Source of the DNA: Clavelina lepadiformis
Taxonomy: Eukaryota; Chordata; Ascidiacea; Aplousobranchia; Clavelinidae
DNA: 64,000 bases
NCBI RefSeq assembly: GCF_947623445.1
Contig: NC_135243.1
Location: forward strand, 3,536,501 to 3,600,500
Direction of reading: 5' to 3'
Shown: positions 1 to 64,000 of the stretch, one piece after another
How the letters are laid out: each line of letters opens with the position of its first letter
Position numbering within the stretch: position 1 is the stretch's first letter
The notes under the pieces: generated by a model
The model's database searches: none
Told to the model about the DNA's origin: nothing
The model's input: only the letters and a program-made list of their open reading frames with translations
Program-made: the position numbers and the translations under genes

Positions 1-99
1 ACCTACTTTGAAAATTTTTATTTTACCATTTCTATTGTTTTAAAACTTTTACAAGTTTACCTAAAAAACGTTTAAAACTGTCATTTATATCATAATCAA

Positions 100-1148
100 A
101 TGATTTGGTTTGATTTTTGCTATGACGTATTGAACAAGGGAGAAGATGTGATACAATGTGAGCACCAGGGAAGAGTTCCTGGAAGATGACGATGGAAGTG
201 GATTCTTTCCAAGACTCTCAGTGAGCAAAGTTTATATTTCTCTTCCATGTTATAGAAGTCCATGCCATGATGTAAAATGCTTCTGTGCCGACTTTGCACC
301 GTAGTTCTTGCCGTTTTGTTTCAAAATCAAAATGGCAATGACGTAGAGTAGAAGTAGAGTTAGAGTGTGCATGTGATGATGAGTGGGATGAGGATGAGGT
401 AGAGTGCTGCAGAAGCACGGACGAGGTTTTTTCTGCTCTCTCGTTTATTGCAGACCATGGAAAATGTTTGACCACTTTCTTATTCAGACACCTTTAAATA
501 GTTTTTTTGTTTAGTTTGTTTTTTGTTCTTTCATTTTTTGTTTAGTTTTGTTAAAACTTCTCTTAATCGGGTTTTAGAACTACACCTTCGTAAACGCGAT
601 GTGAACGAAACTTTTATCTTGTAATTTTCATTAATTTGTGTAATTTAATTTCGATGTTTTTAACCAGATGTACGAAGTTGACCAAATTATTAATTCCGAT
701 GGACCAACGCTGCAGTTTCGTGACGAAAAATATGATGTTATGCACTTGAAGGATGACGTAATCACTTTCATGAGCCAAAAGAGAGCGATTGCTTATGGAA
801 TAGTCGACAACTGTGTGATATACAACTACGCATATCGTAGCGCTTTGAGCGTTCATCAGCAGTTCATCTGTTTTTATGTGCTCAGTGATGTCATAGCTTT
901 CGTTTTTTTCTTGAGCCGATGTCTTGATCGTTTTTAACCATTTATTCTTTGACGGACTGGATAGCACTCCAGCTGTAGAGAAAGGACTTGCTGTCAAACT
1001 ATGTAGCAGAGCGGTGGAGTTTGGATTAAGAAATATCAAAAACAGAGAAATGTGCGCAGCTCAACCTCGATCGATTTTCTTGCAATCACAAATTTATTCA
1101 AAATTAGCCAAGTCCTGTCTTTACAGTAAAAATGAATATAATTTGTAA
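100..1148 (+). pseudogene. profilin-like array member 1, probably damaged
   Basis: This is a three-exon member of the small gene family that fills the rest of the window. Exon 1 (100-220) starts ATG-ATT-TGG and reads MIWFDFCYDVLNKG, the family's MxWxxFC opening. It is 121 nt long where intact copies have 129, and the reading frame slips near 155-160, so the frame leading to the donor (GTGAGC at 221) is not that of the ATG. Exon 2 (668-812, the usual 145 nt) is open and carries LQFRDEKYDV and RAIAYG, but its donor is GTGTGA rather than GTAAG. Exon 3 (916-1148) carries DVLIVF and LCSRAVEFGL. It then runs about 28 residues beyond the usual end, to TAA. It is either a recent pseudogene or a gene with a sequencing indel in exon 1. 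It is the only member on the far side of OPLAH. Confidence 0.55.
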
Positions 1149-1713
1149 TACATGTGGTTTTGACGTGATCCAGACATAATGCTGTCATTTTGATACCTTT
1201 CCGGGCATAGAAACCACCGCAAGTGTAGGTTTTATTTTATTCCGAATCGAAGAACAAACATGCTTTGATTTAGACGGAGATAACGCGATTGCTAACCTGT
1301 CAAGTTTAGCAACTTACTTTCCTTTCGCGTCATCACAAATTAGGTTTTTACAAATCAGATATTTTTATGTCGACGGATACGATAACATTGAACTTGATTT
1401 ACAATGAATAGATTCAAATCATCATCAACGTCATCGTCATCATCAACGTCAGCATTTGTTAATAACTTGACCTGACTTAAGACGATGATGTTTCAATGGA
1501 AACGATGTTGTTTATTGTTCTTTACGTGGATTTCTTATTTTTCCATGAAATTCTACATAGGCCTACATTTGTTCTTTGAATTGCTGAAAATACAAAGATA
1601 TAACTTATTTCTTTAAAGTGAGACCTTGTTAGGTTTTTACTTTCAAAGGGAACCTTGTCATAAATATCAAGGTGGAGTGACCTAAACTAAACCTACGTTT
1701 TCCTTTCATTCTA
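1149..1713. other. intergenic, no gene seen
   Basis: I see no coding exon on either strand. The stretch holds a CATCATCAACGTCATC-type low-complexity patch near 1420-1450 and otherwise plain AT-rich sequence. Confidence 0.5.
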
Positions 1714-1939
1714 CCGTATTTACTTGATTGTAAGCCGCATGTGATAGTGTTAAAAATTTAATGTAAGCCGCTCTTGAATGTAAGCCGCATATACCAAGTG
1801 TTTACACGCAAAGCTGAAAATGTTTAAAGGTTTATTTTAACTTTCACGCTCATTATTGTCATTGTCATCATCATCGATAATGTCACCGTTAAATAATGTC
1901 ATGTTAAAAAAGCCGCGGCTTACAATCAAGTAAATACGG
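1714..1939. mobile_element. MITE with 26-bp inverted ends and TA duplication
   Basis: The left end starts CCGTATTTACTTGATTGTAA and the right end is its reverse complement, both running into a GCCGC motif. TA flanks each side (1712-1713 and 1940-1941), as expected for Tc1/mariner-type target duplications. The GTAAGCCGC word recurs inside. At 226 bp with no reading frame it is a non-autonomous element. The superfamily call rests only on the TA. Confidence 0.75.
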
Positions 1940-1941
1940 TA

Positions 1942-3008
1942 ACTCTTTATATAAAGTAATTGTAATTTGTTGCCGATTCATTCAACCTTGTGTGTAGCTT
2001 GCGTTATATACTGTAGGGTGGAAGTGAATACAAGGTAATTTTCAAAATAAAGTGACAGAAGTGTTGCAAAGGTGCCAGATCATTTTCTAATCGTTGTTGA
2101 AAGTTTGTGAAGATCTGCCGCTTCTTTCTTGATACTTGCTCAAATTGTTGTACCTTCCAGATTCCAAATTTTAAAACAATTTACATAACATTGTAGCCTA
2201 GATGCGATATGCACCGCAGTTTATTTCCGATATTCTGTCATTTGTTTTTATTTTCGAATGATTGAGCTGAAAACATAGCTTAGTATAATTACAGACCTGG
2301 TTATCACGCCATTATTTATATTATAGTAAGCCATAGTTGAGAACAGTCCAAACAATAATTAAGTCACGTGATCGGTTGGTTGCTGTCATTTTAATTTTGT
2401 ATTAAACCGATCCAGACTTGCAACTGAAAAAGTTGACTAAAGCGCTGCAGGAACAGTTCAATAGCTGTCTAAACGTTTGTTCTATTCCAAAAGTAAATGT
2501 TGCCAAATCGAAATAGATGTTTTCTCATTCAATGAGGTATAAGCTTATAGCTTTAAATGGCGTCTGACAAAAAATAATCAGGCTATCTCTATTTCACCAA
2601 TATTGTTCAGTGTTACTAATGTATAGATGTTATATAAACGCCGTGTTATATAATATACTAGTATAGATACAATATATATTATAGATAATATAAAACAGTG
2701 TTTATATACTATAGTATATAGTATCTACGTATAAAGGAAACTTGCTCCCGTTCAGTTGACCTGATGAACAATTCTAACTCCAGCAAAATTTTATAAAAAA
2801 TCGAAACAAACAATACGTGACAATCAGAACTTGGGCTATCTCGGTAATTGAGGCATCAAGCGAAGAAAAATCATAGTCGGGTTTAAGTCGTGCAAAATAT
2901 TTTCGCAGTCCGAAGAGAAAAATTATCACACCAATCACTGACGTCAAAAAAATAAACAAATCGTTATGAATAATTAACAAACAACTCTGTTTTACTCAGT
3001 AGTCAACC
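1942..3008. other. intergenic, AT-rich with a palindromic patch
   Basis: No gene is recognised. Positions about 2620-2735 are almost pure A/T with several overlapping short palindromes such as TATACTATAGTATATA, a likely cruciform-prone or microsatellite-derived patch. Confidence 0.5.
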
Positions 3009-3016
3009 GTAATTAT

Positions 3017-3943
3017 TAGGGCAAGTTTTTGTTGCACTAAAAACGTGAGAAAGTTGCAGTAAAAAGTTGCATTTATGCAGAAGTTTTTAAAAGCATTAGG
3101 ATATGAGATACTCGAAAGGATCCGTTGTATAACCCAACAGTCTAAGATTTGCAGGTTGTCTGCTTGTTCCGTTTCTTTCTTCGCTATACAATCGATCATG
3201 CATACATTTTTATGTTCTTTAGGTTTGAAACCTACATGACAGCATTTCGCTGTCAGCTCCTGTAGAGCTGTCAAATTTGGTACTTTCCCATTTCACGGAC
3301 GGCCTGGCGAGACCGCCGAAAATAACATTTTTTGCCGGTACGCAGCAAGAAAATAACGCAATGCGGAAATAATTTTCAGCAAAAAGCCAAACAGCAAAGC
3401 GTTAACCCACCCCTCCCCTCCTCCCAAAACAAGTCAAATACCACACCCCAAACCCCCTAGGTCTCCAACTAACTAAGCTATCTCAACAAAATCTGACCTC
3501 GAAAGACTAGACACAACCTGTTTCCGTTTGTGCGGGCTTGGCCAAAAGCCAAGTCATACTTCCACTTCTAATTTAGTTCGGGCACTGTCGTGCTTGGCTG
3601 GGGTTGTTGAACTTCTAGCTTGCAAGCCAAGTGTTGCGTCATAGATAACATTGAGATGCAGCTAATCCATCACATAGCTCTTTGTTATGCAAAGCAAAGA
3701 GAATAGAACCATACTAGAAATAGTTTTATAGAATGTTTTTTAAATCACTCCTTTTCATTTTGCGCAATACTTGATAAAAGTTGCATTTAGAAAGTTGCAT
3801 GAAAAATAGAAAAAAGTTGCAAAAAGTTGCAATATAAAATTCCTACAAACAGCTTAAAATATCATACTACATAAATTCTGAGTATTTAGGAAGCTGCCGG
3901 AAGCTGTAAAAAAAAGTTGCAAAAGTTGCAAAAACTTGCCCTA
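3017..3943. mobile_element. hAT-type element, long copy (TAGGGCAAGTTTTTG ends)
   Basis: The ends are TAGGGCAAGTTTTTG and CAAAAACTTGCCCTA, flanked by GTAATTAT (3009-3016) and TTAATTAT (3944-3951). That is an 8-bp target duplication with one mismatch, typical of hAT elements. AAGTTGCA words repeat near both ends. The outer parts match the 226-bp copy at 17772-17997. This copy has about 700 extra internal bases (about 3075-3775). They hold no recognisable transposase, so the element is either a partly decayed parent or carries an insertion. Confidence 0.75.
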
Positions 3944-3951
3944 TTAATTAT

Positions 3952-5316
3952 TTTCATTACAACTCATGGGTTCTAAGAATGAATCGTCGAGAAGTCAGCC
4001 CTTTACAGAAATGGAGAACGAAGTGTTTAATATCCACAATCTGTCAACTGCGCTAGCCACTAGCCTGGTTACTGCTTCTTTTTCTGTTGAGGCCGGAATA
4101 GATTTCGGCACTACAACATTATTAGTTTTAAAAAAAATATTGGTCAATTTAATTCTGCCAGAAAGTTTTTGCCAGCTTGATTTTTATGAAGTTAGCAGAT
4201 CTTGTCTGCCAGAAAGTTTCTGCCAGCTCGATGCAGGTTGCTAAACTCTTGGCCGATACCAAATCCCAACTAAAGAATGCTTTAACAACAAAAGTACAAT
4301 AATAGCAACTAACAAAGAATACCAGGGGTCTAGAATACAAGTGCACAACCAAAGGATGCACTTCTATAACTTTTCAGAGGGCTAAATGACCTTCGTACTG
4401 TCAGTATCAGAAATGTTGACCCTAGTTTAGCTTAGCTAGGAAAATATAGACCATGATCAAGCAATACGGCAGCCTATTGTTTATTTTTGCCAATTTTGGC
4501 CTAGTATTTGTGTTCACCTGAATTTTCTATACAGGTGATGTTTGGCGAATCTGTTCAGGTTCGTATCGACCCATCCCTAGGTCTGCTTGCAGGTGCATCT
4601 CTTTTATTCTGGCATGAAAAAGAGGAATGGACACAGACCGACACTAAGCTTATATAGATTAAAAGAAAGTAATGGACGCACAATGACAGAGCGAAGCTAA
4701 GCTAATATAGATTTTAAGAAACGCTTAACATGATAAACGGCAGCAAGATTGAGAAACTGTGAAGAAAATACGAAAAAACAATTATTTTAGTCAGAAGTAA
4801 ACACAAGATGTAAGAAGTTTCTTTCTTTGAGTCGCACGCATTTCATAACTATAGGTCTATAGTAAATACACACGAAAAATGCTAATCCTAACTTCATTAT
4901 CGATATTGAAAGCATTCATTGCAAATGCAGCAGAAGTAGTTCACAGATCTGTCAACTGACTGAAGTCAATTAATCAATGATTTTATTTTTCATCAAAAGC
5001 GCAGTGAGGATGAATATATCAAGCCAGTTGTTATCAGCATGTGCCGATGAATGGGAAAAACTGACAAAGTCAAAAATAATTAAGGCAATAATAGCTGGTA
5101 ACAACTAGCACGGCAACCAAACCTAGAAGTTAAAAAAGCGAAGTTAAGCAGACGAGCAGGTGGTGTGTTCAAGCAACAAATGAATGAAATGCTTTGGGAC
5201 AGATGGCAAATAAAATAAACACATAATTACTCACTTTAATTAGTTTTGATATATATATAACATACAGCTGGGTGTCATAAAACTTTGTCTTCGTGTTGTA
5301 TAACTTGACAAAGAAG
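3952..5316. other. intergenic region upstream of OPLAH
   Basis: No coding exon is recognised. A 25-bp motif, CTGCCAGAAAGTTT(T/C)TGCCAG, occurs twice at about 4157-4231. An AT-rich TATATATATAAC stretch at about 5250-5262 lies 55-65 bp before the OPLAH start codon and could belong to its promoter, but this is not established. Confidence 0.4.
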
Positions 5317-8300
5317 ATGACCAGTAAAGGTAAATTTCAGTTCGCCATTGACCGAGGAGGAACCTTCACTGATATCTATGCCAAGTGCCCAAGTTAGTAT
5401 GAGGTTGTAGTTGATTAATCTTTATACAGAGAAGCCAGTTCTTTGACAGTTTATTTTTGCTTTAATATTTATGCCTTTAAAATTTAACAAATCTGAACCT
5501 GCTGTGAGCAAACTTGCATTGACAAATAATTTTATTTGTTTAACTTCCTGATTTCCATAATTATACATTGTTAGATGGGAAGACAAGAGTGATGAAGCTG
5601 TTGTCTGTTGATCCACAAAATTATCCCGATGCTCCCAGGGAGGGAATTCGACGGATTATGGAAGAGGTTTGTACCGTTTTTGACAAAAATAAGCATATGG
5701 AAAAGTTTATCATAATTTTGCAGACGATCTTAAATTCTGACTTGGTAATTTGCTCCATTGTCAAGGCTAAAACATCATTTTGAAATGTAGTTTGGTTTTG
5801 TAATCACAAATATATCATACCTGTAATTTTGTGTAAAATTTTAAGGAGTTAAACATTAAAATGAATGAACCACTCGACTCAAGTCGGATCGAATTCATCC
5901 GGATGGGAACGACGGTCGCCACAAATTCTCTCCTTGAGAGGAAAGGTGAGAGAATGGCACTTGCTGTCACTGAGGGTTTGAGAGATCTTCTTTACATTGG
6001 AAACCAATCAAGACCAAAAATATTCGACCTCGTAAGTTGATAAACTCTGATATTTGCAGAACTTATGCAGTTAGAATGAGCCACTACCCAGCGGTAATGT
6101 TGATGTGCTTTTCACTTTTACTTATTTTTACGGTCTTTTGTGGTTTTAAATGTGTAATCACTAATCAGAAATAAGCTTGATTATTTTGATTTTATGCTTC
6201 TTAACATTAATATTAATTTGTGCCTTTGTTATACAAAATTTATCAACAACTTGGTTGCTTTGAGAACCTGTTAGCTTTAACATATATATATAATACTAGG
6301 TTTGTTGATGATGGTGTTTTAAGACCAACAGTTAGTTCTATTTTATAGAAAATTGAAATTCCCGATGTGTTGTATGAGGAAGTGGTCGAAGTACGAGAAA
6401 GAGTCTGTCTCCATAGAAACAATTGTCAACTTGGCCTGAATTCAGAGACTCGTGTTGGACAAACTCTGGAAAAAGTGAATGATTTTGTGAAAATATGAAA
6501 GCTGCTTTGATAATTTGTGAACTGTTTATTGAAAGACATGGTGGATGCTGTTGGTTATAGCCTATATGGCCATAAATATGTTTATACATAATTGGTTATA
6601 TCTAAGTTTTTAACAAAGGTTCATGTTCTTACTACACTTGATGTGGAAAAGTTGAAAGCTGATCTGAAGAAAGTTCTAGAGAGGGGAATCACAAGTTTAG
6701 CCGTGGTTCTCATGCATTCATACACGTGAGTTTTTCTACGCTGTTGCTAGAATGAAATTACATAGAGCTTGGCAATGCATGTGTTTTAGTGCCTACAACT
6801 GTTTTGCTTTGTATATAAATGCATCAGGTAAAAGGGAAATACTAATGTTGGTCTGTTGTGCTTATGCATTGATTGGTAATTAAGCTATGGCATTATGAAG
6901 TTTAAGTTAATTTTTAAAAAGTTCAACTGTGATGTCAGATGTCTTTGTATGCAGCTTCGCCGAGCATGAAGTAGCAGTTGAAAACATCGCCATGGAGATG
7001 GGATTCAAACATGTCTCACTTTCATCTGAAGTCATGCCAATGGTCAAGATTGTCCCACGTGGCTTCACGGCATGCGTAGATGCTTACCTCACACCATGCA
7101 TTAAAGATTATATCGCAGGGTTTCAGTCTGGTTTCAGCAGCAGAGACATCAAAGCGCTCTTTATGCAGTCTGATGGCGGCCTCACTCCTATTGATAAGTG
7201 AGTTGTTGTTCATGAGGCTGTGGCACGAAATGGAAATGTATTGTAAATGAAATGTGGTTGATGTAATGTTTTACCAATTGATGCTTTAACTATAGCTTAG
7301 TTATTAGCTCATGTTGATGTTAATCAATATTACTTTTTTCAACCTCTCAATGTATCACAGTGATAATGACAACAGGATTCTATTAATGTGAAACATAGCA
7401 ACATCGGTTGATATTCACTTAGATTTTGTTATTTAAAATACAACAACTCACACTCCTCTATGCTCAGGTTCAATGGAAGTAGAGCAATATTATCTGGTCC
7501 AGCAGGTGGCGTAGTGGGGTATGCTATGACATCATTTGAAGATCAACCTGTCATTGGGTTCGACATGGGAGGTATGGTGCCGCTAGGATATCCAGTATCA
7601 GTATGAATATTTACGTTGCATGCATGTTCAAGCTAGCCTTGCTAGGTAAACAATTTCGGATTATGTTGGTTATAAAGATAACTTTTTATGAATCATTTCT
7701 GTGCTGTCATGGATGATGTCACAATACATAGTGTGGTAAATGTGCAGCTGGATACTTGTTTATAGAATTCGTTAATATCCTGATAAGCTCTTTGTTCTTT
7801 AATAAACAATGATTTTGTGACATGGAAATACTTGCATTGTGATGAAATTTTCTCCACTATTTATGTAGGAACATCAACAGATGTGAGTCGATACGACGGG
7901 GAATATGAGCACGTGTTCGAGTCTACTACAGCTGGTGTCACCATACAAGCACCGCAGGTATTTTGTTTTCAAATCTTAAATTAAAGCAAAACTTCAACAA
8001 TGGCACAAATTTTCCTGTTAATGTAAACATCAGGACAAAGTGTGTTTTTCATTTCAATGTGCTGATATGTACTAGTTTGTGTTGTTTGGACACTGCATGC
8101 TTTGTTATATTTTTGTGTATATGTTGTATTGACTTACTTGTTTTCTTTTGATCTTTTTGCAATTTTTCAACTTTTGCAAAATAATGTGGCAGTCTAAAAT
8201 TTGGAGAAAGACAGTTCGTTTGTAATATGACTTTTAATACTCTCGTTTATTACAACTTCCATTATTAAATATATGATATATATATGTTCATTATATTTGC

Positions 8301-11300
8301 ATACAGTGCATGAAAATATATTCTGTTGTTTTTTTGATTTCTATGACCGTTGAACATTTTCATCGCAGCTTGACATCAACACAGTTGCAGCAGGGGGAGG
8401 GTCCATGCTGTTTTTCCGATCGGGGATGTTTGTAGTCGGCCCCGAATCTGCTGGGGCCCACCCAGGCCCCACATGCTACAGGAAGGGGGGTCCCCTAACA
8501 GTGACTGACGCCAATCTGTGTCTGGGGAGGTTGTTGCCAGAGTAAGTGTTGGTTCTACGACAGGTAGCAATATTGTTTGTGACGATGTAAAGTGTTGTTA
8601 AATAACAATGCTTAAATTTTATTTGCTGCACCTATGTGCAATTGTGCATGCTGTGCTATTGTCTTATTACAAGTGATTAAATCACAAACTGTGCATAATT
8701 GCATCAATCAGAGGTAACTTATAAAGTGATTGTGAAGATAACATGCTACAAATGGTATCTTGGTCATAGCTTATGTTACTACTGTCATTAAACATTATTT
8801 AAAATGGCAAATTTACACACCTAAGTATGCTTTGTTTCTCCGTGCATAATTGTTACAAATAATGCAACATGACATTGGTGCATGTTTTATAAAAGGTATT
8901 TTCCAAAAATATTTGGCCCAGACGAGAACCAGTGTTTGGATGTTGATGCCACCAGGAAAGCGTTTGAAAAATTACGAGGTTTGTTAAAAGCTCCGAATTT
9001 TTGCCTCAATTGGTGCGATTAAAAGTCTTAATTTGTCGTTAGTTTTTGTATTTATTACCTCACAGATGAAATTAACCATTTTATCTCGTCCGAAACACCT
9101 GGCTGTGACCTTTTGACCTTGGAAGAGGTTGCCATGGGTTTCATAAACGTGGCCAATGAGTCAATGTGTCGGCCAATCAGATCACTAACACAAGCGAGGG
9201 GTCACGACACAAGTCGTCACGTCCTGTCCTGCTTTGGTGGAGCAGGTGGGCAGCACGCTTGCGCCATCGCGCTATCACTTGGAATGACAAAGGTCTTCAT
9301 TCACAAGTATGTAAAGAATTAATTTATGCTCAAGATTTTATGGTTGATGTGTGCCAGAGTCGTAATGACTCGAGTTAGTGACTCGTTTTCAAAGCTTGAC
9401 TTTCTGAGAAAGGACGTAACTGACTAGTCAGGGATTCCCAACCTGCGGTACGCGAGAAACTTCCATATTTTCACAAAACCCTGGATTCACAACTTTCTAC
9501 TTTACTTTTCAGGTTTCTTTCGAAATCAATAAATTTTTCTGAAGCCTTATTGTTCTATGAATTGGTATTGTTTCGTAACGACGTAATCTTAAAATACAGG
9601 TCATGTCAGCAGAGGACATTACTTCTCATACACGCTATAGACAGGGTTGCCATACCGTCCTTATTTCTAAGATTTGTAATTATTTTAAAGGTCCGTGTCT
9701 TAGAAAATGTGTTTGTCCTTTTTTTTTCAAGAAAAGTCCTTATTTTCGTCTTATTTTTAGGGCAGGGGTTCGTTTTTTGAGCATTTTGACACCTTTGGTA
9801 TACCATTTTGTACCAAAATTAAGAACATGCAGATAGTGTCTTGTTTTTTTTTTCTTGGGAACATTGGTTGCTTTCTCCTGTTGTGCCCTGTTTAAGGTGG
9901 TATTCGTCTTTCGTTTCCCAGTTGTCCGATTGCAAGTTGCAACCCTGGCTGTAGATACTACATCAAATGATTGCTCATAACTTTCATAAGCGTTACTTCT
10001 CTCACAGCTTCATAGTAATTCTATGAAAGTACTTGTGGTAATGCAACTATGCAAGTGTACGGCGTAACATAACAGCGTAGGTAGCATAAATGTGGTGTAA
10101 AAGAAAGTATGCATGCAGGTAGTGATATATTATTCTTCTGATTTTCTGAATAAACTAAGATTCGATCAAATTAGTAATGCTACAAGAAGTGGTACGTGTT
10201 GACAATACAGGGTGCCCAAGTGGCACGAGATCGTAAAATGGTTGGGAACCCCTGATCTAGTTGGTTGTTTTTGATTACGTGTCAGCATTAAAGTGAAACA
10301 AATCTTTACGTTTTGGTTAGAATACATGAGAGTGTGAGAGTTTAACTTGATATTATATTTAATGGTCACTTGGACAAAAATCTTCAACAAGTACGAAAAT
10401 AATTAATTTATTTGTAATGTTGATTTAGACTGTTAGACATTTATAACTTTTATCTGATAAGAAAAACTGCTCTAAGACACTTTACAATGAAAAGTATATC
10501 ACAGAAAAGACAGAGTTACTGCAAATAACAAAATAAAATTTTATAGAAAATAATTAATTTTTAAATTTGTTTCCTAAGAAAATTTATTTCCTATTGCGTT
10601 CTGGTTATTGTTAAGTTTCTTAAATAATCAGATGTACAGCTGTAAAAGTGTTTCCTTAATTTTCATAAATGCTAGCTTGTTAAAGCATTTATGCAACACA
10701 TATTTAATATGTAATGTATTATTCATCGGTTGATTAAATTAATGAACAGACTGCAGGTAGGTGCTGATCAAAATAATTTTACTCGAATCAATGAATTAAA
10801 CCTCTCAGTGCCAGTTAAATATATTGTGATATATTATATCTGATACATTTGATCTCCCAGCGATAAGCTAAACCTGTTAATTAGTTTTACTTTGAACTTG
10901 TGCAGATACTCAGGCATACTGTCAGCATATGGTATGGCCCTGGCTGATGTTATTCACGAAGCACAAAGACCAACCGCATCTCTCTACAACGAAGGTTGTC
11001 TCTTATTTAAACTTGATTAATAGATTTTGTCTTTTCCAAATGATTTTAGTTTTAGCTATTTCATCAAAATTTTTTTTTTTAAATAGAAAATATTCATAGA
11101 AATGTCCGCGAAAGTTATTTTACTTTATTATTTGCTAATCCATTATTACATCACAATGTTGTACTGTATTTGTTTATCTAGTAGTAATGTTGTGATCATG
11201 GTTTTTTCATTTAGTGCTGTTTGAATTGAGTGATTGCAAATTACCTAATAATTTGTTCTTTTCTGATTTCTTTTAAAAGTAAATCTCTTGAGAACAATTT

Positions 11301-14300
11301 CGTTGCATTTCTATCACAGAGACCATACCAACACTTGATGTCACCATTGATGAGCTTGCAGTCGAATGTGTGCAAGCATTATCAGATCAGGGTTTTTCCC
11401 CTGAAAACATCAAAACTGACGTTTATTTGAATATGAGGTATGCAAAGACTGACTGTGCCCTCATGTGTCAGCCTTCCTCGGTGAAAAACTTAGACTTCGT
11501 TGCATCAAAGTTTGGTGACTTTTTGCAGACTTTCCAAGCCAGGTGGGTGCTAAGATAAACACTGATGCAGTTTGAAGTATTTTCCACATTTAGTTGCAAA
11601 GAACCTCGTCCATGTATAAGTTGTTGTCGAATGATATTTGTAGAATGTTCACAACGAATTGTTATGCAACAGTTGCACTGTAGTTTGATTAAAACTTTTT
11701 ATCCTTAACTAAAACTTAGTATATCCAATATAATTTAAAATAATATATCTAAATATAATAGTAAATAATAAATAAAAAATAAAAATAAGATAAATAAAAT
11801 AATAAAAATAAAATAATACTATTTATAATAATATATCCAATCCGATTTAAAACCACAATGTTCACAACCAATAACAGTTACGCTGTGGTTTGATTAAAAC
11901 TTCTTATCCAAATTTTTGGATTATTCAAACATCATTATTTTGATTCATTAACATCAAACTCATTCACGCATCTGCAGATACAAGAAAGAATTTGGTTTTA
12001 CAATTCCAGGACGTGACATCATCGTTGATGATGTCAGAGTACGAGGTATCGGACTTTCTGGGATTGAAGATCATGCTCTAGTGGCACCAAGTGATAAACC
12101 ACCACGTGTAGAAAAAGTGAACAATTTTATGTTTAACAAATTTAGAAACTCGATTTTTTTTCGGTTAAATCCATTTAAAATTTTCCTTCAAACGCATTTC
12201 AATGGAATTCAATGATTTTTGTCCAATATCATATGATATATTTTGATTATATCAAGTATTGTGAAGGGGGTAATATCACCAGATTATAAAATCAAGGTCT
12301 TTAGAGACATGTTGTCAATTACAAGCATTAACTGTTAAAGTGACCTTATAATAAAGCATGTAAAGCATAATAAAGCATTCAATACAATAAGTGATGTCAT
12401 AAAAGAGCATGTGTTGTGCAGGTGGTGTCATGTGATTTCGATGGAGGTCATCTCGAAACTAGGGTCCATCTCATGGATGATCTGTCATATGGTCACGTGA
12501 TTCACGGTCCAGCGATCATCATCGACAAGAATAGCACAATCTTGGTCGAACCCGACTGCAAGGCAGAGATGACTAAGAAAGGTATTGCGTTATGATGTCA
12601 TGGTGACATCACTTAGAGTTTGATGAGGGTAGTCTTTTTCTTACATGATAGGTTGACAACATCATTGTAGCTTGCCGTAATTAGAAATTACAATTTTGCA
12701 AAAATTTCGCTTATTCAGGTGACGTCACCATCATGATAGGGAAGGGAAAGCCGAAGCATATTGGCAAGGAATTGGACGCCATCCAACTCTCTATATTTTC
12801 ACACAGGTCAGTGTTACTTAACTTATTTCGTTGTTTATATTTCTCGAAACGATTTTTATGACTGACAATTTACCCGAATGACAATAACTGGGAAATTGAA
12901 TATCAAATGCATTCAATGATTATGGGGGTAGCTGTAAGGCGTGGTTGGATTCTTCGTCATTCCCGATTAACTTTTATGGGGTGTGTGCTAGACTGGGGTC
13001 ACTGACCCCATCACTATATTATAACCTCTGACCTTTGACATCAAAGGTTCATGAGCATTGCAGAACAGATGGGTAGGATTCTACAACGGACAGCAATATC
13101 CACTAACATTAAGGTATTTGTCTGGCTTGAACTTGTCATATTTATACATGTTTGTTATTTATACATCACTGGTATAGATAATCATCTAGATAGACAATCT
13201 GCTTTTGTTTGTTTGGGCTAATTTCTGCGAATTTATTACACCAAGATTTCTCAGCCCTTGACGTTTTATCTGTGGTTTAGTTGTTGAAAGTCCTGTATAG
13301 TCTTTGTATATTGCAAGACATACTTGTGTAAATATGTTCTTGATAGCTGAGTAGGTGTAGTTCTATTATGATGATTGTGGGTCGACATTATTGTATTGTG
13401 TAAAATTACATGAATCGACAGGAACGACTTGACTTCTCGTGCGCTCTTTTCGGACCTGATGGTGGTCTTGTTTCCAACGCTCCTCACATCCCAGTCCACC
13501 TTGGGGCCATGCAGGATGCCGTGCAGTACCAGATGAGGGCGATAGAGATCAATGAGGGAGATTGCATTCTCTCCAATCATCCATGTGCTGGAGGAGTTCA
13601 TCTTCCTGATTTCACCGTGATCACTCCCGTGAGTATGATCATGTGATTTGCTTGGTGATGTGATAATTGTTATAGATCGGATCACAAATTTTATCATATG
13701 ATGTTTGAAACCATTCATTGTTGTTTAACAATGGTGTTTGTGTTAACCAACCGCTACTGAAACATTATCAGAAAGTTGCGATTTATGCTGAGTTGTGATT
13801 GCGATTTATGCTGGGGTGTGATTGTGATTTATGTGGTAATGTTGTGAATGACGTGTTTTATCATATCATATGACGCTGAAAAGTTTCATGGTGGCTATTT
13901 CATTATTTCCAACCACACACACAGGTTTTCATCCCTGAGCACACGAAGCCGATATTTTTCGTGGTAAATCGCGGCCACCACGCCGACATCGGTGGCATCA
14001 TGCCAGGTTCAATGCCGTCAAACTCAACGTCGATAAATGACGAAGGCGCTGTCTTTAAATCGTTCAAACTGGTCAAGGATGGAATTTTTCAAGAAAAAGG
14101 TGTTTTTGTGTGTTCATAATTCAATATTCCTTAGGTATGGCGCGTCATAATTACTAATAAACTTGTGACCTCACAGAAGTAACGGCGGTTCTCATGGCTC
14201 CCGGGGAATTCCCTGGGTGCAGCGGGACCCGCAATCTCCATGACAACTTGGCCGATTTAAGGGCGCAAGTTGCCGCCAACCAAAAAGTTAGTGTCTTTGT

Positions 14301-15899
14301 GACGTCACAACTGTATCAATCACTGACATTTCAAAAAGGTTTTCTGTTTAGGGGATCCACCTGGTCCAGGAGCTTATATCAAATTACGGGTTGGAAGTGG
14401 TCCAAGCTTACATGGCACACATCCAAAACCACGCCGAGGTCGCGGTCAGAAATCTGCTGCGCGACGTCTGCATGACAACGGACGGCGTACTCAGCGCGTC
14501 GGACAAGATGGACGACGGATCAGTGATCAACCTCCGGGTGGAGATCGACTCGAAGGAGGGCAGCGCGACGTTCGATTTCGAGGGGACATCCCCTATGGTG
14601 ATAAACAACTTGAACGCGCCGAGAGCGATCACCAAGTCTGCCATCATCTACTCCCTTAGGTGCTTGGTGGGCTACGACATCCCGCTTAACCAGGGCTGCC
14701 TCGCCCCTATCCACCTCCAAATACCCAAGTGGTCCATACTCGACCCCGATGATGACGCGGCCGTCGTCGGTGGCAACGTGCTTACGTCACAGAGGATCGT
14801 TGATGTCATTTTGAAAGCTTTTAAAGCGTGTGCGGCGTCGCAGGGTTGCATGAACAACACGACCTTTGGTGATGAGAGCTTTGGTTATTACGAAACAGTC
14901 GCCGGCGGAGCTGGAGCGGTAAGTTCTCCGTTATATGAATAACGTTTTGCGTGACTTAATGATGACGTGGCGATTTTGCAGGGACCAACCTGGCACGGTC
15001 GCAACGGGGTTCATAGTAACATGACCAATACAAGAATCACTGACCCGGAAATTTTAGAAAGAAGGTCAAGATATGATAAGGCTTAGATCATTATGACGTC
15101 ATAAAGTTGATTGTTTGGTAACAAGTTTGTTTATGGCAGATATCCGGTCGTCCTCAAGAGCTTCCGGCTTCTCCCGGGCACTGGCGGAGAAGGACGTTAT
15201 AGGGGCGGGGACGGAGTTTTGAGGGAGATTCTCTTTCGAAAAAACTTAACCCTGTCAGTGTTGAGTGAAAGGAGGGTTTTCCAACCCTATGGAGCTGAAG
15301 GTAAGGGGGGATTCCCCGTATACCCACTTATAACCAATTTTTGATGAAATATTTGATAATCTTGGAAGATGAAAAAGTGGCGATGTAGGAACTGGTGTTA
15401 CGCGGATGAGAGAGATATTACCAAAGTTCTGACCACTTTGCTTCATAAACCTTAAATATTACTCATCACCAGCGCACGACCTCTGGTGGTGAATCTGCTC
15501 AAATTTCACTAAACTTGACCTTTTTATAATGCAGGTGGTGGACCTGGAAGTTGCGGTGAGAATTTATTGTTACGTCATAAAGGACCTGTCGTTAACTTGG
15601 GAGGCAAAAATTTTGTCAACGTCAACCCAGGAGTAAGTCTTTCTATTACGTCACAAGGACAGAGATTAATTAGAGATAGTTGATTTTGTTTTGATGAAAA
15701 CGACGTTCTGTTTTTGATGAGATAACTTCTTCCTATTTCTACCATCCAGGACATCTTTCAACTCAAATCTCCTGGTGGCGGCGGGTATGGAGCTCCTTCT
15801 AGCGATGGTCAACTGTCGCTGTCTAAACGTCGCAAGGTGGCGACGTTCTCCGCCCGAGGGAGTGTTTTCGAGTTCGAGTCTCAGCAAGAAGCACATTGA
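5317..15899 (+). CDS. OPLAH: ATP-dependent 5-oxoprolinase, 25 exons
   Basis: This gene encodes the cytosolic enzyme that uses ATP to open 5-oxo-L-proline to L-glutamate in the gamma-glutamyl (glutathione) cycle. Exons: 5317-5392, 5575-5666, 5846-6031, 6349-6474, 6619-6725, 6955-7197, 7468-7571, 7869-7957, 8369-8541, 8896-8978, 9066-9306, 10906-10994, 11320-11542, 11978-12116, 12422-12581, 12719-12806, 13047-13113, 13422-13628, 13925-14099, 14177-14286, 14352-14918, 14982-15064, 15140-15300, 15535-15632, 15750-15899. The sum is 3837 nt, or 1278 residues plus TGA, close to the human enzyme. All junctions are GT-AG and in phase. Visible motifs are IDRGGTFTD (residues about 10-18), [25 protein letters not shown] and [14 protein letters not shown] of the hydantoinase A half. 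[19 protein letters not shown] (about 740), [16 protein letters not shown] and NLNAPRA mark the hydantoinase B half. The start was chosen by match to the family N-terminus. The exon 3 acceptor could lie 3 nt further on. Confidence 0.97.
9429..10254. mobile_element. hAT-like element in OPLAH intron 11 (outer element)
   Basis: The left end CAGGGATTCCCAACC (9429) and right end GGTTGGGAACCCCTG (to 10254) are inverted with one mismatch. Flanks TGACTAGT and (TG)ATCTAGT look like an imperfect 8-bp duplication. No transposase frame is seen. A second element lies inside it at 9642-9947. The insertion enlarges intron 11 to 1599 bp without touching an exon. Confidence 0.65.
9642..9947. mobile_element. 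hAT-like MITE nested in the outer element
   Basis: It starts CAGGGTTGCCA and ends TTGCAACCCTG. The flanks are GCTATAGA (9634-9641) and GCTGTAGA (9948-9955), an 8-bp target duplication with one mismatch. It has no coding capacity and must be younger than the element it interrupts. Confidence 0.75.
11641..11912 (+). repeat. duplicated segment around an A/T-rich simple repeat, OPLAH intron 13
   Basis: The segment containing ATGTTCACAAC and GTTTGATTAAAACTT occurs at about 11644-11703 and again at about 11857-11909. Between them is a TAAATAATAAATAAAAAT-type simple repeat (about 11740-11840). It is intronic and not predicted to alter the protein. Confidence 0.6.
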
Positions 15900-17705
15900 C
15901 CATCGTTTTGTCGATCTTGATCTTTTGACCGCTCAAACATCGTGATGACTAATTAATTTCAATAATTAACTTTTTATTAACAAGTGCAATTTAGTTTATA
16001 ATATTTCTAGAAGTCGATGCTTATTTTTCGTGATAGTCGTTCCTTAGTTGTAGTGCAGTCGATTTAAAGATCTATGCATGTTGATGTGTCGTATGCTTCA
16101 AGTGATACTGAAATATACATCTATTAATGTCCTTGTTGGTCTATACTGGAGTGGCGAAGTGGAGAAGTTTCAGTGTCTCGGGCTTTTAGGAGATGCAAAA
16201 AATACGAAATTTAAAAATTAATTTCTCATCACTGGAGTTTTTCGCTGAATGACTTGTGAAAAGGTTAATTACAAAATTATTTACTTAAAAACCAAGTTGT
16301 GGTGCAGTTGCACTTTGAGGCATAATGGTTGCGTGCACGCATGTTTCCTTTATTGGTTAATTTACTCAAACATATATGACAAATTTTTAGTTCGTTTGTG
16401 TATTACTCGTGTGAAGTATTGCACAACAATCATATTCGCCCCAAAGACCGCGAACACTGGTGGCTATTGTTACAATATGAGTGAGGTACTATTGAAGATG
16501 ATAACTTGTTTTGCTTCTGACTCGATGGTATGAGTTCTCATTTCTCAAACAGCGTGACTATGCTGTTAGTGGCTTAAATTCTGTCTATGCATATTACTAA
16601 ATTATAAAGTTCCCATTTTATGTATTATAAGACGCAAAGGTTTTCACCTTTGGGCAAAGTTCACTGAATGTTACATTGCGCTTGGTAACAAGTGAGAACG
16701 AAGAGTAGAAGGAAGGCTTGCAAACATTACAACAGTATTTATATGTGGCACAACAGTTCAATCGATGAAATTATCTGACGTCATTAAGGAGAATTCAAGT
16801 CCGGTCAACAACTGAATTGTAAGGTCCCAAAATAAAATTAAAGCATTTGGAAGACAGCTCGTGACGTATCGTCACACATATATTACTAATCCAAGCATCA
16901 ATGTTGATAAAAACATGTTTTGCGAAAATGTATTATTTAGCAGTACCTCGGTATCGACAACTGTAGTTTTGAAAAAAAGAACCGAATTACTTTTTTCAAG
17001 AAAATTCAGTCAGATCCGGCAGTCAGTACTTTTCACGTGAATTTGTTTCAAAATTTTAACAAATATGCTTTCAAAAATACATGTTAATTAATACTAATTT
17101 TAGCATCTGTTGATTTTTTTAAACCTCGAAATGTCAAGCAAAATTGTAAGCGATTAACGTCACATATGTTTTAACCTGAAATAACCTTTACAGGGGGAGT
17201 AATAGCAGCACCTTTTACACAAAAAGTATTGGTACCGACGAAATACCGAACTACTTTTTAAAAATAGTACCGAAACGATCGGTATAATTTTTGCCAAATA
17301 CCGGTACCGTTATTGACGGTACTTTCAAAGTACCGACTGCTCACCTCTGCTAATGTGCCAACTTTGCCTTCTTTAAAGCACCCAAAATCTCGGCTAAAGT
17401 GTAAGTTTTTTCGAAACTCTTTTAGCAACAAGTCGGATATCTGTAAAAGAAAGGAAGCGACCATCATGATCAACTTATCAACGTTATTTGCTTGCATTTG
17501 GTAAAAATATTTTCGACCGTTGTGACGTTATTAAAATGATTCGATCATGTTCTGAACTGAATCTTATGAAAGAAGAACTTACAGATCACGTAAAACCGCG
17601 TCGCTTTTTTCCACGTCATTGCAAAATACGTTTATTTTTGCTATGTAAGCTTGGAATACGGTCTGTTGGTGTCTTGTTAACGTTGATGCTAAAATGTGGC
17701 AGATT
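15900..17705. other. OPLAH 3' region and intergenic sequence
   Basis: No coding exon is recognised. The OPLAH 3' UTR must start here, but I cannot place a polyadenylation site confidently. A hAT-like terminus lies at 17236-17349. Confidence 0.4.
17236..17349. repeat. hAT-like transposon end with GGTACCG palindromes
   Basis: The sequence carries repeated CGGTAC and GTACCG words and ends GACTGCTCACCTCTG. Its reverse complement, CAGAGGTGAGCAGTC, is the sort of terminus seen in hAT MITEs. Related GTACCTCGGTATCG sequence near 16943 may be the other end, but the inverted match and target duplication are not clear. Confidence 0.4.
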
Positions 17706-19582
17706 TCACTTTTGCATTTCGTAAATACTTCTTAACCCATAGCTTGCCGCTTGGTGACATTGAGTAATGACTAGCGCAAGTTTTTGTTGCACTAAAAACG
17801 TGAGAAAGTTGCACTTAATTTTAACAAAAGTTGCAGTAAAAAGTTGCATGAAAAATAGAAAAAAGTTGCCAAAAGTTGCAATATAAAATTCCTACAAACA
17901 GCTTAAAACATCATACTAGCCTACATAAGTTCTGAGTATTTAGGAAGCTTCCGGAAGCTGTAAAAAAAAGTTGCAAAAGTTGCAAAAACTTGCCCTAGTA
18001 ATGACCCTTGCCTCGACTTTCACTGCTGATTATGACCAAGATGCCTGGAAAGAATGCGAAGACAAACACTTTGCATTATTGACGAGTTTTAAACAATTAT
18101 CTACAGACTCTTCACTGACAGCGCAGTGATTGCTCTTGCTATAAATTTCATTTGATTGCGGTTTAGCAATGCATAGACGTCTTACAATCCCGAGTGTTCC
18201 CGTATGCAATAGACCTTAATGGTCCGTCATAACTGAAAACCCTGTCCTGGAATTTTTCAAGTCTGTATTCTTCGTTGCGAAGCAGGAAGTTGAAACCATT
18301 GGAGTTAGTGATTGTGGCTTTTTCGTATGTGTAGTTTAAAACAACGAAGTGAAATTAAAGAAATGAATGAAAACACAAATGTAAAATCCTCATCTATGGT
18401 GGGTCTACATAAATTATCTAAAATCTCTTGTTTCGTAATCAATGATCGTTGTTTCAATGTGATATGGGAATTGTGGTGTATTATTGATGGTAGCTTAGGG
18501 ATGGCCTAAGCCAAGCCAAGTCTTACAGTCTTTGTTCGACTCCGAAATGATTGTCTTTGACTCCGTTACGTTTACTGTCTCTATATTGCTTCTTAAATCA
18601 ACACCAACTTCATAAGTTCTAATTGTTATATTGTCCGAATAAGTTGTATCGAATTAGCAATATTTACACCACGCTTCCAATTCCCAATATCTTAGTTATT
18701 ACTTCAATTCACAGGAACTAACTCAGGAAGAAGTGAATGTCTAAAGAGGTTTCTCAGATACTTTTCAAGAGAGAGATTTAAACCAAACATTTCTTTTTAT
18801 ACTAAAGTATTGGCCAATCAGCTTTTGCCAATTAGCCCATAGTCACGTGTACAATTCCAATTTTAGCCTTTTTCTCACAAAGAATTCAAATCGATTTACC
18901 CCGTGTACAGAAAACCACTTGACACACTTAACTACGTCACAGGTCAATTGGAACTATTTTTTGACTACAATTTGCTAGAACAATGCATTAGCTACGTACA
19001 AACTATTATACAGTCAAATACAATGCTACTTGAAACACTTCAATCTACGTCAGCACGCTACAAAGCTTTGCAAACATTATTATCTGTACTGGAGAAAATA
19101 CAAAACTTATGCAATGCCAATTTATATAAATTATTGCAATTATGAAATTATCCGAACGCCACAGTGAGAAGCGTTTTAAGACAAATTTAAAAAAAAACAA
19201 AAATAAACAGCTATACAAAATGATAATCTGACATAATGACTAATAAATATGATGGCAACTACTCTACATTTGGTCTAAAATAAATGCATTCGCAGAACTT
19301 AAAATCGTCCACGATTCATCACAACCAAAGATCACTGACAAATGTTCAACAAACCACCATCCACCGCAACGAAGAATCGGCATTCCAGCAACTTAAACGT
19401 AAAGTAGAAAACTGCATTTGCTAATGTTTACTTTTACATAAAATTACTTACGGAAAGAAAACAAAAACACTGATAGTTGCCGCCGCATTTTCCTAAAAAT
19501 TGTTTAAGGTCCTCACATAGACATCATCAATCAATCTCCCGGCGCGGTATAAAACGTCATCGCAAAAACAGTTCTAATTCAT
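17706..19582 (-). pseudogene. profilin-like array member 2, pseudogene split by a MITE
   Basis: All three family exons can be traced on the minus strand, but each is damaged. Exon 1 (19452-19582) starts MN*NCFCDDV: the invariant Trp3 codon is TAG and a second stop follows near residue 30. Exon 2 (18186 to about 18327) still reads YEKATITNSNGFNFLLRNEEYRL in pattern (NSNG, LLRNEEYRL) and RSIAYG, but its acceptor CAG has become CAC. Exon 3 begins at 18044 (ILVIISSES) and is interrupted by a 226-bp hAT MITE at 17772-17997. Beyond it the tail QCHQAASYGL..IYEMQK-stop is preserved to 17706 in a shifted frame. The gene is dead, but its sequence is recent enough for each part to be read. Confidence 0.85.
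17772..17997. mobile_element. hAT-type MITE, short copy, inside the pseudogene exon
   Basis: The ends are TAGCGCAAGTTTTTG and CAAAAACTTGCCCTA, with a perfect 8-bp target duplication GTAATGAC (17764-17771 and 17998-18005). The sequence matches both outer parts of the 927-bp element at 3017-3943. It is an internally deleted, non-autonomous copy. Confidence 0.88.
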
Positions 19583-19784
19583 TTCACAGAGTTTCTTATA
19601 ATTATGTAAATTGTACCTTTACTGAAAAAATAGCAAAATAAAAATCAGCACAATCCCGCCTTAGCTTTACTCAACTGAAAAGCAACTTTGTATCGTATTC
19701 AAATAAAAAAAAAAGAATACATTAAAAGATGACGATTTGCTTTTTTCTGACTTGACTACAAGCTGCAAAGTAGCAAATTGGGAA

Positions 19785-19858
19785 CGAAAAACGCTGAGCA
19801 CGATACATCAGTGTTGTAATGAAAGCCGCCGGCATACTCACAAAATTGCGTTGATTAG
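19785..19858 (-). promoter_or_regulatory. shared array upstream block, member 2 copy
   Basis: In gene orientation it runs AACTAATCAACGCAATTTTG ... GTGCTCAGCGTTTTTCG, about 200 bp before the dead start codon. It is one of a set of related blocks found before most array members. That it survives in a pseudogene shows it travels with the duplicated unit. Confidence 0.6.
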
Positions 19859-20404
19859 TTAATACAAAACACGCTTCAAAGCAAAAAAGGCAACAATTAA
19901 GAAACTTGATTTATATCACTTTATTTTGTTTGTGCAAGCAATTGCATTTTTTTACAACACTAAATATGCACCTAAAAGCACATATCCTTGAACCACGATT
20001 TTAGTGCACTGTCGTAATAATTGTAGCATCAAATGTGTGCTGCATTTTCGGCAACAATTAATGTAAACACTTATCTTGTGTCTCGGGTACTGGCAACTAT
20101 TTCTTGATTTAAGATCAACTAGTATTTGGACTTGCCATGATTTGAAGTTAACCCTGCATAAAATTTTGACTGAGTTCTGTAAAACAACCATCACATTTTT
20201 TTATGAAAGATTTCTTATCACTTCGTGCTATTAAAGCACGACACGTACGTTGCATATGTGTAGGTCTTCTTATTGCTTCAATACGCTTCTTGTAAATATT
20301 ATTTATTTTAGCTTCTTAATGTTAAGATCGGTTTAATCAATAACAAAATAGAAACTCATATCATCACGAAATACCATCTAAAACCTCGGTTACTGCGAAG
20401 TGTT
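19859..20404. other. intergenic between members 2 and 3
   Basis: No gene is recognised in this AT-rich stretch. Confidence 0.4.
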
Positions 20405-20497
20405 TTATCCATCCCATTCGCAGCACTCGACCCTATTAGAGCAATGCCTTATCACATCTTTCATGACAAAGAACGAAGTGGCCATTATTGCCACATC
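20405..20497 (-). pseudogene. possible relic of a family exon 3
   Basis: The minus strand reads DVAIMATSFFVMKDVIRHCS NRVECC then a stop. The spacing from V-x-I to HC equals that of intact third exons (VLIV ... HC, 18 residues), and NRVE sits where KAVD or RSVE occurs in others. The YGL that normally follows is CCE here. There is no clear acceptor and no matching exon 1 or 2 besides those of member 3. The likeness may be chance. Confidence 0.3.
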
Positions 20498-20620
20498 AAA
20501 TCCGATCATCAACTTCCCATTTACTATGATCATCGTTGCCATTGTGACGTATAACATATATATGGTTTGATCTCTGTCTGGTTTATACATTCTCGATGGT
20601 TAGTTACTCTTGGTTGGGCT

Positions 20621-20660
20621 GTTGGTTATTGGTTGGTTGGTTGGTTGGTTGGTTATTGGT
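20621..20660 (+). repeat. GGTT simple repeat
   Basis: A run of TTGG units with two TTATTGG interruptions, an ordinary microsatellite. Confidence 0.85.
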
Positions 20661-20791
20661 CGATAGTTTCTATATTAATCGGGTCAACTACATCGAGTGA
20701 CAGGGGCATGAAATATTTCCAAAAAACAACAAAATATTTATTACAATATATTTATTGACGACTTCGAAAGCACCGAGACGTTGCAGCAGTT

Positions 20792-21658
20792 TCACATTTC
20801 ATATTCCTGGAGTTTTCTTACTCCTTCCCTTGCACCTAGCTCACAATTGTTAATGATTGTTTCTTTGTCTTGACTTTCACAGCTTATTACGACCACGAAG
20901 ACTGCAGAGAAAAACAACAAAGTTGCACACAATGATTTTGAAAGCTCTGATTAAGACATTTTTCAACTTTTAAAGCTATGATTCTGTGTTTTTCTATGCA
21001 AGTAAAAACTTACAGTGGGACATTTCCCCGTAAGCAATTGATCTTTCTGGACTCAGGTAAGTAAATATATCACCGTCATTTTTCACCAGAATGAAATCCT
21101 CGCTTTCAAATCGGAAGTTTGGATTCCACGAACTGGGTTCCATTCTTTTCTGTCGCATTTTATAAATCACGCTCATCGATAGATCCTGTTTAAAAACATC
21201 GAAGTAAATTTATACAAATTCGAGGAAAAAAACAACATTTTCCATATTAAATTGAGAAAAAGCTCGCGTTTAAATTGAGCTCACAAATTTTTAACGAAAA
21301 AAAAAAGAAATCAACAAAAAGCTTCTCGCGGTATCGATGTAAAAATATTTTTTGCAAATCTCAAAAACATTTGAAAACACGTGGAAATAATGGATATGCG
21401 AAATATTACACTGTTAACGCGTTTGTAAAAGTTGAATGCCCAAAGTTTCAAAAACCTACTATGACAAATAAGCTGAACTTTATCAATTTTTGTTAATGAA
21501 ACTCTAAATTTAGATAAATTGCTTACTGCAAGTCTTTCATAATTCAAACGGCATCTCCCACATTCCCCTCGTGCACGATCTCGGACCCGCACAGAAACAT
21601 ATTCCAATAGACGACCTGACCGACTCAAAATATCATCGCAAAATTCGTCCCAACTCAT
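20792..21658 (-). CDS. profilin-like array member 3 (137 aa)
   Basis: Three exons on the minus strand: 21658-21527, 21185-21014 and 20901-20792 (132, 172 and 110 nt), with in-phase GT-AG junctions and TGA stop. Exon 1 reads MSWDEFCDDILSRSGRLLEY, with the family Trp3. Exon 2 is 27 nt longer than the standard 145 nt. Its front is replaced by a basic, family-unlike stretch (YKMRQKRMEPSSWNP) before FRFESEDFILV and RSIAYG. Exon 3 reads FFVVVISCESQDKETIINNC ELGAREGVRKL. Its IINNC...REGVRKL tail is the closest in the window to the vertebrate profilin ending LINKKCYEMASHLRR as I remember it. Profilins bind actin monomers and proline-rich proteins. Whether this copy does is inference. A shared upstream block lies at 22015-22075. 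Confidence 0.75.
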
Positions 21659-22014
21659 TTCAATGAGCTCAAGCAATCTTAAAACTAAATCAAAAAACTA
21701 GCAACTTAATAGTCTTAGTGTGCTCAAGCAATCCCCTTAAGTTTTCCTTGGATCATGAGCGTTTTATATTCAAAAAGGTATTGAAGGCGTGGCTTCCAAA
21801 TCGCTTTCCGTGTTACTCTATTTATATATCTTTATATATCATGTCCTTATTTATCTCTGCAGTAAACTAATCATCCATAAAGAAAAATACTAGCTTTCCT
21901 GAACAAATAATCAAGACGTAAAGTGTTCGGCAGGTCCAAAAAGCAACTCTGACAAACATTTATAACCTAACTACATGTAGTATGTGACAGCGATGGACCA
22001 CGAGAGAAGTCGGT

Positions 22015-22075
22015 CATGGCAGAAGTGAAGCAATTAACGCGGAGGTGAATTACCCGCGTTGTACGTTGATTAAAT
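22015..22075 (-). promoter_or_regulatory. shared array upstream block, member 3 copy
   Basis: In gene orientation it starts TTTAATCAACGTACAACGCG and contains GCGTTAATTGCTTC and CTTCTGCCATGACC. It lies about 360 bp before the ATG. The copy at 52482-52545 is the closest relative by eye. Confidence 0.6.
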
Positions 22076-22340
22076 GGAACCAGACGCTCTCAAGGAATGA
22101 AATGTTGCAAATAAAAGCTTCTTAAGGGGGCTCAGTGTTTCTGTGCAAACAATCGCTTTATCACTTTTGTTCATTTGCGTCTTTGAGATTTCATATTTGC
22201 CCAACCAAACTACTTTGCTCGGAAAATGATGACGTTAATTTATAACAGAAGGTCGCGCGGCACAGCTACAACGACCATATTCAGCAAACGACTTATCGGA
22301 AAACATCAAAATATCCAAGTAAACGTGGAAAAGAGCGGCA

Positions 22341-22384
22341 TCGGTCAGCTCGGTGGTCGAGAGAATCGAAATCTGGGCTCGATC
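22341..22384 (+). repeat. possible tRNA-derived SINE head
   Basis: CGGTCAGCTCGGTGGTCGAG resembles a Pol III A box region and GGCTCGATCGC, about 32 bp on, resembles a B box. The cloverleaf cannot be closed convincingly and no tail or duplication was found, so this is only a candidate fragment. Confidence 0.25.
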
Positions 22385-23826
22385 GCGATAGTATTCCGTG
22401 TTCCATACCCAGTGGGGCTATGGATATAATCGCTATATCGCTCGTAATCTTGTAACGCCCATTTTGCAGTCTTGATTGCTTTGTATAGGATTAAAGTGGA
22501 CATGAAGCCTTTTTAACTGGATTCCTGAAAAAGGGTAAAAATACGTTGATTCCGAAAATATAAACAACATTTCTCGAGATTTTTTCGTCAACATGTTATT
22601 TGAAAAACCGTTTTCAAAATAATTTGTGGGGAGCTGATGTGACGTCAACGCGGTTATTGGTATTCGAGCCAGATTCAAACGTATATCAGGTCAATGGAAA
22701 GTAGCTGTTGCAAGACTCGTTTCGGCGAGTTTAGTGGTTGTGTTAGACAGGTTATTTTGTATTTTTTCAGTAATGGATGATTGACTAACGCTACTTAGTG
22801 CGTTAGTCAACAGACCGCAATAAACAAATCAAAATTTGCTTTACAATTAAACTGATATTGTCAAAGGGCTAAACCTGGAGATGTTATTAGTTTTAACCTG
22901 GAAGTTAAGTAGCAGCAGTAATGGGTATAACAATTTTTTTGAAAAAAGACATGGTGATTACTTTACCTAAACACCCTATCTGGTCATTTGCCTACAATAC
23001 TTATTATAATGAATCTATATTTTCCGAAACTACAGCCAGAAAATATTTCCACAGAAAACAGTCGATTGCTTACTTTACAGCGGTACAAGCTCTAAGGTAT
23101 TGCTCAAACCTATTTTGGTAATATTGGTTCGTACAAGCTTTCCCGCTTTACGTTTACAAAATTAGTTTTTTTGTTAACTTTGTGCTCTTGTTTGTGTTTG
23201 TCCCTTTTGGGCTTTCGCAGTGATGTCACACTGGAACAGAAGGTACACCAAGACGCTACCAAATAGCTTTATTGCGTAACATAGCAAAAAGGAAATAAAA
23301 AAGTCACTGTTTATAACAAGTTCTGTGGCACATTTGCTAATATCTAAATCACTGTCGTATACTCTACATCAAAATCCATGCGATCAACAAACCGAACACA
23401 AAGCCTCGGTTAAGGCAAATAATCTTGAGTGATATCTTAGTCATTCGTGTGTGCCTAGTGTGACGTAATAATTGTTGCTAAACGGTAAGCTTGGGCAGTT
23501 CATAGCATAGACTCCATAGAATAGATTACACTGGTCTACAAAAACAAAACAATTTTTAGTTGCATGAACTTTGATGATTGATTTAGGATAAGTTTTGGTT
23601 GCTGAATCCAATTCTGAGCTCAGAATTGCTCTATCACGTGAGGTTTTTTCGCTGCGCATTTTCCCCAATTTCATAAATTGATCAAATTTTGACTTTCATT
23701 AGCGACGGTACGGTGAGCGTATAACAGCAACAGATCAAATATTGTTATTGAAATCACCTATGATGAAACCTCGGCTGAAAGTTTTGTTGTAGTACTGAAT
23801 GACAGAGATTTCGGTTAACTTTAATC

Positions 23827-23900
23827 CAATGGTTCTCAATCTTTTTCAATCACGGACCTCTTTTCGAATTTCGAAAATATATGTGGACGCATTCATTTTT
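23827..23900 (+). repeat. isolated hAT-like terminus
   Basis: CAATGGTTCTCAATCTTTTT followed by CACGGACCTCTTTTCG matches the CAxxGGTTCTCAA style of hAT ends. No inverted partner was found within the next few kilobases. Confidence 0.4.
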
Positions 23901-24149
23901 CTTTGGTAGTTCATTACTTGTTACCATCTTTATCTTTATACATCTGCCCTGCAGACTTAATCGGCTTTATAAATGCTTTTTATGACAGCACCTTGCTCTT
24001 TAGTAAAACATAAACATTGTAAACGATAAACATAATATTGTTTGTACAAGGTAAAATAAAATTATGCGCTTTGGCAAATAACCCAAATGTGTGGTCATAT
24101 AAGCTTGTTTTGAAACATTAAAAGACACGGGATGTCTGCTTATCCAAAG

Positions 24150-24228
24150 AACCAAACTGCTTATCGTGCTTATCATGCTTAATCTGCTTATCATGCTTAA
24201 TGTGCTTATCGTGCTAATTCTGCTTACT
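24150..24228 (+). repeat. TGCTTATC(A/G)TGCTTAAT tandem repeat
   Basis: About seven degenerate units built from TGCTTATCATGC and TGCTTAATG. It lies just before the coding mobile element at 24359. Confidence 0.7.
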
Positions 24229-24358
24229 CTGAACTTGAAACTTGAAACTAACTTGAAACCAAACGAAAGACGGGGTGTAATTTTCGCAGTATACTTTCAT
24301 TGACTTTATGGAGTCAGTTTGTGTTATTGAGTTGTAATTTTGGATTGTATTAAATACT

Positions 24359-26082
24359 ATGTCAGCTGTCAAAAAGCGTACATGCGCCAATGACCCCAAT
24401 ATTTTTTGCTACATTTGTGGTTGCTTCACTGTCTCTTCTCAACGACATGAAATTACCGATTTTGTGAAAAGGTCTTATTTCGTTTACTTTAAGGTGAAGT
24501 TAGGGGACCAAGATAAAAGTTGGGTCCCTCATAAAGTATGCAGAAGTTGCGTGGAGAGTTTGAGATCTTGGTCTCAGGGCAAGGACAAACATCTGAAGTT
24601 TGGTATACCAATGATCTGGCCAAAACAAAAAAACTATCTCGATGATTGCTACTTTTGTCGTGTCAGTGTGAAAGGTTACAACAAGAGGAACAAGCACAAG
24701 CTGCAATATCCAAATCTTGCCTCTGCTCTGCGTTCTATTGCACACAGTGACGAAATACCTGTGCCTACCTTTACTCATCTGCCCGAAAGTAGTGAAGAAG
24801 AGCTTAGATTATCCTCTGATTCTTCACAAACTGATAAAGAAGTTTCAGATTTAGATTTTCAACCCTTGAGCTCCTTTTCTGAGCAACCCTTATTGTTCAA
24901 TCAGTCGGAACTGAACGATTTAATCCGTGATTTAAATCTTTCCAAACAGGCCTCAGAACTGCTAGCTTCACGGCTCCAGGAAAAAACCTTCTCCAGTTTG
25001 AATGATCTGTCACGTTTTATCGGAATCGAGAAAAGCTATTTCTGAACTATTTTTCTTCTAAAAGATCTTTGGTTTATTGCCATGATATTGAAGGTCTTCT
25101 TTTGCAATTAGGAATAGCCAAATATCAACCAGATGAGTGGAGACTGTTTATTGACAGCTCAAAACGAAGCCTGAAATGCGTGTTACTTCACAATGGAAAT
25201 AAATATGCATCGATTCCAGTAGGACATTCTGTGACACTCAAAGAGACGTATGAAAACATTAAGAATGTGCTGGAAACACTGAAGTACAGTGATCATGGCT
25301 GGGGATTATGTGTAGACATAAAAATGATGAACTTTCTGTTAGAACAGCAAGGTGGTTACACCAAATACCCTTGTTTTCTCTGCTACTGGGATAGCAGAGC
25401 CAAAGATGAGCATTGGATAAAAGATAAGTGGCCAGAAAGGAGCAGTTTAACACCTGGAGAAAAAAATATCATTCATAACCCGTTAGTGGATACCAAGAAG
25501 ATCATCCTGCCGCCACTTCACATCAAACTTGGCGCAATGAAACAGTATGTTAAAGCCCTTGGTCACAGTGGAGATTGCTTTAAGTACATATGCCAAGCCT
25601 TCCCAAGTCTTAGTGAAGAAAAAAAAAAGGTTTTAGTGAAGTCTTAGTGAAGAGTTTTTAACGGCCCACAAATAAGGCAGTTGCTCAGAGATGCAAATTT
25701 TGCCGCATCAATGAACACATTAGAAGCAAGGGCATGGAATGCTTTTTCTTTAGTTGTTAGTAACTTCTTTGGCAACAGAAAGGCAGCGAACTATCAAGAC
25801 CTCGTAAAAGAAATGTTGTCCAGCATGCAAGAGATGAAATGCAATATGAGCATAAAGCTCCATTTTCTGAAAAATCATTCAGATTACTTTCCTGAAAACC
25901 TTGGGGACGTCAGTGAAGAACAAGGTGAGCGCTTCCACCAATATATTAGAGTTATGGAAGAGCGCTACCAGGGCCGATGGGATTGCCACATGATGGCAGA
26001 TTACTGCTGGAATTTGAAGAGAGAAATTTACACTACTACCAACAAACGAAAGCCATTAAAACGAAAATTTTCGAGTTCTTAA
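24359..26082 (+). mobile_element. coding mobile element of a widespread unclassified family, interrupted
   Basis: A long coding region, essentially intronless, covers 24359-26082 on the plus strand. The first part has paired cysteines at residues 17/20 (CYIC), 61/64 (CRSC) and 97/100 (CYFC), a likely zinc-binding head. It is followed by an acidic Ser-rich spacer. The later part contains EWRLFIDSSKRSLKCVLLHN, GHSVTLKETYENIK, YPCFLCYWDSRA, LPPLHIKLG and EEQGERFHQYI. I remember closely similar hypothetical proteins in many copies in cnidarians, aphids, mites and spiders, which points to a mobile element of uncertain class. The copy looks broken, with about two interruptions. No terminal inverted repeats or target duplication could be identified. 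It is not related to the surrounding profilin-like genes. Confidence 0.65.
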
Positions 26083-26717
26083 AGATTGTGGCATTACACT
26101 GAATGTTCAACGGTCAATTTCTAGTGATGTTTTTTAACTGAACACGAGGCTTTGTGTTCGTGTTTTGCATGATTAAACGTTCCAGCAGTTCTGATTAAAA
26201 CAACTTCTACATTTCAAGGCGGTCTCTGATTTGCAGTATTATTTTATAATGAACATATATAAATTATATATTATCTCAAAAACGTGATGTGATAGAAACA
26301 AAATAACGCCAGATTCGGATTCAGCGCCCCCAAATTAGGTAAAAAAGACCCAAACACAATCTGCAACAAAAATCGTGTTGACCAGTGTTATAGAGGGTAA
26401 GAAATATATAATACCTTAGAGTTTAGACGGTTTCAAACCAGTTTCATGCGAAATGTACTTTATTAATTTTGATAAATAACGAAACATTATTGTAAACATG
26501 ATATACTTTGCACGTGATAATATAGATAATTTACATGCTTATGTTTTACGGATAACAACTTGATATGTTTGTGATTGTACATTTCTCTTTGAAGTTGCCC
26601 AAAAAAAATTAGGACAGCTTCAAATGCGTGTCATGTATTGCTGCACGTAACTAAGTTTAAGTTCATAGACAACAGTTCAATATACATTTGTGGTTGAAAA
26701 CGACGAAGTTGCTTCGT
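26083..26717. other. intergenic, no gene seen
   Basis: Sequence between the mobile element and array member 4. No exon or clear transposon end is seen. Confidence 0.4.
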
Positions 26718-27689
26718 TCATGTCTCCCGGTCTTTGATGGCGCCCAGTCCATGAGTTATTGCGTGTTTACAACAATTAAGAAGCCTTGATTTGTCAGCAC
26801 TTAATCGGGTAATTACGATCAAGATATCTGTCAACGATATGAAAAAGAAAAGCGTCCCATTAACACAGCGTTCTGTATATACCTGTTTAAATAAATCAAA
26901 CACATTCAGATGGCCACAATGGTCTATAAGTTACAACTTTATCTCGAACTGTCTTTAAAAAGGTTGCATTGATAACTTACACTCAGAGATCTTTCCGTAC
27001 GCAAGAACCCTTAATCCACAATCGTAGAAAAATATCCCATCGTGTAATTCCAGAAGTTGGTAATTATCGTCACGAAGCGTGAAGCGCGAACCGTTGGAAT
27101 TACAAATGATCCATACCTCTGATTCCTGGCATTTGAAGGAACAGTTTTTTAAACAAAGAATACAGAAACGAATATAAACTTATATATAACGAATATAACT
27201 TATAGTACGAATATAACTTGTCTACTCGATTGCAAAAGTTAAACAAGGTCTATAGTCGCTATAGATCGGACAGAAAGACGTTTTATCAAAAAGTACAGAA
27301 AGACGAAAACAAAATCGATATTCTGATTATAAATAAAATAGATAAAGCAAAAAATTTCGCTTATCTGGTTTCAATCCTGATGCCTTTTAAAACAAAGACA
27401 TATTGTTTTGAAAGTGAGAAACAAAACACATCAAAGGCAAAGACAAAGAAGCGGAACCGACCAACAATCAACATCGTCGCAAAATTGGCATTACAAAAAT
27501 TTACGTAAATTTTTAACAGAATCTGCGCAGTTGAAAATAGATTCCTACAAAATTACTTACTGAAAGTTGTGGGAACTTTCCGCGTCTGTCGTGTTCTCCC
27601 AGCATTTTTTGTGCCTTTTCCACATAGACGTACTCCGTCGAAAGAGCGCCCTTTTTAATAACTTCATGGCAGAAGTGATACCAATACAT
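26718..27689 (-). CDS. profilin-like array member 4 (127 aa)
   Basis: Minus-strand exons 27689-27561, 27125-26981 and 26827-26718 (129, 145 and 110 nt) give an uninterrupted 127-residue protein ending in TGA. Exon 1 reads MYWYHFCHEVIKKGALSTEY and then VYVEKAQKMLGEHDRRGKF. Exon 2 carries NSNGSRFTLRDDNYQLL and LAYGK. Exon 3 begins ILIVITRLSADK and ends CCKHAITHGLGAIKD. The exon 2 donor is GTAAGTTATC, lacking the extended intronic motif seen in most copies. A shared upstream block lies at 28033-28101. The profilin assignment is inferred from family layout and pattern. Confidence 0.75.
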
Positions 27690-28032
27690 TTCGATGCGCA
27701 AAACAACAACTGGTGTTTTGTCGGTTTACGTAACTATTCTTTACTTTCATGTATCTCAAGAACTAATAAAACAAAAATGCTTAAATACAATACAATTTTC
27801 CCTTTTATTAATTTACCGTTTCTGAGTTGTCGAATTTCTATAAATATTTTTTGAAAATTCAAGCACACTCCAAACTGAGCCTTGTTGTTATAGATAAGAT
27901 GTCAACAAACAGAAAGAAGTCACACTGCAACAAAGACTACAAACGTCTGACCTACAAATGTGATCTGAAAAACTTTGCTGAATTTTATCTGAGTTGCAGC
28001 AAGAACCAGTTGAGAGCAAACAACTGACAACA

Positions 28033-28101
28033 AAAGACGCTGAACAATTAAGCACAACAATTAAAGTTTCTCGGAGGCTCCCGTATTGCACGTTGATTAA
28101 C
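28033..28101 (-). promoter_or_regulatory. shared array upstream block, member 4 copy
   Basis: In gene orientation it starts GGTTAATCAACGTGCAATAC and ends with TTCAGCGTCTTTTG, about 345 bp before the ATG. Confidence 0.6.
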
Positions 28102-29300
28102 CGACACAAAACAGTGAAGTATTTTGGTAGGATTGTAGATAGCTATAAGCCTTTCATAGCTATCAACAAGCAGAAAAAGGAAACGCATTTTGGCTAGTCA
28201 CTTCTTCCATGAGCTATGCGGTTATAACAGCAATGATATTAACAAAGGAATTCTTGGTTTATTTTTTGTCAAAAAAAACAAAAACATATTATACGCAACC
28301 AAACATGACGTCAAATGTCCATAAATTATTATCATTTTATTACTGGAAAAATCCACTCCCAAAAATCGCAACAAGAAAAACTTGCCGTTGATTTCGAAAT
28401 TTTTGTAAAACTTTGAAATAGTTTTGCTTAGAAGGCCAGACACTGTTGGTTATTAAATAAAATTACATTTTCACCATCACTTACAGTAAGAGGTTCAGAG
28501 TTAATTTCGAATTATCCTGGAATTGAATAAGTGGATATGTAGAGACCCGTAAAAATAATTGTGTTTTACCAAGTTAATATTGATTGCAAGAACTTTGAAT
28601 ATGCAAATTGCGTTTTTTGTGGAAAAATTTTTCTCATATTTATTGTACGATTTTTAATATTATTAAGTTTGTTTATTTTTCTACTGTTTTTTTTTTGGTA
28701 ATAACGTTAAAAAGATTCAGCCATACTTCAAAGGCTTTGTGTTTTTTAATAAGTTAATTTCTCATACAAACATGTACAAATGAAATGTCATTTTCATTGG
28801 TGAAGCCAGGTTTAGCAATCATCTACAACTTCCTCTACATCTACAACTATACTCGGCCACCAGATTTTGGTTTACGACTATTATAGCTTTTACAACACAC
28901 ATAATTTTAAAAAATATTTCGGTTTAATAATTAACTTAAGACTTAACTTTTCAGTTTCTTAAGTTTAGGCAAAAATTTCATAAAATAACTTTTCAGTATT
29001 TTTTCGTCTTCTGCTCCCCACAAAACTCTTTTCGGTGGTTATGACGTGTAACTACAATAATTTATGGTTGTTTGTAAGCGATAGTTTCTGTGTGGATTGG
29101 GTGAAACAGACAAAGAACTTACATTGCGCATAAAAGCAGCTTTGCATATTTCCAAGATGTAGCAAAATAAATTTATTTTTGTTGATAAGAATTTACATCA
29201 GTATCAATAACAGAAATCTTGTATCTTGAGTCCTAACTCCAGTAAGTATTTATCTTGTGCTTGTCACTTCGAGAATACTGATGAGGTGATGTTGTTGAGA
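28102..29300. other. intergenic between members 4 and 5
   Basis: AT-rich, with long T and A runs near 28620-28700. No coding exon is recognised. Confidence 0.4.
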
Positions 29301-30060
29301 TCAACATCTCATGTCGATCAGACGACTTTTTCCGTAACTTGCCGCTCGATGACACTGCTTGACGACCATTCCTCTTGCAGGACTTCGACAGCTAATTACG
29401 ATTATGATACCTACGTAAAATTTGGAAAAAAACGTGGCATAATTGACAGCATTTAAACAAATAAACTTTACTCACAATGCCATAGTGGCTTCTATTACTT
29501 TCACATGCTACATTCTAAAAAAGTATTTAACCATGCATAGATCTCTTACATGTGAAAGATTTTGCAAAAGCAATAGCCCTAGTCGGACCTTGGTAAGTCA
29601 CAACGCCATTGTTTCTCTGCGCAAGACTGTATTGGTGGCCACGAAATCCAAAATTTAAAGAATTGGCATTGTGAATGATGTTGAACTCGCCCACCTGGTT
29701 GAAAATGATTTTGAAATGAAGTCAAACAAATGAATGTAAAAGCAGAGTTAAATTTATTTCATGTTGAACTTGCTTAGCTCGTCCAAGATTCATGCAAACT
29801 CTGTGCAATGTGTTTGAAATTAGTAGCAACCAGTAACTATTACCTGAATTGCAAATTCGGCAAAATGACAGCTTTCGTATGTCGTTGAACATAAAGAATT
29901 GATAAAAAAACTCTTTTTAAAAATTACTTACTGTGAGTTCAGGAAATTCCGGATTGTTTTTGTTTTCCCCCAACTTTCCCATCATTGTTCCCAAATAAAC
30001 ATATTCGACCGAGCGGCCAGGACGACGTAACACATCGTTGCAAAATTGGTTCCAATTCAT
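29301..30060 (-). CDS. profilin-like array member 5 (127 aa)
   Basis: Minus-strand exons 30060-29932, 29694-29550 and 29410-29301 (129, 145 and 110 nt) encode 127 residues with TGA stop. Exon 1 reads MNWNQFCNDVLRRPGRSVEY then VYLGTMMGKLGE, very close to family consensus. Exon 2 carries NSLNFGFRGHQYSL and RAIAFAKS. Exon 3 has IIIVISCRSPARG and QCHRAASYGKSRL. The exon 2 donor region reads GTAAGAGATCTATGCATG, a variant of the conserved intronic motif. Introns are 237 and 139 bp. A shared upstream block lies at 30361-30426. Confidence 0.75.
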
Positions 30061-30360
30061 CTTCTTGTCCTATAACAACCGCCTTAGATTTTCGAATATG
30101 AACGCAAACTAACGTTTGTCTCCAGAAATAGTAAAACAACAACGATTCGCAAGAACAATAGCGAGCAAACGTTGGCTACAAATCTTTGATTACTCTTTAT
30201 ACCTTTTGTTATTTACTAAAAAAAGTAACAACTCTTGAGTTTTATTTAACCAAAATCTCAAGATGGATATAACATTTGAAAAACAACAACATCCCCATAA
30301 CATGACACAAGCTTTACGCTTACCTTTATTTTAAAGTTTTTAACAAGCAACAGAAAACAA

Positions 30361-30426
30361 AAGACACAGAGTATGGTCCAGTGAAGTAATTGATGCCGTG
30401 GGCATTCGCACGTAGCACGTTGATTT
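30361..30426 (-). promoter_or_regulatory. shared array upstream block, member 5 copy
   Basis: In gene orientation AAATCAACGTGCTACGTGCG, then CCATACTCTGTGTCTTTTG. It lies about 300 bp before the ATG. Confidence 0.55.
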
Positions 30427-32084
30427 TTTAAAACAAATTGCGTGAATGAAATAAAACATTTGAATAAGAAGAAACTTATTTTTTATTGACTTGCCTTGGC
30501 GCTTGAAAACGATTCCATTCCAGTCGTTTATGCTCGTTGTCGATTTCTTTTTGCGACGCTCCATATTCTTCTTACAAAAGATTTGGATAACAGTTCTAAA
30601 AATGAACAAAACGAAGTTAAGTCCATCCATGTTCAAACCAGATGCTGTACCGAATACGTCCTAGATTTTCTTTACCGAGACATAGATGCGAAACTATAGT
30701 GAACAATCTTATGATAAATGATTTGAATCAAGTTGTTGCAAAAATGACAAGTGCAGAAATCATCGTATTCACCACTGACTTGTTTCGGGCCTTGCACAGG
30801 TCCTTCATTAGAGAATATAAATGACGAAGTGTGATTAACTGGAACACGTGCCATCCATTGGGATCAATAAACGTTAAAATACAGTAGCAATGCACCAGTT
30901 CACACCCAACACATCAGCGATAAGCAGTTCTCGGTGATTTTATCAACATCTTTCAACGCTATGAGATATGGTTCTGTTTAGTAGACAAGACAAGGCGGTG
31001 TTATTAAATATAAACTTAAGTTTTGCTAAAACTCATGAGTATGCGTTTGTAGTGCTGAGTTCCATTTGATTCTGACCGGAAATTTTTACGTCGTTGGATG
31101 GAAAAGTGACATGATTTGCTAGCTCGGAGGTTTAGAGGTTTAGGCAGCAGGTGTTGTCAATGCCGTTCAAATTGTAAACGGCATTTTTGTTGAAAATTTG
31201 TTACTTATTTCTTTACTTTATGTTTTGTAATGGTTTTAACTTTGTTTACATTTTATTTTCTCTTAACATAGGATTGAAATCCTTTCCATTTTCCATTACC
31301 TGTGGTGATAATTAGTATAAGTTTGGCTCATCTGGTAGCTTAACGGCCGCAACTTACACTTCCAGTTTATTGCCATCAAGTCAATAGTGATTACTTTGAA
31401 CATCCACACCGCAAGGTTGTTGTTGCTTCATGCATTGTTCCTTTAATACCTTGCCGTTTAGTCTATCGACATAGCTGCACAGGTATTTCTTTAACTCATT
31501 CTGCGTAAGAGCTCTGTTTGGACGGATCATATAAACCACGTAATCGCCAATTACTGCACAATTTATATTAACTTTGAATTAAAATTTATTACTTATATTA
31601 CGCTGTTTCTTACGTAATAAATACGCGACAAAGACTAAATTTGTGGTAAAACCCATACTTTGTTTAAATATTACAAGTGATTAGCGTGAACTCGATTTTG
31701 GGCCTACTACATCTGTCACCAAGGTTTGATCCAGGCTATTTATTAGCCTACAACTTTATCGACACATAGGCCCACTGCATATCTTTTATAAAGACTTCTT
31801 TTGGCCTCAAATAGACTTCACAAATTAGATTTTTTCGCGACTGTCTTTTGCGCCTTACAAAATTATTTTCCAACTTTTGCGACGTAATAAATGGGTTGAA
31901 TGTTTTCACTCAAAGCTCGTGAAAACTTAGCTTTGAATTGACCAGATAATACGAAATAAAAAGTTGCAGACTGTGTGACAGCCATAGACATTTAGAGCTT
32001 GTAGCAAAATATGTTTATTTTCTTGTTAACACTTCAATATATATTTGTGACGTCAAAAACACTGGTGTGGCAATATCGCTGAAT
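30427..32084. other. intergenic between members 5 and 6
   Basis: No coding exon or mobile element is recognised with confidence. Confidence 0.4.
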
Positions 32085-32943
32085 TCAAACCCTCATGTTG
32101 CACAGGTGGCTCAGTCCGTATCGTAAGGCGTGTTGGCACTGGTTAAGGAATCTTCCTTTGGGACGATTTTCAAAGCTAAAAACGATCAAGATACCTTCAC
32201 AAAATATGAAAAAGCTGCATTAATACTAATATTTTACCGTTACCAGCAACACTATGGTACTTCTATGACTTCTATTCAATCTGCATTTTCCACAATGTAA
32301 CGTTTACCAATGCATAGACATCTTACATTTGAAGGTATGTCCATAAGCAAGTTCCCTTGAAGGACCATCGTAATCGTACACACCATTCTTATACTGCACA
32401 AAACTGTATTCGTCGCCTCGAAACTGAAAGTCTACGCCATTTGAATTACTGATGGCGTACGCTTCGGATTCCTGGTGGAATCATGTCGAAGTTCGATTAA
32501 ACAATTGAATGAAAATACAGAGATTAAGCTTCATCCACTCATGCTAAGTGCCGAGGTTCAACCGACCAGCAGAGAATATTATATAAAGTATATAATTATA
32601 TATATTATATACCGGTCATGTAGATCGCAAAGTCGGCATTATAACAATTTACGTAAACGTTGACTTGAAGATACAAAACTAAAAACAAATTTCAAAACAT
32701 TATTCACGGTAAGTTCTGCAAACCCCGGATGGTTTCCGTCTTGTCCCACTCTCTCCATTATCGTGCCCATGTAAGCATATTCGACGGTGTACCCCGGTTG
32801 GTTGATGATTCTGTTGCAAAATTGGTCCCATGTCTTATCAGGTTTCTGCAACAAACACTTTAGATTTGAATATTTTAAAGTAAACTTTACTTTTTTATGA
32901 AAAATTACGAAACAAAACTTACAGGTACGTAATTGTCATCCAT
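32085..32943 (-). CDS. profilin-like array member 6 with an extra 5' coding exon (137 aa)
   Basis: Four minus-strand exons: 32943-32923 (MDDNYVP), 32845-32708, 32471-32327 and 32194-32085 (21, 138, 145 and 110 nt), all in phase, giving 137 residues and TGA. The usual start codon before Trp3 is ACA here (KTWDQFCNRI). A small upstream exon with a good donor (GTAAGTTTTG) and acceptor (TTTGTTGCAG) supplies a new ATG. The protein therefore gains about 10 residues at its N-terminus. Later motifs are VEYAYMGT, NSNGVDFQFRGDEYSF, RELAYG, ILIVFSFENRPKG and QCQHALRYGLSHL. The conserved GTAAGATGTCTATGCATTG follows exon 2. Confidence 0.72.
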
Positions 32944-33131
32944 AATTGTTTCTAACAAATGCTTTATTGTTGATATGTCTCTACTATACTCATATCTTCT
33001 TGTACTTTTTGTTGTAAACTGAAGACCAAAATCCTGAGCTTTGTTTACCTGAACTGAAAACTTAAGCTGTGTTTAACAAACGCAAAAAAAATCTTACTCC
33101 AAAGTTAACAAGTTCTTAACTCGCATTTGAA

Positions 33132-33220
33132 GTCGAAACAGTGAGCATCGTGCAGTAACAATTAGGGCTGCGGATCTTAACAAGCACAAATTGCACCCAA
33201 GTGCTCGACGCGCGTTGATC
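33132..33220 (-). promoter_or_regulatory. shared array upstream block, member 6 copy (diverged)
   Basis: Gene orientation: GATCAACGCGCGTCGAGC at one end and GATGCTCACTGTTTCGAC at the other, longer and weaker than other copies. It lies about 190 bp before the ATG. Confidence 0.4.
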
Positions 33221-33993
33221 AAATTTGCACTTCGTAAATTACTCCTGGGCCTGTGACGTTTCCACAAGCCGAGCAGATGGGGTTTAATTAGCTGGTGAAC
33301 GGTTGAGTTTAAGATTTATTTCGTGATAAAACCTCCGATGCTGTACTTTGATCTGTGGCTTGCAACAGCCTAAAACATAAGCCACAAGCGAATAATAGCA
33401 ACAAGTAAGATTTCTGAGTGTAGCGACAAGCCGAAGATTGGTTTAAGAACTTTACACGACAACTTACAACGGTTCCGATGCTGACTGCGCTTTAAGTCCG
33501 TACTTTTTCACAGTTTGATCCACTCACGCCCACTCAATCCATCAGATGCTCGACACACGACAAAGGTACAGGCCGGTTACAATGTTGCAAAAATAAAAAC
33601 ATAGGAGCTTGCAATGTTGACTTTGCTTTAATTTTATTTTATTTTTTTAAAAGAGACATGAACCTTTTCTTAAAGTTCATTTTCCCTAAGTCAGTTCCTC
33701 CTTGCATAAGTAGAAGGTCGAGTTGTTGGTGATGGTGGACAGGTCGTGAGCCTGGTAATAAAAAATAGCATAATGATAAACAAAATAAATGACGTTTTTA
33801 CTTACTTTTTTTTATCAAAATTACAATATTTTGGAAAAATGTAGTTTCGAAATAGAGTTGAGAAAAATCTTATTAAAGCTAGAAACATCATAGCATAAAC
33901 ATAAATATCTGATAATTTGCCGGTTGTAAAAAAATTACTAAGGCAGTCCGTATCCTACCCGCACCTATGTCTTCACGTTGAAATAAGAGCATT
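33221..33993. other. intergenic, no gene seen
   Basis: Sequence between the member 6 upstream block and the repeat mosaic. Nothing coding is recognised. Confidence 0.4.
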
Positions 33994-34533
33994 TGCAAGA
34001 TTTTAACTCGATCATGATTTCCCATCATTCAAGCTTGCTGCCATATTTAGCAACTGGAATGCCCAAAGCCTAACAAAGCGCTAATCGTCGCGGCATCTCA
34101 ATCTACTACCAGCCACATACGTATTGAGAAACAGCAACGGGTAATATTTCTACTGAACATGCTGATACTAAACATGAGAAATTCTCGCCTGAGGTTAAGT
34201 TTTGCAAAGGCTCGCATCAGTGTGAGGATAAAGATGGTGACGACATAAAGTCCGGTTTTGTCTTGTATACCGTACATATTCAGTTAAGAAACCCACGTTT
34301 ATTAAACCTTCATTATAAAATCAAACCCAATCGATTATAATGCACTGCACATACCCTTGGAAGGAGAGTGCTTTGTTGAAATGATTGCAAAGATAGAAGG
34401 CGCCCTTGACAAGGCTGATGAACTGATGCCAAGAAATTATTGTGCTGAAAAAAACGAAAATAATTTTTACTGATGAAGAAATTGCAATGAGAGAAGAAAA
34501 GAATTATTCAACAAACACGAAACACAAAGCCAA
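33994..34533 (+). repeat. duplicated block R1, copy a
   Basis: It shares near-identical sequence with 35242-35777, from GATTTTAACTCGATCATGAT to the GAATTATTCAACA..CACGAAACACAAA region. No coding content is recognised. Confidence 0.85.
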
Positions 34534-34611
34534 ATAATAAACAAAACAAAACAATAATAGCCAAAACAAAATAATAATAGCCAATAGCCAAATAGTAGCC
34601 AAAACAAAATA

Positions 34612-35053
34612 ATAATTCTAGTCCCGTATGTATTGAGACGAAAGAAATGACATCATACTCGCAGCTGCGGCCGAGTGCGCACACACAAGATTGTGAGACA
34701 CTACGTCACAAAGGTTAAAGGTTGAAAGGGACCAGTGCAATGGACAAGTATTGATCTCAGCAAACGAGCACATTCCTCAGTTGAGATGAACTGTTCCAAG
34801 CGCACGCAAAAGAGTGGTCAGAGTTGTTTGTGTTTGTTTAATGAACCAGATTATGTGGAATGATCAAAGCACGTTCAAGCGTTGTTGTTTTTCTCTCCCA
34901 GTAATATTTCTTACATGGAACTGGTTTACTTCTTGCAGCTTGTGGACATTAGAAATTTAGTCGGACATATTTCGTGTAAAAGTATAATACACAAAATATA
35001 TGGCCAACTCATAACGTATTGCCCCCGTTCATGCCGGTCTAATCTCATTAGAT
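34612..35053 (+). repeat. duplicated block R2, copy a
   Basis: Near-identical to 36620-37056, from ATTCTAGTCCCGTATGTATT to GGTCTAATCTCATTAGAT. In this copy a hAT-like end follows immediately at 35054. Confidence 0.85.
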
Positions 35054-35130
35054 CAGGGGTTCTTAAACTTTTTGGCACACGCCCCCCTTGACGGTACCTA
35101 AAAATTTCGCGCCCCACCTCATTGCAAAAT
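35054..35130 (+). repeat. hAT-like terminus inserted at the end of R2a
   Basis: CAGGGGTTCTTAAACTTTTT followed by a GCGCCCCACCTCATTGC segment is typical of hAT element ends. It begins where copies R2a and R2b stop matching. The opposite end was not found. Confidence 0.5.
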
Positions 35131-35241
35131 AAAAAAGCATTAAACAAAACAACAATTTATTTTCAATTAACTTTCATTAATATGAAGGATGTAGTTGTTT
35201 TTGGTAAACCTAACGTTTAATTCGATGCTTTGTAGAAGATA

Positions 35242-35777
35242 ATGCAAAGATTTTAACTCGATCATGATTTCCCATCATTCAGGCTTGCTGCCACATTTAG
35301 CAACTGGAATGCCCAAACCGTAACAAAGCGCTAATCATCGCGGCATCTCAATCTACTACCAGCCACATACGTATTGAGAAACAGCAACGGGTAATATTCC
35401 TACTGAACATGCTGGTACTAAAGATGAGAAATCCTCGCCTGAGGTTAAGTTGTGCAAAGGCTCGCATCAGTTTAAGGATAAAGATCGTGACGACATAAAG
35501 TCCGGTTTTGTCTTGTATACCGTACATATTCAGTTAAGAAACCTACGTTTATTAAAACTTCATTATAAAAACCAAACCCAATCGATTATAATGCACTGCA
35601 CATACCCTTGGAAGGAGAGTGCATTGTTGAAATGATTGCAAAGATAGAAGGCGCCCTTGACAAGGCTGATCAACTGATGCCAAGAAATTATTGTGCTGAA
35701 AAAAACGCAAATAATTTTTACTGTTGCAATGAGAGAAGAAAAGAATTATTCAACACACACGAAACACAAAACCAAGG
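35242..35777 (+). repeat. duplicated block R1, copy b
   Basis: Second copy of the block at 33994-34533, with scattered substitutions and a short deletion near 35722. Confidence 0.85.
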
Positions 35778-36101
35778 ATGTTAAACCACGACCTGACAAT
35801 AGAGACGCTGAGTATGGCGCCAGCAAGTGACTAGCGCTGTGTTGTGAGGTGATGACCTGAAACAAATGTCACAACGTAAGTAGGAAGCACAACACTAAGC
35901 GCACAACCCGGGGTATATTTGGTTGTCAACAGGAACAAAAATTTTTCTCTTGTCAAGCCATAATTCCTGTAATACAGTATTCCTGGTTCGCCTCAGCGCT
36001 TAACTTCAATTAATTCTGGTGATTTGGATTTCGCATTCGTTGTGGTCGACAATAATAACCGGTGCATGATATGTTGAGCGGTTTACGAGTCTGACTGAAA
36101 A

Positions 36102-36497
36102 TCGACCCAATCACCATCTGGGGGTTGGATAGTCCTTGCGTTGTATTGACCGACCACCGTACACATACACACGCGCATACTAGAATCGACATTCAATGAT
36201 CATATTCAGGTCGTCCTGCTAATACCGTGGAACTGGAAGTAACTTCCGGGACAGAACTACCAAAACGGCGGCAATCGCTTCGCACAAGGCCGGCCGAGCT
36301 CTTTAAAGTGGCCGGTGGCCGCTACAACGTTTCTAGCTTAAAACGAAATTCAGAATAAGTGTACGACAAAAATGTTGCTGCATTACCAAACAGTATTTCG
36401 CTCTCCGAACAGGTGTCAGCAATATCGTTTAAAACAGTTTTAGTGGCATAGCGGGGAATGTAACAGCAGCCGCAAGTAATGGCTTTTACATCGGTTA
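36102..36497 (+). repeat. duplicated block R3, copy a
   Basis: Matches 40598-40985, from CGACCCAATCACCATCTGGG to ATGGCTTTTACATCGGTT. It lies between R1b and R2b and is bracketed by two copies of GTTGAGCGGTTT..GAGTCTGA (about 36072-36094 and 36511-36533), as if inserted or bounded by a duplication. Confidence 0.8.
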
Positions 36498-36619
36498 AAC
36501 CAAAATAACTGTTGAGCGGTTTGTGAGTCTGAGATGGGCCAATATATTACAATTTTGGCAACAAACGTTTTCTTTTTTCTTGAAACATTCCCAATGATAA
36601 ACATGACAGCGCAGTGTAT

Positions 36620-37056
36620 ATAATTCTAGTCCCGTATGTATTGAGACGAAAGAAATGACATCATACTCGCAGCTGCGGCCGAGTGCGCACACACAAGATT
36701 GTGAGACACTACGTCACAAAGGTTAAAGGTTGAAAGGGACCAGTGCAATGGACAAGTATTGATCTCAGCAAACGAGCACATTCCTCAGTTGAGATGAACT
36801 GTTCCAAGCGCACGCAAAAGAGTGGTCAGAGTTATTTGTGTTTGTTTAATGAACCAGATTATGTGGAATAATCAAAGCACATTCAAGCGTTGTTTTTCTC
36901 CCCCAGTAATATTTCTTACATGGAACTGGTTTACTTCTTGCAGCTTGTGGACATTAGAAATTTAGTCGGACATATTTCGTGTAAAAGTATAATACACAAA
37001 ATATATGGCCAACTCATAACGTATTGCCCCGTTCATGGCGGTCTAATCTCATTAGA
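36620..37056 (+). repeat. duplicated block R2, copy b
   Basis: Second copy of the block at 34612-35053, without the hAT-like end. Confidence 0.85.
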
Positions 37057-37421
37057 TAACATTTAGCATCTAATTACGCAACCACCATGTGTATTCTACT
37101 TAATTCAAAATACGCAACAACAAGCGTCGGATGCAACAAGATGACGCTTGCACGTGGTGAACGAAAATAAAAACCAGCAATTATAACCAAAGCCGATAAC
37201 AGCCGACAGGGAAGCTTCGAATTAATTCCAGCGACGATGATAACCTGGCAGCATTCCAGGGCTGCACCTGTGAGTTTTTTACTCAGCGATAAAGCGCTGA
37301 GTTTGGCTTATTACCGCGTCAATCAAGCGGCCAGTGGAGCCAAAGTAGATTAAAAGTCTGTCGTCCGCAATCGCATGAATAATTGCGTCATCATCCATCA
37401 GTTTAATTTTCGTTCTGTCAA

Positions 37422-37500
37422 AACCTGGATTTGAACTAGCCACAAATCAAACGATTAAAATGCGGTTGATTTACAGCCAACTCGAATCCAAGTATGAAGA
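37422..37500 (+). repeat. 80-nt foldback unit, copy 1
   Basis: AACCTGGATTTGAACTAGCC and GCCAACTCGAATCCAAG can pair around a central AAATCAAACGATTAAAATGC. It is the most diverged of four units. Confidence 0.6.
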
Positions 37501-37886
37501 GTATAAAATCTTATTTCAAAACAACATATTTCATTACGAGCATGATAATTAACTACAATGTCAATAGTAGTTAAGCCAGAAGTTATGTTGATCTTAAACG
37601 AATTTAGCTGTAAATCAGCAACCTCAGTCGTTGTGAATTCTAGAACAAAACAAAAGGTTTTTTATATTTGAACAATTACAAATAAAACCAAAATTAATTT
37701 GCTTAATTTCCAGTACTCGGATATTACGTCACAATTTTATTAAGGTGATGTACTGCTGCAATTTACAAGTTATTAAAAATCAGACTCTAGTATGCGCATA
37801 ACAATTCCTACATCAGCAGCGAACATTAAGAAATTTTTACGTCCTAGATCAGCACCGCTTCAACCTCAATACACAAACACTTAACT

Positions 37887-38364
37887 CAGGGGTGTCAAAC
37901 TCAATCGCACCAGGGGCCAAAAATCAAAACTTAAAAACGCCGCTTGCCTGAAGGATAAAACTTTATTGAACGTTTCGTGACACGAGTACATGAACTGGAA
38001 CAGGCAGCGAAACAACACCAAATTTTTCATGTTTTTGAAGATTTTTGACGGGGTTATTTTTGATTATTCTTGTCTTACATCATTATGTTTCATTCATCTC
38101 CTTGCAAAAGCATTAAAGAATTAACAAACAATAAAGAAAAAAGCAGCCCATATTACAAGGGTAAGAATAAATCGATTTATTCTATCGTATGATACGGCAA
38201 CTGCTGTGCTGCTGTATTGTGCGATTTGTTATAATCTTGTTTCTTGCTTGAAAAAAGTAAATTATACTGTACCATGATCTCGCGGGCCGGAAATAGTTCA
38301 ATGTATGAAATAACATTGCGGGCCAAGTTTTATTGTAAAGCGGGCCGGGAGTTTGACACGTATG
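37887..38364 (+). mobile_element. non-autonomous hAT element, copy C
   Basis: It starts CAGGGGTGTCAAACTCAATC and ends GGGAGTTTGACACGTATG. The flanks are ACTTAACT and ACTTACTT, an imperfect 8-bp duplication. Both ends match the longer copy at 43181-44066. There is no transposase frame. Confidence 0.75.
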
Positions 38365-38537
38365 ACTTACTTAACTGGTCCCGGAAAAAGGTTCATCAAT
38401 CGGCGGATTTCAGGCGACACGCACCCCGCCAAGTGCCTTAAAGCGTCGGCCATAAGGATTTCATTTTGCAAACAAAATTTAGATTTAGCGTTGGTATTTA
38501 TGATAGTCTTTGATCATCTAATTGTCGCTTCGTCAAA

Positions 38538-38617
38538 AACCTGGATTTGAGTTGGCAGAAAATCAAACGACTAAAACGCGGTTGAACCACAGCCAACTCA
38601 AACCCAGGTATGAAGAG
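38538..38617 (+). repeat. 80-nt foldback unit, copy 2
   Basis: CCTGGATTTGAGTTGGC pairs with GCCAACTCAAACCCAGG (16 of 17 positions). It is followed by TATGAAGAGTT, as in the other copies. Confidence 0.75.
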
Positions 38618-39333
38618 TTAAAGATTGAAAAATTTTTAAGAAATAAAAATATTTTTAAACCGAAAACTTTCGCGTAAACCGTAAAGTTACTTCTCAATTG
38701 CAACAGTGGTTGGGACATTTTGAAACAAATCCAAGTGTTAAGTCACAAATGGCAGCCAACCGACAAATAACAACACTGTCAATTTTACGACAAAACACAA
38801 TGCTTATTCCACAAAATTGCTTTCAACTGAGCAATTTTTTGTTGCAGCAAAATCGAAATTAACTTCACACCGTCGATATCACTGACCTTGACTACAATAA
38901 TCCAAAAAGTTGAGTATTGTGGCGAAATATTTCATAACATTGAACCTGTCTTGTATGTTAATTACGCTCTGTTTGAAAAACAAAACTAAAACATGATTCA
39001 TCAATTCAGAAGGTGTATGACGCATCATTGAGTTGGTGCAATTACATCTTAATAAGGGTCAGGTGTACATATGCAGTTATGCAAGCCCTTAACTTGACCG
39101 AGTGGTTGGATTATTATGTCATAGTGTCTTGTCGTTTAGGCCTTGACATGTATACGAGACACAGACCCCGACACAAAATTTCTCAGATGGCCGTGTTCGG
39201 GTCATACGCAGTCGGCCGAAATCTCTGGCGTGGCCGCCAAAATGATTTTAATTCGTAACAAAAGTCTGACCAAGCGTTAAAATGGCGATGGTTCGTGAAC
39301 TTGTCTGGTTTTTCTTATCGCTGTTTTATCAAA

Positions 39334-39413
39334 AACCTGGATATGAGTTGGCCGCAAATAAAACGACTAAAACGCGGTTGAAATGCAACCAACTCAAACC
39401 CAGGTATGAAGAG
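39334..39413 (+). repeat. 80-nt foldback unit, copy 3
   Basis: CCTGGATATGAGTTGGC and ACCAACTCAAACCCAGG flank AAAACGACTAAAACGCGGTT. A GCGTTAAAATGGCG motif lies about 60 bp upstream, as in copy 4. Confidence 0.75.
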
Positions 39414-39934
39414 TTGAGCATTGCCCTAATTATAACTCATTCTCAACACGAGACGCATTCGCGCAGACCGCACAGTTGCATCTCATAGCAGCAAGACAGA
39501 ACAGTTTTGGTCGCTCTTAAAAAGTCAACGAATATAATCGACGAACAAATTTCTTGCAGCCCATGTCGTGGGCGGAGACGAGCTTTCGAAAGAAGCAACT
39601 CTCGTCATCAGTCACTAACCAAAGCTACGGGAAGATAAAATGGTTCAGAATACACAAAATTGATCAACACTTTTCGAAGTTGTTAATATTTCAGATCAAA
39701 AATTTAATAGCTAATATGGAGGATATGAGATTCTGCTTTACTCGGCGCGAAATAACACACCTTTGAAATCTCTGATGGTCATCGCCGACCACATCGTATA
39801 ATGCCGGAAGTGACCGACCATGATTTTCAAGTGGTCAGCGAAACGATACAATTTGTAACGAAATTTATATCAAGCGTTAAAATGGCGTTGAAACGAAAGA
39901 TAGTCTTTGACCTGCAAATTGTCGCTTTGTCAAT

Positions 39935-40014
39935 AACCTGGATGCGAGTTGGCCGCAAATCAAACGACTAAAACGCGGTTGAAACACGACCAACTCAAAC
40001 CCAGGTATGAAGAG
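39935..40014 (+). repeat. 80-nt foldback unit, copy 4
   Basis: CCTGGATGCGAGTTGGC and CCAACTCAAACCCAGG flank the conserved CAAACGACTAAAACGCGGTT centre. ATTGTCGCTTTGTCAA precedes it, as before copy 2. Confidence 0.75.
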
Positions 40015-40597
40015 CTGAGAATTGCAAATTATTTCCAAAAAGAACACAGGCTATTTTCTAAATGCTGCATATTTACGAAAGTAGCAAAGTTACATCATAT
40101 GAGCCAGTAGCCACAGTTTTAGGACGCTGTTGAAGAACTTTTAACTTAAAATCAACAATGACAGTCAACCGATTTACCGGATCGTTGTTGTAATTTCGGG
40201 TCATAAAAAACAATTAGCGTGAAATAACTGTCATTTTTCAAAGGCACTTTATCAGCTCAAACATCGAAATTAACTTAATGACGTAGAATTCACCAACCTT
40301 GATTTCATTGGTCACAAAGTTGCAAGTGCATGACGTGACAGATGAACTTCTGAACAACCAATCATTCGTCGATGAACGATGAGCGCCAACACCCGACGAC
40401 AATGATTATGACGTATTTTGGTCACGTATTTCGAGATTGACAGCCTGCCATCCATGTTGGGTCCGTTTTGCTATAATAATTCTAAAACAAAAAACATGGC
40501 TCATATTAAAAATTGTATGTGACTTAACTGACTATGGTAACTTGCAGATTAATTGAAACGGTGTAGAATACTGGTCGACCCGCCAATTTAACCCAGG

Positions 40598-40985
40598 TCG
40601 ACCCAATCACCATCTGGGGGTTGGATAGTCCTTGCGTTGTATTGACCGACCACCGTACACATAGATACGCGCATACTAGAATCGACATTCAATGATCATA
40701 TTCAGGTCGTCCTGCTAATACAGTGGAACTGGAAGTAAAATCCGGGACAGGACTACCAAATCGGCGGTCATCGCTTCACACAAGGCCGGCCGAGCTCTTT
40801 AACGTGGCCGCTACAACGTTTCTAGCTTAACACGAAATTCAGAATAAGTGTACGACAAAAATGTTGCTGCATTACTAAACACTATTTCGCTCACCAAACA
40901 GGTGTCAGCAATATCGTTTAAAACAGTTTTAGTGGCATAGCGGGGAATGTAACAGCGGCCGTAAGCAATGGCTTTTACATCGGTT
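40598..40985 (+). repeat. duplicated block R3, copy b
   Basis: Second copy of the block at 36102-36497, lacking a short GGTGGCC segment present in copy a. Confidence 0.8.
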
Positions 40986-43180
40986 TGACAAAAATTAATT
41001 TACGGCTCAGCTGTGATAATCAGCAATCTACGGCGACCCACAGTTTACACAAGGTAGGCGGCATGAGAAGGAATACAGAAGCCATATCAAAATTTAAAAG
41101 AACTGAATCGGTGTAATAAGGTGCCAAGAAATATTCTGCTTGTAGATACTGTAACTTATCAGTTAGTTCCTAATCCCAGATTGTGCTTGAAACACCAGGT
41201 GGAAATCAACTAAATCTTACTGGAATGGCTATAGATATAGAATGGAGGAAGATAACCAAGCGGCTAATCTGTTATTTCGAAATCAAGAGGAGTCACCAGG
41301 CACGTTTCCTGAAACTCTACTCCTCAAAATGTTTGATAAAATTGACGTAGCGATAAGAGAGAGAGATACTTCTTACCACCGGCTTAACCACGCTTTACAT
41401 TATTATGTCACAATAACAGCAAGTCAAAACAAAATAAACTCCTAAGGTCTCTCTCTAATGAACATAAACGGCTAATTTATCTTGCTGTGATATTCGGTAG
41501 ATCATGGACTTCTAATGCCATTAAGTGCGCAATACGTCACCATAATTACGAACCGTAGCCAGCACATTTTCTGGGAAAATTAACTTGCGTTAAAAACGAA
41601 ATCGCCTCAAATAACATGACGCATGTGTGATAGTTCGCATCAAGACGAGTGAGGATAACGAACCAATGTTTTAGAGTCGATCTTCCTCAGCGGGCTGCAT
41701 TTCCACACGCTGACAAGTGCCAACTCAGAAACAAAAATTCTTCAAAAGGCAAGCCCGTTAACTGCTTGCTGCATTAGCGTGCGCACATTGAAATCAATCA
41801 CACGATCGACATTGCAATGTAGTTGAAAATAGTAAGCAATTACGTCAATTGAACTGACCCTGTTCGTAGTTAGTTGCTGCGCTGTTGGTCTTACGCCAAT
41901 ATTTATGAAGTTGTCCCCGTAGTGACCTTATTCATGTTATGGGGTTTTTATTAATATAAGACATCTTATACATCCGCGACATTCATCGTCCGCATAAAAA
42001 TTGTATGCAAGGGAAATTGTTACAGGAAATATCGCCAGGTCGAAAGAAGTTTATTTTATAGAAGTCAAGATAAAGCTAATAATGCCTTAACAATTTCTTG
42101 CTAAATTTGGGTAATTATTATCGTTTTAAGAATTCTTAACGAAAAAAGCGAAAATTAAATGAGCCCAAACAAGCAAGAAAACTCAACAACTCCCTTAACT
42201 GCAATCATTGCACCCAAACGAAGAAAACCTAGCGCTGCTAAACAGGTGCAACTTTCACAATAAGCTTCAAATTTCAACGTGAATTAAAAGTGAGACATCA
42301 TAACCATCAACGTTTTAAAAGCAGATGATTATCAAATTATGAAGCACATATCTTACCTGCAATACAGGCTCCGAAGGTCAGTTGCAATTGTGCCGTCACA
42401 TAAGGCATTGTCACGAATCACGATGCCAATTTTTGTGAATTTTATGCATCGGTAATGAAACACAGTTAGCAGAAAAAGATTGCCGCTATGCCTGCACACG
42501 ATACATTCGCAACCTGATTAAAGGTGAACACATTGCAGCAAGCCGTACGTTCTCAGCAACTAAAGGTATGATATGATAATATGATAAGTCAAGCCCTGTA
42601 ATTTAAACAAAACCAACTAGCATAGCAAAACCACTAAGCAAGTGTGTTGTTAAATTAACAAAAAACCCACCTCTCAAGCACAAAGCAATCATCCGTATTT
42701 CTTCTTCATCTGAGCGATATTTCTTCGTTTCAACTCCAGGTTCCAATTCTATATAAACTGAGAAACGAACCAGGGAGTTAGACCAATTTTAACTGACTAA
42801 TGGCTCAGCTAAACTTTTTAGAAACAGCGGAGTGAACGCAGAGCTTATTATAGTCGTCTCATGGTTCTCTTTTTTCTTTGCACTCTCCAAAATGGCCGAC
42901 GCTTCAATTTTACGTGTCGTCTTCGCCTCGCTTTATCGTGAGCTTTATCAGAGGCGTTGCTACTAGCAACTACTGTACCTACTACCTACATTATTACGAT
43001 GCTGTCAATTAACCTCAGGATCACGTCAATTAACCTTTTCCATAGCGTAAGTCTTTTTACTTAATGACGAAAGTTTTCAACGACAGCGCTTGGAATGTTG
43101 ACGGATATCGATAACATGGACATATTTCATACCGCACGCTGATCTTAAAGTTATTCCATCTTTCATCAGAGCTCCTAAGC
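40986..43180. other. intergenic, no gene seen
   Basis: AT-rich sequence with no recognisable family exon, transposase or RNA gene on either strand. Confidence 0.4.
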
Positions 43181-44066
43181 CAGGGGTGTCAAACTCAATC
43201 GCACCAGGGGCCAAATCTCAAAACTTATTTAACGCCGCGGGCCGTAAGGATGATAAATGACTGAACGTACATAAATTGGAACAGGCAATGAAACAAGACC
43301 AAGTGTTTGATGTTTAAAGATCGGTTTATTATTACCTTACCTTAGCCTACCTACCACGAAGTAGGCTTATTATTGAAAACAAGGCTTTGGGAAAACCAGT
43401 GTATTTCACAGAAATTGGGCCGCGCAATCAGTTGGAACAATATGAATTGAAAAATATTTTATTAATTCTGTGCTGCATTATTCGATGTTTAAAGAAGCCG
43501 CTCTCAAATATGAGCACAAAGTAGACCAATACAATCAATACGTAAAAATTGAATGTACGCAGCTTACGGTATGGCACGCTATATAACTATAAGCTCATAC
43601 GCAGAAATGCAGTAATAAGATTCTGTCAAACACGAGCGTAGCCTCCTACAGGTAGCCTGCATCAAAAAATGTAAATGAAACCATGCATTTGAAAGTTAAA
43701 ATTAGAAATTGCATTAAAAAGTTTGGCCATATTGAAAGGTGCCGTACTATTAGACTTGCCAAAATTAAACTGAGGCTGCTGAATAAGAGCAGTTTTAGCT
43801 GGGCTATTTTTAATAATTCTTCTGTTGCAGCCCAGGTTACAAGCGATAGAATAAATCTATTTATTCTATCGTATGGTGGGGCAACTACTGTGCTACTGTA
43901 TTGTGCGATTTGTTTGTATTGTATTGTGCGATATAATCTTGTTTTTTGCTTGAAAAAAGTAAGTTATACTGTACAATGATCTCGCGGGCCGGAAATAGTT
44001 CAATGTATGAAATAACATTGCGGGCCAAGTTTTATTGTAAAGCGGGCTGGGAGTTCGACACGTATG
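43181..44066 (+). mobile_element. non-autonomous hAT element, copy D
   Basis: CAGGGGTGTCAAACTCAATC start, GACACGTATG end, flanked by TCCTAAGC (43173-43180) and TCTTAAGC (44067-44074), an 8-bp duplication with one mismatch. It has the same family ends as 37887-38364, including GCGGGCCG and CGATCTCGCGGGCCGG-like GC-rich patches, with a longer middle. No transposase is visible. Confidence 0.82.
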
Positions 44067-44433
44067 TCTTAAGCGAAAATAATACCTGTTCGATGCTTTC
44101 AATTTTTTAATTTTGTGCATTTGTAAGTTAGGCTTGTGGTGTATGGCAGTATCCTGTCTCTGTGGCTTGTATTGTAAACTTGCGACCAAAAGTCACTGAT
44201 TTTGGTATTGACGAAGCTGGCCTAAGACACAGCATAAGAATGTGATCATGACGTGACCGTGCGTGTCTGTTCGACAATCAATTTCACTTTCTCTTGTTGT
44301 GTAGTCAAAATGTAATAAAGTGCATTTAAAGGGCTGCGGCCAGTTGAAAATTCCAGTTTTACTTGTAAACTAAACCAAGACCAAGCAATGCAAACCATAG
44401 AATCGGCGTAAGCAAAACATTGTTCAACAACAC

Positions 44434-45341
44434 GGGAGCACGACATATGGCCGCGGGAAAGTGGCCGCGAACAAACTCACCGGGGTCAACTGAACGTGAC
44501 GTAAATTGACCGCAGACAAACTGACTGTGACATAAACTGGCCGGCGATCAAATTAACCGTCGATAAATTGGCCGGCGATCAAATTAACCGGCGACAAATT
44601 GGCCGTCAAAAGGTCAAAATTTTAAACTCGGTAGTATATGATATGTAAAGTAAATATTTGTTTGTAACTATTTCCTTTGTTTTTAACAAAATTGTTTTTT
44701 ATTTCAATACACATTGAAACGTTTATTGAAATAAACAGAAATATTTCCGGAAATACGAGAAATACGAGTAACAACATTAAAAGACGTTCACTGCAAAACA
44801 CATATGACACTACATAATATGGGCACTAAAATTTACACAAGCTGTTATTTGACAAACAAGGAAGTTTATTGCGCAAATTGTAGGTTGTGGGCGATGCCTC
44901 TGAGAAAATCTAATATGTCACGGTTTGCAAAATCTTCAACGATGGTTATTGCAATAAGTCCATTGTTACAACATGAGATAGGCTACAACGCATTGTTTCA
45001 TAATCTCATCAAACAACTCGTCTAGACTGGGAAAATGTATGTAACAATAAGAAATCTATGAATATGGGTCACCGTACAAGGGGCCAAAAAACTCTACGAG
45101 TGGCAACCTTGACTGCAATACACATACTGGATAGTGACTAGATAGTGAATTAGAATTTTGACCTTTTGACGGCCAATTTGTCGTCGGTTAATTTGATCGC
45201 CGGCCAATTTATCGACGGTTAATTTGATCGCCGGCCAGTTTATGTCACAGTCAGTTTGTCTGCGGTCAATTTACGTCACGTTCAGTTGACCCCGGTGAGT
45301 TTGTTCGCGGCCACTTTCCCGCGGCCATATGTCGTGGAACC
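44434..45341. mobile_element. Mutator-like foldback element with long compound inverted repeats
   Basis: A perfect 9-bp direct repeat CAACAACAC lies at 44425-44433 and 45342-45350. Just inside are inverted repeats of about 190 bp, running from CACGACATATGGCCGCGGG inward to GGCCGTCAAAAGGTCAAAATT. Each repeat contains several tandem GGCCG(G/T)CGATCAAATTAACCG-like modules. The middle (about 44630-45150) has no recognisable gene. Nine-base duplications and long, internally repetitive ends are the signature of non-autonomous Mutator-like elements. Confidence 0.78.
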
Positions 45342-45417
45342 CAACAACACAATATACTTTACAAACTGCCTGGTTGGCAAAACGCAAGTTACACACAAAA
45401 GTTTTTACAGCCTAAAT

Positions 45418-45505
45418 TTAATCAACGTGCAACGCGTCTGGTTGCCTGCAGTTGTAATCGCTATATTGCCTTACTTCTGTCATGCGCAGTGCGCTTTGTT
45501 TCCAG
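45418..45505 (+). promoter_or_regulatory. shared array upstream block, member 7 copy
   Basis: TTAATCAACGTGCAACGCG, GGTTGCCTGCAGTTG, TAATCGCTATATTGCC and CATGCGCAGTGCGCTTTG follow in the same order as in the minus-strand copies. Here they are on the plus strand, 330 bp before a plus-strand gene. The block therefore follows gene orientation. Confidence 0.7.
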
Positions 45506-45835
45506 TTGTTAGTTGACATTTTCTGATGAAGGTAGAACCCCAACGATTAAATCCTTTCTGCTTTGTGATAATATTCTTACACTTGTTCAATTCATCTTGA
45601 TCATTCAGTTAAATTAAGTTCAGGGGAAGCCACTCAGTCGTTAGAGTACAATACAATGTGTGACAGTTACAGAGATGTTTGAGTGAGTGATAGAGTTGTC
45701 ATTTTTTTCTAAAGATTGGTTATTTTATGCATAAAACTATCACGTTTCTTAATCCTAAAGATCACTACTAAAAAGTTCTAAAAGATTAGTTTGGGTGTAC
45801 AATAGATAAATTGGTTCACGTTTGGTTGGTTTAAA

Positions 45836-47246
45836 ATGAATTGGTACCACTTTTGCAATGACGTTTCAAAACACGCCGGTCCTTTTATTGAATATGTCTA
45901 TCTGGGCTCAGAAAGAAACTTTTGGGGTGAAAAAGACAAATACAAGAATTTCCGAAGATTTACAGTATGTACAAACGTCTATGTAATATAGATTTTTATC
46001 TAATGTTTCGGTTTAAGTTCGATGGCAACGAGTCATTGTTAAGTTAGTCTTGCAAACGTTTTTATTTTAACTCAATTAATTTAGATGAATGCTTAGACAT
46101 GACATAAATTATATAATCTTATTCAAACGTAATATCCCTCTTACTATCGCCTTTTTTAGTTCTACTCACGATATTTCAAGCCAAATTCGGAAGTTTGGTG
46201 TTGACTGACTTAAACTCAAAGCTGATCAAACTTAATCTTTTAGTTTATTTATTTGTTTTATTTTAATCATAATATTTTTCATCAACATGTAATTTGAAGT
46301 AGAAATAATACAGCCAAGACATTACCGTTAGTCACTCGTGACGTGTTAAAATCGTTTTTTCATCTCTGAACACGTTCCAACGCGTATAACGATTAATGGT
46401 GACGTCACAGTCCTTTTCTTCTTAAGAACAGGACCTTGTACACCGTATTGCGCTATCTGGTCAGCATTGAATATGTTGACAGACACAAACGATACTCAAC
46501 TACGGTTGCATATATTTTTTTGGGATCAGTATCGGAGTGGAAAGTTCCACAATTAGACAACACGTTTCGAAACCCGCTGGAGCTGCAGTTGTACCTACGT
46601 CCTCTTCGTAAACATTTCCACGTTCGGGCATTACGGTAAAAAGAAACAAATAAAAATATCGGTATCTATCGGAACTTGCACAAAGACGAGCTCGGTAATC
46701 GATTCGGATAAGAGTAATGGTAATTGTGTTCGAGCAATGAAGAATCTTCGCCGAGTTGACGTCATGCGAAGGCTTTCGCCACCTGTATTTTGCTGTATTG
46801 TTTCTGTCTGTTAATTTTACTTCGATGTATGTTTTGACCAGAACCATGAAGTGTCGGTCATCGTTAACTCATATGCTTCAAACTTCATACTTCGTGGCGA
46901 AGAATTCGGATTTTTGAAGACCGAGGGCGACATATTCGTTTATGAAAGCTCCACAAGATCGCTTGCTTGTGGGAAATTTAACGGAGGTAAGATGTCTATG
47001 CATGGTAAATCCGCAACTTCCTATACAAGAAATTCAAAATGAAACCATCGCAGCATTTATATAAAGTTTAGACTAAATATTCTCACTATGAGTCATGGCC
47101 GCAACTACAGTATTTTGTATTTTTATTTTTGGGTAGGTTGCTTGATCGTAATCAGTTGCATGTTTTCCGGAAGACCAATGGCAGCGGAGCATTGCAAAAG
47201 ATCGGTAGAATACGGGCTACGATGTCTGAATACAAGCACAAGCTGA
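45836..47246 (+). CDS. profilin-like array member 7 (127 aa)
   Basis: Plus-strand exons 45836-45964, 46842-46986 and 47137-47246 (129, 145 and 110 nt) give 127 residues and TGA. Exon 1 reads MNWYHFCNDVSKHAGPFIEY, then VYLGSERNFWGEKDK. It keeps a Trp where profilins have their second poly-proline-binding Trp (VWAA). Exon 2 carries NHEVSVIVNSYASNFILRGE and RSLACGK. The donor is GTAAGATGTCTATGCATG. Exon 3 has CLIVISCMFSGRP and HCKRSVEYGLRCL. Intron 1 is 877 bp and intron 2 is 150 bp. The gene stands opposite in orientation to the minus-strand genes on either side. Confidence 0.77.
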
Positions 47247-48638
47247 ACTGTGCAACATCGCCATGCCAACATGTTCAAAGATACAAATGTATATTGAATC
47301 GTTGACAATAAAATCAGACATATATTTGTGGTGGAAATAATCATTGCGGTTTAAGCTCCAACCCCACAAAACGTGTCCATGAGTATATAGCGTATGTGTT
47401 GTTGATACTATATTTGAACGTGGATATATGACGTCAGTATCCATTCTTCTGATAATTGGCAAGCTTCCCCGCATCAATCTTACCAGAAGCCGTGTTACGT
47501 GGGTGATAAAATACCCAGATACCCGAAGTTGAACGTTTCCGGCTAATATTCATTTTTGACAGTTTTAGATCAATCGCAATTACGTGATTATAACTAGGTA
47601 AAAAATAACATAATCAACCTTCGAAAATATCTTAAATAATAAAACTTAAAATTAGACAAACTGGTATATCATCTGCTACCTCTTTTGTAGCCAATTGAGA
47701 GAATATTTGATTGTAAGTGGATTTGCGCCCTCAAACGTTACCAGAAATCGTTGGGAAAGCTGTGACACGTAAGGAATAATTGACATATACTGTAGTCGTG
47801 TATTTTAAAGAAAAGCAATTTTTGATTTTGTTTTCATCTGAGCCGTGTGCTGTTACTTTTGCTGTTATTCCAACTAATATTAATTAAAGTATGCAAAGAA
47901 ATTCCAACAAAATTAATAAGCAAGAGAGATATTGAAGACTTGGGTTAAATAAGTTGAGCCAATACGGAATCTGTTTCAGCTCACTGGCCTACACGTAAAT
48001 ATGAACGCAAATAAAGAAATATGAAGAAATATCAAACGTCGATGATTTTGTCAGCAGCAAGACAAACTCCTGTTTCAGAAGTAATTTTGGAAGTTTACCA
48101 TCCAAATGACTTTATTTATGTATAACACTATATTGCACCTGCATGAGTAAATAATCAAACCAATTCCCAATGGACGTTAATGGACCAACTTGTGGTATGT
48201 CGGTGTGAGACACTTTTTGTAATACAATGTTGTTATGTTATGTTAAATTTGTAATGTTTTGTAATGTAATGTAAAAACTTTTGAAATGTGGGTCTGGTGA
48301 AAAATTAGTTGAACTGAAATTGCGGATGTGATTAGCGTATAGAGATTAAACTTTTGCCTAACATTTACGCGAATACGGGTTGAAAAGTATTGCAGAGATG
48401 GAACAGGACGGTGAGTACGCGGACAAATTTGTCTCAGAGCCCGATTGCGGACGAACCAATGCAAGTTACAGTCTCGAGACAGTGTCTTTGTCAATGGCAG
48501 GGAAAAATGTCTACAGTAAGAACGTTTCAACATTCATATTTTATTTTCAAAAAACAAAACACAGAAAAATATTTGCATTCATCCAGTAAAATAACTATTG
48601 GAAGTCTGCAACAAGTTGACCCGGCAAAGTGGCAAACT
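47247..48638. other. intergenic between members 7 and 8
   Basis: The two genes converge tail to tail across this stretch. No exon is recognised. TGTTATGTTATGTTAA-type and TGTAATG-type low-complexity runs lie at about 48230-48270. Confidence 0.4.
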
Positions 48639-49437
48639 TCAGCAATTTTCTATGGCCTTGATATACTCTAATCCGCAAATCACCGATTTCTGGCAAGCAT
48701 TTCTCACCCTACTGACTTGGTAGTAGCAACATGCCGAGACGATGATGACAACTGCACGATAAAACCAACGATCACAGCGTCACAATGGCTTCTATTGCAT
48801 CATTTCAAACCAAAGCAAGCGAAGGCAGAGTTAACAAGGCATAGACATCTTACACTGCGAGTGTTTTCCACAGACGATTGTTCTGGTAATGCTCTCATAT
48901 GTGTGGATGTTATTTTCTCTCTCAACCAGTCTGTAATTTTCACCACGTATTTGGAAGCTTGAACAGTTTGAATTCGCAATAATAAAAGCTTCATATTTCT
49001 GTTGAAAAATATCCAAACAAAGTGAATGAAAACAAACCCAAGTAAAATAAACAAACGCTAACTAACCGGTGATTATTAGACGACTGAGTCGACATTATGA
49101 TGGTTAAAATAACTGATAAGCATGTCATGAAAGGTATGCAATTCCGAATTAAAATTTACATTAAACCGCCTAATGCATACGGTAACTTTATGGTGACCGC
49201 TAGTACAAGACAATCAGTTTTGGGCTAAATAACTGAAAAAGCACGATCTACGGTACGGTCGGTGGACGATGGTCTGAATTCAAGTTCACGTCACATTAAC
49301 CTACTTACTGTAAATGTTTGGAAGCCCCCACGCCTATCATGGTCCGCCATCATCCCCTCGTCAGTGCCGAGGTAGGCGTATTCGGTCAAACAACCACCTT
49401 TCAGTAAAGAGATTCTGCAAATATCGTTCCAATCCAT
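48639..49437 (-). CDS. profilin-like array member 8 (128 aa)
   Basis: Minus-strand exons 49437-49309, 48999-48855 and 48751-48639 (129, 145 and 113 nt) encode 128 residues ending in TGA. Exon 1 reads MDWNDICRISLLKGGCLTEY, then AYLGTDEGMMADHDRR. Exon 2 has KYEAFIIANSNCSSFQIRGE and RTIVCGKHS, with donor GTAAGATGTCTATGCC. Exon 3 has VIIVSACCYYQVS and ACQKSVICGLEYIK, with YG replaced by CG in the C-terminal helix. An upstream block lies at 49759-49829. Confidence 0.75.
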
Positions 49438-49758
49438 TTCAAGGTTCAACACCAACCAAAGTATAAAGAAAAAATTAATGAAATAAAACTATTCAAACCT
49501 ATAAAGCAACCAGCAGTAAATGATTGGTCCAAAAATGCTAAAAGTCTTTCTTACACATAGAAACTTTTCAATACATTTATGCCTATGGTTGTATACTAAC
49601 AATCAGAAGATAAATAAACATATAAAAAGTAAAAGTTCTTTAATTGAAAAGTCAACATATCTCGAAAAACTAGAAGATATTTCCATAACATTGATCCAAC
49701 TCACATAACTACCCCTCACCCAACCATGGGCTGTGAACCAGCAATGGAAAAGAATTGA

Positions 49759-49829
49759 CACTGAGCAAATAGCATGACACAAGCAGCATAACGCTGCGGG
49801 CAGTTAAATGCGTCATACGTTGGTTGATT
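49759..49829 (-). promoter_or_regulatory. shared array upstream block, member 8 copy
   Basis: Gene orientation: ACAATCAACCAACGTATGAC, AACTGCCCGCAGCGTTATGC, ATTTGCTCAGTGTC. It lies about 320 bp before the ATG. Confidence 0.6.
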
Positions 49830-51232
49830 GTTTAATAGAAAATGCACTCCTGGAACAAAACGGCAAGCAAGGCAATTAGGAAGCTTACACTGTGCCAGCT
49901 CAAACTGCTTTGAGTAAACGGTTGCCTTCGTTTTGTTTAAATTATTTGCGCATTTACTTTGAATTCCAAAAGGCTTTTTCTCTTACTATTACACCCGACT
50001 GCGATCAGAATGACATCAATAATATCTAAGAACACGTGCTTAGCCGAGAGCAGACTAAAATCGTTCTCTTAAATTTTACAATCATGATCACGTTGGCAAC
50101 GATGGAGGTGCTATTAATATAAAACTAAAAAGCAATTGTTTTAAACATAGCTTATTATTGTCGGGTAAAAGACGCGAGAGCTTAAACAAGGTTAGATGTT
50201 TTTGTTTTAAATTGTAGGGTATTTCGATTTCACCAGATTGAAAGTTGTCTGCTTGAAGCTATTTTTTGCGGTTACTAGTACTTGTAAACTAACAACTAAA
50301 ATGTTGTAACATAGCAAAGTATATGCTTATCCTAAATATACCTCGTACTGATCTAAACTACTTCAATCCAAACCTTTGATTAATAAATTTAAAATGTTGT
50401 ACGCCGCTTATCAACTTTAGCATTATCTTTAACAACTGGTTACACTACCTAGGCCAGGGGTGTGCATATACTGTGCAAACTTGTTCAATGAAAGAGTCAC
50501 TTGCAGCAAACCACAAACACCAGCGAGCCGCAAAATCAGTGGTGTCAATACAAACACGGTAAACAATGCATTGATAATAATCAACAATAATGAATATTAC
50601 TATTCCGCTGGAAAAGCCACGAAAATAATATCGGCGAGCCGCAGTTTGCCCACCTTTTATATATAATAATCGAAGTATAGTCATTTTATATTTTATCAAT
50701 TATATTGTACTGTAATGGCCAAATCAAATAAAATTGAAAAGCTATACGTTACAGGTATAGGAAGTTTTCTGAATTTCTGTGCTAAGATGGTGTATGCATG
50801 GTTGTAGCCAAGCGATAATGTCTGCCATGAAGATGGATCAGTTGTGAACCAACAACCTCTATGTCTACACACACCCCCATGTAAGTTAGTGGTTGCATTT
50901 CTCTTATTTCCTACTACCAACAACTTCGGCAACTTACAAAAAAATTTTCTTAAATGTCCGAAATGTTGATCATGTTTCCAAACGCGTCATGAGGTAAGTT
51001 CATATTTATTGCAAATAACGATTACGCCACCGACGCGCTAATGGAAAGTTTACAAAAGAAAAAACAAAACCAACAAAAAGGAATGTATGAGAAAGCTCAA
51101 AAAAAGTGATACCGTAATATACAAATTAATAAAGAATTAATATTTAACTGTGGTGTGGTGCAGGCAAAGGCTGCAAAATATTGGCGACCTACATAATCGA
51201 CAGCTGGAATGGATCGGGATCAAACAGAGGAC
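49830..51232. other. intergenic between members 8 and 9
   Basis: No coding exon is recognised. A hAT-like element remnant lies at 50455-50660. Confidence 0.4.
50455..50660 (+). mobile_element. decayed hAT-like MITE
   Basis: It starts CAGGGGTGTGCATA and ends near GCAGTTTGCCCACC. GCGAGCCGCA occurs near both ends in the same orientation. The last bases and the target duplication are eroded. Confidence 0.5.
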
Positions 51233-52223
51233 TCACACTTTCATGAGCTCGATGCTACTGAGCCCATAATCGACTGCTTTTAAGCAATGGTTCTTGACTC
51301 TGGATGGATTAGCTCCAGATCCACATACGATGAGGACGTCTGACCGGGATGAACGAAACAATTTCCATTTTAATGCAATTTGTAAATGCTTTAAACGAAT
51401 TAACTTATTGCTACGAACATTATCTCAGCGCTACTTCAGACAAGATTGTGCCGTAGTTTAGCAATGCATAGACATCTTACATCTGGAGGTCCTTCCGCAA
51501 GCCATTGACATTTTCGTACCTTCGTAACAGAATATGCCATCATTCTTTCCCACGAATCTGTATTCATCGTCACGAAGCCGGAAGTTCGAACCATCTGCTT
51601 CGATGATGAGAGCCACTTCAGCATCCTGGTAGAAAAATAAAGAGTTGAACAATAACAGTTTCATCGTTTACTCTCCGCATAAAGTAAACAAGAGTCTATA
51701 ACTATAAGTTATAAGAAATATTCTGACAAACCTAAACAAGACGCAAAATAATAAACTTATTCTGTTGAATTAAAATTTCTTTTCATGGTTGCATATATAT
51801 AGACATAGACATCTTACATATATGAAAACCTTTCCCTTATTGTAAGCAAAGCGCTTGCAGGATATTAAACCCAGCGATGCTTCCTCATCGCACAAGATCT
51901 GTGCCAGATCATGACGAGATCAAAGCCCAAACCTTAACTATAACTGGTGATCACATAACAGAGCGACTACTGCCACCACTGCATGACGTCATCACTTTCT
52001 AATTCAATTTAACGGTATCGTAGTGGAATAATTATATTGGAATAATTGTATCGGCAACATTGCATAGAAATTTACATTAACATGGTTTTCTTACTGAAAG
52101 TGTTGTAAAATCTCCCCGCCTGTCTGCTTCTGCCAACTTTTCTTCCAATCTACCCAGGTAGGCGTAATGGGTTGTTCGACCTCCGTTCCTTAAGATTTCA
52201 CTGCAAAGAATGTTCCAGTTCAT
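51233..52223 (-). CDS. profilin-like array member 9 (126 aa)
   Basis: Minus-strand exons 52223-52095, 51625-51481 and 51339-51233 (129, 145 and 107 nt) encode 126 residues with TGA stop. Exon 1 reads MNWNILCSEILRNGGRTTHY, then AYLGRLEEKLAEADRRGDF. Exon 2 has DAEVALIIEADGSNFRLRDD and SMACGRTS, followed by GTAAGATGTCTATGCATTGC. Exon 3 reads VLIVCGSGANPSRVKNHC then LKAVDYGLSSIELMKV, with one residue fewer than the 110-nt type. That is shared with members 11 and 12 and suggests a subgroup. A relic exon 2 lies in intron 1 (51818-51860). Confidence 0.78.
51818..51860 (-). pseudogene. possible relic of a family exon 2 in intron 1 of member 9
   Basis: The minus strand shows AAGCGCTTTGCTTACAATAA then a short gap and CATATATGTAAGATGTCTAT. 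That resembles an exon 2 end (TCGCTTGCTTATGGAAAG) with the conserved donor and intronic motif. No open frame remains. A partial duplicate of the neighbouring exon is the simplest reading. Confidence 0.4.
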
Positions 52224-52481
52224 CTCTGCTGGCAACAACGACCGAAATCCTTTAGTTTATATCGATCCAAATTCTTTTCAACAAAAAAGTAAGAAAACCT
52301 GCAAACTTAAAACAACCAATCGTAAGTCGCTTGTCAATAAATAACTACAACAGTACTTCTCTCATCTTAATCTTCTTTTACGTAAGTGATTAAGGAGACA
52401 CCATTTGTTCACAGAGACACGACAATTATATTCTTTCTTAACTCAACTGCTGCAACTGACACCAGCAACTGAGGACGACAG

Positions 52482-52545
52482 AAACCGAGCATGGTAGAAG
52501 CAAAGCAATTACGCTATAGGCAGTTACACGTGTTGCACGTTGATT
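52482..52545 (-). promoter_or_regulatory. shared array upstream block, member 9 copy
   Basis: Gene orientation: TATAATCAACGTGCAACACG, TAACTGCCTATAGCGTAATT, CTTCTACCATGCTCGGTTTC. It lies about 260 bp before the ATG and is the most complete copy. Confidence 0.65.
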
Positions 52546-54239
52546 ATACTCAAGATAAAACGCTTGTGAAGTACTTACAGCATAATTAGCTTTATTGAGC
52601 ATAAAAACAAAATGGATTTGGTTTAATGAAAACGTTATAAAAGTTAATTCTGCCCCTCAAAAGGCGATAAACCACCATAAAGCAGGTGCCATATTTTGAT
52701 ATTTTCAGCACAAACAATGCACTTGCGTAAATCGTTAAAGGCAACAACCTTAAATTAATCTCTTTTGTTAAGAACTTTAATGTAAGAAATAGCAAATATA
52801 TGTAGACTTAGTTGGGAAAGCAACTCCTTTCGTTTAATTCTAATTTAAATTGAATTTTACACGGTGTTGTCATAGATAAGTTTTAAAATAGCCTAGAGTG
52901 GAAAATTTAAAAATTGTGATAATTTTGAGAAATTTTTACTTGTATATTAAAATTGTGACTAACAGGCTGCTGTTGGTGACGTAATCAATAGCAGTTTAAT
53001 TTTTTTAGCAAAGTTAGAAGCTGATGTATATCTTTTCCAAGAAAAGTATGCAGGAATATGCACGAATATATTTAAAGCTTGGTTGCGAGGGCGAGGGCGA
53101 ACGTTAGTTACGTCTGGAACACCCTTGACAGATAGAAACAAGCTTTAAGCTGTCCAGTTTTAAGGAGCAACCTACAGCAGGGTGCTACTCGGACAATCAC
53201 AGTCTGATGTTCATAACATCACCAAAAGCAGCCTGTGATATTACTGAGCAGTAACCAATATGATGGTGCCATATATAAACAGTGTTGTACAAGAACAATA
53301 ACAGTCTTTCTACTGATTACCATAAAGTTTATCTTTCCAAGTCTGTTTTTTCAGCTTATTTGTATCCTATTTGTAACTTCATTTACCAAATTTATATCAC
53401 TTATTACATATGTTTGTGTTTCTGAACATTGCCGTAATAATTGTTTTTTGTAATTTATTTATTGTATGTTGGGTTTACTCGCTGTACTAACACATATTCA
53501 TTTTTATCATTTGGTTACAATATTCTTGCACGTTATATCTATCACGATTTTCCTGTTCATTGTTTGCTGGTTGAATTGTTATTTTATCCTGCTATAATGG
53601 TTAACATTTATTTCGTTATTCCACATACGGTAGCGGACAATAAAAGATGCAATAGAATAAAATACGACCCTGTCTAAATCACTGATCAGTAACTACGTGA
53701 CGTCACCAATGGCTGGCTGAAATTGGTGACGTCACCGGAAAATGTCAAGGTGTGCTCAAATAAAACTGCTATTGCAAAATTATTTGCAGTCTTTAGACAA
53801 GTTGTTCGTCAATTACGAAACTTCAAAGAATATTCCAACTATTATTATAAACTACACACGGTTAATAGGGCTCTAAAAATCACAAAAATAACTCAAAATA
53901 AAACTTTACGGAGATTTGTGTTAATCTACGGAAATCGACAGGAGCCAACCACAACCCGCACTTAATCTATGAACGGCATTGTTCCGGTCATCAAGTATGG
54001 CTGTCTTCAATACTTATGGGGCTTTGTTCAGTATGCGTGGAGCTCATCTGCTTGCAACCCAGCATTGTATAGGCTAATTTTTTCGTTACGTAATCTTTGT
54101 ATGTTGATTCAGCTTAATAAATAAAAATTGTATTAAACGAGTTCAAGCAACAGCAGCATAGCAAAAAATATGTTTATTTTTTGATAAGCAAACAATTTGA
54201 GTTTGACTTTGTAAGCATTGATGCGGATTGAAGCATAGT
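52546..54239. other. intergenic between members 9 and 10
   Basis: No family exon, transposase or RNA gene is recognised. GGTGACGTCACC-like palindromes occur near 53700-53740. Confidence 0.4.
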
Positions 54240-55066
54240 TCACGTTTCCAATTCCATGATAACCTGTAGTCCGTAATGTACAGCTGAATAACAAGGGAGG
54301 CTGACCAGAAAGGTTTGAGAATGTGCACAGCTACATACGATCAAGACATCTGTTCACAGAGAAGAAAAAAAGGAATAATTAGAATAATGCATTTGAATTT
54401 ATGATGGCTTCATGTACATAGCTTCATCTTAGGTGAAGCATTTCGGTCAGCATTCAGAATACGAACTATATGGTCTCTTCTTCAGACTGGTGAAAAAATG
54501 CTCCACCATGCTTGACGGCCTATTTCTGTTCCAAATCACTCGAGCGTTACCATTTTCTCTTTCGGGTTCTGAATGGTGAGTAAAATGCTCTACGTTTACC
54601 ACCCTCCTACTTTCCCTACTTTCAAAAAGCTGTGGTTCAGCAATGCATAGACATCTTACAATAGGGGCCCATTCCGAAGGCGATTGCCCTTGTCGGACTC
54701 TCATAAGTTACTATGTCACGCTCCGTCTTCAAGAATTTGTATTCTTCGCCACGTAAATAGAAGTTTGAAGTGTTTGAGTTAACGATCGTGGAAACTTCGA
54801 AATTCTGGTTAAAAAAATATCCAAGTGATATCAAAGCATGAACGGAAAAGGACAAATTTTGCAGAGGCAATATCGCTACCAGTGAGTCTAGAACATTGAG
54901 AGACAAATGAATTGGACTCAGTACACAAATTACTTACTGTAAGTCTGGAGAACTTCCAACCTCTGTCTATTTCTCCCCACGTATCTTCTACTGTACCCAC
55001 AAAGGCATACTCCATACAAGGACCTCCAAAATGTAAAACGTCACCACAAAATTTGTACCAATCCAT
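54240..55066 (-). CDS. profilin-like array member 10 (127 aa)
   Basis: Minus-strand exons 55066-54938, 54804-54660 and 54349-54240 (129, 145 and 110 nt) give 127 residues and TGA. Exon 1 reads MDWYKFCGDVLHFGGPCMEY, then AFVGTVEDTWGEIDRGWKF, the best match in the window to the profilin segment VGYKDSPSVWAAVPGKTF as I remember it. Exon 2 has NFEVSTIVNSNTSNFYLRGE and RAIAFGMG, then GTAAGATGTCTATGCATTGC. Exon 3 has VLIVCSCAHSQTFLVSLPC and SAVHYGLQVIMELET. Intron 1 is only 133 bp. Confidence 0.78.
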
Positions 55067-55410
55067 TTCTGTGTGCTAAAAACTCAATACCGCCTTTCCG
55101 TATATCTATCGACAAGTTATGTTTATCGAAGAGAAATAACAAAATACAATATTTTAAACTTACAACAGTCAATCACATAAGTTGCATGTCAAAACTACTT
55201 AAATTACTTCTTCCATTGATATATACCTATATTCCACATAATGCCGTGGGCTGCAAACTAAAACCGAACCTATAATAACTTGAACTTAAATTAAATGAAG
55301 CTTTAACTTGTAACTTATCTAACAAAGGCGCAACGATTAATTATCATAACAGAAACAAACAAATATTTTCGTCTCAAACCTAACTGAAAGTTGCAAATCA
55401 CCAACTGAAA

Positions 55411-55483
55411 TCGAAAAACGCTAACTATGGAATAATTAAAGTAATCAATGCTGCTGGCAACCAATCACATTGCACGTTGATCG
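55411..55483 (-). promoter_or_regulatory. shared array upstream block, member 10 copy
   Basis: Gene orientation: GCGATCAACGTGCAATGTGA, GGTTGCCAGCAGCATTG, TTAGCGTTTTTCGA. It lies about 345 bp before the ATG. Confidence 0.6.
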
Positions 55484-56849
55484 CTTAAAAGCAACCCTCA
55501 TTCAAAAAAAGCTGAAAACAAATTATATTGGAATGCGGATAAAACATCCGCGGCCAATGACGAATGCTTGCTATCGCTTCAGGCATCTGAAGGTGTAAGC
55601 AGGACAACGAATTAAAGCCCTGATTGCGGAACCTCACATGAGGACTCTCACAAACTTTTTAACGCGACCGAAACATGTTGGGAATCATGGCGCCTATAAG
55701 AAGAAAAAAACTATTTTATAAGCAAACTTTTTCACAAATCGATTTAAAAATAATAAAAAATTAAATAATAACAAAAAATAAATGATCAATAAGATCGTAA
55801 ATTGCTTCTTCATATCTGAACATTTGAGTTAGATATAAAAAATTTACCTGACGGTGGTTGTGCCGTAACATTTCCTCGTCCAGTAAATTACTATGGTTTT
55901 AAAATGAAACTAAATTATTTAAACATTTATAGTATTTTGAGGCTAATAATTAGGTCGGAAGCATTTCCAACCGGCTATTTACGATTGGTGATCTTATAAC
56001 TAAAAAGTTACTTCATTATAGTTTTTAAGTAATTAAAACAGTCAAGTAATGTTGCTACAAAATAGTAAACGATGTTACATTATAGTATGTTTATATATAA
56101 TAGTATAGTTTATTTTTGTAGCACGTTGAAATAACTAGGATAATTTTCACATTGGCGTTTTAGTCAATGAAGTGCTTAGAAGAAAAGGGTTGAGGAAAAA
56201 TAATGGTTGGCAATAAACCTATTCACCGACGTAGCACCACAACCCCACATCAGGATATTGCGCAATGTTACCCATGAAAGCTGCACTTACATGCTGGTAA
56301 ATGTCCGAAGCAAAGTTACAGATTTATTAGAACTGATAAATGTTAGACACTAATTCGGAGAAAAGAAATCTTATAACCTGAAAACGCCGTGAAAAAGTCA
56401 ATTACCAACGTAAGTTACCAGACCAGTAAGTTACCAGTAAGTTACCAGTAAGTTACCAATGTAAGTTACCAACATAAGTTACCAGATCAGTAAGTTACCT
56501 GTAAGTTACCAACGTAAGTTACCAACGTAAGTTACCAACGTAAGTTACCCACGTAAGTTACCAGAATATGAGAAAGGCGGGTGAGAGGAGATTTAAGAAA
56601 TCAAAATGAAGTAAATCTACTGTGTCAAGAATATTACGCATGACTCTACGTTGTGTTGGACATTCTGTTTCTCTCAGTTGTTGGTGAATGAGCTGCAACG
56701 ATACAGTTTATGACCACGAGGAAATAACAACTTTTAGTTCGTGTCAAACCACATCGTGTATTTCCAGAAAATAATAAAATATATTTTATTTATCGATGAC
56801 AAAGTATAAATTAATTACAATACAATATACACTGATGCAGTGAGAGAGT
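55484..56849. other. intergenic between members 10 and 11
   Basis: No coding exon is recognised. A minisatellite occupies 56402-56563. Confidence 0.4.
56402..56563 (+). repeat. GTAAGTTACCA minisatellite
   Basis: About twelve tandem units of 11-18 bp, each containing GTAAGTTACC (one CATAAGTTACC), with AACx, AG or AGATCA spacers. Each unit includes a consensus 5' splice site word, GTAAGT, on the strand opposite to the neighbouring genes. Confidence 0.9.
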
Positions 56850-58632
56850 TCACTCCATCATTTGCTCAATGCTTGATAAACCGTAGTCCACCGCTTTTTG
56901 ACACTGATCTTTGACTTTTGATGAATTTGAACTTGAGCCACATACGATCAAGACATCTGTTCAGGAAGGAAAACAACAAAAAGTTGCATTTAACTTTATT
57001 TGTGGCTGCATTAAGCAAATAAAGTTTTCTTCCAATACAATGATACGGCCAATGTATCCATGTAAACTTACTTCTGAAAAGTTGTGATTTAGCAAGTAAG
57101 AAACAACTTACACCTGGAGGTTCTCCCAAAAGCTAGCCACTTTGTCGAACTTTCATAACAGAATATCGCATCCTTGGCCTCCGAAAATCTGTATTCCTCA
57201 TCGCGAAACTGGAAGTTTGAGCCATTCGAATTAGTGATGGTCGATACTTCGAAATTCTTTCAACAAAAACATAATGAAACATTTGAGTAAAAGCGATAAA
57301 ATATTAATAGTCGGCCACATAAATTAAACAAACCTTTATACGTTTTTATGCAATTAGAGTTAAGAAACTTTCTACCAAACCTAAACCTAAACAGAAATTA
57401 ATTTGATAATTCGTTTCTGAAATAATCGTTAACTTATGATAGATACGTTTCAATATCTTCGGTTGGAATCGAAGCATTTTCTGGAGTAGTAACTAGGCGA
57501 AGAACGGCATTACTCAAGCTCGGTGCCAAATAAAACTTTAATTTAATTCAACTTTATCTAGCAAACCTTTTACTGGATTCTGTCTTGTTTTTTTAAAGTT
57601 TGACTTTGGTGACCGTAAGATATTTTAAGACATTAAGACTTTCAAAGACTAATTGCTAATTTTCTGTTGTAGTGGCACAAGTTCCAATTTTGAGAATCTG
57701 TTTTGAGAAATTCAAAAGACACCAAAACACCTTAAAAACACGGCTGCCCATCACTATGTCCCAGATTTTCCGTTACAACAATTTACTTAAATGTACAAAT
57801 CGAACAATATTGAACGGAATTCTGCATTTATATAATACCTGATACTCAGATTCCAAATAGGACGCAGATAACGACAATGGCGGTAATATACATAGGCGGT
57901 TAACAGTGGTTCCATTGAACAACATATAATTCAATAAGATAATATAAATAGGATAGATAGCTTAGAAATTATCTGGTTTTACTTGTAGATTAATCCGGGT
58001 TGATCAGGTTTAACAACGTGTGTGTAAATGTTATCTTTAATTGGTTAGTTCCCTGTTTAATAAATTGTGTGTTTCTACTTTGTGGTTTATTTTTGGACAT
58101 TTTTTTATTGGACTCTACTGCATAATCACAAATGTGATAGATGTAGCCCTAGCCCCTAAACAGACCGTAATTTGCGAAGAGGGTTTAATCACCATAAACC
58201 CCTTATCATTTCTTTCTTTATTTGCGCTGTGTGGATGTAAAACAATGCCTGTTGCTGCTAAATGTGGTCATCTGCGATGACAAATTCGCATCCTAAAATC
58301 AATCAAAAATAAATTATGCACTTTTTAATGGAAACACTGTTTACCGTCAATCTCCTTTATAGCTATTTTCTAACGCACCAATTCCTTTTTGCTCAAAGTT
58401 TTACGGAATTAATAATTTAACACATCGGCAAAAAAACATTACAAACAGATTCATAAATTTAATGCGCAAAATCGAACTAAACGTTTTTGCACATATTACT
58501 CACTGACAGTGTTGCCGATTTCCCACCTTTGTCTTTCTCTCCCAACATACCTTCAGTTGTGCCGAGATAGACATAACTGGTCGTGCAACCGCCGTTCCTT
58601 AAAACATCGGTACAGAAAATGTTCCAATTCAT
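56850..58632 (-). CDS. profilin-like array member 11 (126 aa)
   Basis: Minus-strand exons 58632-58504, 57256-57112 and 56956-56850 (129, 145 and 107 nt) encode 126 residues with TGA. Exon 1 reads MNWNIFCTDVLRNGGCTTSY, then VYLGTTEGMLGEKDKG. Exon 2 has NFEVSTITNSNGSNFQFRDE and KWLAFGRTS. Its donor is GTAAGTTGTTT, without the extended intronic motif. Exon 3 has VLIVCGSSSNSSKVKDQC and QKAVDYGLSSIEQMME, close to member 9. Intron 1 is the longest of the array at 1247 bp. Confidence 0.77.
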
Positions 58633-58964
58633 TTCAAGGATCAATAAAGACGTCCTTGTGTGCTTTATATTTGTACAAACTATATTTTCTTATAAACAAA
58701 CTAAAAATATAACACTAATCTCTAAACTTAAAACAACAACTTGTAAGTCGCTTGTCAAAAATGTCTACAATTTTACTCCCTGCATATCTATCTACATATA
58801 TATAATATACAATAAATATACATTGCTCTGGAAAAACCTGAAGAAGGTGCCCGGAGCTTGAAGTAACAGAAGCAAAAACATATAACTCGCCAAACAAACG
58901 CAAAAGTTTTCCAGAACAACCACCTTAACATGCTCCTTATACCAGTTGTACTGATGATGAAATG

Positions 58965-59032
58965 CAGCACTGAGCACGACACAAGCGAAGAAACAAACGT
59001 TTCAGGCAATTGCCCGTTGCACGTTAACTTCA
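58965..59032 (-). promoter_or_regulatory. shared array upstream block, member 11 copy
   Basis: Gene orientation: AAGTTAACGTGCAACGGGCA, CAATTGCCTGAAACGTTTG, GTGCTCAGTGCTGC. It lies about 330 bp before the ATG. A GCATTTTATTTG stretch just upstream could be a TATA-like box. Confidence 0.55.
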
Positions 59033-60651
59033 AATAAAATGCCTCTAAAGTTCTTTTAAATCAAAATCAAACAAAGAACTTTTACCAGCCGCCACTTTCA
59101 ACACTGAGCCTCAAATTATTTCAATGCTAAACTTTCTGGTATCTTGCAAATTATGTCCCTATCGTGAGACATCATAGTTTCGGTTTTCTGTTTTCACTGC
59201 GGCAAATCAATGGTTTTCCGGTACCGGTGACCTGTGTCTTTGTGATGGGCAATTACGTACCAGGTTGTACATTTTCCGCATTCACTCCCTCAGTGCTCCA
59301 CCCAACTCATTTGGCCTGGGGATTAGAAAATTACCAATCACGTTGTCATTTGACCGATTTATCTGTTCAGTTGGAATGTAGATGGTATTCATGTCAAGAC
59401 GTTTGTAATAAGCACAAGTTATTTTGTATATTATGTAATTAAAAACTCATAAAAGTATTAATTTGTAAATTAGTATACTTTTTAAAGCTTAATGATTGTT
59501 ACCTTTAAAGTTACATTTTGACCTTTATTAAAAAATATTAGCATGTCTTCAAAGATATATTTTCCACGTTTACTCTAATTGATTGAAAGGTTCCAACTGT
59601 AGCCTAATGAAAATGTGTCACGTGTTATTTATAGTATCTTACATTTTACCGTTTTTATGATTCTCTACTTGATGTGCGATGATTACTTAACGGTGTTTTG
59701 CTTTTAGCTGGTTAATTGCGATTATCGTTGTTTATCTCACGTTTTGTGCGTTCTTACCTTATCATTAGCTTAAAACCTCACCTTTTGTATTCTAAAAAAG
59801 TCGTTGTTAAGTTATTTAAGGAGGTCGGTTTCTTGAACTTTACTGATGGTGTCGTGGTTCACCGTGAGTGTGGGAAGACAGCCTGGCATTCGAAAGCAAG
59901 AATTTTCGGTTACACAACTACTATCGTTTCATTTGTATGCTCAGCATAATTGACCACGTCTTGAACGTATATATTACAAGACAAGTTATGCTTTCATAGA
60001 AACCGGAAATTGACCAGTGGGTCTCCTAAGACCCAAGCGTTGCATTCGGGCCACCGACTTGGCTTGGTCAAGAGTGGGCAATCGTTAGTCGAATTGACTC
60101 AAAAGGCTGTATCTTGTTTACGCGACTTCTCTGTCTTCTTATCCAACTGGATGGTTGATGAGACTGAAGTCCAACCAGCGTTAACATTTAGTTCGTATTA
60201 CTTCTTTTAAATGTTTTGCTAGCGTCAACATTTTCTGAGTAAAATCGTAAAACTAGCATAAAAAACGTTTATGAATTTATGCGGGTAGACGCTCAGTAAA
60301 GGAAATACAAGAGCATTCGCGTATTTGCTGTGGATAACAATAGATATGGAGTATTTTTGATTTCATAACAGCATGTCATTGACAGGACCTTTTCAAAGTG
60401 GCTTAAGGTAGTCTATCATGATGCGTCGTTAAAATCAAATATCTTCTGCGGATGTCCCTAAAATCCCAGGTATCCCAGAATGAGCCAAACTAACCACTAA
60501 AATGGACGCTTTGCCGACACGGTATATACCAGAATGTATCTTTCTATCAACATATATTTTTATTAAAATAGCAAAAATATCTTTGAAACCATTTCGGTGC
60601 TTATTTTATGAGTTCAGACACTTTGTTGTGGCGTTGATTGCGTTGCAGTCT
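59033..60651. other. intergenic between members 11 and 12
   Basis: No gene is recognised on either strand. Confidence 0.4.
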
Positions 60652-61626
60652 TTACAACTTCATGGCTTTAAGATGTGTCAGCCCATATCTCACCGACTTC
60701 AGACATTGCCTTCTCACTTTGACTTTAGGACAACCAAAGCCGAAAATGATCAAGACATCTGCCCGGAAGAAAAAAAAAAATAAAAACAGTTAATTAATAA
60801 AAGCATCTAAAGAAATTTCTCGCACACCATTACGACAGCATGAATACAAGATTTTAAACCAAATTTAAAAAATTTCTGGTTATGTAAGACATAAACATCT
60901 TACATTTTGAGTTCTTCCCGCAAACAATGCACCTCGTTTCACCTTCATAAGCTAGAATGTCATCCTGGTCGAACACAAATTTGTAATCTTCGCCACGAAA
61001 CTGTAAGTTCGAACCCTTTGAATCACTAATGCTGGAAACTTCGAAAGTCTGGCAGAAGAATATCAAAGTTAAATTCAAGACATAACATAAACTAACAGAT
61101 AAAATTTCTATCCAGGTCACATTTACATAGAGTTTTAAGGAGTACAAGCTCATTATGGTAAAGATATGAATCCTCTATTACCTCCACAACACTATTGTAA
61201 ATATAAAGTACAACTAAAATGCTTGTCTGCTTATGCCGTTGCTACAAAACCGACGTATATGGGGTCTATCTTCCTTCAATTTGAAGTAGAAGTCATTGCA
61301 GGACTTTTAATAAACCACGATACACCATCCTACAAACTTCTTGCCATACGCGGCAATAAGAATATCTACTATCATTAAAGAATTATTTGAGAACAAGCAA
61401 TAAACTACTGTATATGGGCGGATTGATCCGGTACAAACCGGCTTTTAAAAGCATTAAATCAGGTTGAATTTTGAACCTTTCCTATTCAATGACTAACTGA
61501 AAGCGTTTGAAACGTTCCACGTTTATCCGACTCTCCCCATATCTTCTCAACTGTACCGAGGTAGCAATATTCGGTAGAACGACCTCCGTGGCATGCAACA
61601 TCGTCGCAAAAATTGTTCCAATCCAT
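60652..61626 (-). CDS. profilin-like array member 12 (126 aa)
   Basis: Minus-strand exons 61626-61498, 61048-60904 and 60758-60652 (129, 145 and 107 nt) encode 126 residues, with TAA as stop. Exon 1 reads MDWNNFCDDVACHGGRSTEY, then CYLGTVEKIWGESDKRGTF, with the second Trp kept. Its donor is GTTAGT. Exon 2 has TFEVSSISDSKGSNLQFRGE and RCIVCGKNS, then GTAAGATGTTTATG. Exon 3 has VLIIFGFGCPKVKVRRQC and LKSVRYGLTHLKAMKL. It is divergently arranged with member 13, about 1.24 kb between start codons. Confidence 0.78.
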
Positions 61627-61773
61627 TTTCGGCATGCACCGCGTAGCGTTTCCTTATGTTTATGCAGAGTAGATCAAAGTTATTAAAAACGCTTAAAAAA
61701 GAGAAGTTTCCTGCAAAAATGCATACATTACTTTTTGTCGTGTCTCTGTAAATTGGAAACTAAGAGCTTTAAA

Positions 61774-61856
61774 CAAAAGACGCTGATTTATGGGCTTGGT
61801 ACGGTAAAGGAATATGGACTCGGCCCAATAGTGACAAGCGTCGATTACTTGAAACG
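61774..61856 (-). promoter_or_regulatory. shared array upstream block, member 12 copy (diverged)
   Basis: Gene orientation: GTAATCGACGCTTGTCAC at the distal end and ATCAGCGTCTTTTG at the proximal end, about 150 bp before the ATG. The middle part is not conserved. Confidence 0.35.
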
Positions 61857-62454
61857 AAACACTTTAAAGAAACGAAACTGAAAACCTGAGCAGAAATCAA
61901 TAAATTATTTACTGTAATTAGCAGCTAACCCTATGCTTTGTAAACAAAAATGTAATTTCATGACACTTGTTACTTAAGTTTTTGTAGGATTTAAATTTAG
62001 CGATGAACTCAAGCTTCAGAAATCTTAAATTTAGCAATCTTCTCTTGTGTCCCAGCATAGACATGCGAGGGGAGGCAATTAACCCTCGTAATTAATGTTT
62101 TCACAAAAACTAAACCAATACAAATCAGAAACGATTTGTTTTCTTCCATTTTTTACCGAAGTACCCTTCTATACGTATTTAAATTACATTTTGTCTTAAT
62201 CAAAACGAAATAAAAAAATGAAAATTTCTAAACAAAAGTAACCAATTGTCTCGAAAATGTTAACAATACTTCCTACTTCTTCTCTTCTGACAACTTTCTT
62301 TACTTCCTGCATGTCTTTATACTTTCATGAAATAACCAAGCGGCCTCAACTTCATTTTACTAAAAAATCAAAACGTATTTCCTGAATATATACCACAGAG
62401 TACGAGAGTCACAATAATAACTTGACTACAAGTTTTACTGTAGCCACACTACAC

Positions 62455-62526
62455 GAAAAACGATGAGCATGGCAGAGAAAAGCAAATATTTCTGCAGGCA
62501 GTCACAGGTTACGTGCTTCGTTGTAC
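62455..62526 (-). promoter_or_regulatory. extra copy of the upstream block in the divergent intergenic region
   Basis: On the minus strand it contains GTGACTGCCTGCAG, TTTGCTTTTCTCTGCCATGC and TCATCGTTTTTCGTG. This is a good match to the other blocks but about 830 bp from the start of member 12 and pointing away from member 13. It may be an older promoter, or belong to a lost minus-strand copy. Confidence 0.45.
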
Positions 62527-62864
62527 TCCTGAAACCAGACACATACAGTGAACGAGGCGGTACAGTGCTTGCTGGGCAGCATGTTTAGTTTTCAGTGGGT
62601 TGCTTAGAAGTTGTAGTATTCCAGATTATATAGGCAGCATGTTTAACACCTATTTTTTGTAATCATATTTTTGTGGCCGCTAAACGTATCTTCTTCAATT
62701 AAGCAATGTTTAGCACTTTAACACCTCATGCAGTGGCACAAATGTTTAAGCATTTTTGAGAAGAAACTTTTCAATTGTGTTTGAAAGGTCTGCTTTTCTT
62801 TTCAATTCTAGATAATAAATTTTTAGTTCGAATCGATGTAAAGATTTCTTTTTAGCACGTTGAA

Positions 62865-63899
62865 ATGGATTGGGACAAATTTTGTCGTCGAGTTTTGAAA
62901 CATGGAGGTCCAGTGATCGGATACGTCTATCTCGGCACAGACGAAAGAATGCTGGCGGAGAAAAATAGACGTTGGAGTCACCTGAAACTCTCAGTAAGTT
63001 GTTTTTTAAATGTTACTGGATGTGTTTTGGATTGAATGCTTTATTCATGTGAAGTCTTGTAGAACTCGCAATCGTCCACTTCAAGTCTTTTATAAGCTTT
63101 AGGCTGCCACTATTTCACAGGAAAAAATCATACAATCGACTTTATTTTGCATATTTCTTTTTTAATTAAGTTAAATGTTATATATCATAGCAACTCTACC
63201 CTAACTTAAATAGTCTAAATGTAACTGCAATAATACCCGAATAACTTTATGCATTCCCATTCTACAAACATAACCGCCGATCTAAACAGGCTACTTTCCG
63301 TAAAATAGTCACCCATCTACGTTTAGTTTGGCCCGAACCTCCGAACCTAGAAGGCCAAATAGATTATACAGTATGTTATATTATATTTTTTGTGTGTTCA
63401 ATAATAATACATTTCATAGTCGATTTCAGAAATAGTTTTGTTTTCAGAAGCCTTTACAAACTTTAAAACCTGGTTTTTATTCATTTACCCAAGTCCAATC
63501 AGACGTTTATTTTCAACCAGGTTTTCGAAGTGTCCACGATCAGTGGCTTGAATGGCTCAAACTTACAGCTCCGCGATGAGGAATACAAACTTGTGGAGAG
63601 TAGAGACAGCGTAGTCACTTACGAGAGTCCAACAAAATCTCTTGCTTATGGAAAAACCTCCAAATGTAAGATGTCTATGTTTGGCAAAACTGCAAATATC
63701 CCCGATTTAATTTGAAATGAAGTGATAGAAGGATCTAGTCAGTGTGAAAATAAGTCAATAACGCAACTTGTGTTTTTCGTCTTAATCAGATATGTTGGTC
63801 GTATGTAGCGATGCTGACCCGAACAAGGAAATGCTGAATATTCAGTGTCAAAAAGCGGTAAAATACGGACTAGAACGTCTCAACGCCATGGAAGTTTGA
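62865..63899 (+). CDS. profilin-like array member 13 (127 aa)
   Basis: Plus-strand exons 62865-62993, 63521-63665 and 63790-63899 (129, 145 and 110 nt) give 127 residues and TGA. A good acceptor (TTTCTTTTTAG) ends 11 bp before the ATG, so a 5' leader intron or trans-spliced leader is possible. Exon 1 reads MDWDKFCRRVLKHGGPVIGY, then VYLGTDERMLAEKNRRW. Exon 2 has VFEVSTISGLNGSNLQLRDE and KSLAYGKTS, with donor GTAAGATGTCTATG. Exon 3 has MLVVCSDADPNKEMLNIQC and QKAVKYGLERLNAMEV. The order and spacing match profilins: N-terminal helix with Trp3, a V-x-G strand, a VLVI-like strand, then the QC-led C-terminal helix. The second profilin Trp is Leu here. Confidence 0.8.
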
Positions 63900-63962
63900 A
63901 CTCTGCTGTTTTATCGGATTATTGTGTTTTAGCTCACAACCACTGTAATGCAGAATTAAAAT

Positions 63963-63968
63963 AATAAA
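63963..63968 (+). terminator. polyadenylation signal of member 13
   Basis: AATAAA lies 64 bp after the stop codon of member 13 and is followed by T-rich sequence. It is the only clear canonical signal placed for the array. Confidence 0.6.
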
Positions 63969-64000
63969 AACAAACATATTTTTGCTATGTTTTATCATTT

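Follow-up and report, generated by a model that had tools for sequence, protein, structure and literature searches.

Chromosome 4 of the ascidian Clavelina lepadiformis harbours an array of profilin-like genes that is best explained as a family of at least 42 profilin paralogues, which probably act as profilin-fold adaptors for proline-rich or other partners and most of which would have little or no affinity for actin. Profilin is an ancient actin regulator that is usually present in few copies in animals, and no earlier report of such a profilin array was found in the literature searched. The 42 copies, counted by their central exon and treated as a lower bound, extend over C4:3,536.6-3,817.8 kb and are split into two blocks with ~140 kb between them. 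The array thus runs beyond the window, i.e. the whole stretch of 64,000 nt that was analysed, in which the initial annotation had seen an array of a dozen copies. Together with the ordinary profilins located elsewhere in the genome, at least 42 divergent chordate copies amount to a natural experiment that can show which of the fold's surfaces are free to change, and the array offers a concrete case of a cell's use of profilins that may not bind actin.

Within the window, exon profiles recovered 13 ordered three-exon sets at E <=1e-9 per exon (Table 1), the profiles being trained on the same window that they searched, and unrelated matches reached E 0.06 or worse. All 13 loci initially described were thereby retrieved with their exons in order, from the start of c01 at 100 to the end of c13 at 63,899, and the protein motifs quoted for them are found in most copies. 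Splice borders, taken from the DNA and then enumerated, gave at least one open model for each of c03-c13 (11 of the 13 loci; chosen models of 125-128 residues) and none for c01 and c02, in keeping with the 11 intact proteins of the initial annotation. Its placement of OPLAH (5-oxoprolinase) among the loci is borne out by Hydantoinase_B matches with E 2.1e-58 (14,391-14,942) and 3.6e-17.

Table 1. Profilin-like loci and the OPLAH exons, in window positions.
Feature	Positions	Strand	Exons	Basis or remark
c01, broken profilin-like copy	100..1052	+	exon 1 from 100 with frame break; exon 2 from 665; exon 3 ~915-1052 (approximate end)	exon profiles; no open model
OPLAH (5-oxoprolinase) exons	14391..15344	+		Pfam Hydantoinase_B; between c01 and c02, outside the profilin-like family
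c02, degenerate profilin-like copy	~17706..19573	-	exon 1 broken; exon 2 from 18333; exon 3 broken, ~17706-18045	exon profiles; no open model
c03 profilin-like gene	20792..21658	-	21527-21658, 21014-21149, 20792-20901	
c04 profilin-like gene	26718..27689	-	27561-27689, 26981-27125, 26718-26827	
c05 profilin-like gene	29301..30060	-	29932-30060, 29550-29694, 29301-29410	
c06 profilin-like gene	32085..32839	-	32708-32839, 32327-32471, 32085-32194	
c07 profilin-like gene	45836..47246	+	45836-45964, 46842-46986, 47137-47246	
c08 profilin-like gene	48639..49437	-	49309-49437, 48854-48998, 48639-48751	
c09 profilin-like gene	51233..52223	-	52095-52223, 51481-51625, 51233-51339	
c10 profilin-like gene	54240..55066	-	54938-55066, 54660-54804, 54240-54349	
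c11 profilin-like gene	56850..58632	-	58504-58632, 57112-57256, 56850-56956	structure predicted
c12 profilin-like gene	60652..61626	-	61498-61626, 60904-61048, 60652-60758	
c13 profilin-like gene	62865..63899	+	62865-62993, 63521-63665, 63790-63899	

Throughout the array, full gene models were obtained for 35 of the 42 copies and none for the other 7, with modal lengths of 129 and 145 nt for exons 1 and 2 and phases 0,1. A shared upstream motif was not apparent, the best 8-mer occurring in 10 of 28 upstream stretches and background maxima also reaching 10, and the first 8 kb of the window had no match in a phage similarity search. A candidate at C7:8,897,038 scored -0.1 bits with the array HMM and was rejected.

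The copies look like real genes. A search with the array alignment, of a kind that needs shared exact words and so does not establish a restriction to Clavelina, returned eight database proteins, all from Clavelina lepadiformis, four of which are identical to the spliced models: P0001 (LOC143453100) to c11, P0003 to c13, P0004 to c05, and P0008 to c35, which lies outside the window. As for the others, P0002 differs from c09 by one residue, P0007 uses another exon 2 start than c03, and P0005 begins further upstream than c06, which lacks an ATG at the expected position. A protein search with the model of C3a, an ordinary profilin of chromosome 3, gave nothing at E <=10 and missed even the C3a gene itself, so that it is no evidence of absence from other species.

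Assignment to the profilin family, as initially proposed, is supported by the predicted fold and by an exon architecture shared with an ordinary profilin from elsewhere in the genome. AlphaFold2 models of two of the 35 gene models, among them c11, display a central sheet accompanied by helices from both termini, the profilin fold that the initial annotation had named as a check, and their best PDB matches are profilins. Roadblock/longin-type proteins (Ragulator, MglB) ranked below profilins among the structural matches listed, and none of them was listed in the Pfam or PDB sequence searches with array members. Among viral structures, a poxvirus profilin matched an array model best (E 1.7e-3), which is uninformative on origin.

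The significant PF00235 match also anticipated was not reached, as the best score listed is 17.1 bits against a gathering cut-off of 25 bits. The profile matched 5 of the 11 models in the window (E 0.002 at best), 1 of 24 models outside the window (E 0.074) and 3 of the 8 database members, the last including the best score; judging from their E-values, the matches within and outside the window also lie under 25 bits. With nearly all copies scoring well short of the usual profile threshold, comparable arrays could be overlooked in other genomes. When the 24 models were scanned against Pfam, DUF3573 (E 0.0056) and C12orf66_like (E 0.011) outscored profilin in one member each and were dismissed as single-member chance matches. 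Searching PDB sequences with the alignment of the 11 proteins gave three ephrin entries (E 0.42-0.76), which were attributed to chance. The array HMM scored 27.7 bits with C3b and 20.5 bits with C3a, the best of 2000 shuffles reaching 8.2, and hhalign gave 96.4%; with an Arabidopsis profilin the HMM score was 4.2 bits, within the shuffle range. Identity to human profilin-1 was 9-11% in the alignments with PDB 4x1l, 1awi and 1pfl.

The ordinary profilins C3a (C3:23,239,315 onwards) and C3b (C3:23,246,512 onwards) share with the array three exons, phases 0,1, the MSW start, Cys7 and the Cys of the last helix; exons 1 and 2 of C3a measure 129 and 145 nt like the modal array exons, those of C3b 132 and 148 nt. 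They differ from most array copies in exceeding the Pfam cut-off and in possessing Trp31, the K69 equivalent and a basic pair. In the whole-genome PF00235 scan, a profilin-4-like gene at C9:1,482,375-1,484,124 alone exceeded the cut-off, a C3a exon stayed below it (E 0.04), and no array exon was listed. This gene, which we take from its sequence to be PFN4 and which is the only one of its type listed, is a profilin by Pfam exon by exon and itself divergent, but its exons of 117 and 135 nt and phases 0,0 do not match the array; profilin 4 was rejected as the source of the array architecture. Plant families (maize, Arabidopsis) resemble Clavelina lepadiformis in having several paralogues per genome. 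Plant profilin copies are close to one another, whereas the array members are gathered in one array and diverged, the ten other window models sharing 23-60% identity with c11. A maize profilin family with several paralogues is on record (PMC11546416).

The surfaces of the proteins bear on an alternative in which the array consists of normally functioning profilins that continue to supply actin monomers and were multiplied for dosage or tissue use, their divergence reflecting only fast tunicate evolution. We consider this unlikely, even though the profilin fold is predicted, recent pairs are under purifying selection, other profilins bind actin at low sequence identity, and 30 of 35 models carry a basic residue in the column of human K90. 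K69 of human profilin-1, presumably an actin contact, corresponds to Lys in Arabidopsis, C3a and C3b, but to Glu/Asp in 22 and to Lys in only 3 of 35 models; K69, R74 and R88 are mostly lost in the array copies. The basic pair (KK or RK in C3a, C3b and two plant profilins) is missing from all 35, and the genome already possesses C3a, C3b and the profilin-4-like gene. This comparison uses a list of actin contacts, 12 of whose 19 positions could be scored. Of the two options initially offered, an actin-regulator expansion is hence the less likely, because the K69-equivalent Lys is mostly replaced by an acid, and a repurposed scaffold is the likelier. The poly-proline site, whose rings we take to be Trp3, Tyr6, Trp31 and a C-terminal aromatic residue or His, appears partly preserved: Trp3 in 26, Phe/Tyr6 in 27, Trp31 in 12 and all four rings in 6 of 35 models.

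In the preferred reading of adaptors with weakened actin binding, the array descends from a three-exon profilin such as chromosome 3 still carries and was shaped by birth and death of copies. Its products would be small soluble profilin-fold modules that retain the scaffold together with some of the poly-proline face but have an altered actin-facing charge, so that little or no actin binding is probable for most copies and an adaptor role for proline-rich or other partners appears more likely. Vertebrate profilins 3 and 4 are divergent germ-cell types, and by analogy partners or cell types may be divided among the copies.

Sequence comparison shows common descent of the array with some recent duplications, tandem as well as inverted, and purifying selection on recent duplicate pairs, whose dN/dS amounts to 0.10-0.56. 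A mostly decaying array, left by a wave of weakly constrained duplications from which few copies remain in use, would account for the 7 copies without a model, the 4 of 35 models without Met at the usual start and the long end branches. It is nevertheless very improbable given that dN/dS is below 1 in close pairs, that splice sites and open frames persist in 35 of 42 copies despite strong divergence, and that the last-helix Cys is retained in 35 and Tyr20 in 34 of 35 models.

Another explanation, co-option of the profilin fold into a fast-turnover repertoire that serves immunity, allorecognition or gamete function and whose variation is useful in itself, seems improbable in view of the same dN/dS values, though the 42 copies with their recent tandem and inverted duplicates would suit it. 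The database protein P0006, probably another allele of c07, differs from it at 9 positions, all at residues 10-28 of exon 1, which favours such a repertoire but concerns a single sequence pair from different contigs. A combined view, in which the fold was freed from actin and about forty diversified adaptors form a fast-turnover array, possibly hypervariable between individuals, with a germline, immune or self/non-self role, is speculative and rather unlikely. Past expression in the germline is suggested for one relative of c08, the nearest of the 35 models to an intronless retrocopy on chromosome 6: the junctions of the retrocopy agree with the array intron positions, indicating past transcription and splicing of that relative, and retrocopying implies transcription in the germline, as a repertoire with a gamete function would have it.

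A profile search of the window with each exon type recovered 13 loci in which all three exons follow in the right order, every exon scoring E <=1e-9, and the GT/AG borders read from the DNA lie at corresponding places across the intact loci. One or more open models could be built for eleven of these loci (c03-c13), and those selected encode 125-128 residues; c01 and c02, between which OPLAH is situated, are broken copies. The window spans 3,536,501-3,600,500 of C4 (chromosome 4), and the array continues past it: when C4 3,600,001-3,818,000 was examined as well, exon 2 was present at 42 places in the span from the window through 3,818 kb, a lower bound for the array as a whole. The copies fall into blocks A (17 copies) and B (25 copies), separated by ~140 kb in which exon profiles match only at E >=0.06. 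A full model was obtained for 35 of the 42 copies, and c32 comprises just a partial exon 2 adjoining c33. A genome scan with P0001, the database protein of c11, yielded 61 matches at E <=1, of which 59 reside on C4 and one each on C6 and C7, and three protein scans listed no match on C4 beyond 3,818 kb or upstream of the window.

Coordinates of the array and of further features discussed in the text
Feature	Sequence	Position	Stretch
Block A	C4	3,536.6-3,611 kb	
Block B	C4	3,751.9-3,817.8 kb	
59 matches of P0001	C4	3,537-3,816 kb	
Three open frames (+ strand)	window	24,359-26,082	
c07	window	45,836-47,246	
Tandem repeat, 13-base unit	window	56,402-56,564	
c36/c38 versus c39/c40	C4	3,803-3,815 kb, centre ~3,809.5 kb	L024, L025
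C3a	C3	23,239,315 onwards	L026
C3b	C3	23,246,512 onwards	L027
Retrocopy	C6	19,437,221 onwards	L028 (C6 19,436,500-19,438,500), ~672-1090

The array proteins are members of the profilin family, as the initial annotation had proposed at the edge of detectable similarity, a reading supported by the fold, the profilins of the same genome, the gene structure and the contrast with a profilin-4-like gene. Structures predicted for two of the 35 models, P0001 and P0008 (the protein of c35), favour the profilin fold, the next-ranked structural matches being roadblock-type proteins, Ragulator and MglB among them, from Foldseek rank 26 onwards (P0001); because the latter directly follow the profilins, the modelled fold constitutes strong but not final evidence. 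The array is barely visible to Pfam, with a profilin match in 6 of the 35 models (5/11 in the window and 1/24 outside). C3a and C3b, two ordinary three-exon profilin genes located ~7 kb apart on chromosome 3, pass PF00235 with 43.3 and 51.4 bits, respectively, and are scored by the array HMM above all 2000 shuffles. Since this HMM does not recover the Arabidopsis profilin (4.2 bits), the sequence link runs via the tunicate profilins. In the genome Pfam scan C3b is unlisted and C3a lies under the cut-off, probably as a result of exons being scored separately.

Regarding gene structure, C3a features exons of 129 and 145 nt in phases 0 and 1 with a split Tyr codon. Among the array models, exon 1 measures 129 nt in 23/35, exon 2 measures 145 nt in 29/35, phases 0,1 occur in 34/35 and the split-codon residue is Tyr in 15/35, all of these being values that model selection favoured. 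Scoring donor sites by consensus, with length given no weight, put the top exon 1 site at 129 nt outright in 20 of 39 cases and jointly in 5 more; for exon 2, the top site coincided with the expected one in 37 of 42 cases, 13 of them ties. The profilin-4-like gene of the same genome, in contrast, exhibits other exon lengths and phases than the array.

Over an alignment of 384 columns, a degenerate, intronless copy on C6 shares 68% identity with the c08 coding sequence in its spliced form, and it reads through both predicted c08 junctions. Similarity to the c08 gene extends upstream in this copy (L028 672 onwards), and the printed sequence displays an A-rich stretch downstream of it. As the copy is intronless, a relative of c08 was once transcribed, and its spliced transcript was returned to the genome in the germ line; the retrocopy is a record of past transcription and silent on present-day expression. 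The retrocopy also supports the predicted splice positions independently of annotation. Comparison with the eight database proteins matching the array revealed four that are identical to their models, one that contains its model and one with a single-residue difference; the remaining two are an allele-like protein and P0007, which has an alternative exon 2 start. P0006 differs from c07 at 9 residues, all at positions 10-28 of exon 1 and none elsewhere. It is probably a second allele of c07, and the segment possibly reflects gene conversion or hypervariability.

In the tree, a branch with support of 96/97 places all 35 array proteins on one side and C3a, C3b and the Arabidopsis profilin on the other. 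The two blocks separate for the most part but not completely; 20 inner branches out of 35 are open, and the end branches are long. Recent copies have been under constraint: dN/dS was 0.10-0.56 in the seven closely related pairs that six genes form (dS 0.03-0.54), older pairs being left out as near saturation. The genes c29 and c30 form a tandem pair of recent origin, and c38 and c39 an inverted one; in the c39 model, the first junction is odd. Together, c36/c38 and c39/c40 look like an inverted duplication.

For the binding surfaces, human profilin-1 was joined to the alignment and the positions that we take to be the actin and poly-proline contacts of profilin were mapped onto its columns. 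Position 69 (human numbering) is Lys in the human and Arabidopsis proteins, C3a and C3b; in the 35 array models it is Glu in 19 and Asp, Gln or Lys in 3 each. The sequences suggest, with moderate weight, a reduced actin binding of the array copies, the weight being limited because the K90-aligned column holds Arg or Lys in 30/35 models and the Arabidopsis profilin itself departs from the human one at several listed actin contacts. Mean entropy amounts to 2.52 bits at 12 scorable actin contacts (7 of 19 were dropped owing to gapped columns), as against 2.14 at the 6 poly-proline sites and 2.17 across 122 columns, a small contrast. Trp3 is retained in 26/35 and Trp31 in 12/35 models. The Pfam result for the 24 outside models, the K90 column and the Foldseek ranks of Ragulator and MglB weigh against the overall reading or leave it untouched, and its probability already allowed for them. 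The array proteins probably serve as soluble profilin-fold adaptors that bind actin poorly and have diversified in their partners; the only pointers to deployment in the germ line or in immunity, which is no more than a guess, are the C6 retrocopy and one divergent allele pair.

Single members have carried the family name before, five of the eight database proteins bearing the UniRef label 'Profilin'; the array as such was not found described. Among the titles and abstract openings listed by literature searches, none reports an array of profilins, be it in tunicates or in other animals, and the main text of the Clavelina lepadiformis genome paper (PMC10884593) does not contain the word 'profilin'.

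Elsewhere in the window, three long open frames follow in succession, the first with a weak zf-AD match under the cut-off (16.6 bits) and the other two with no domain match. Immediately downstream of c11 lies a tandem repeat with a 13-base unit.
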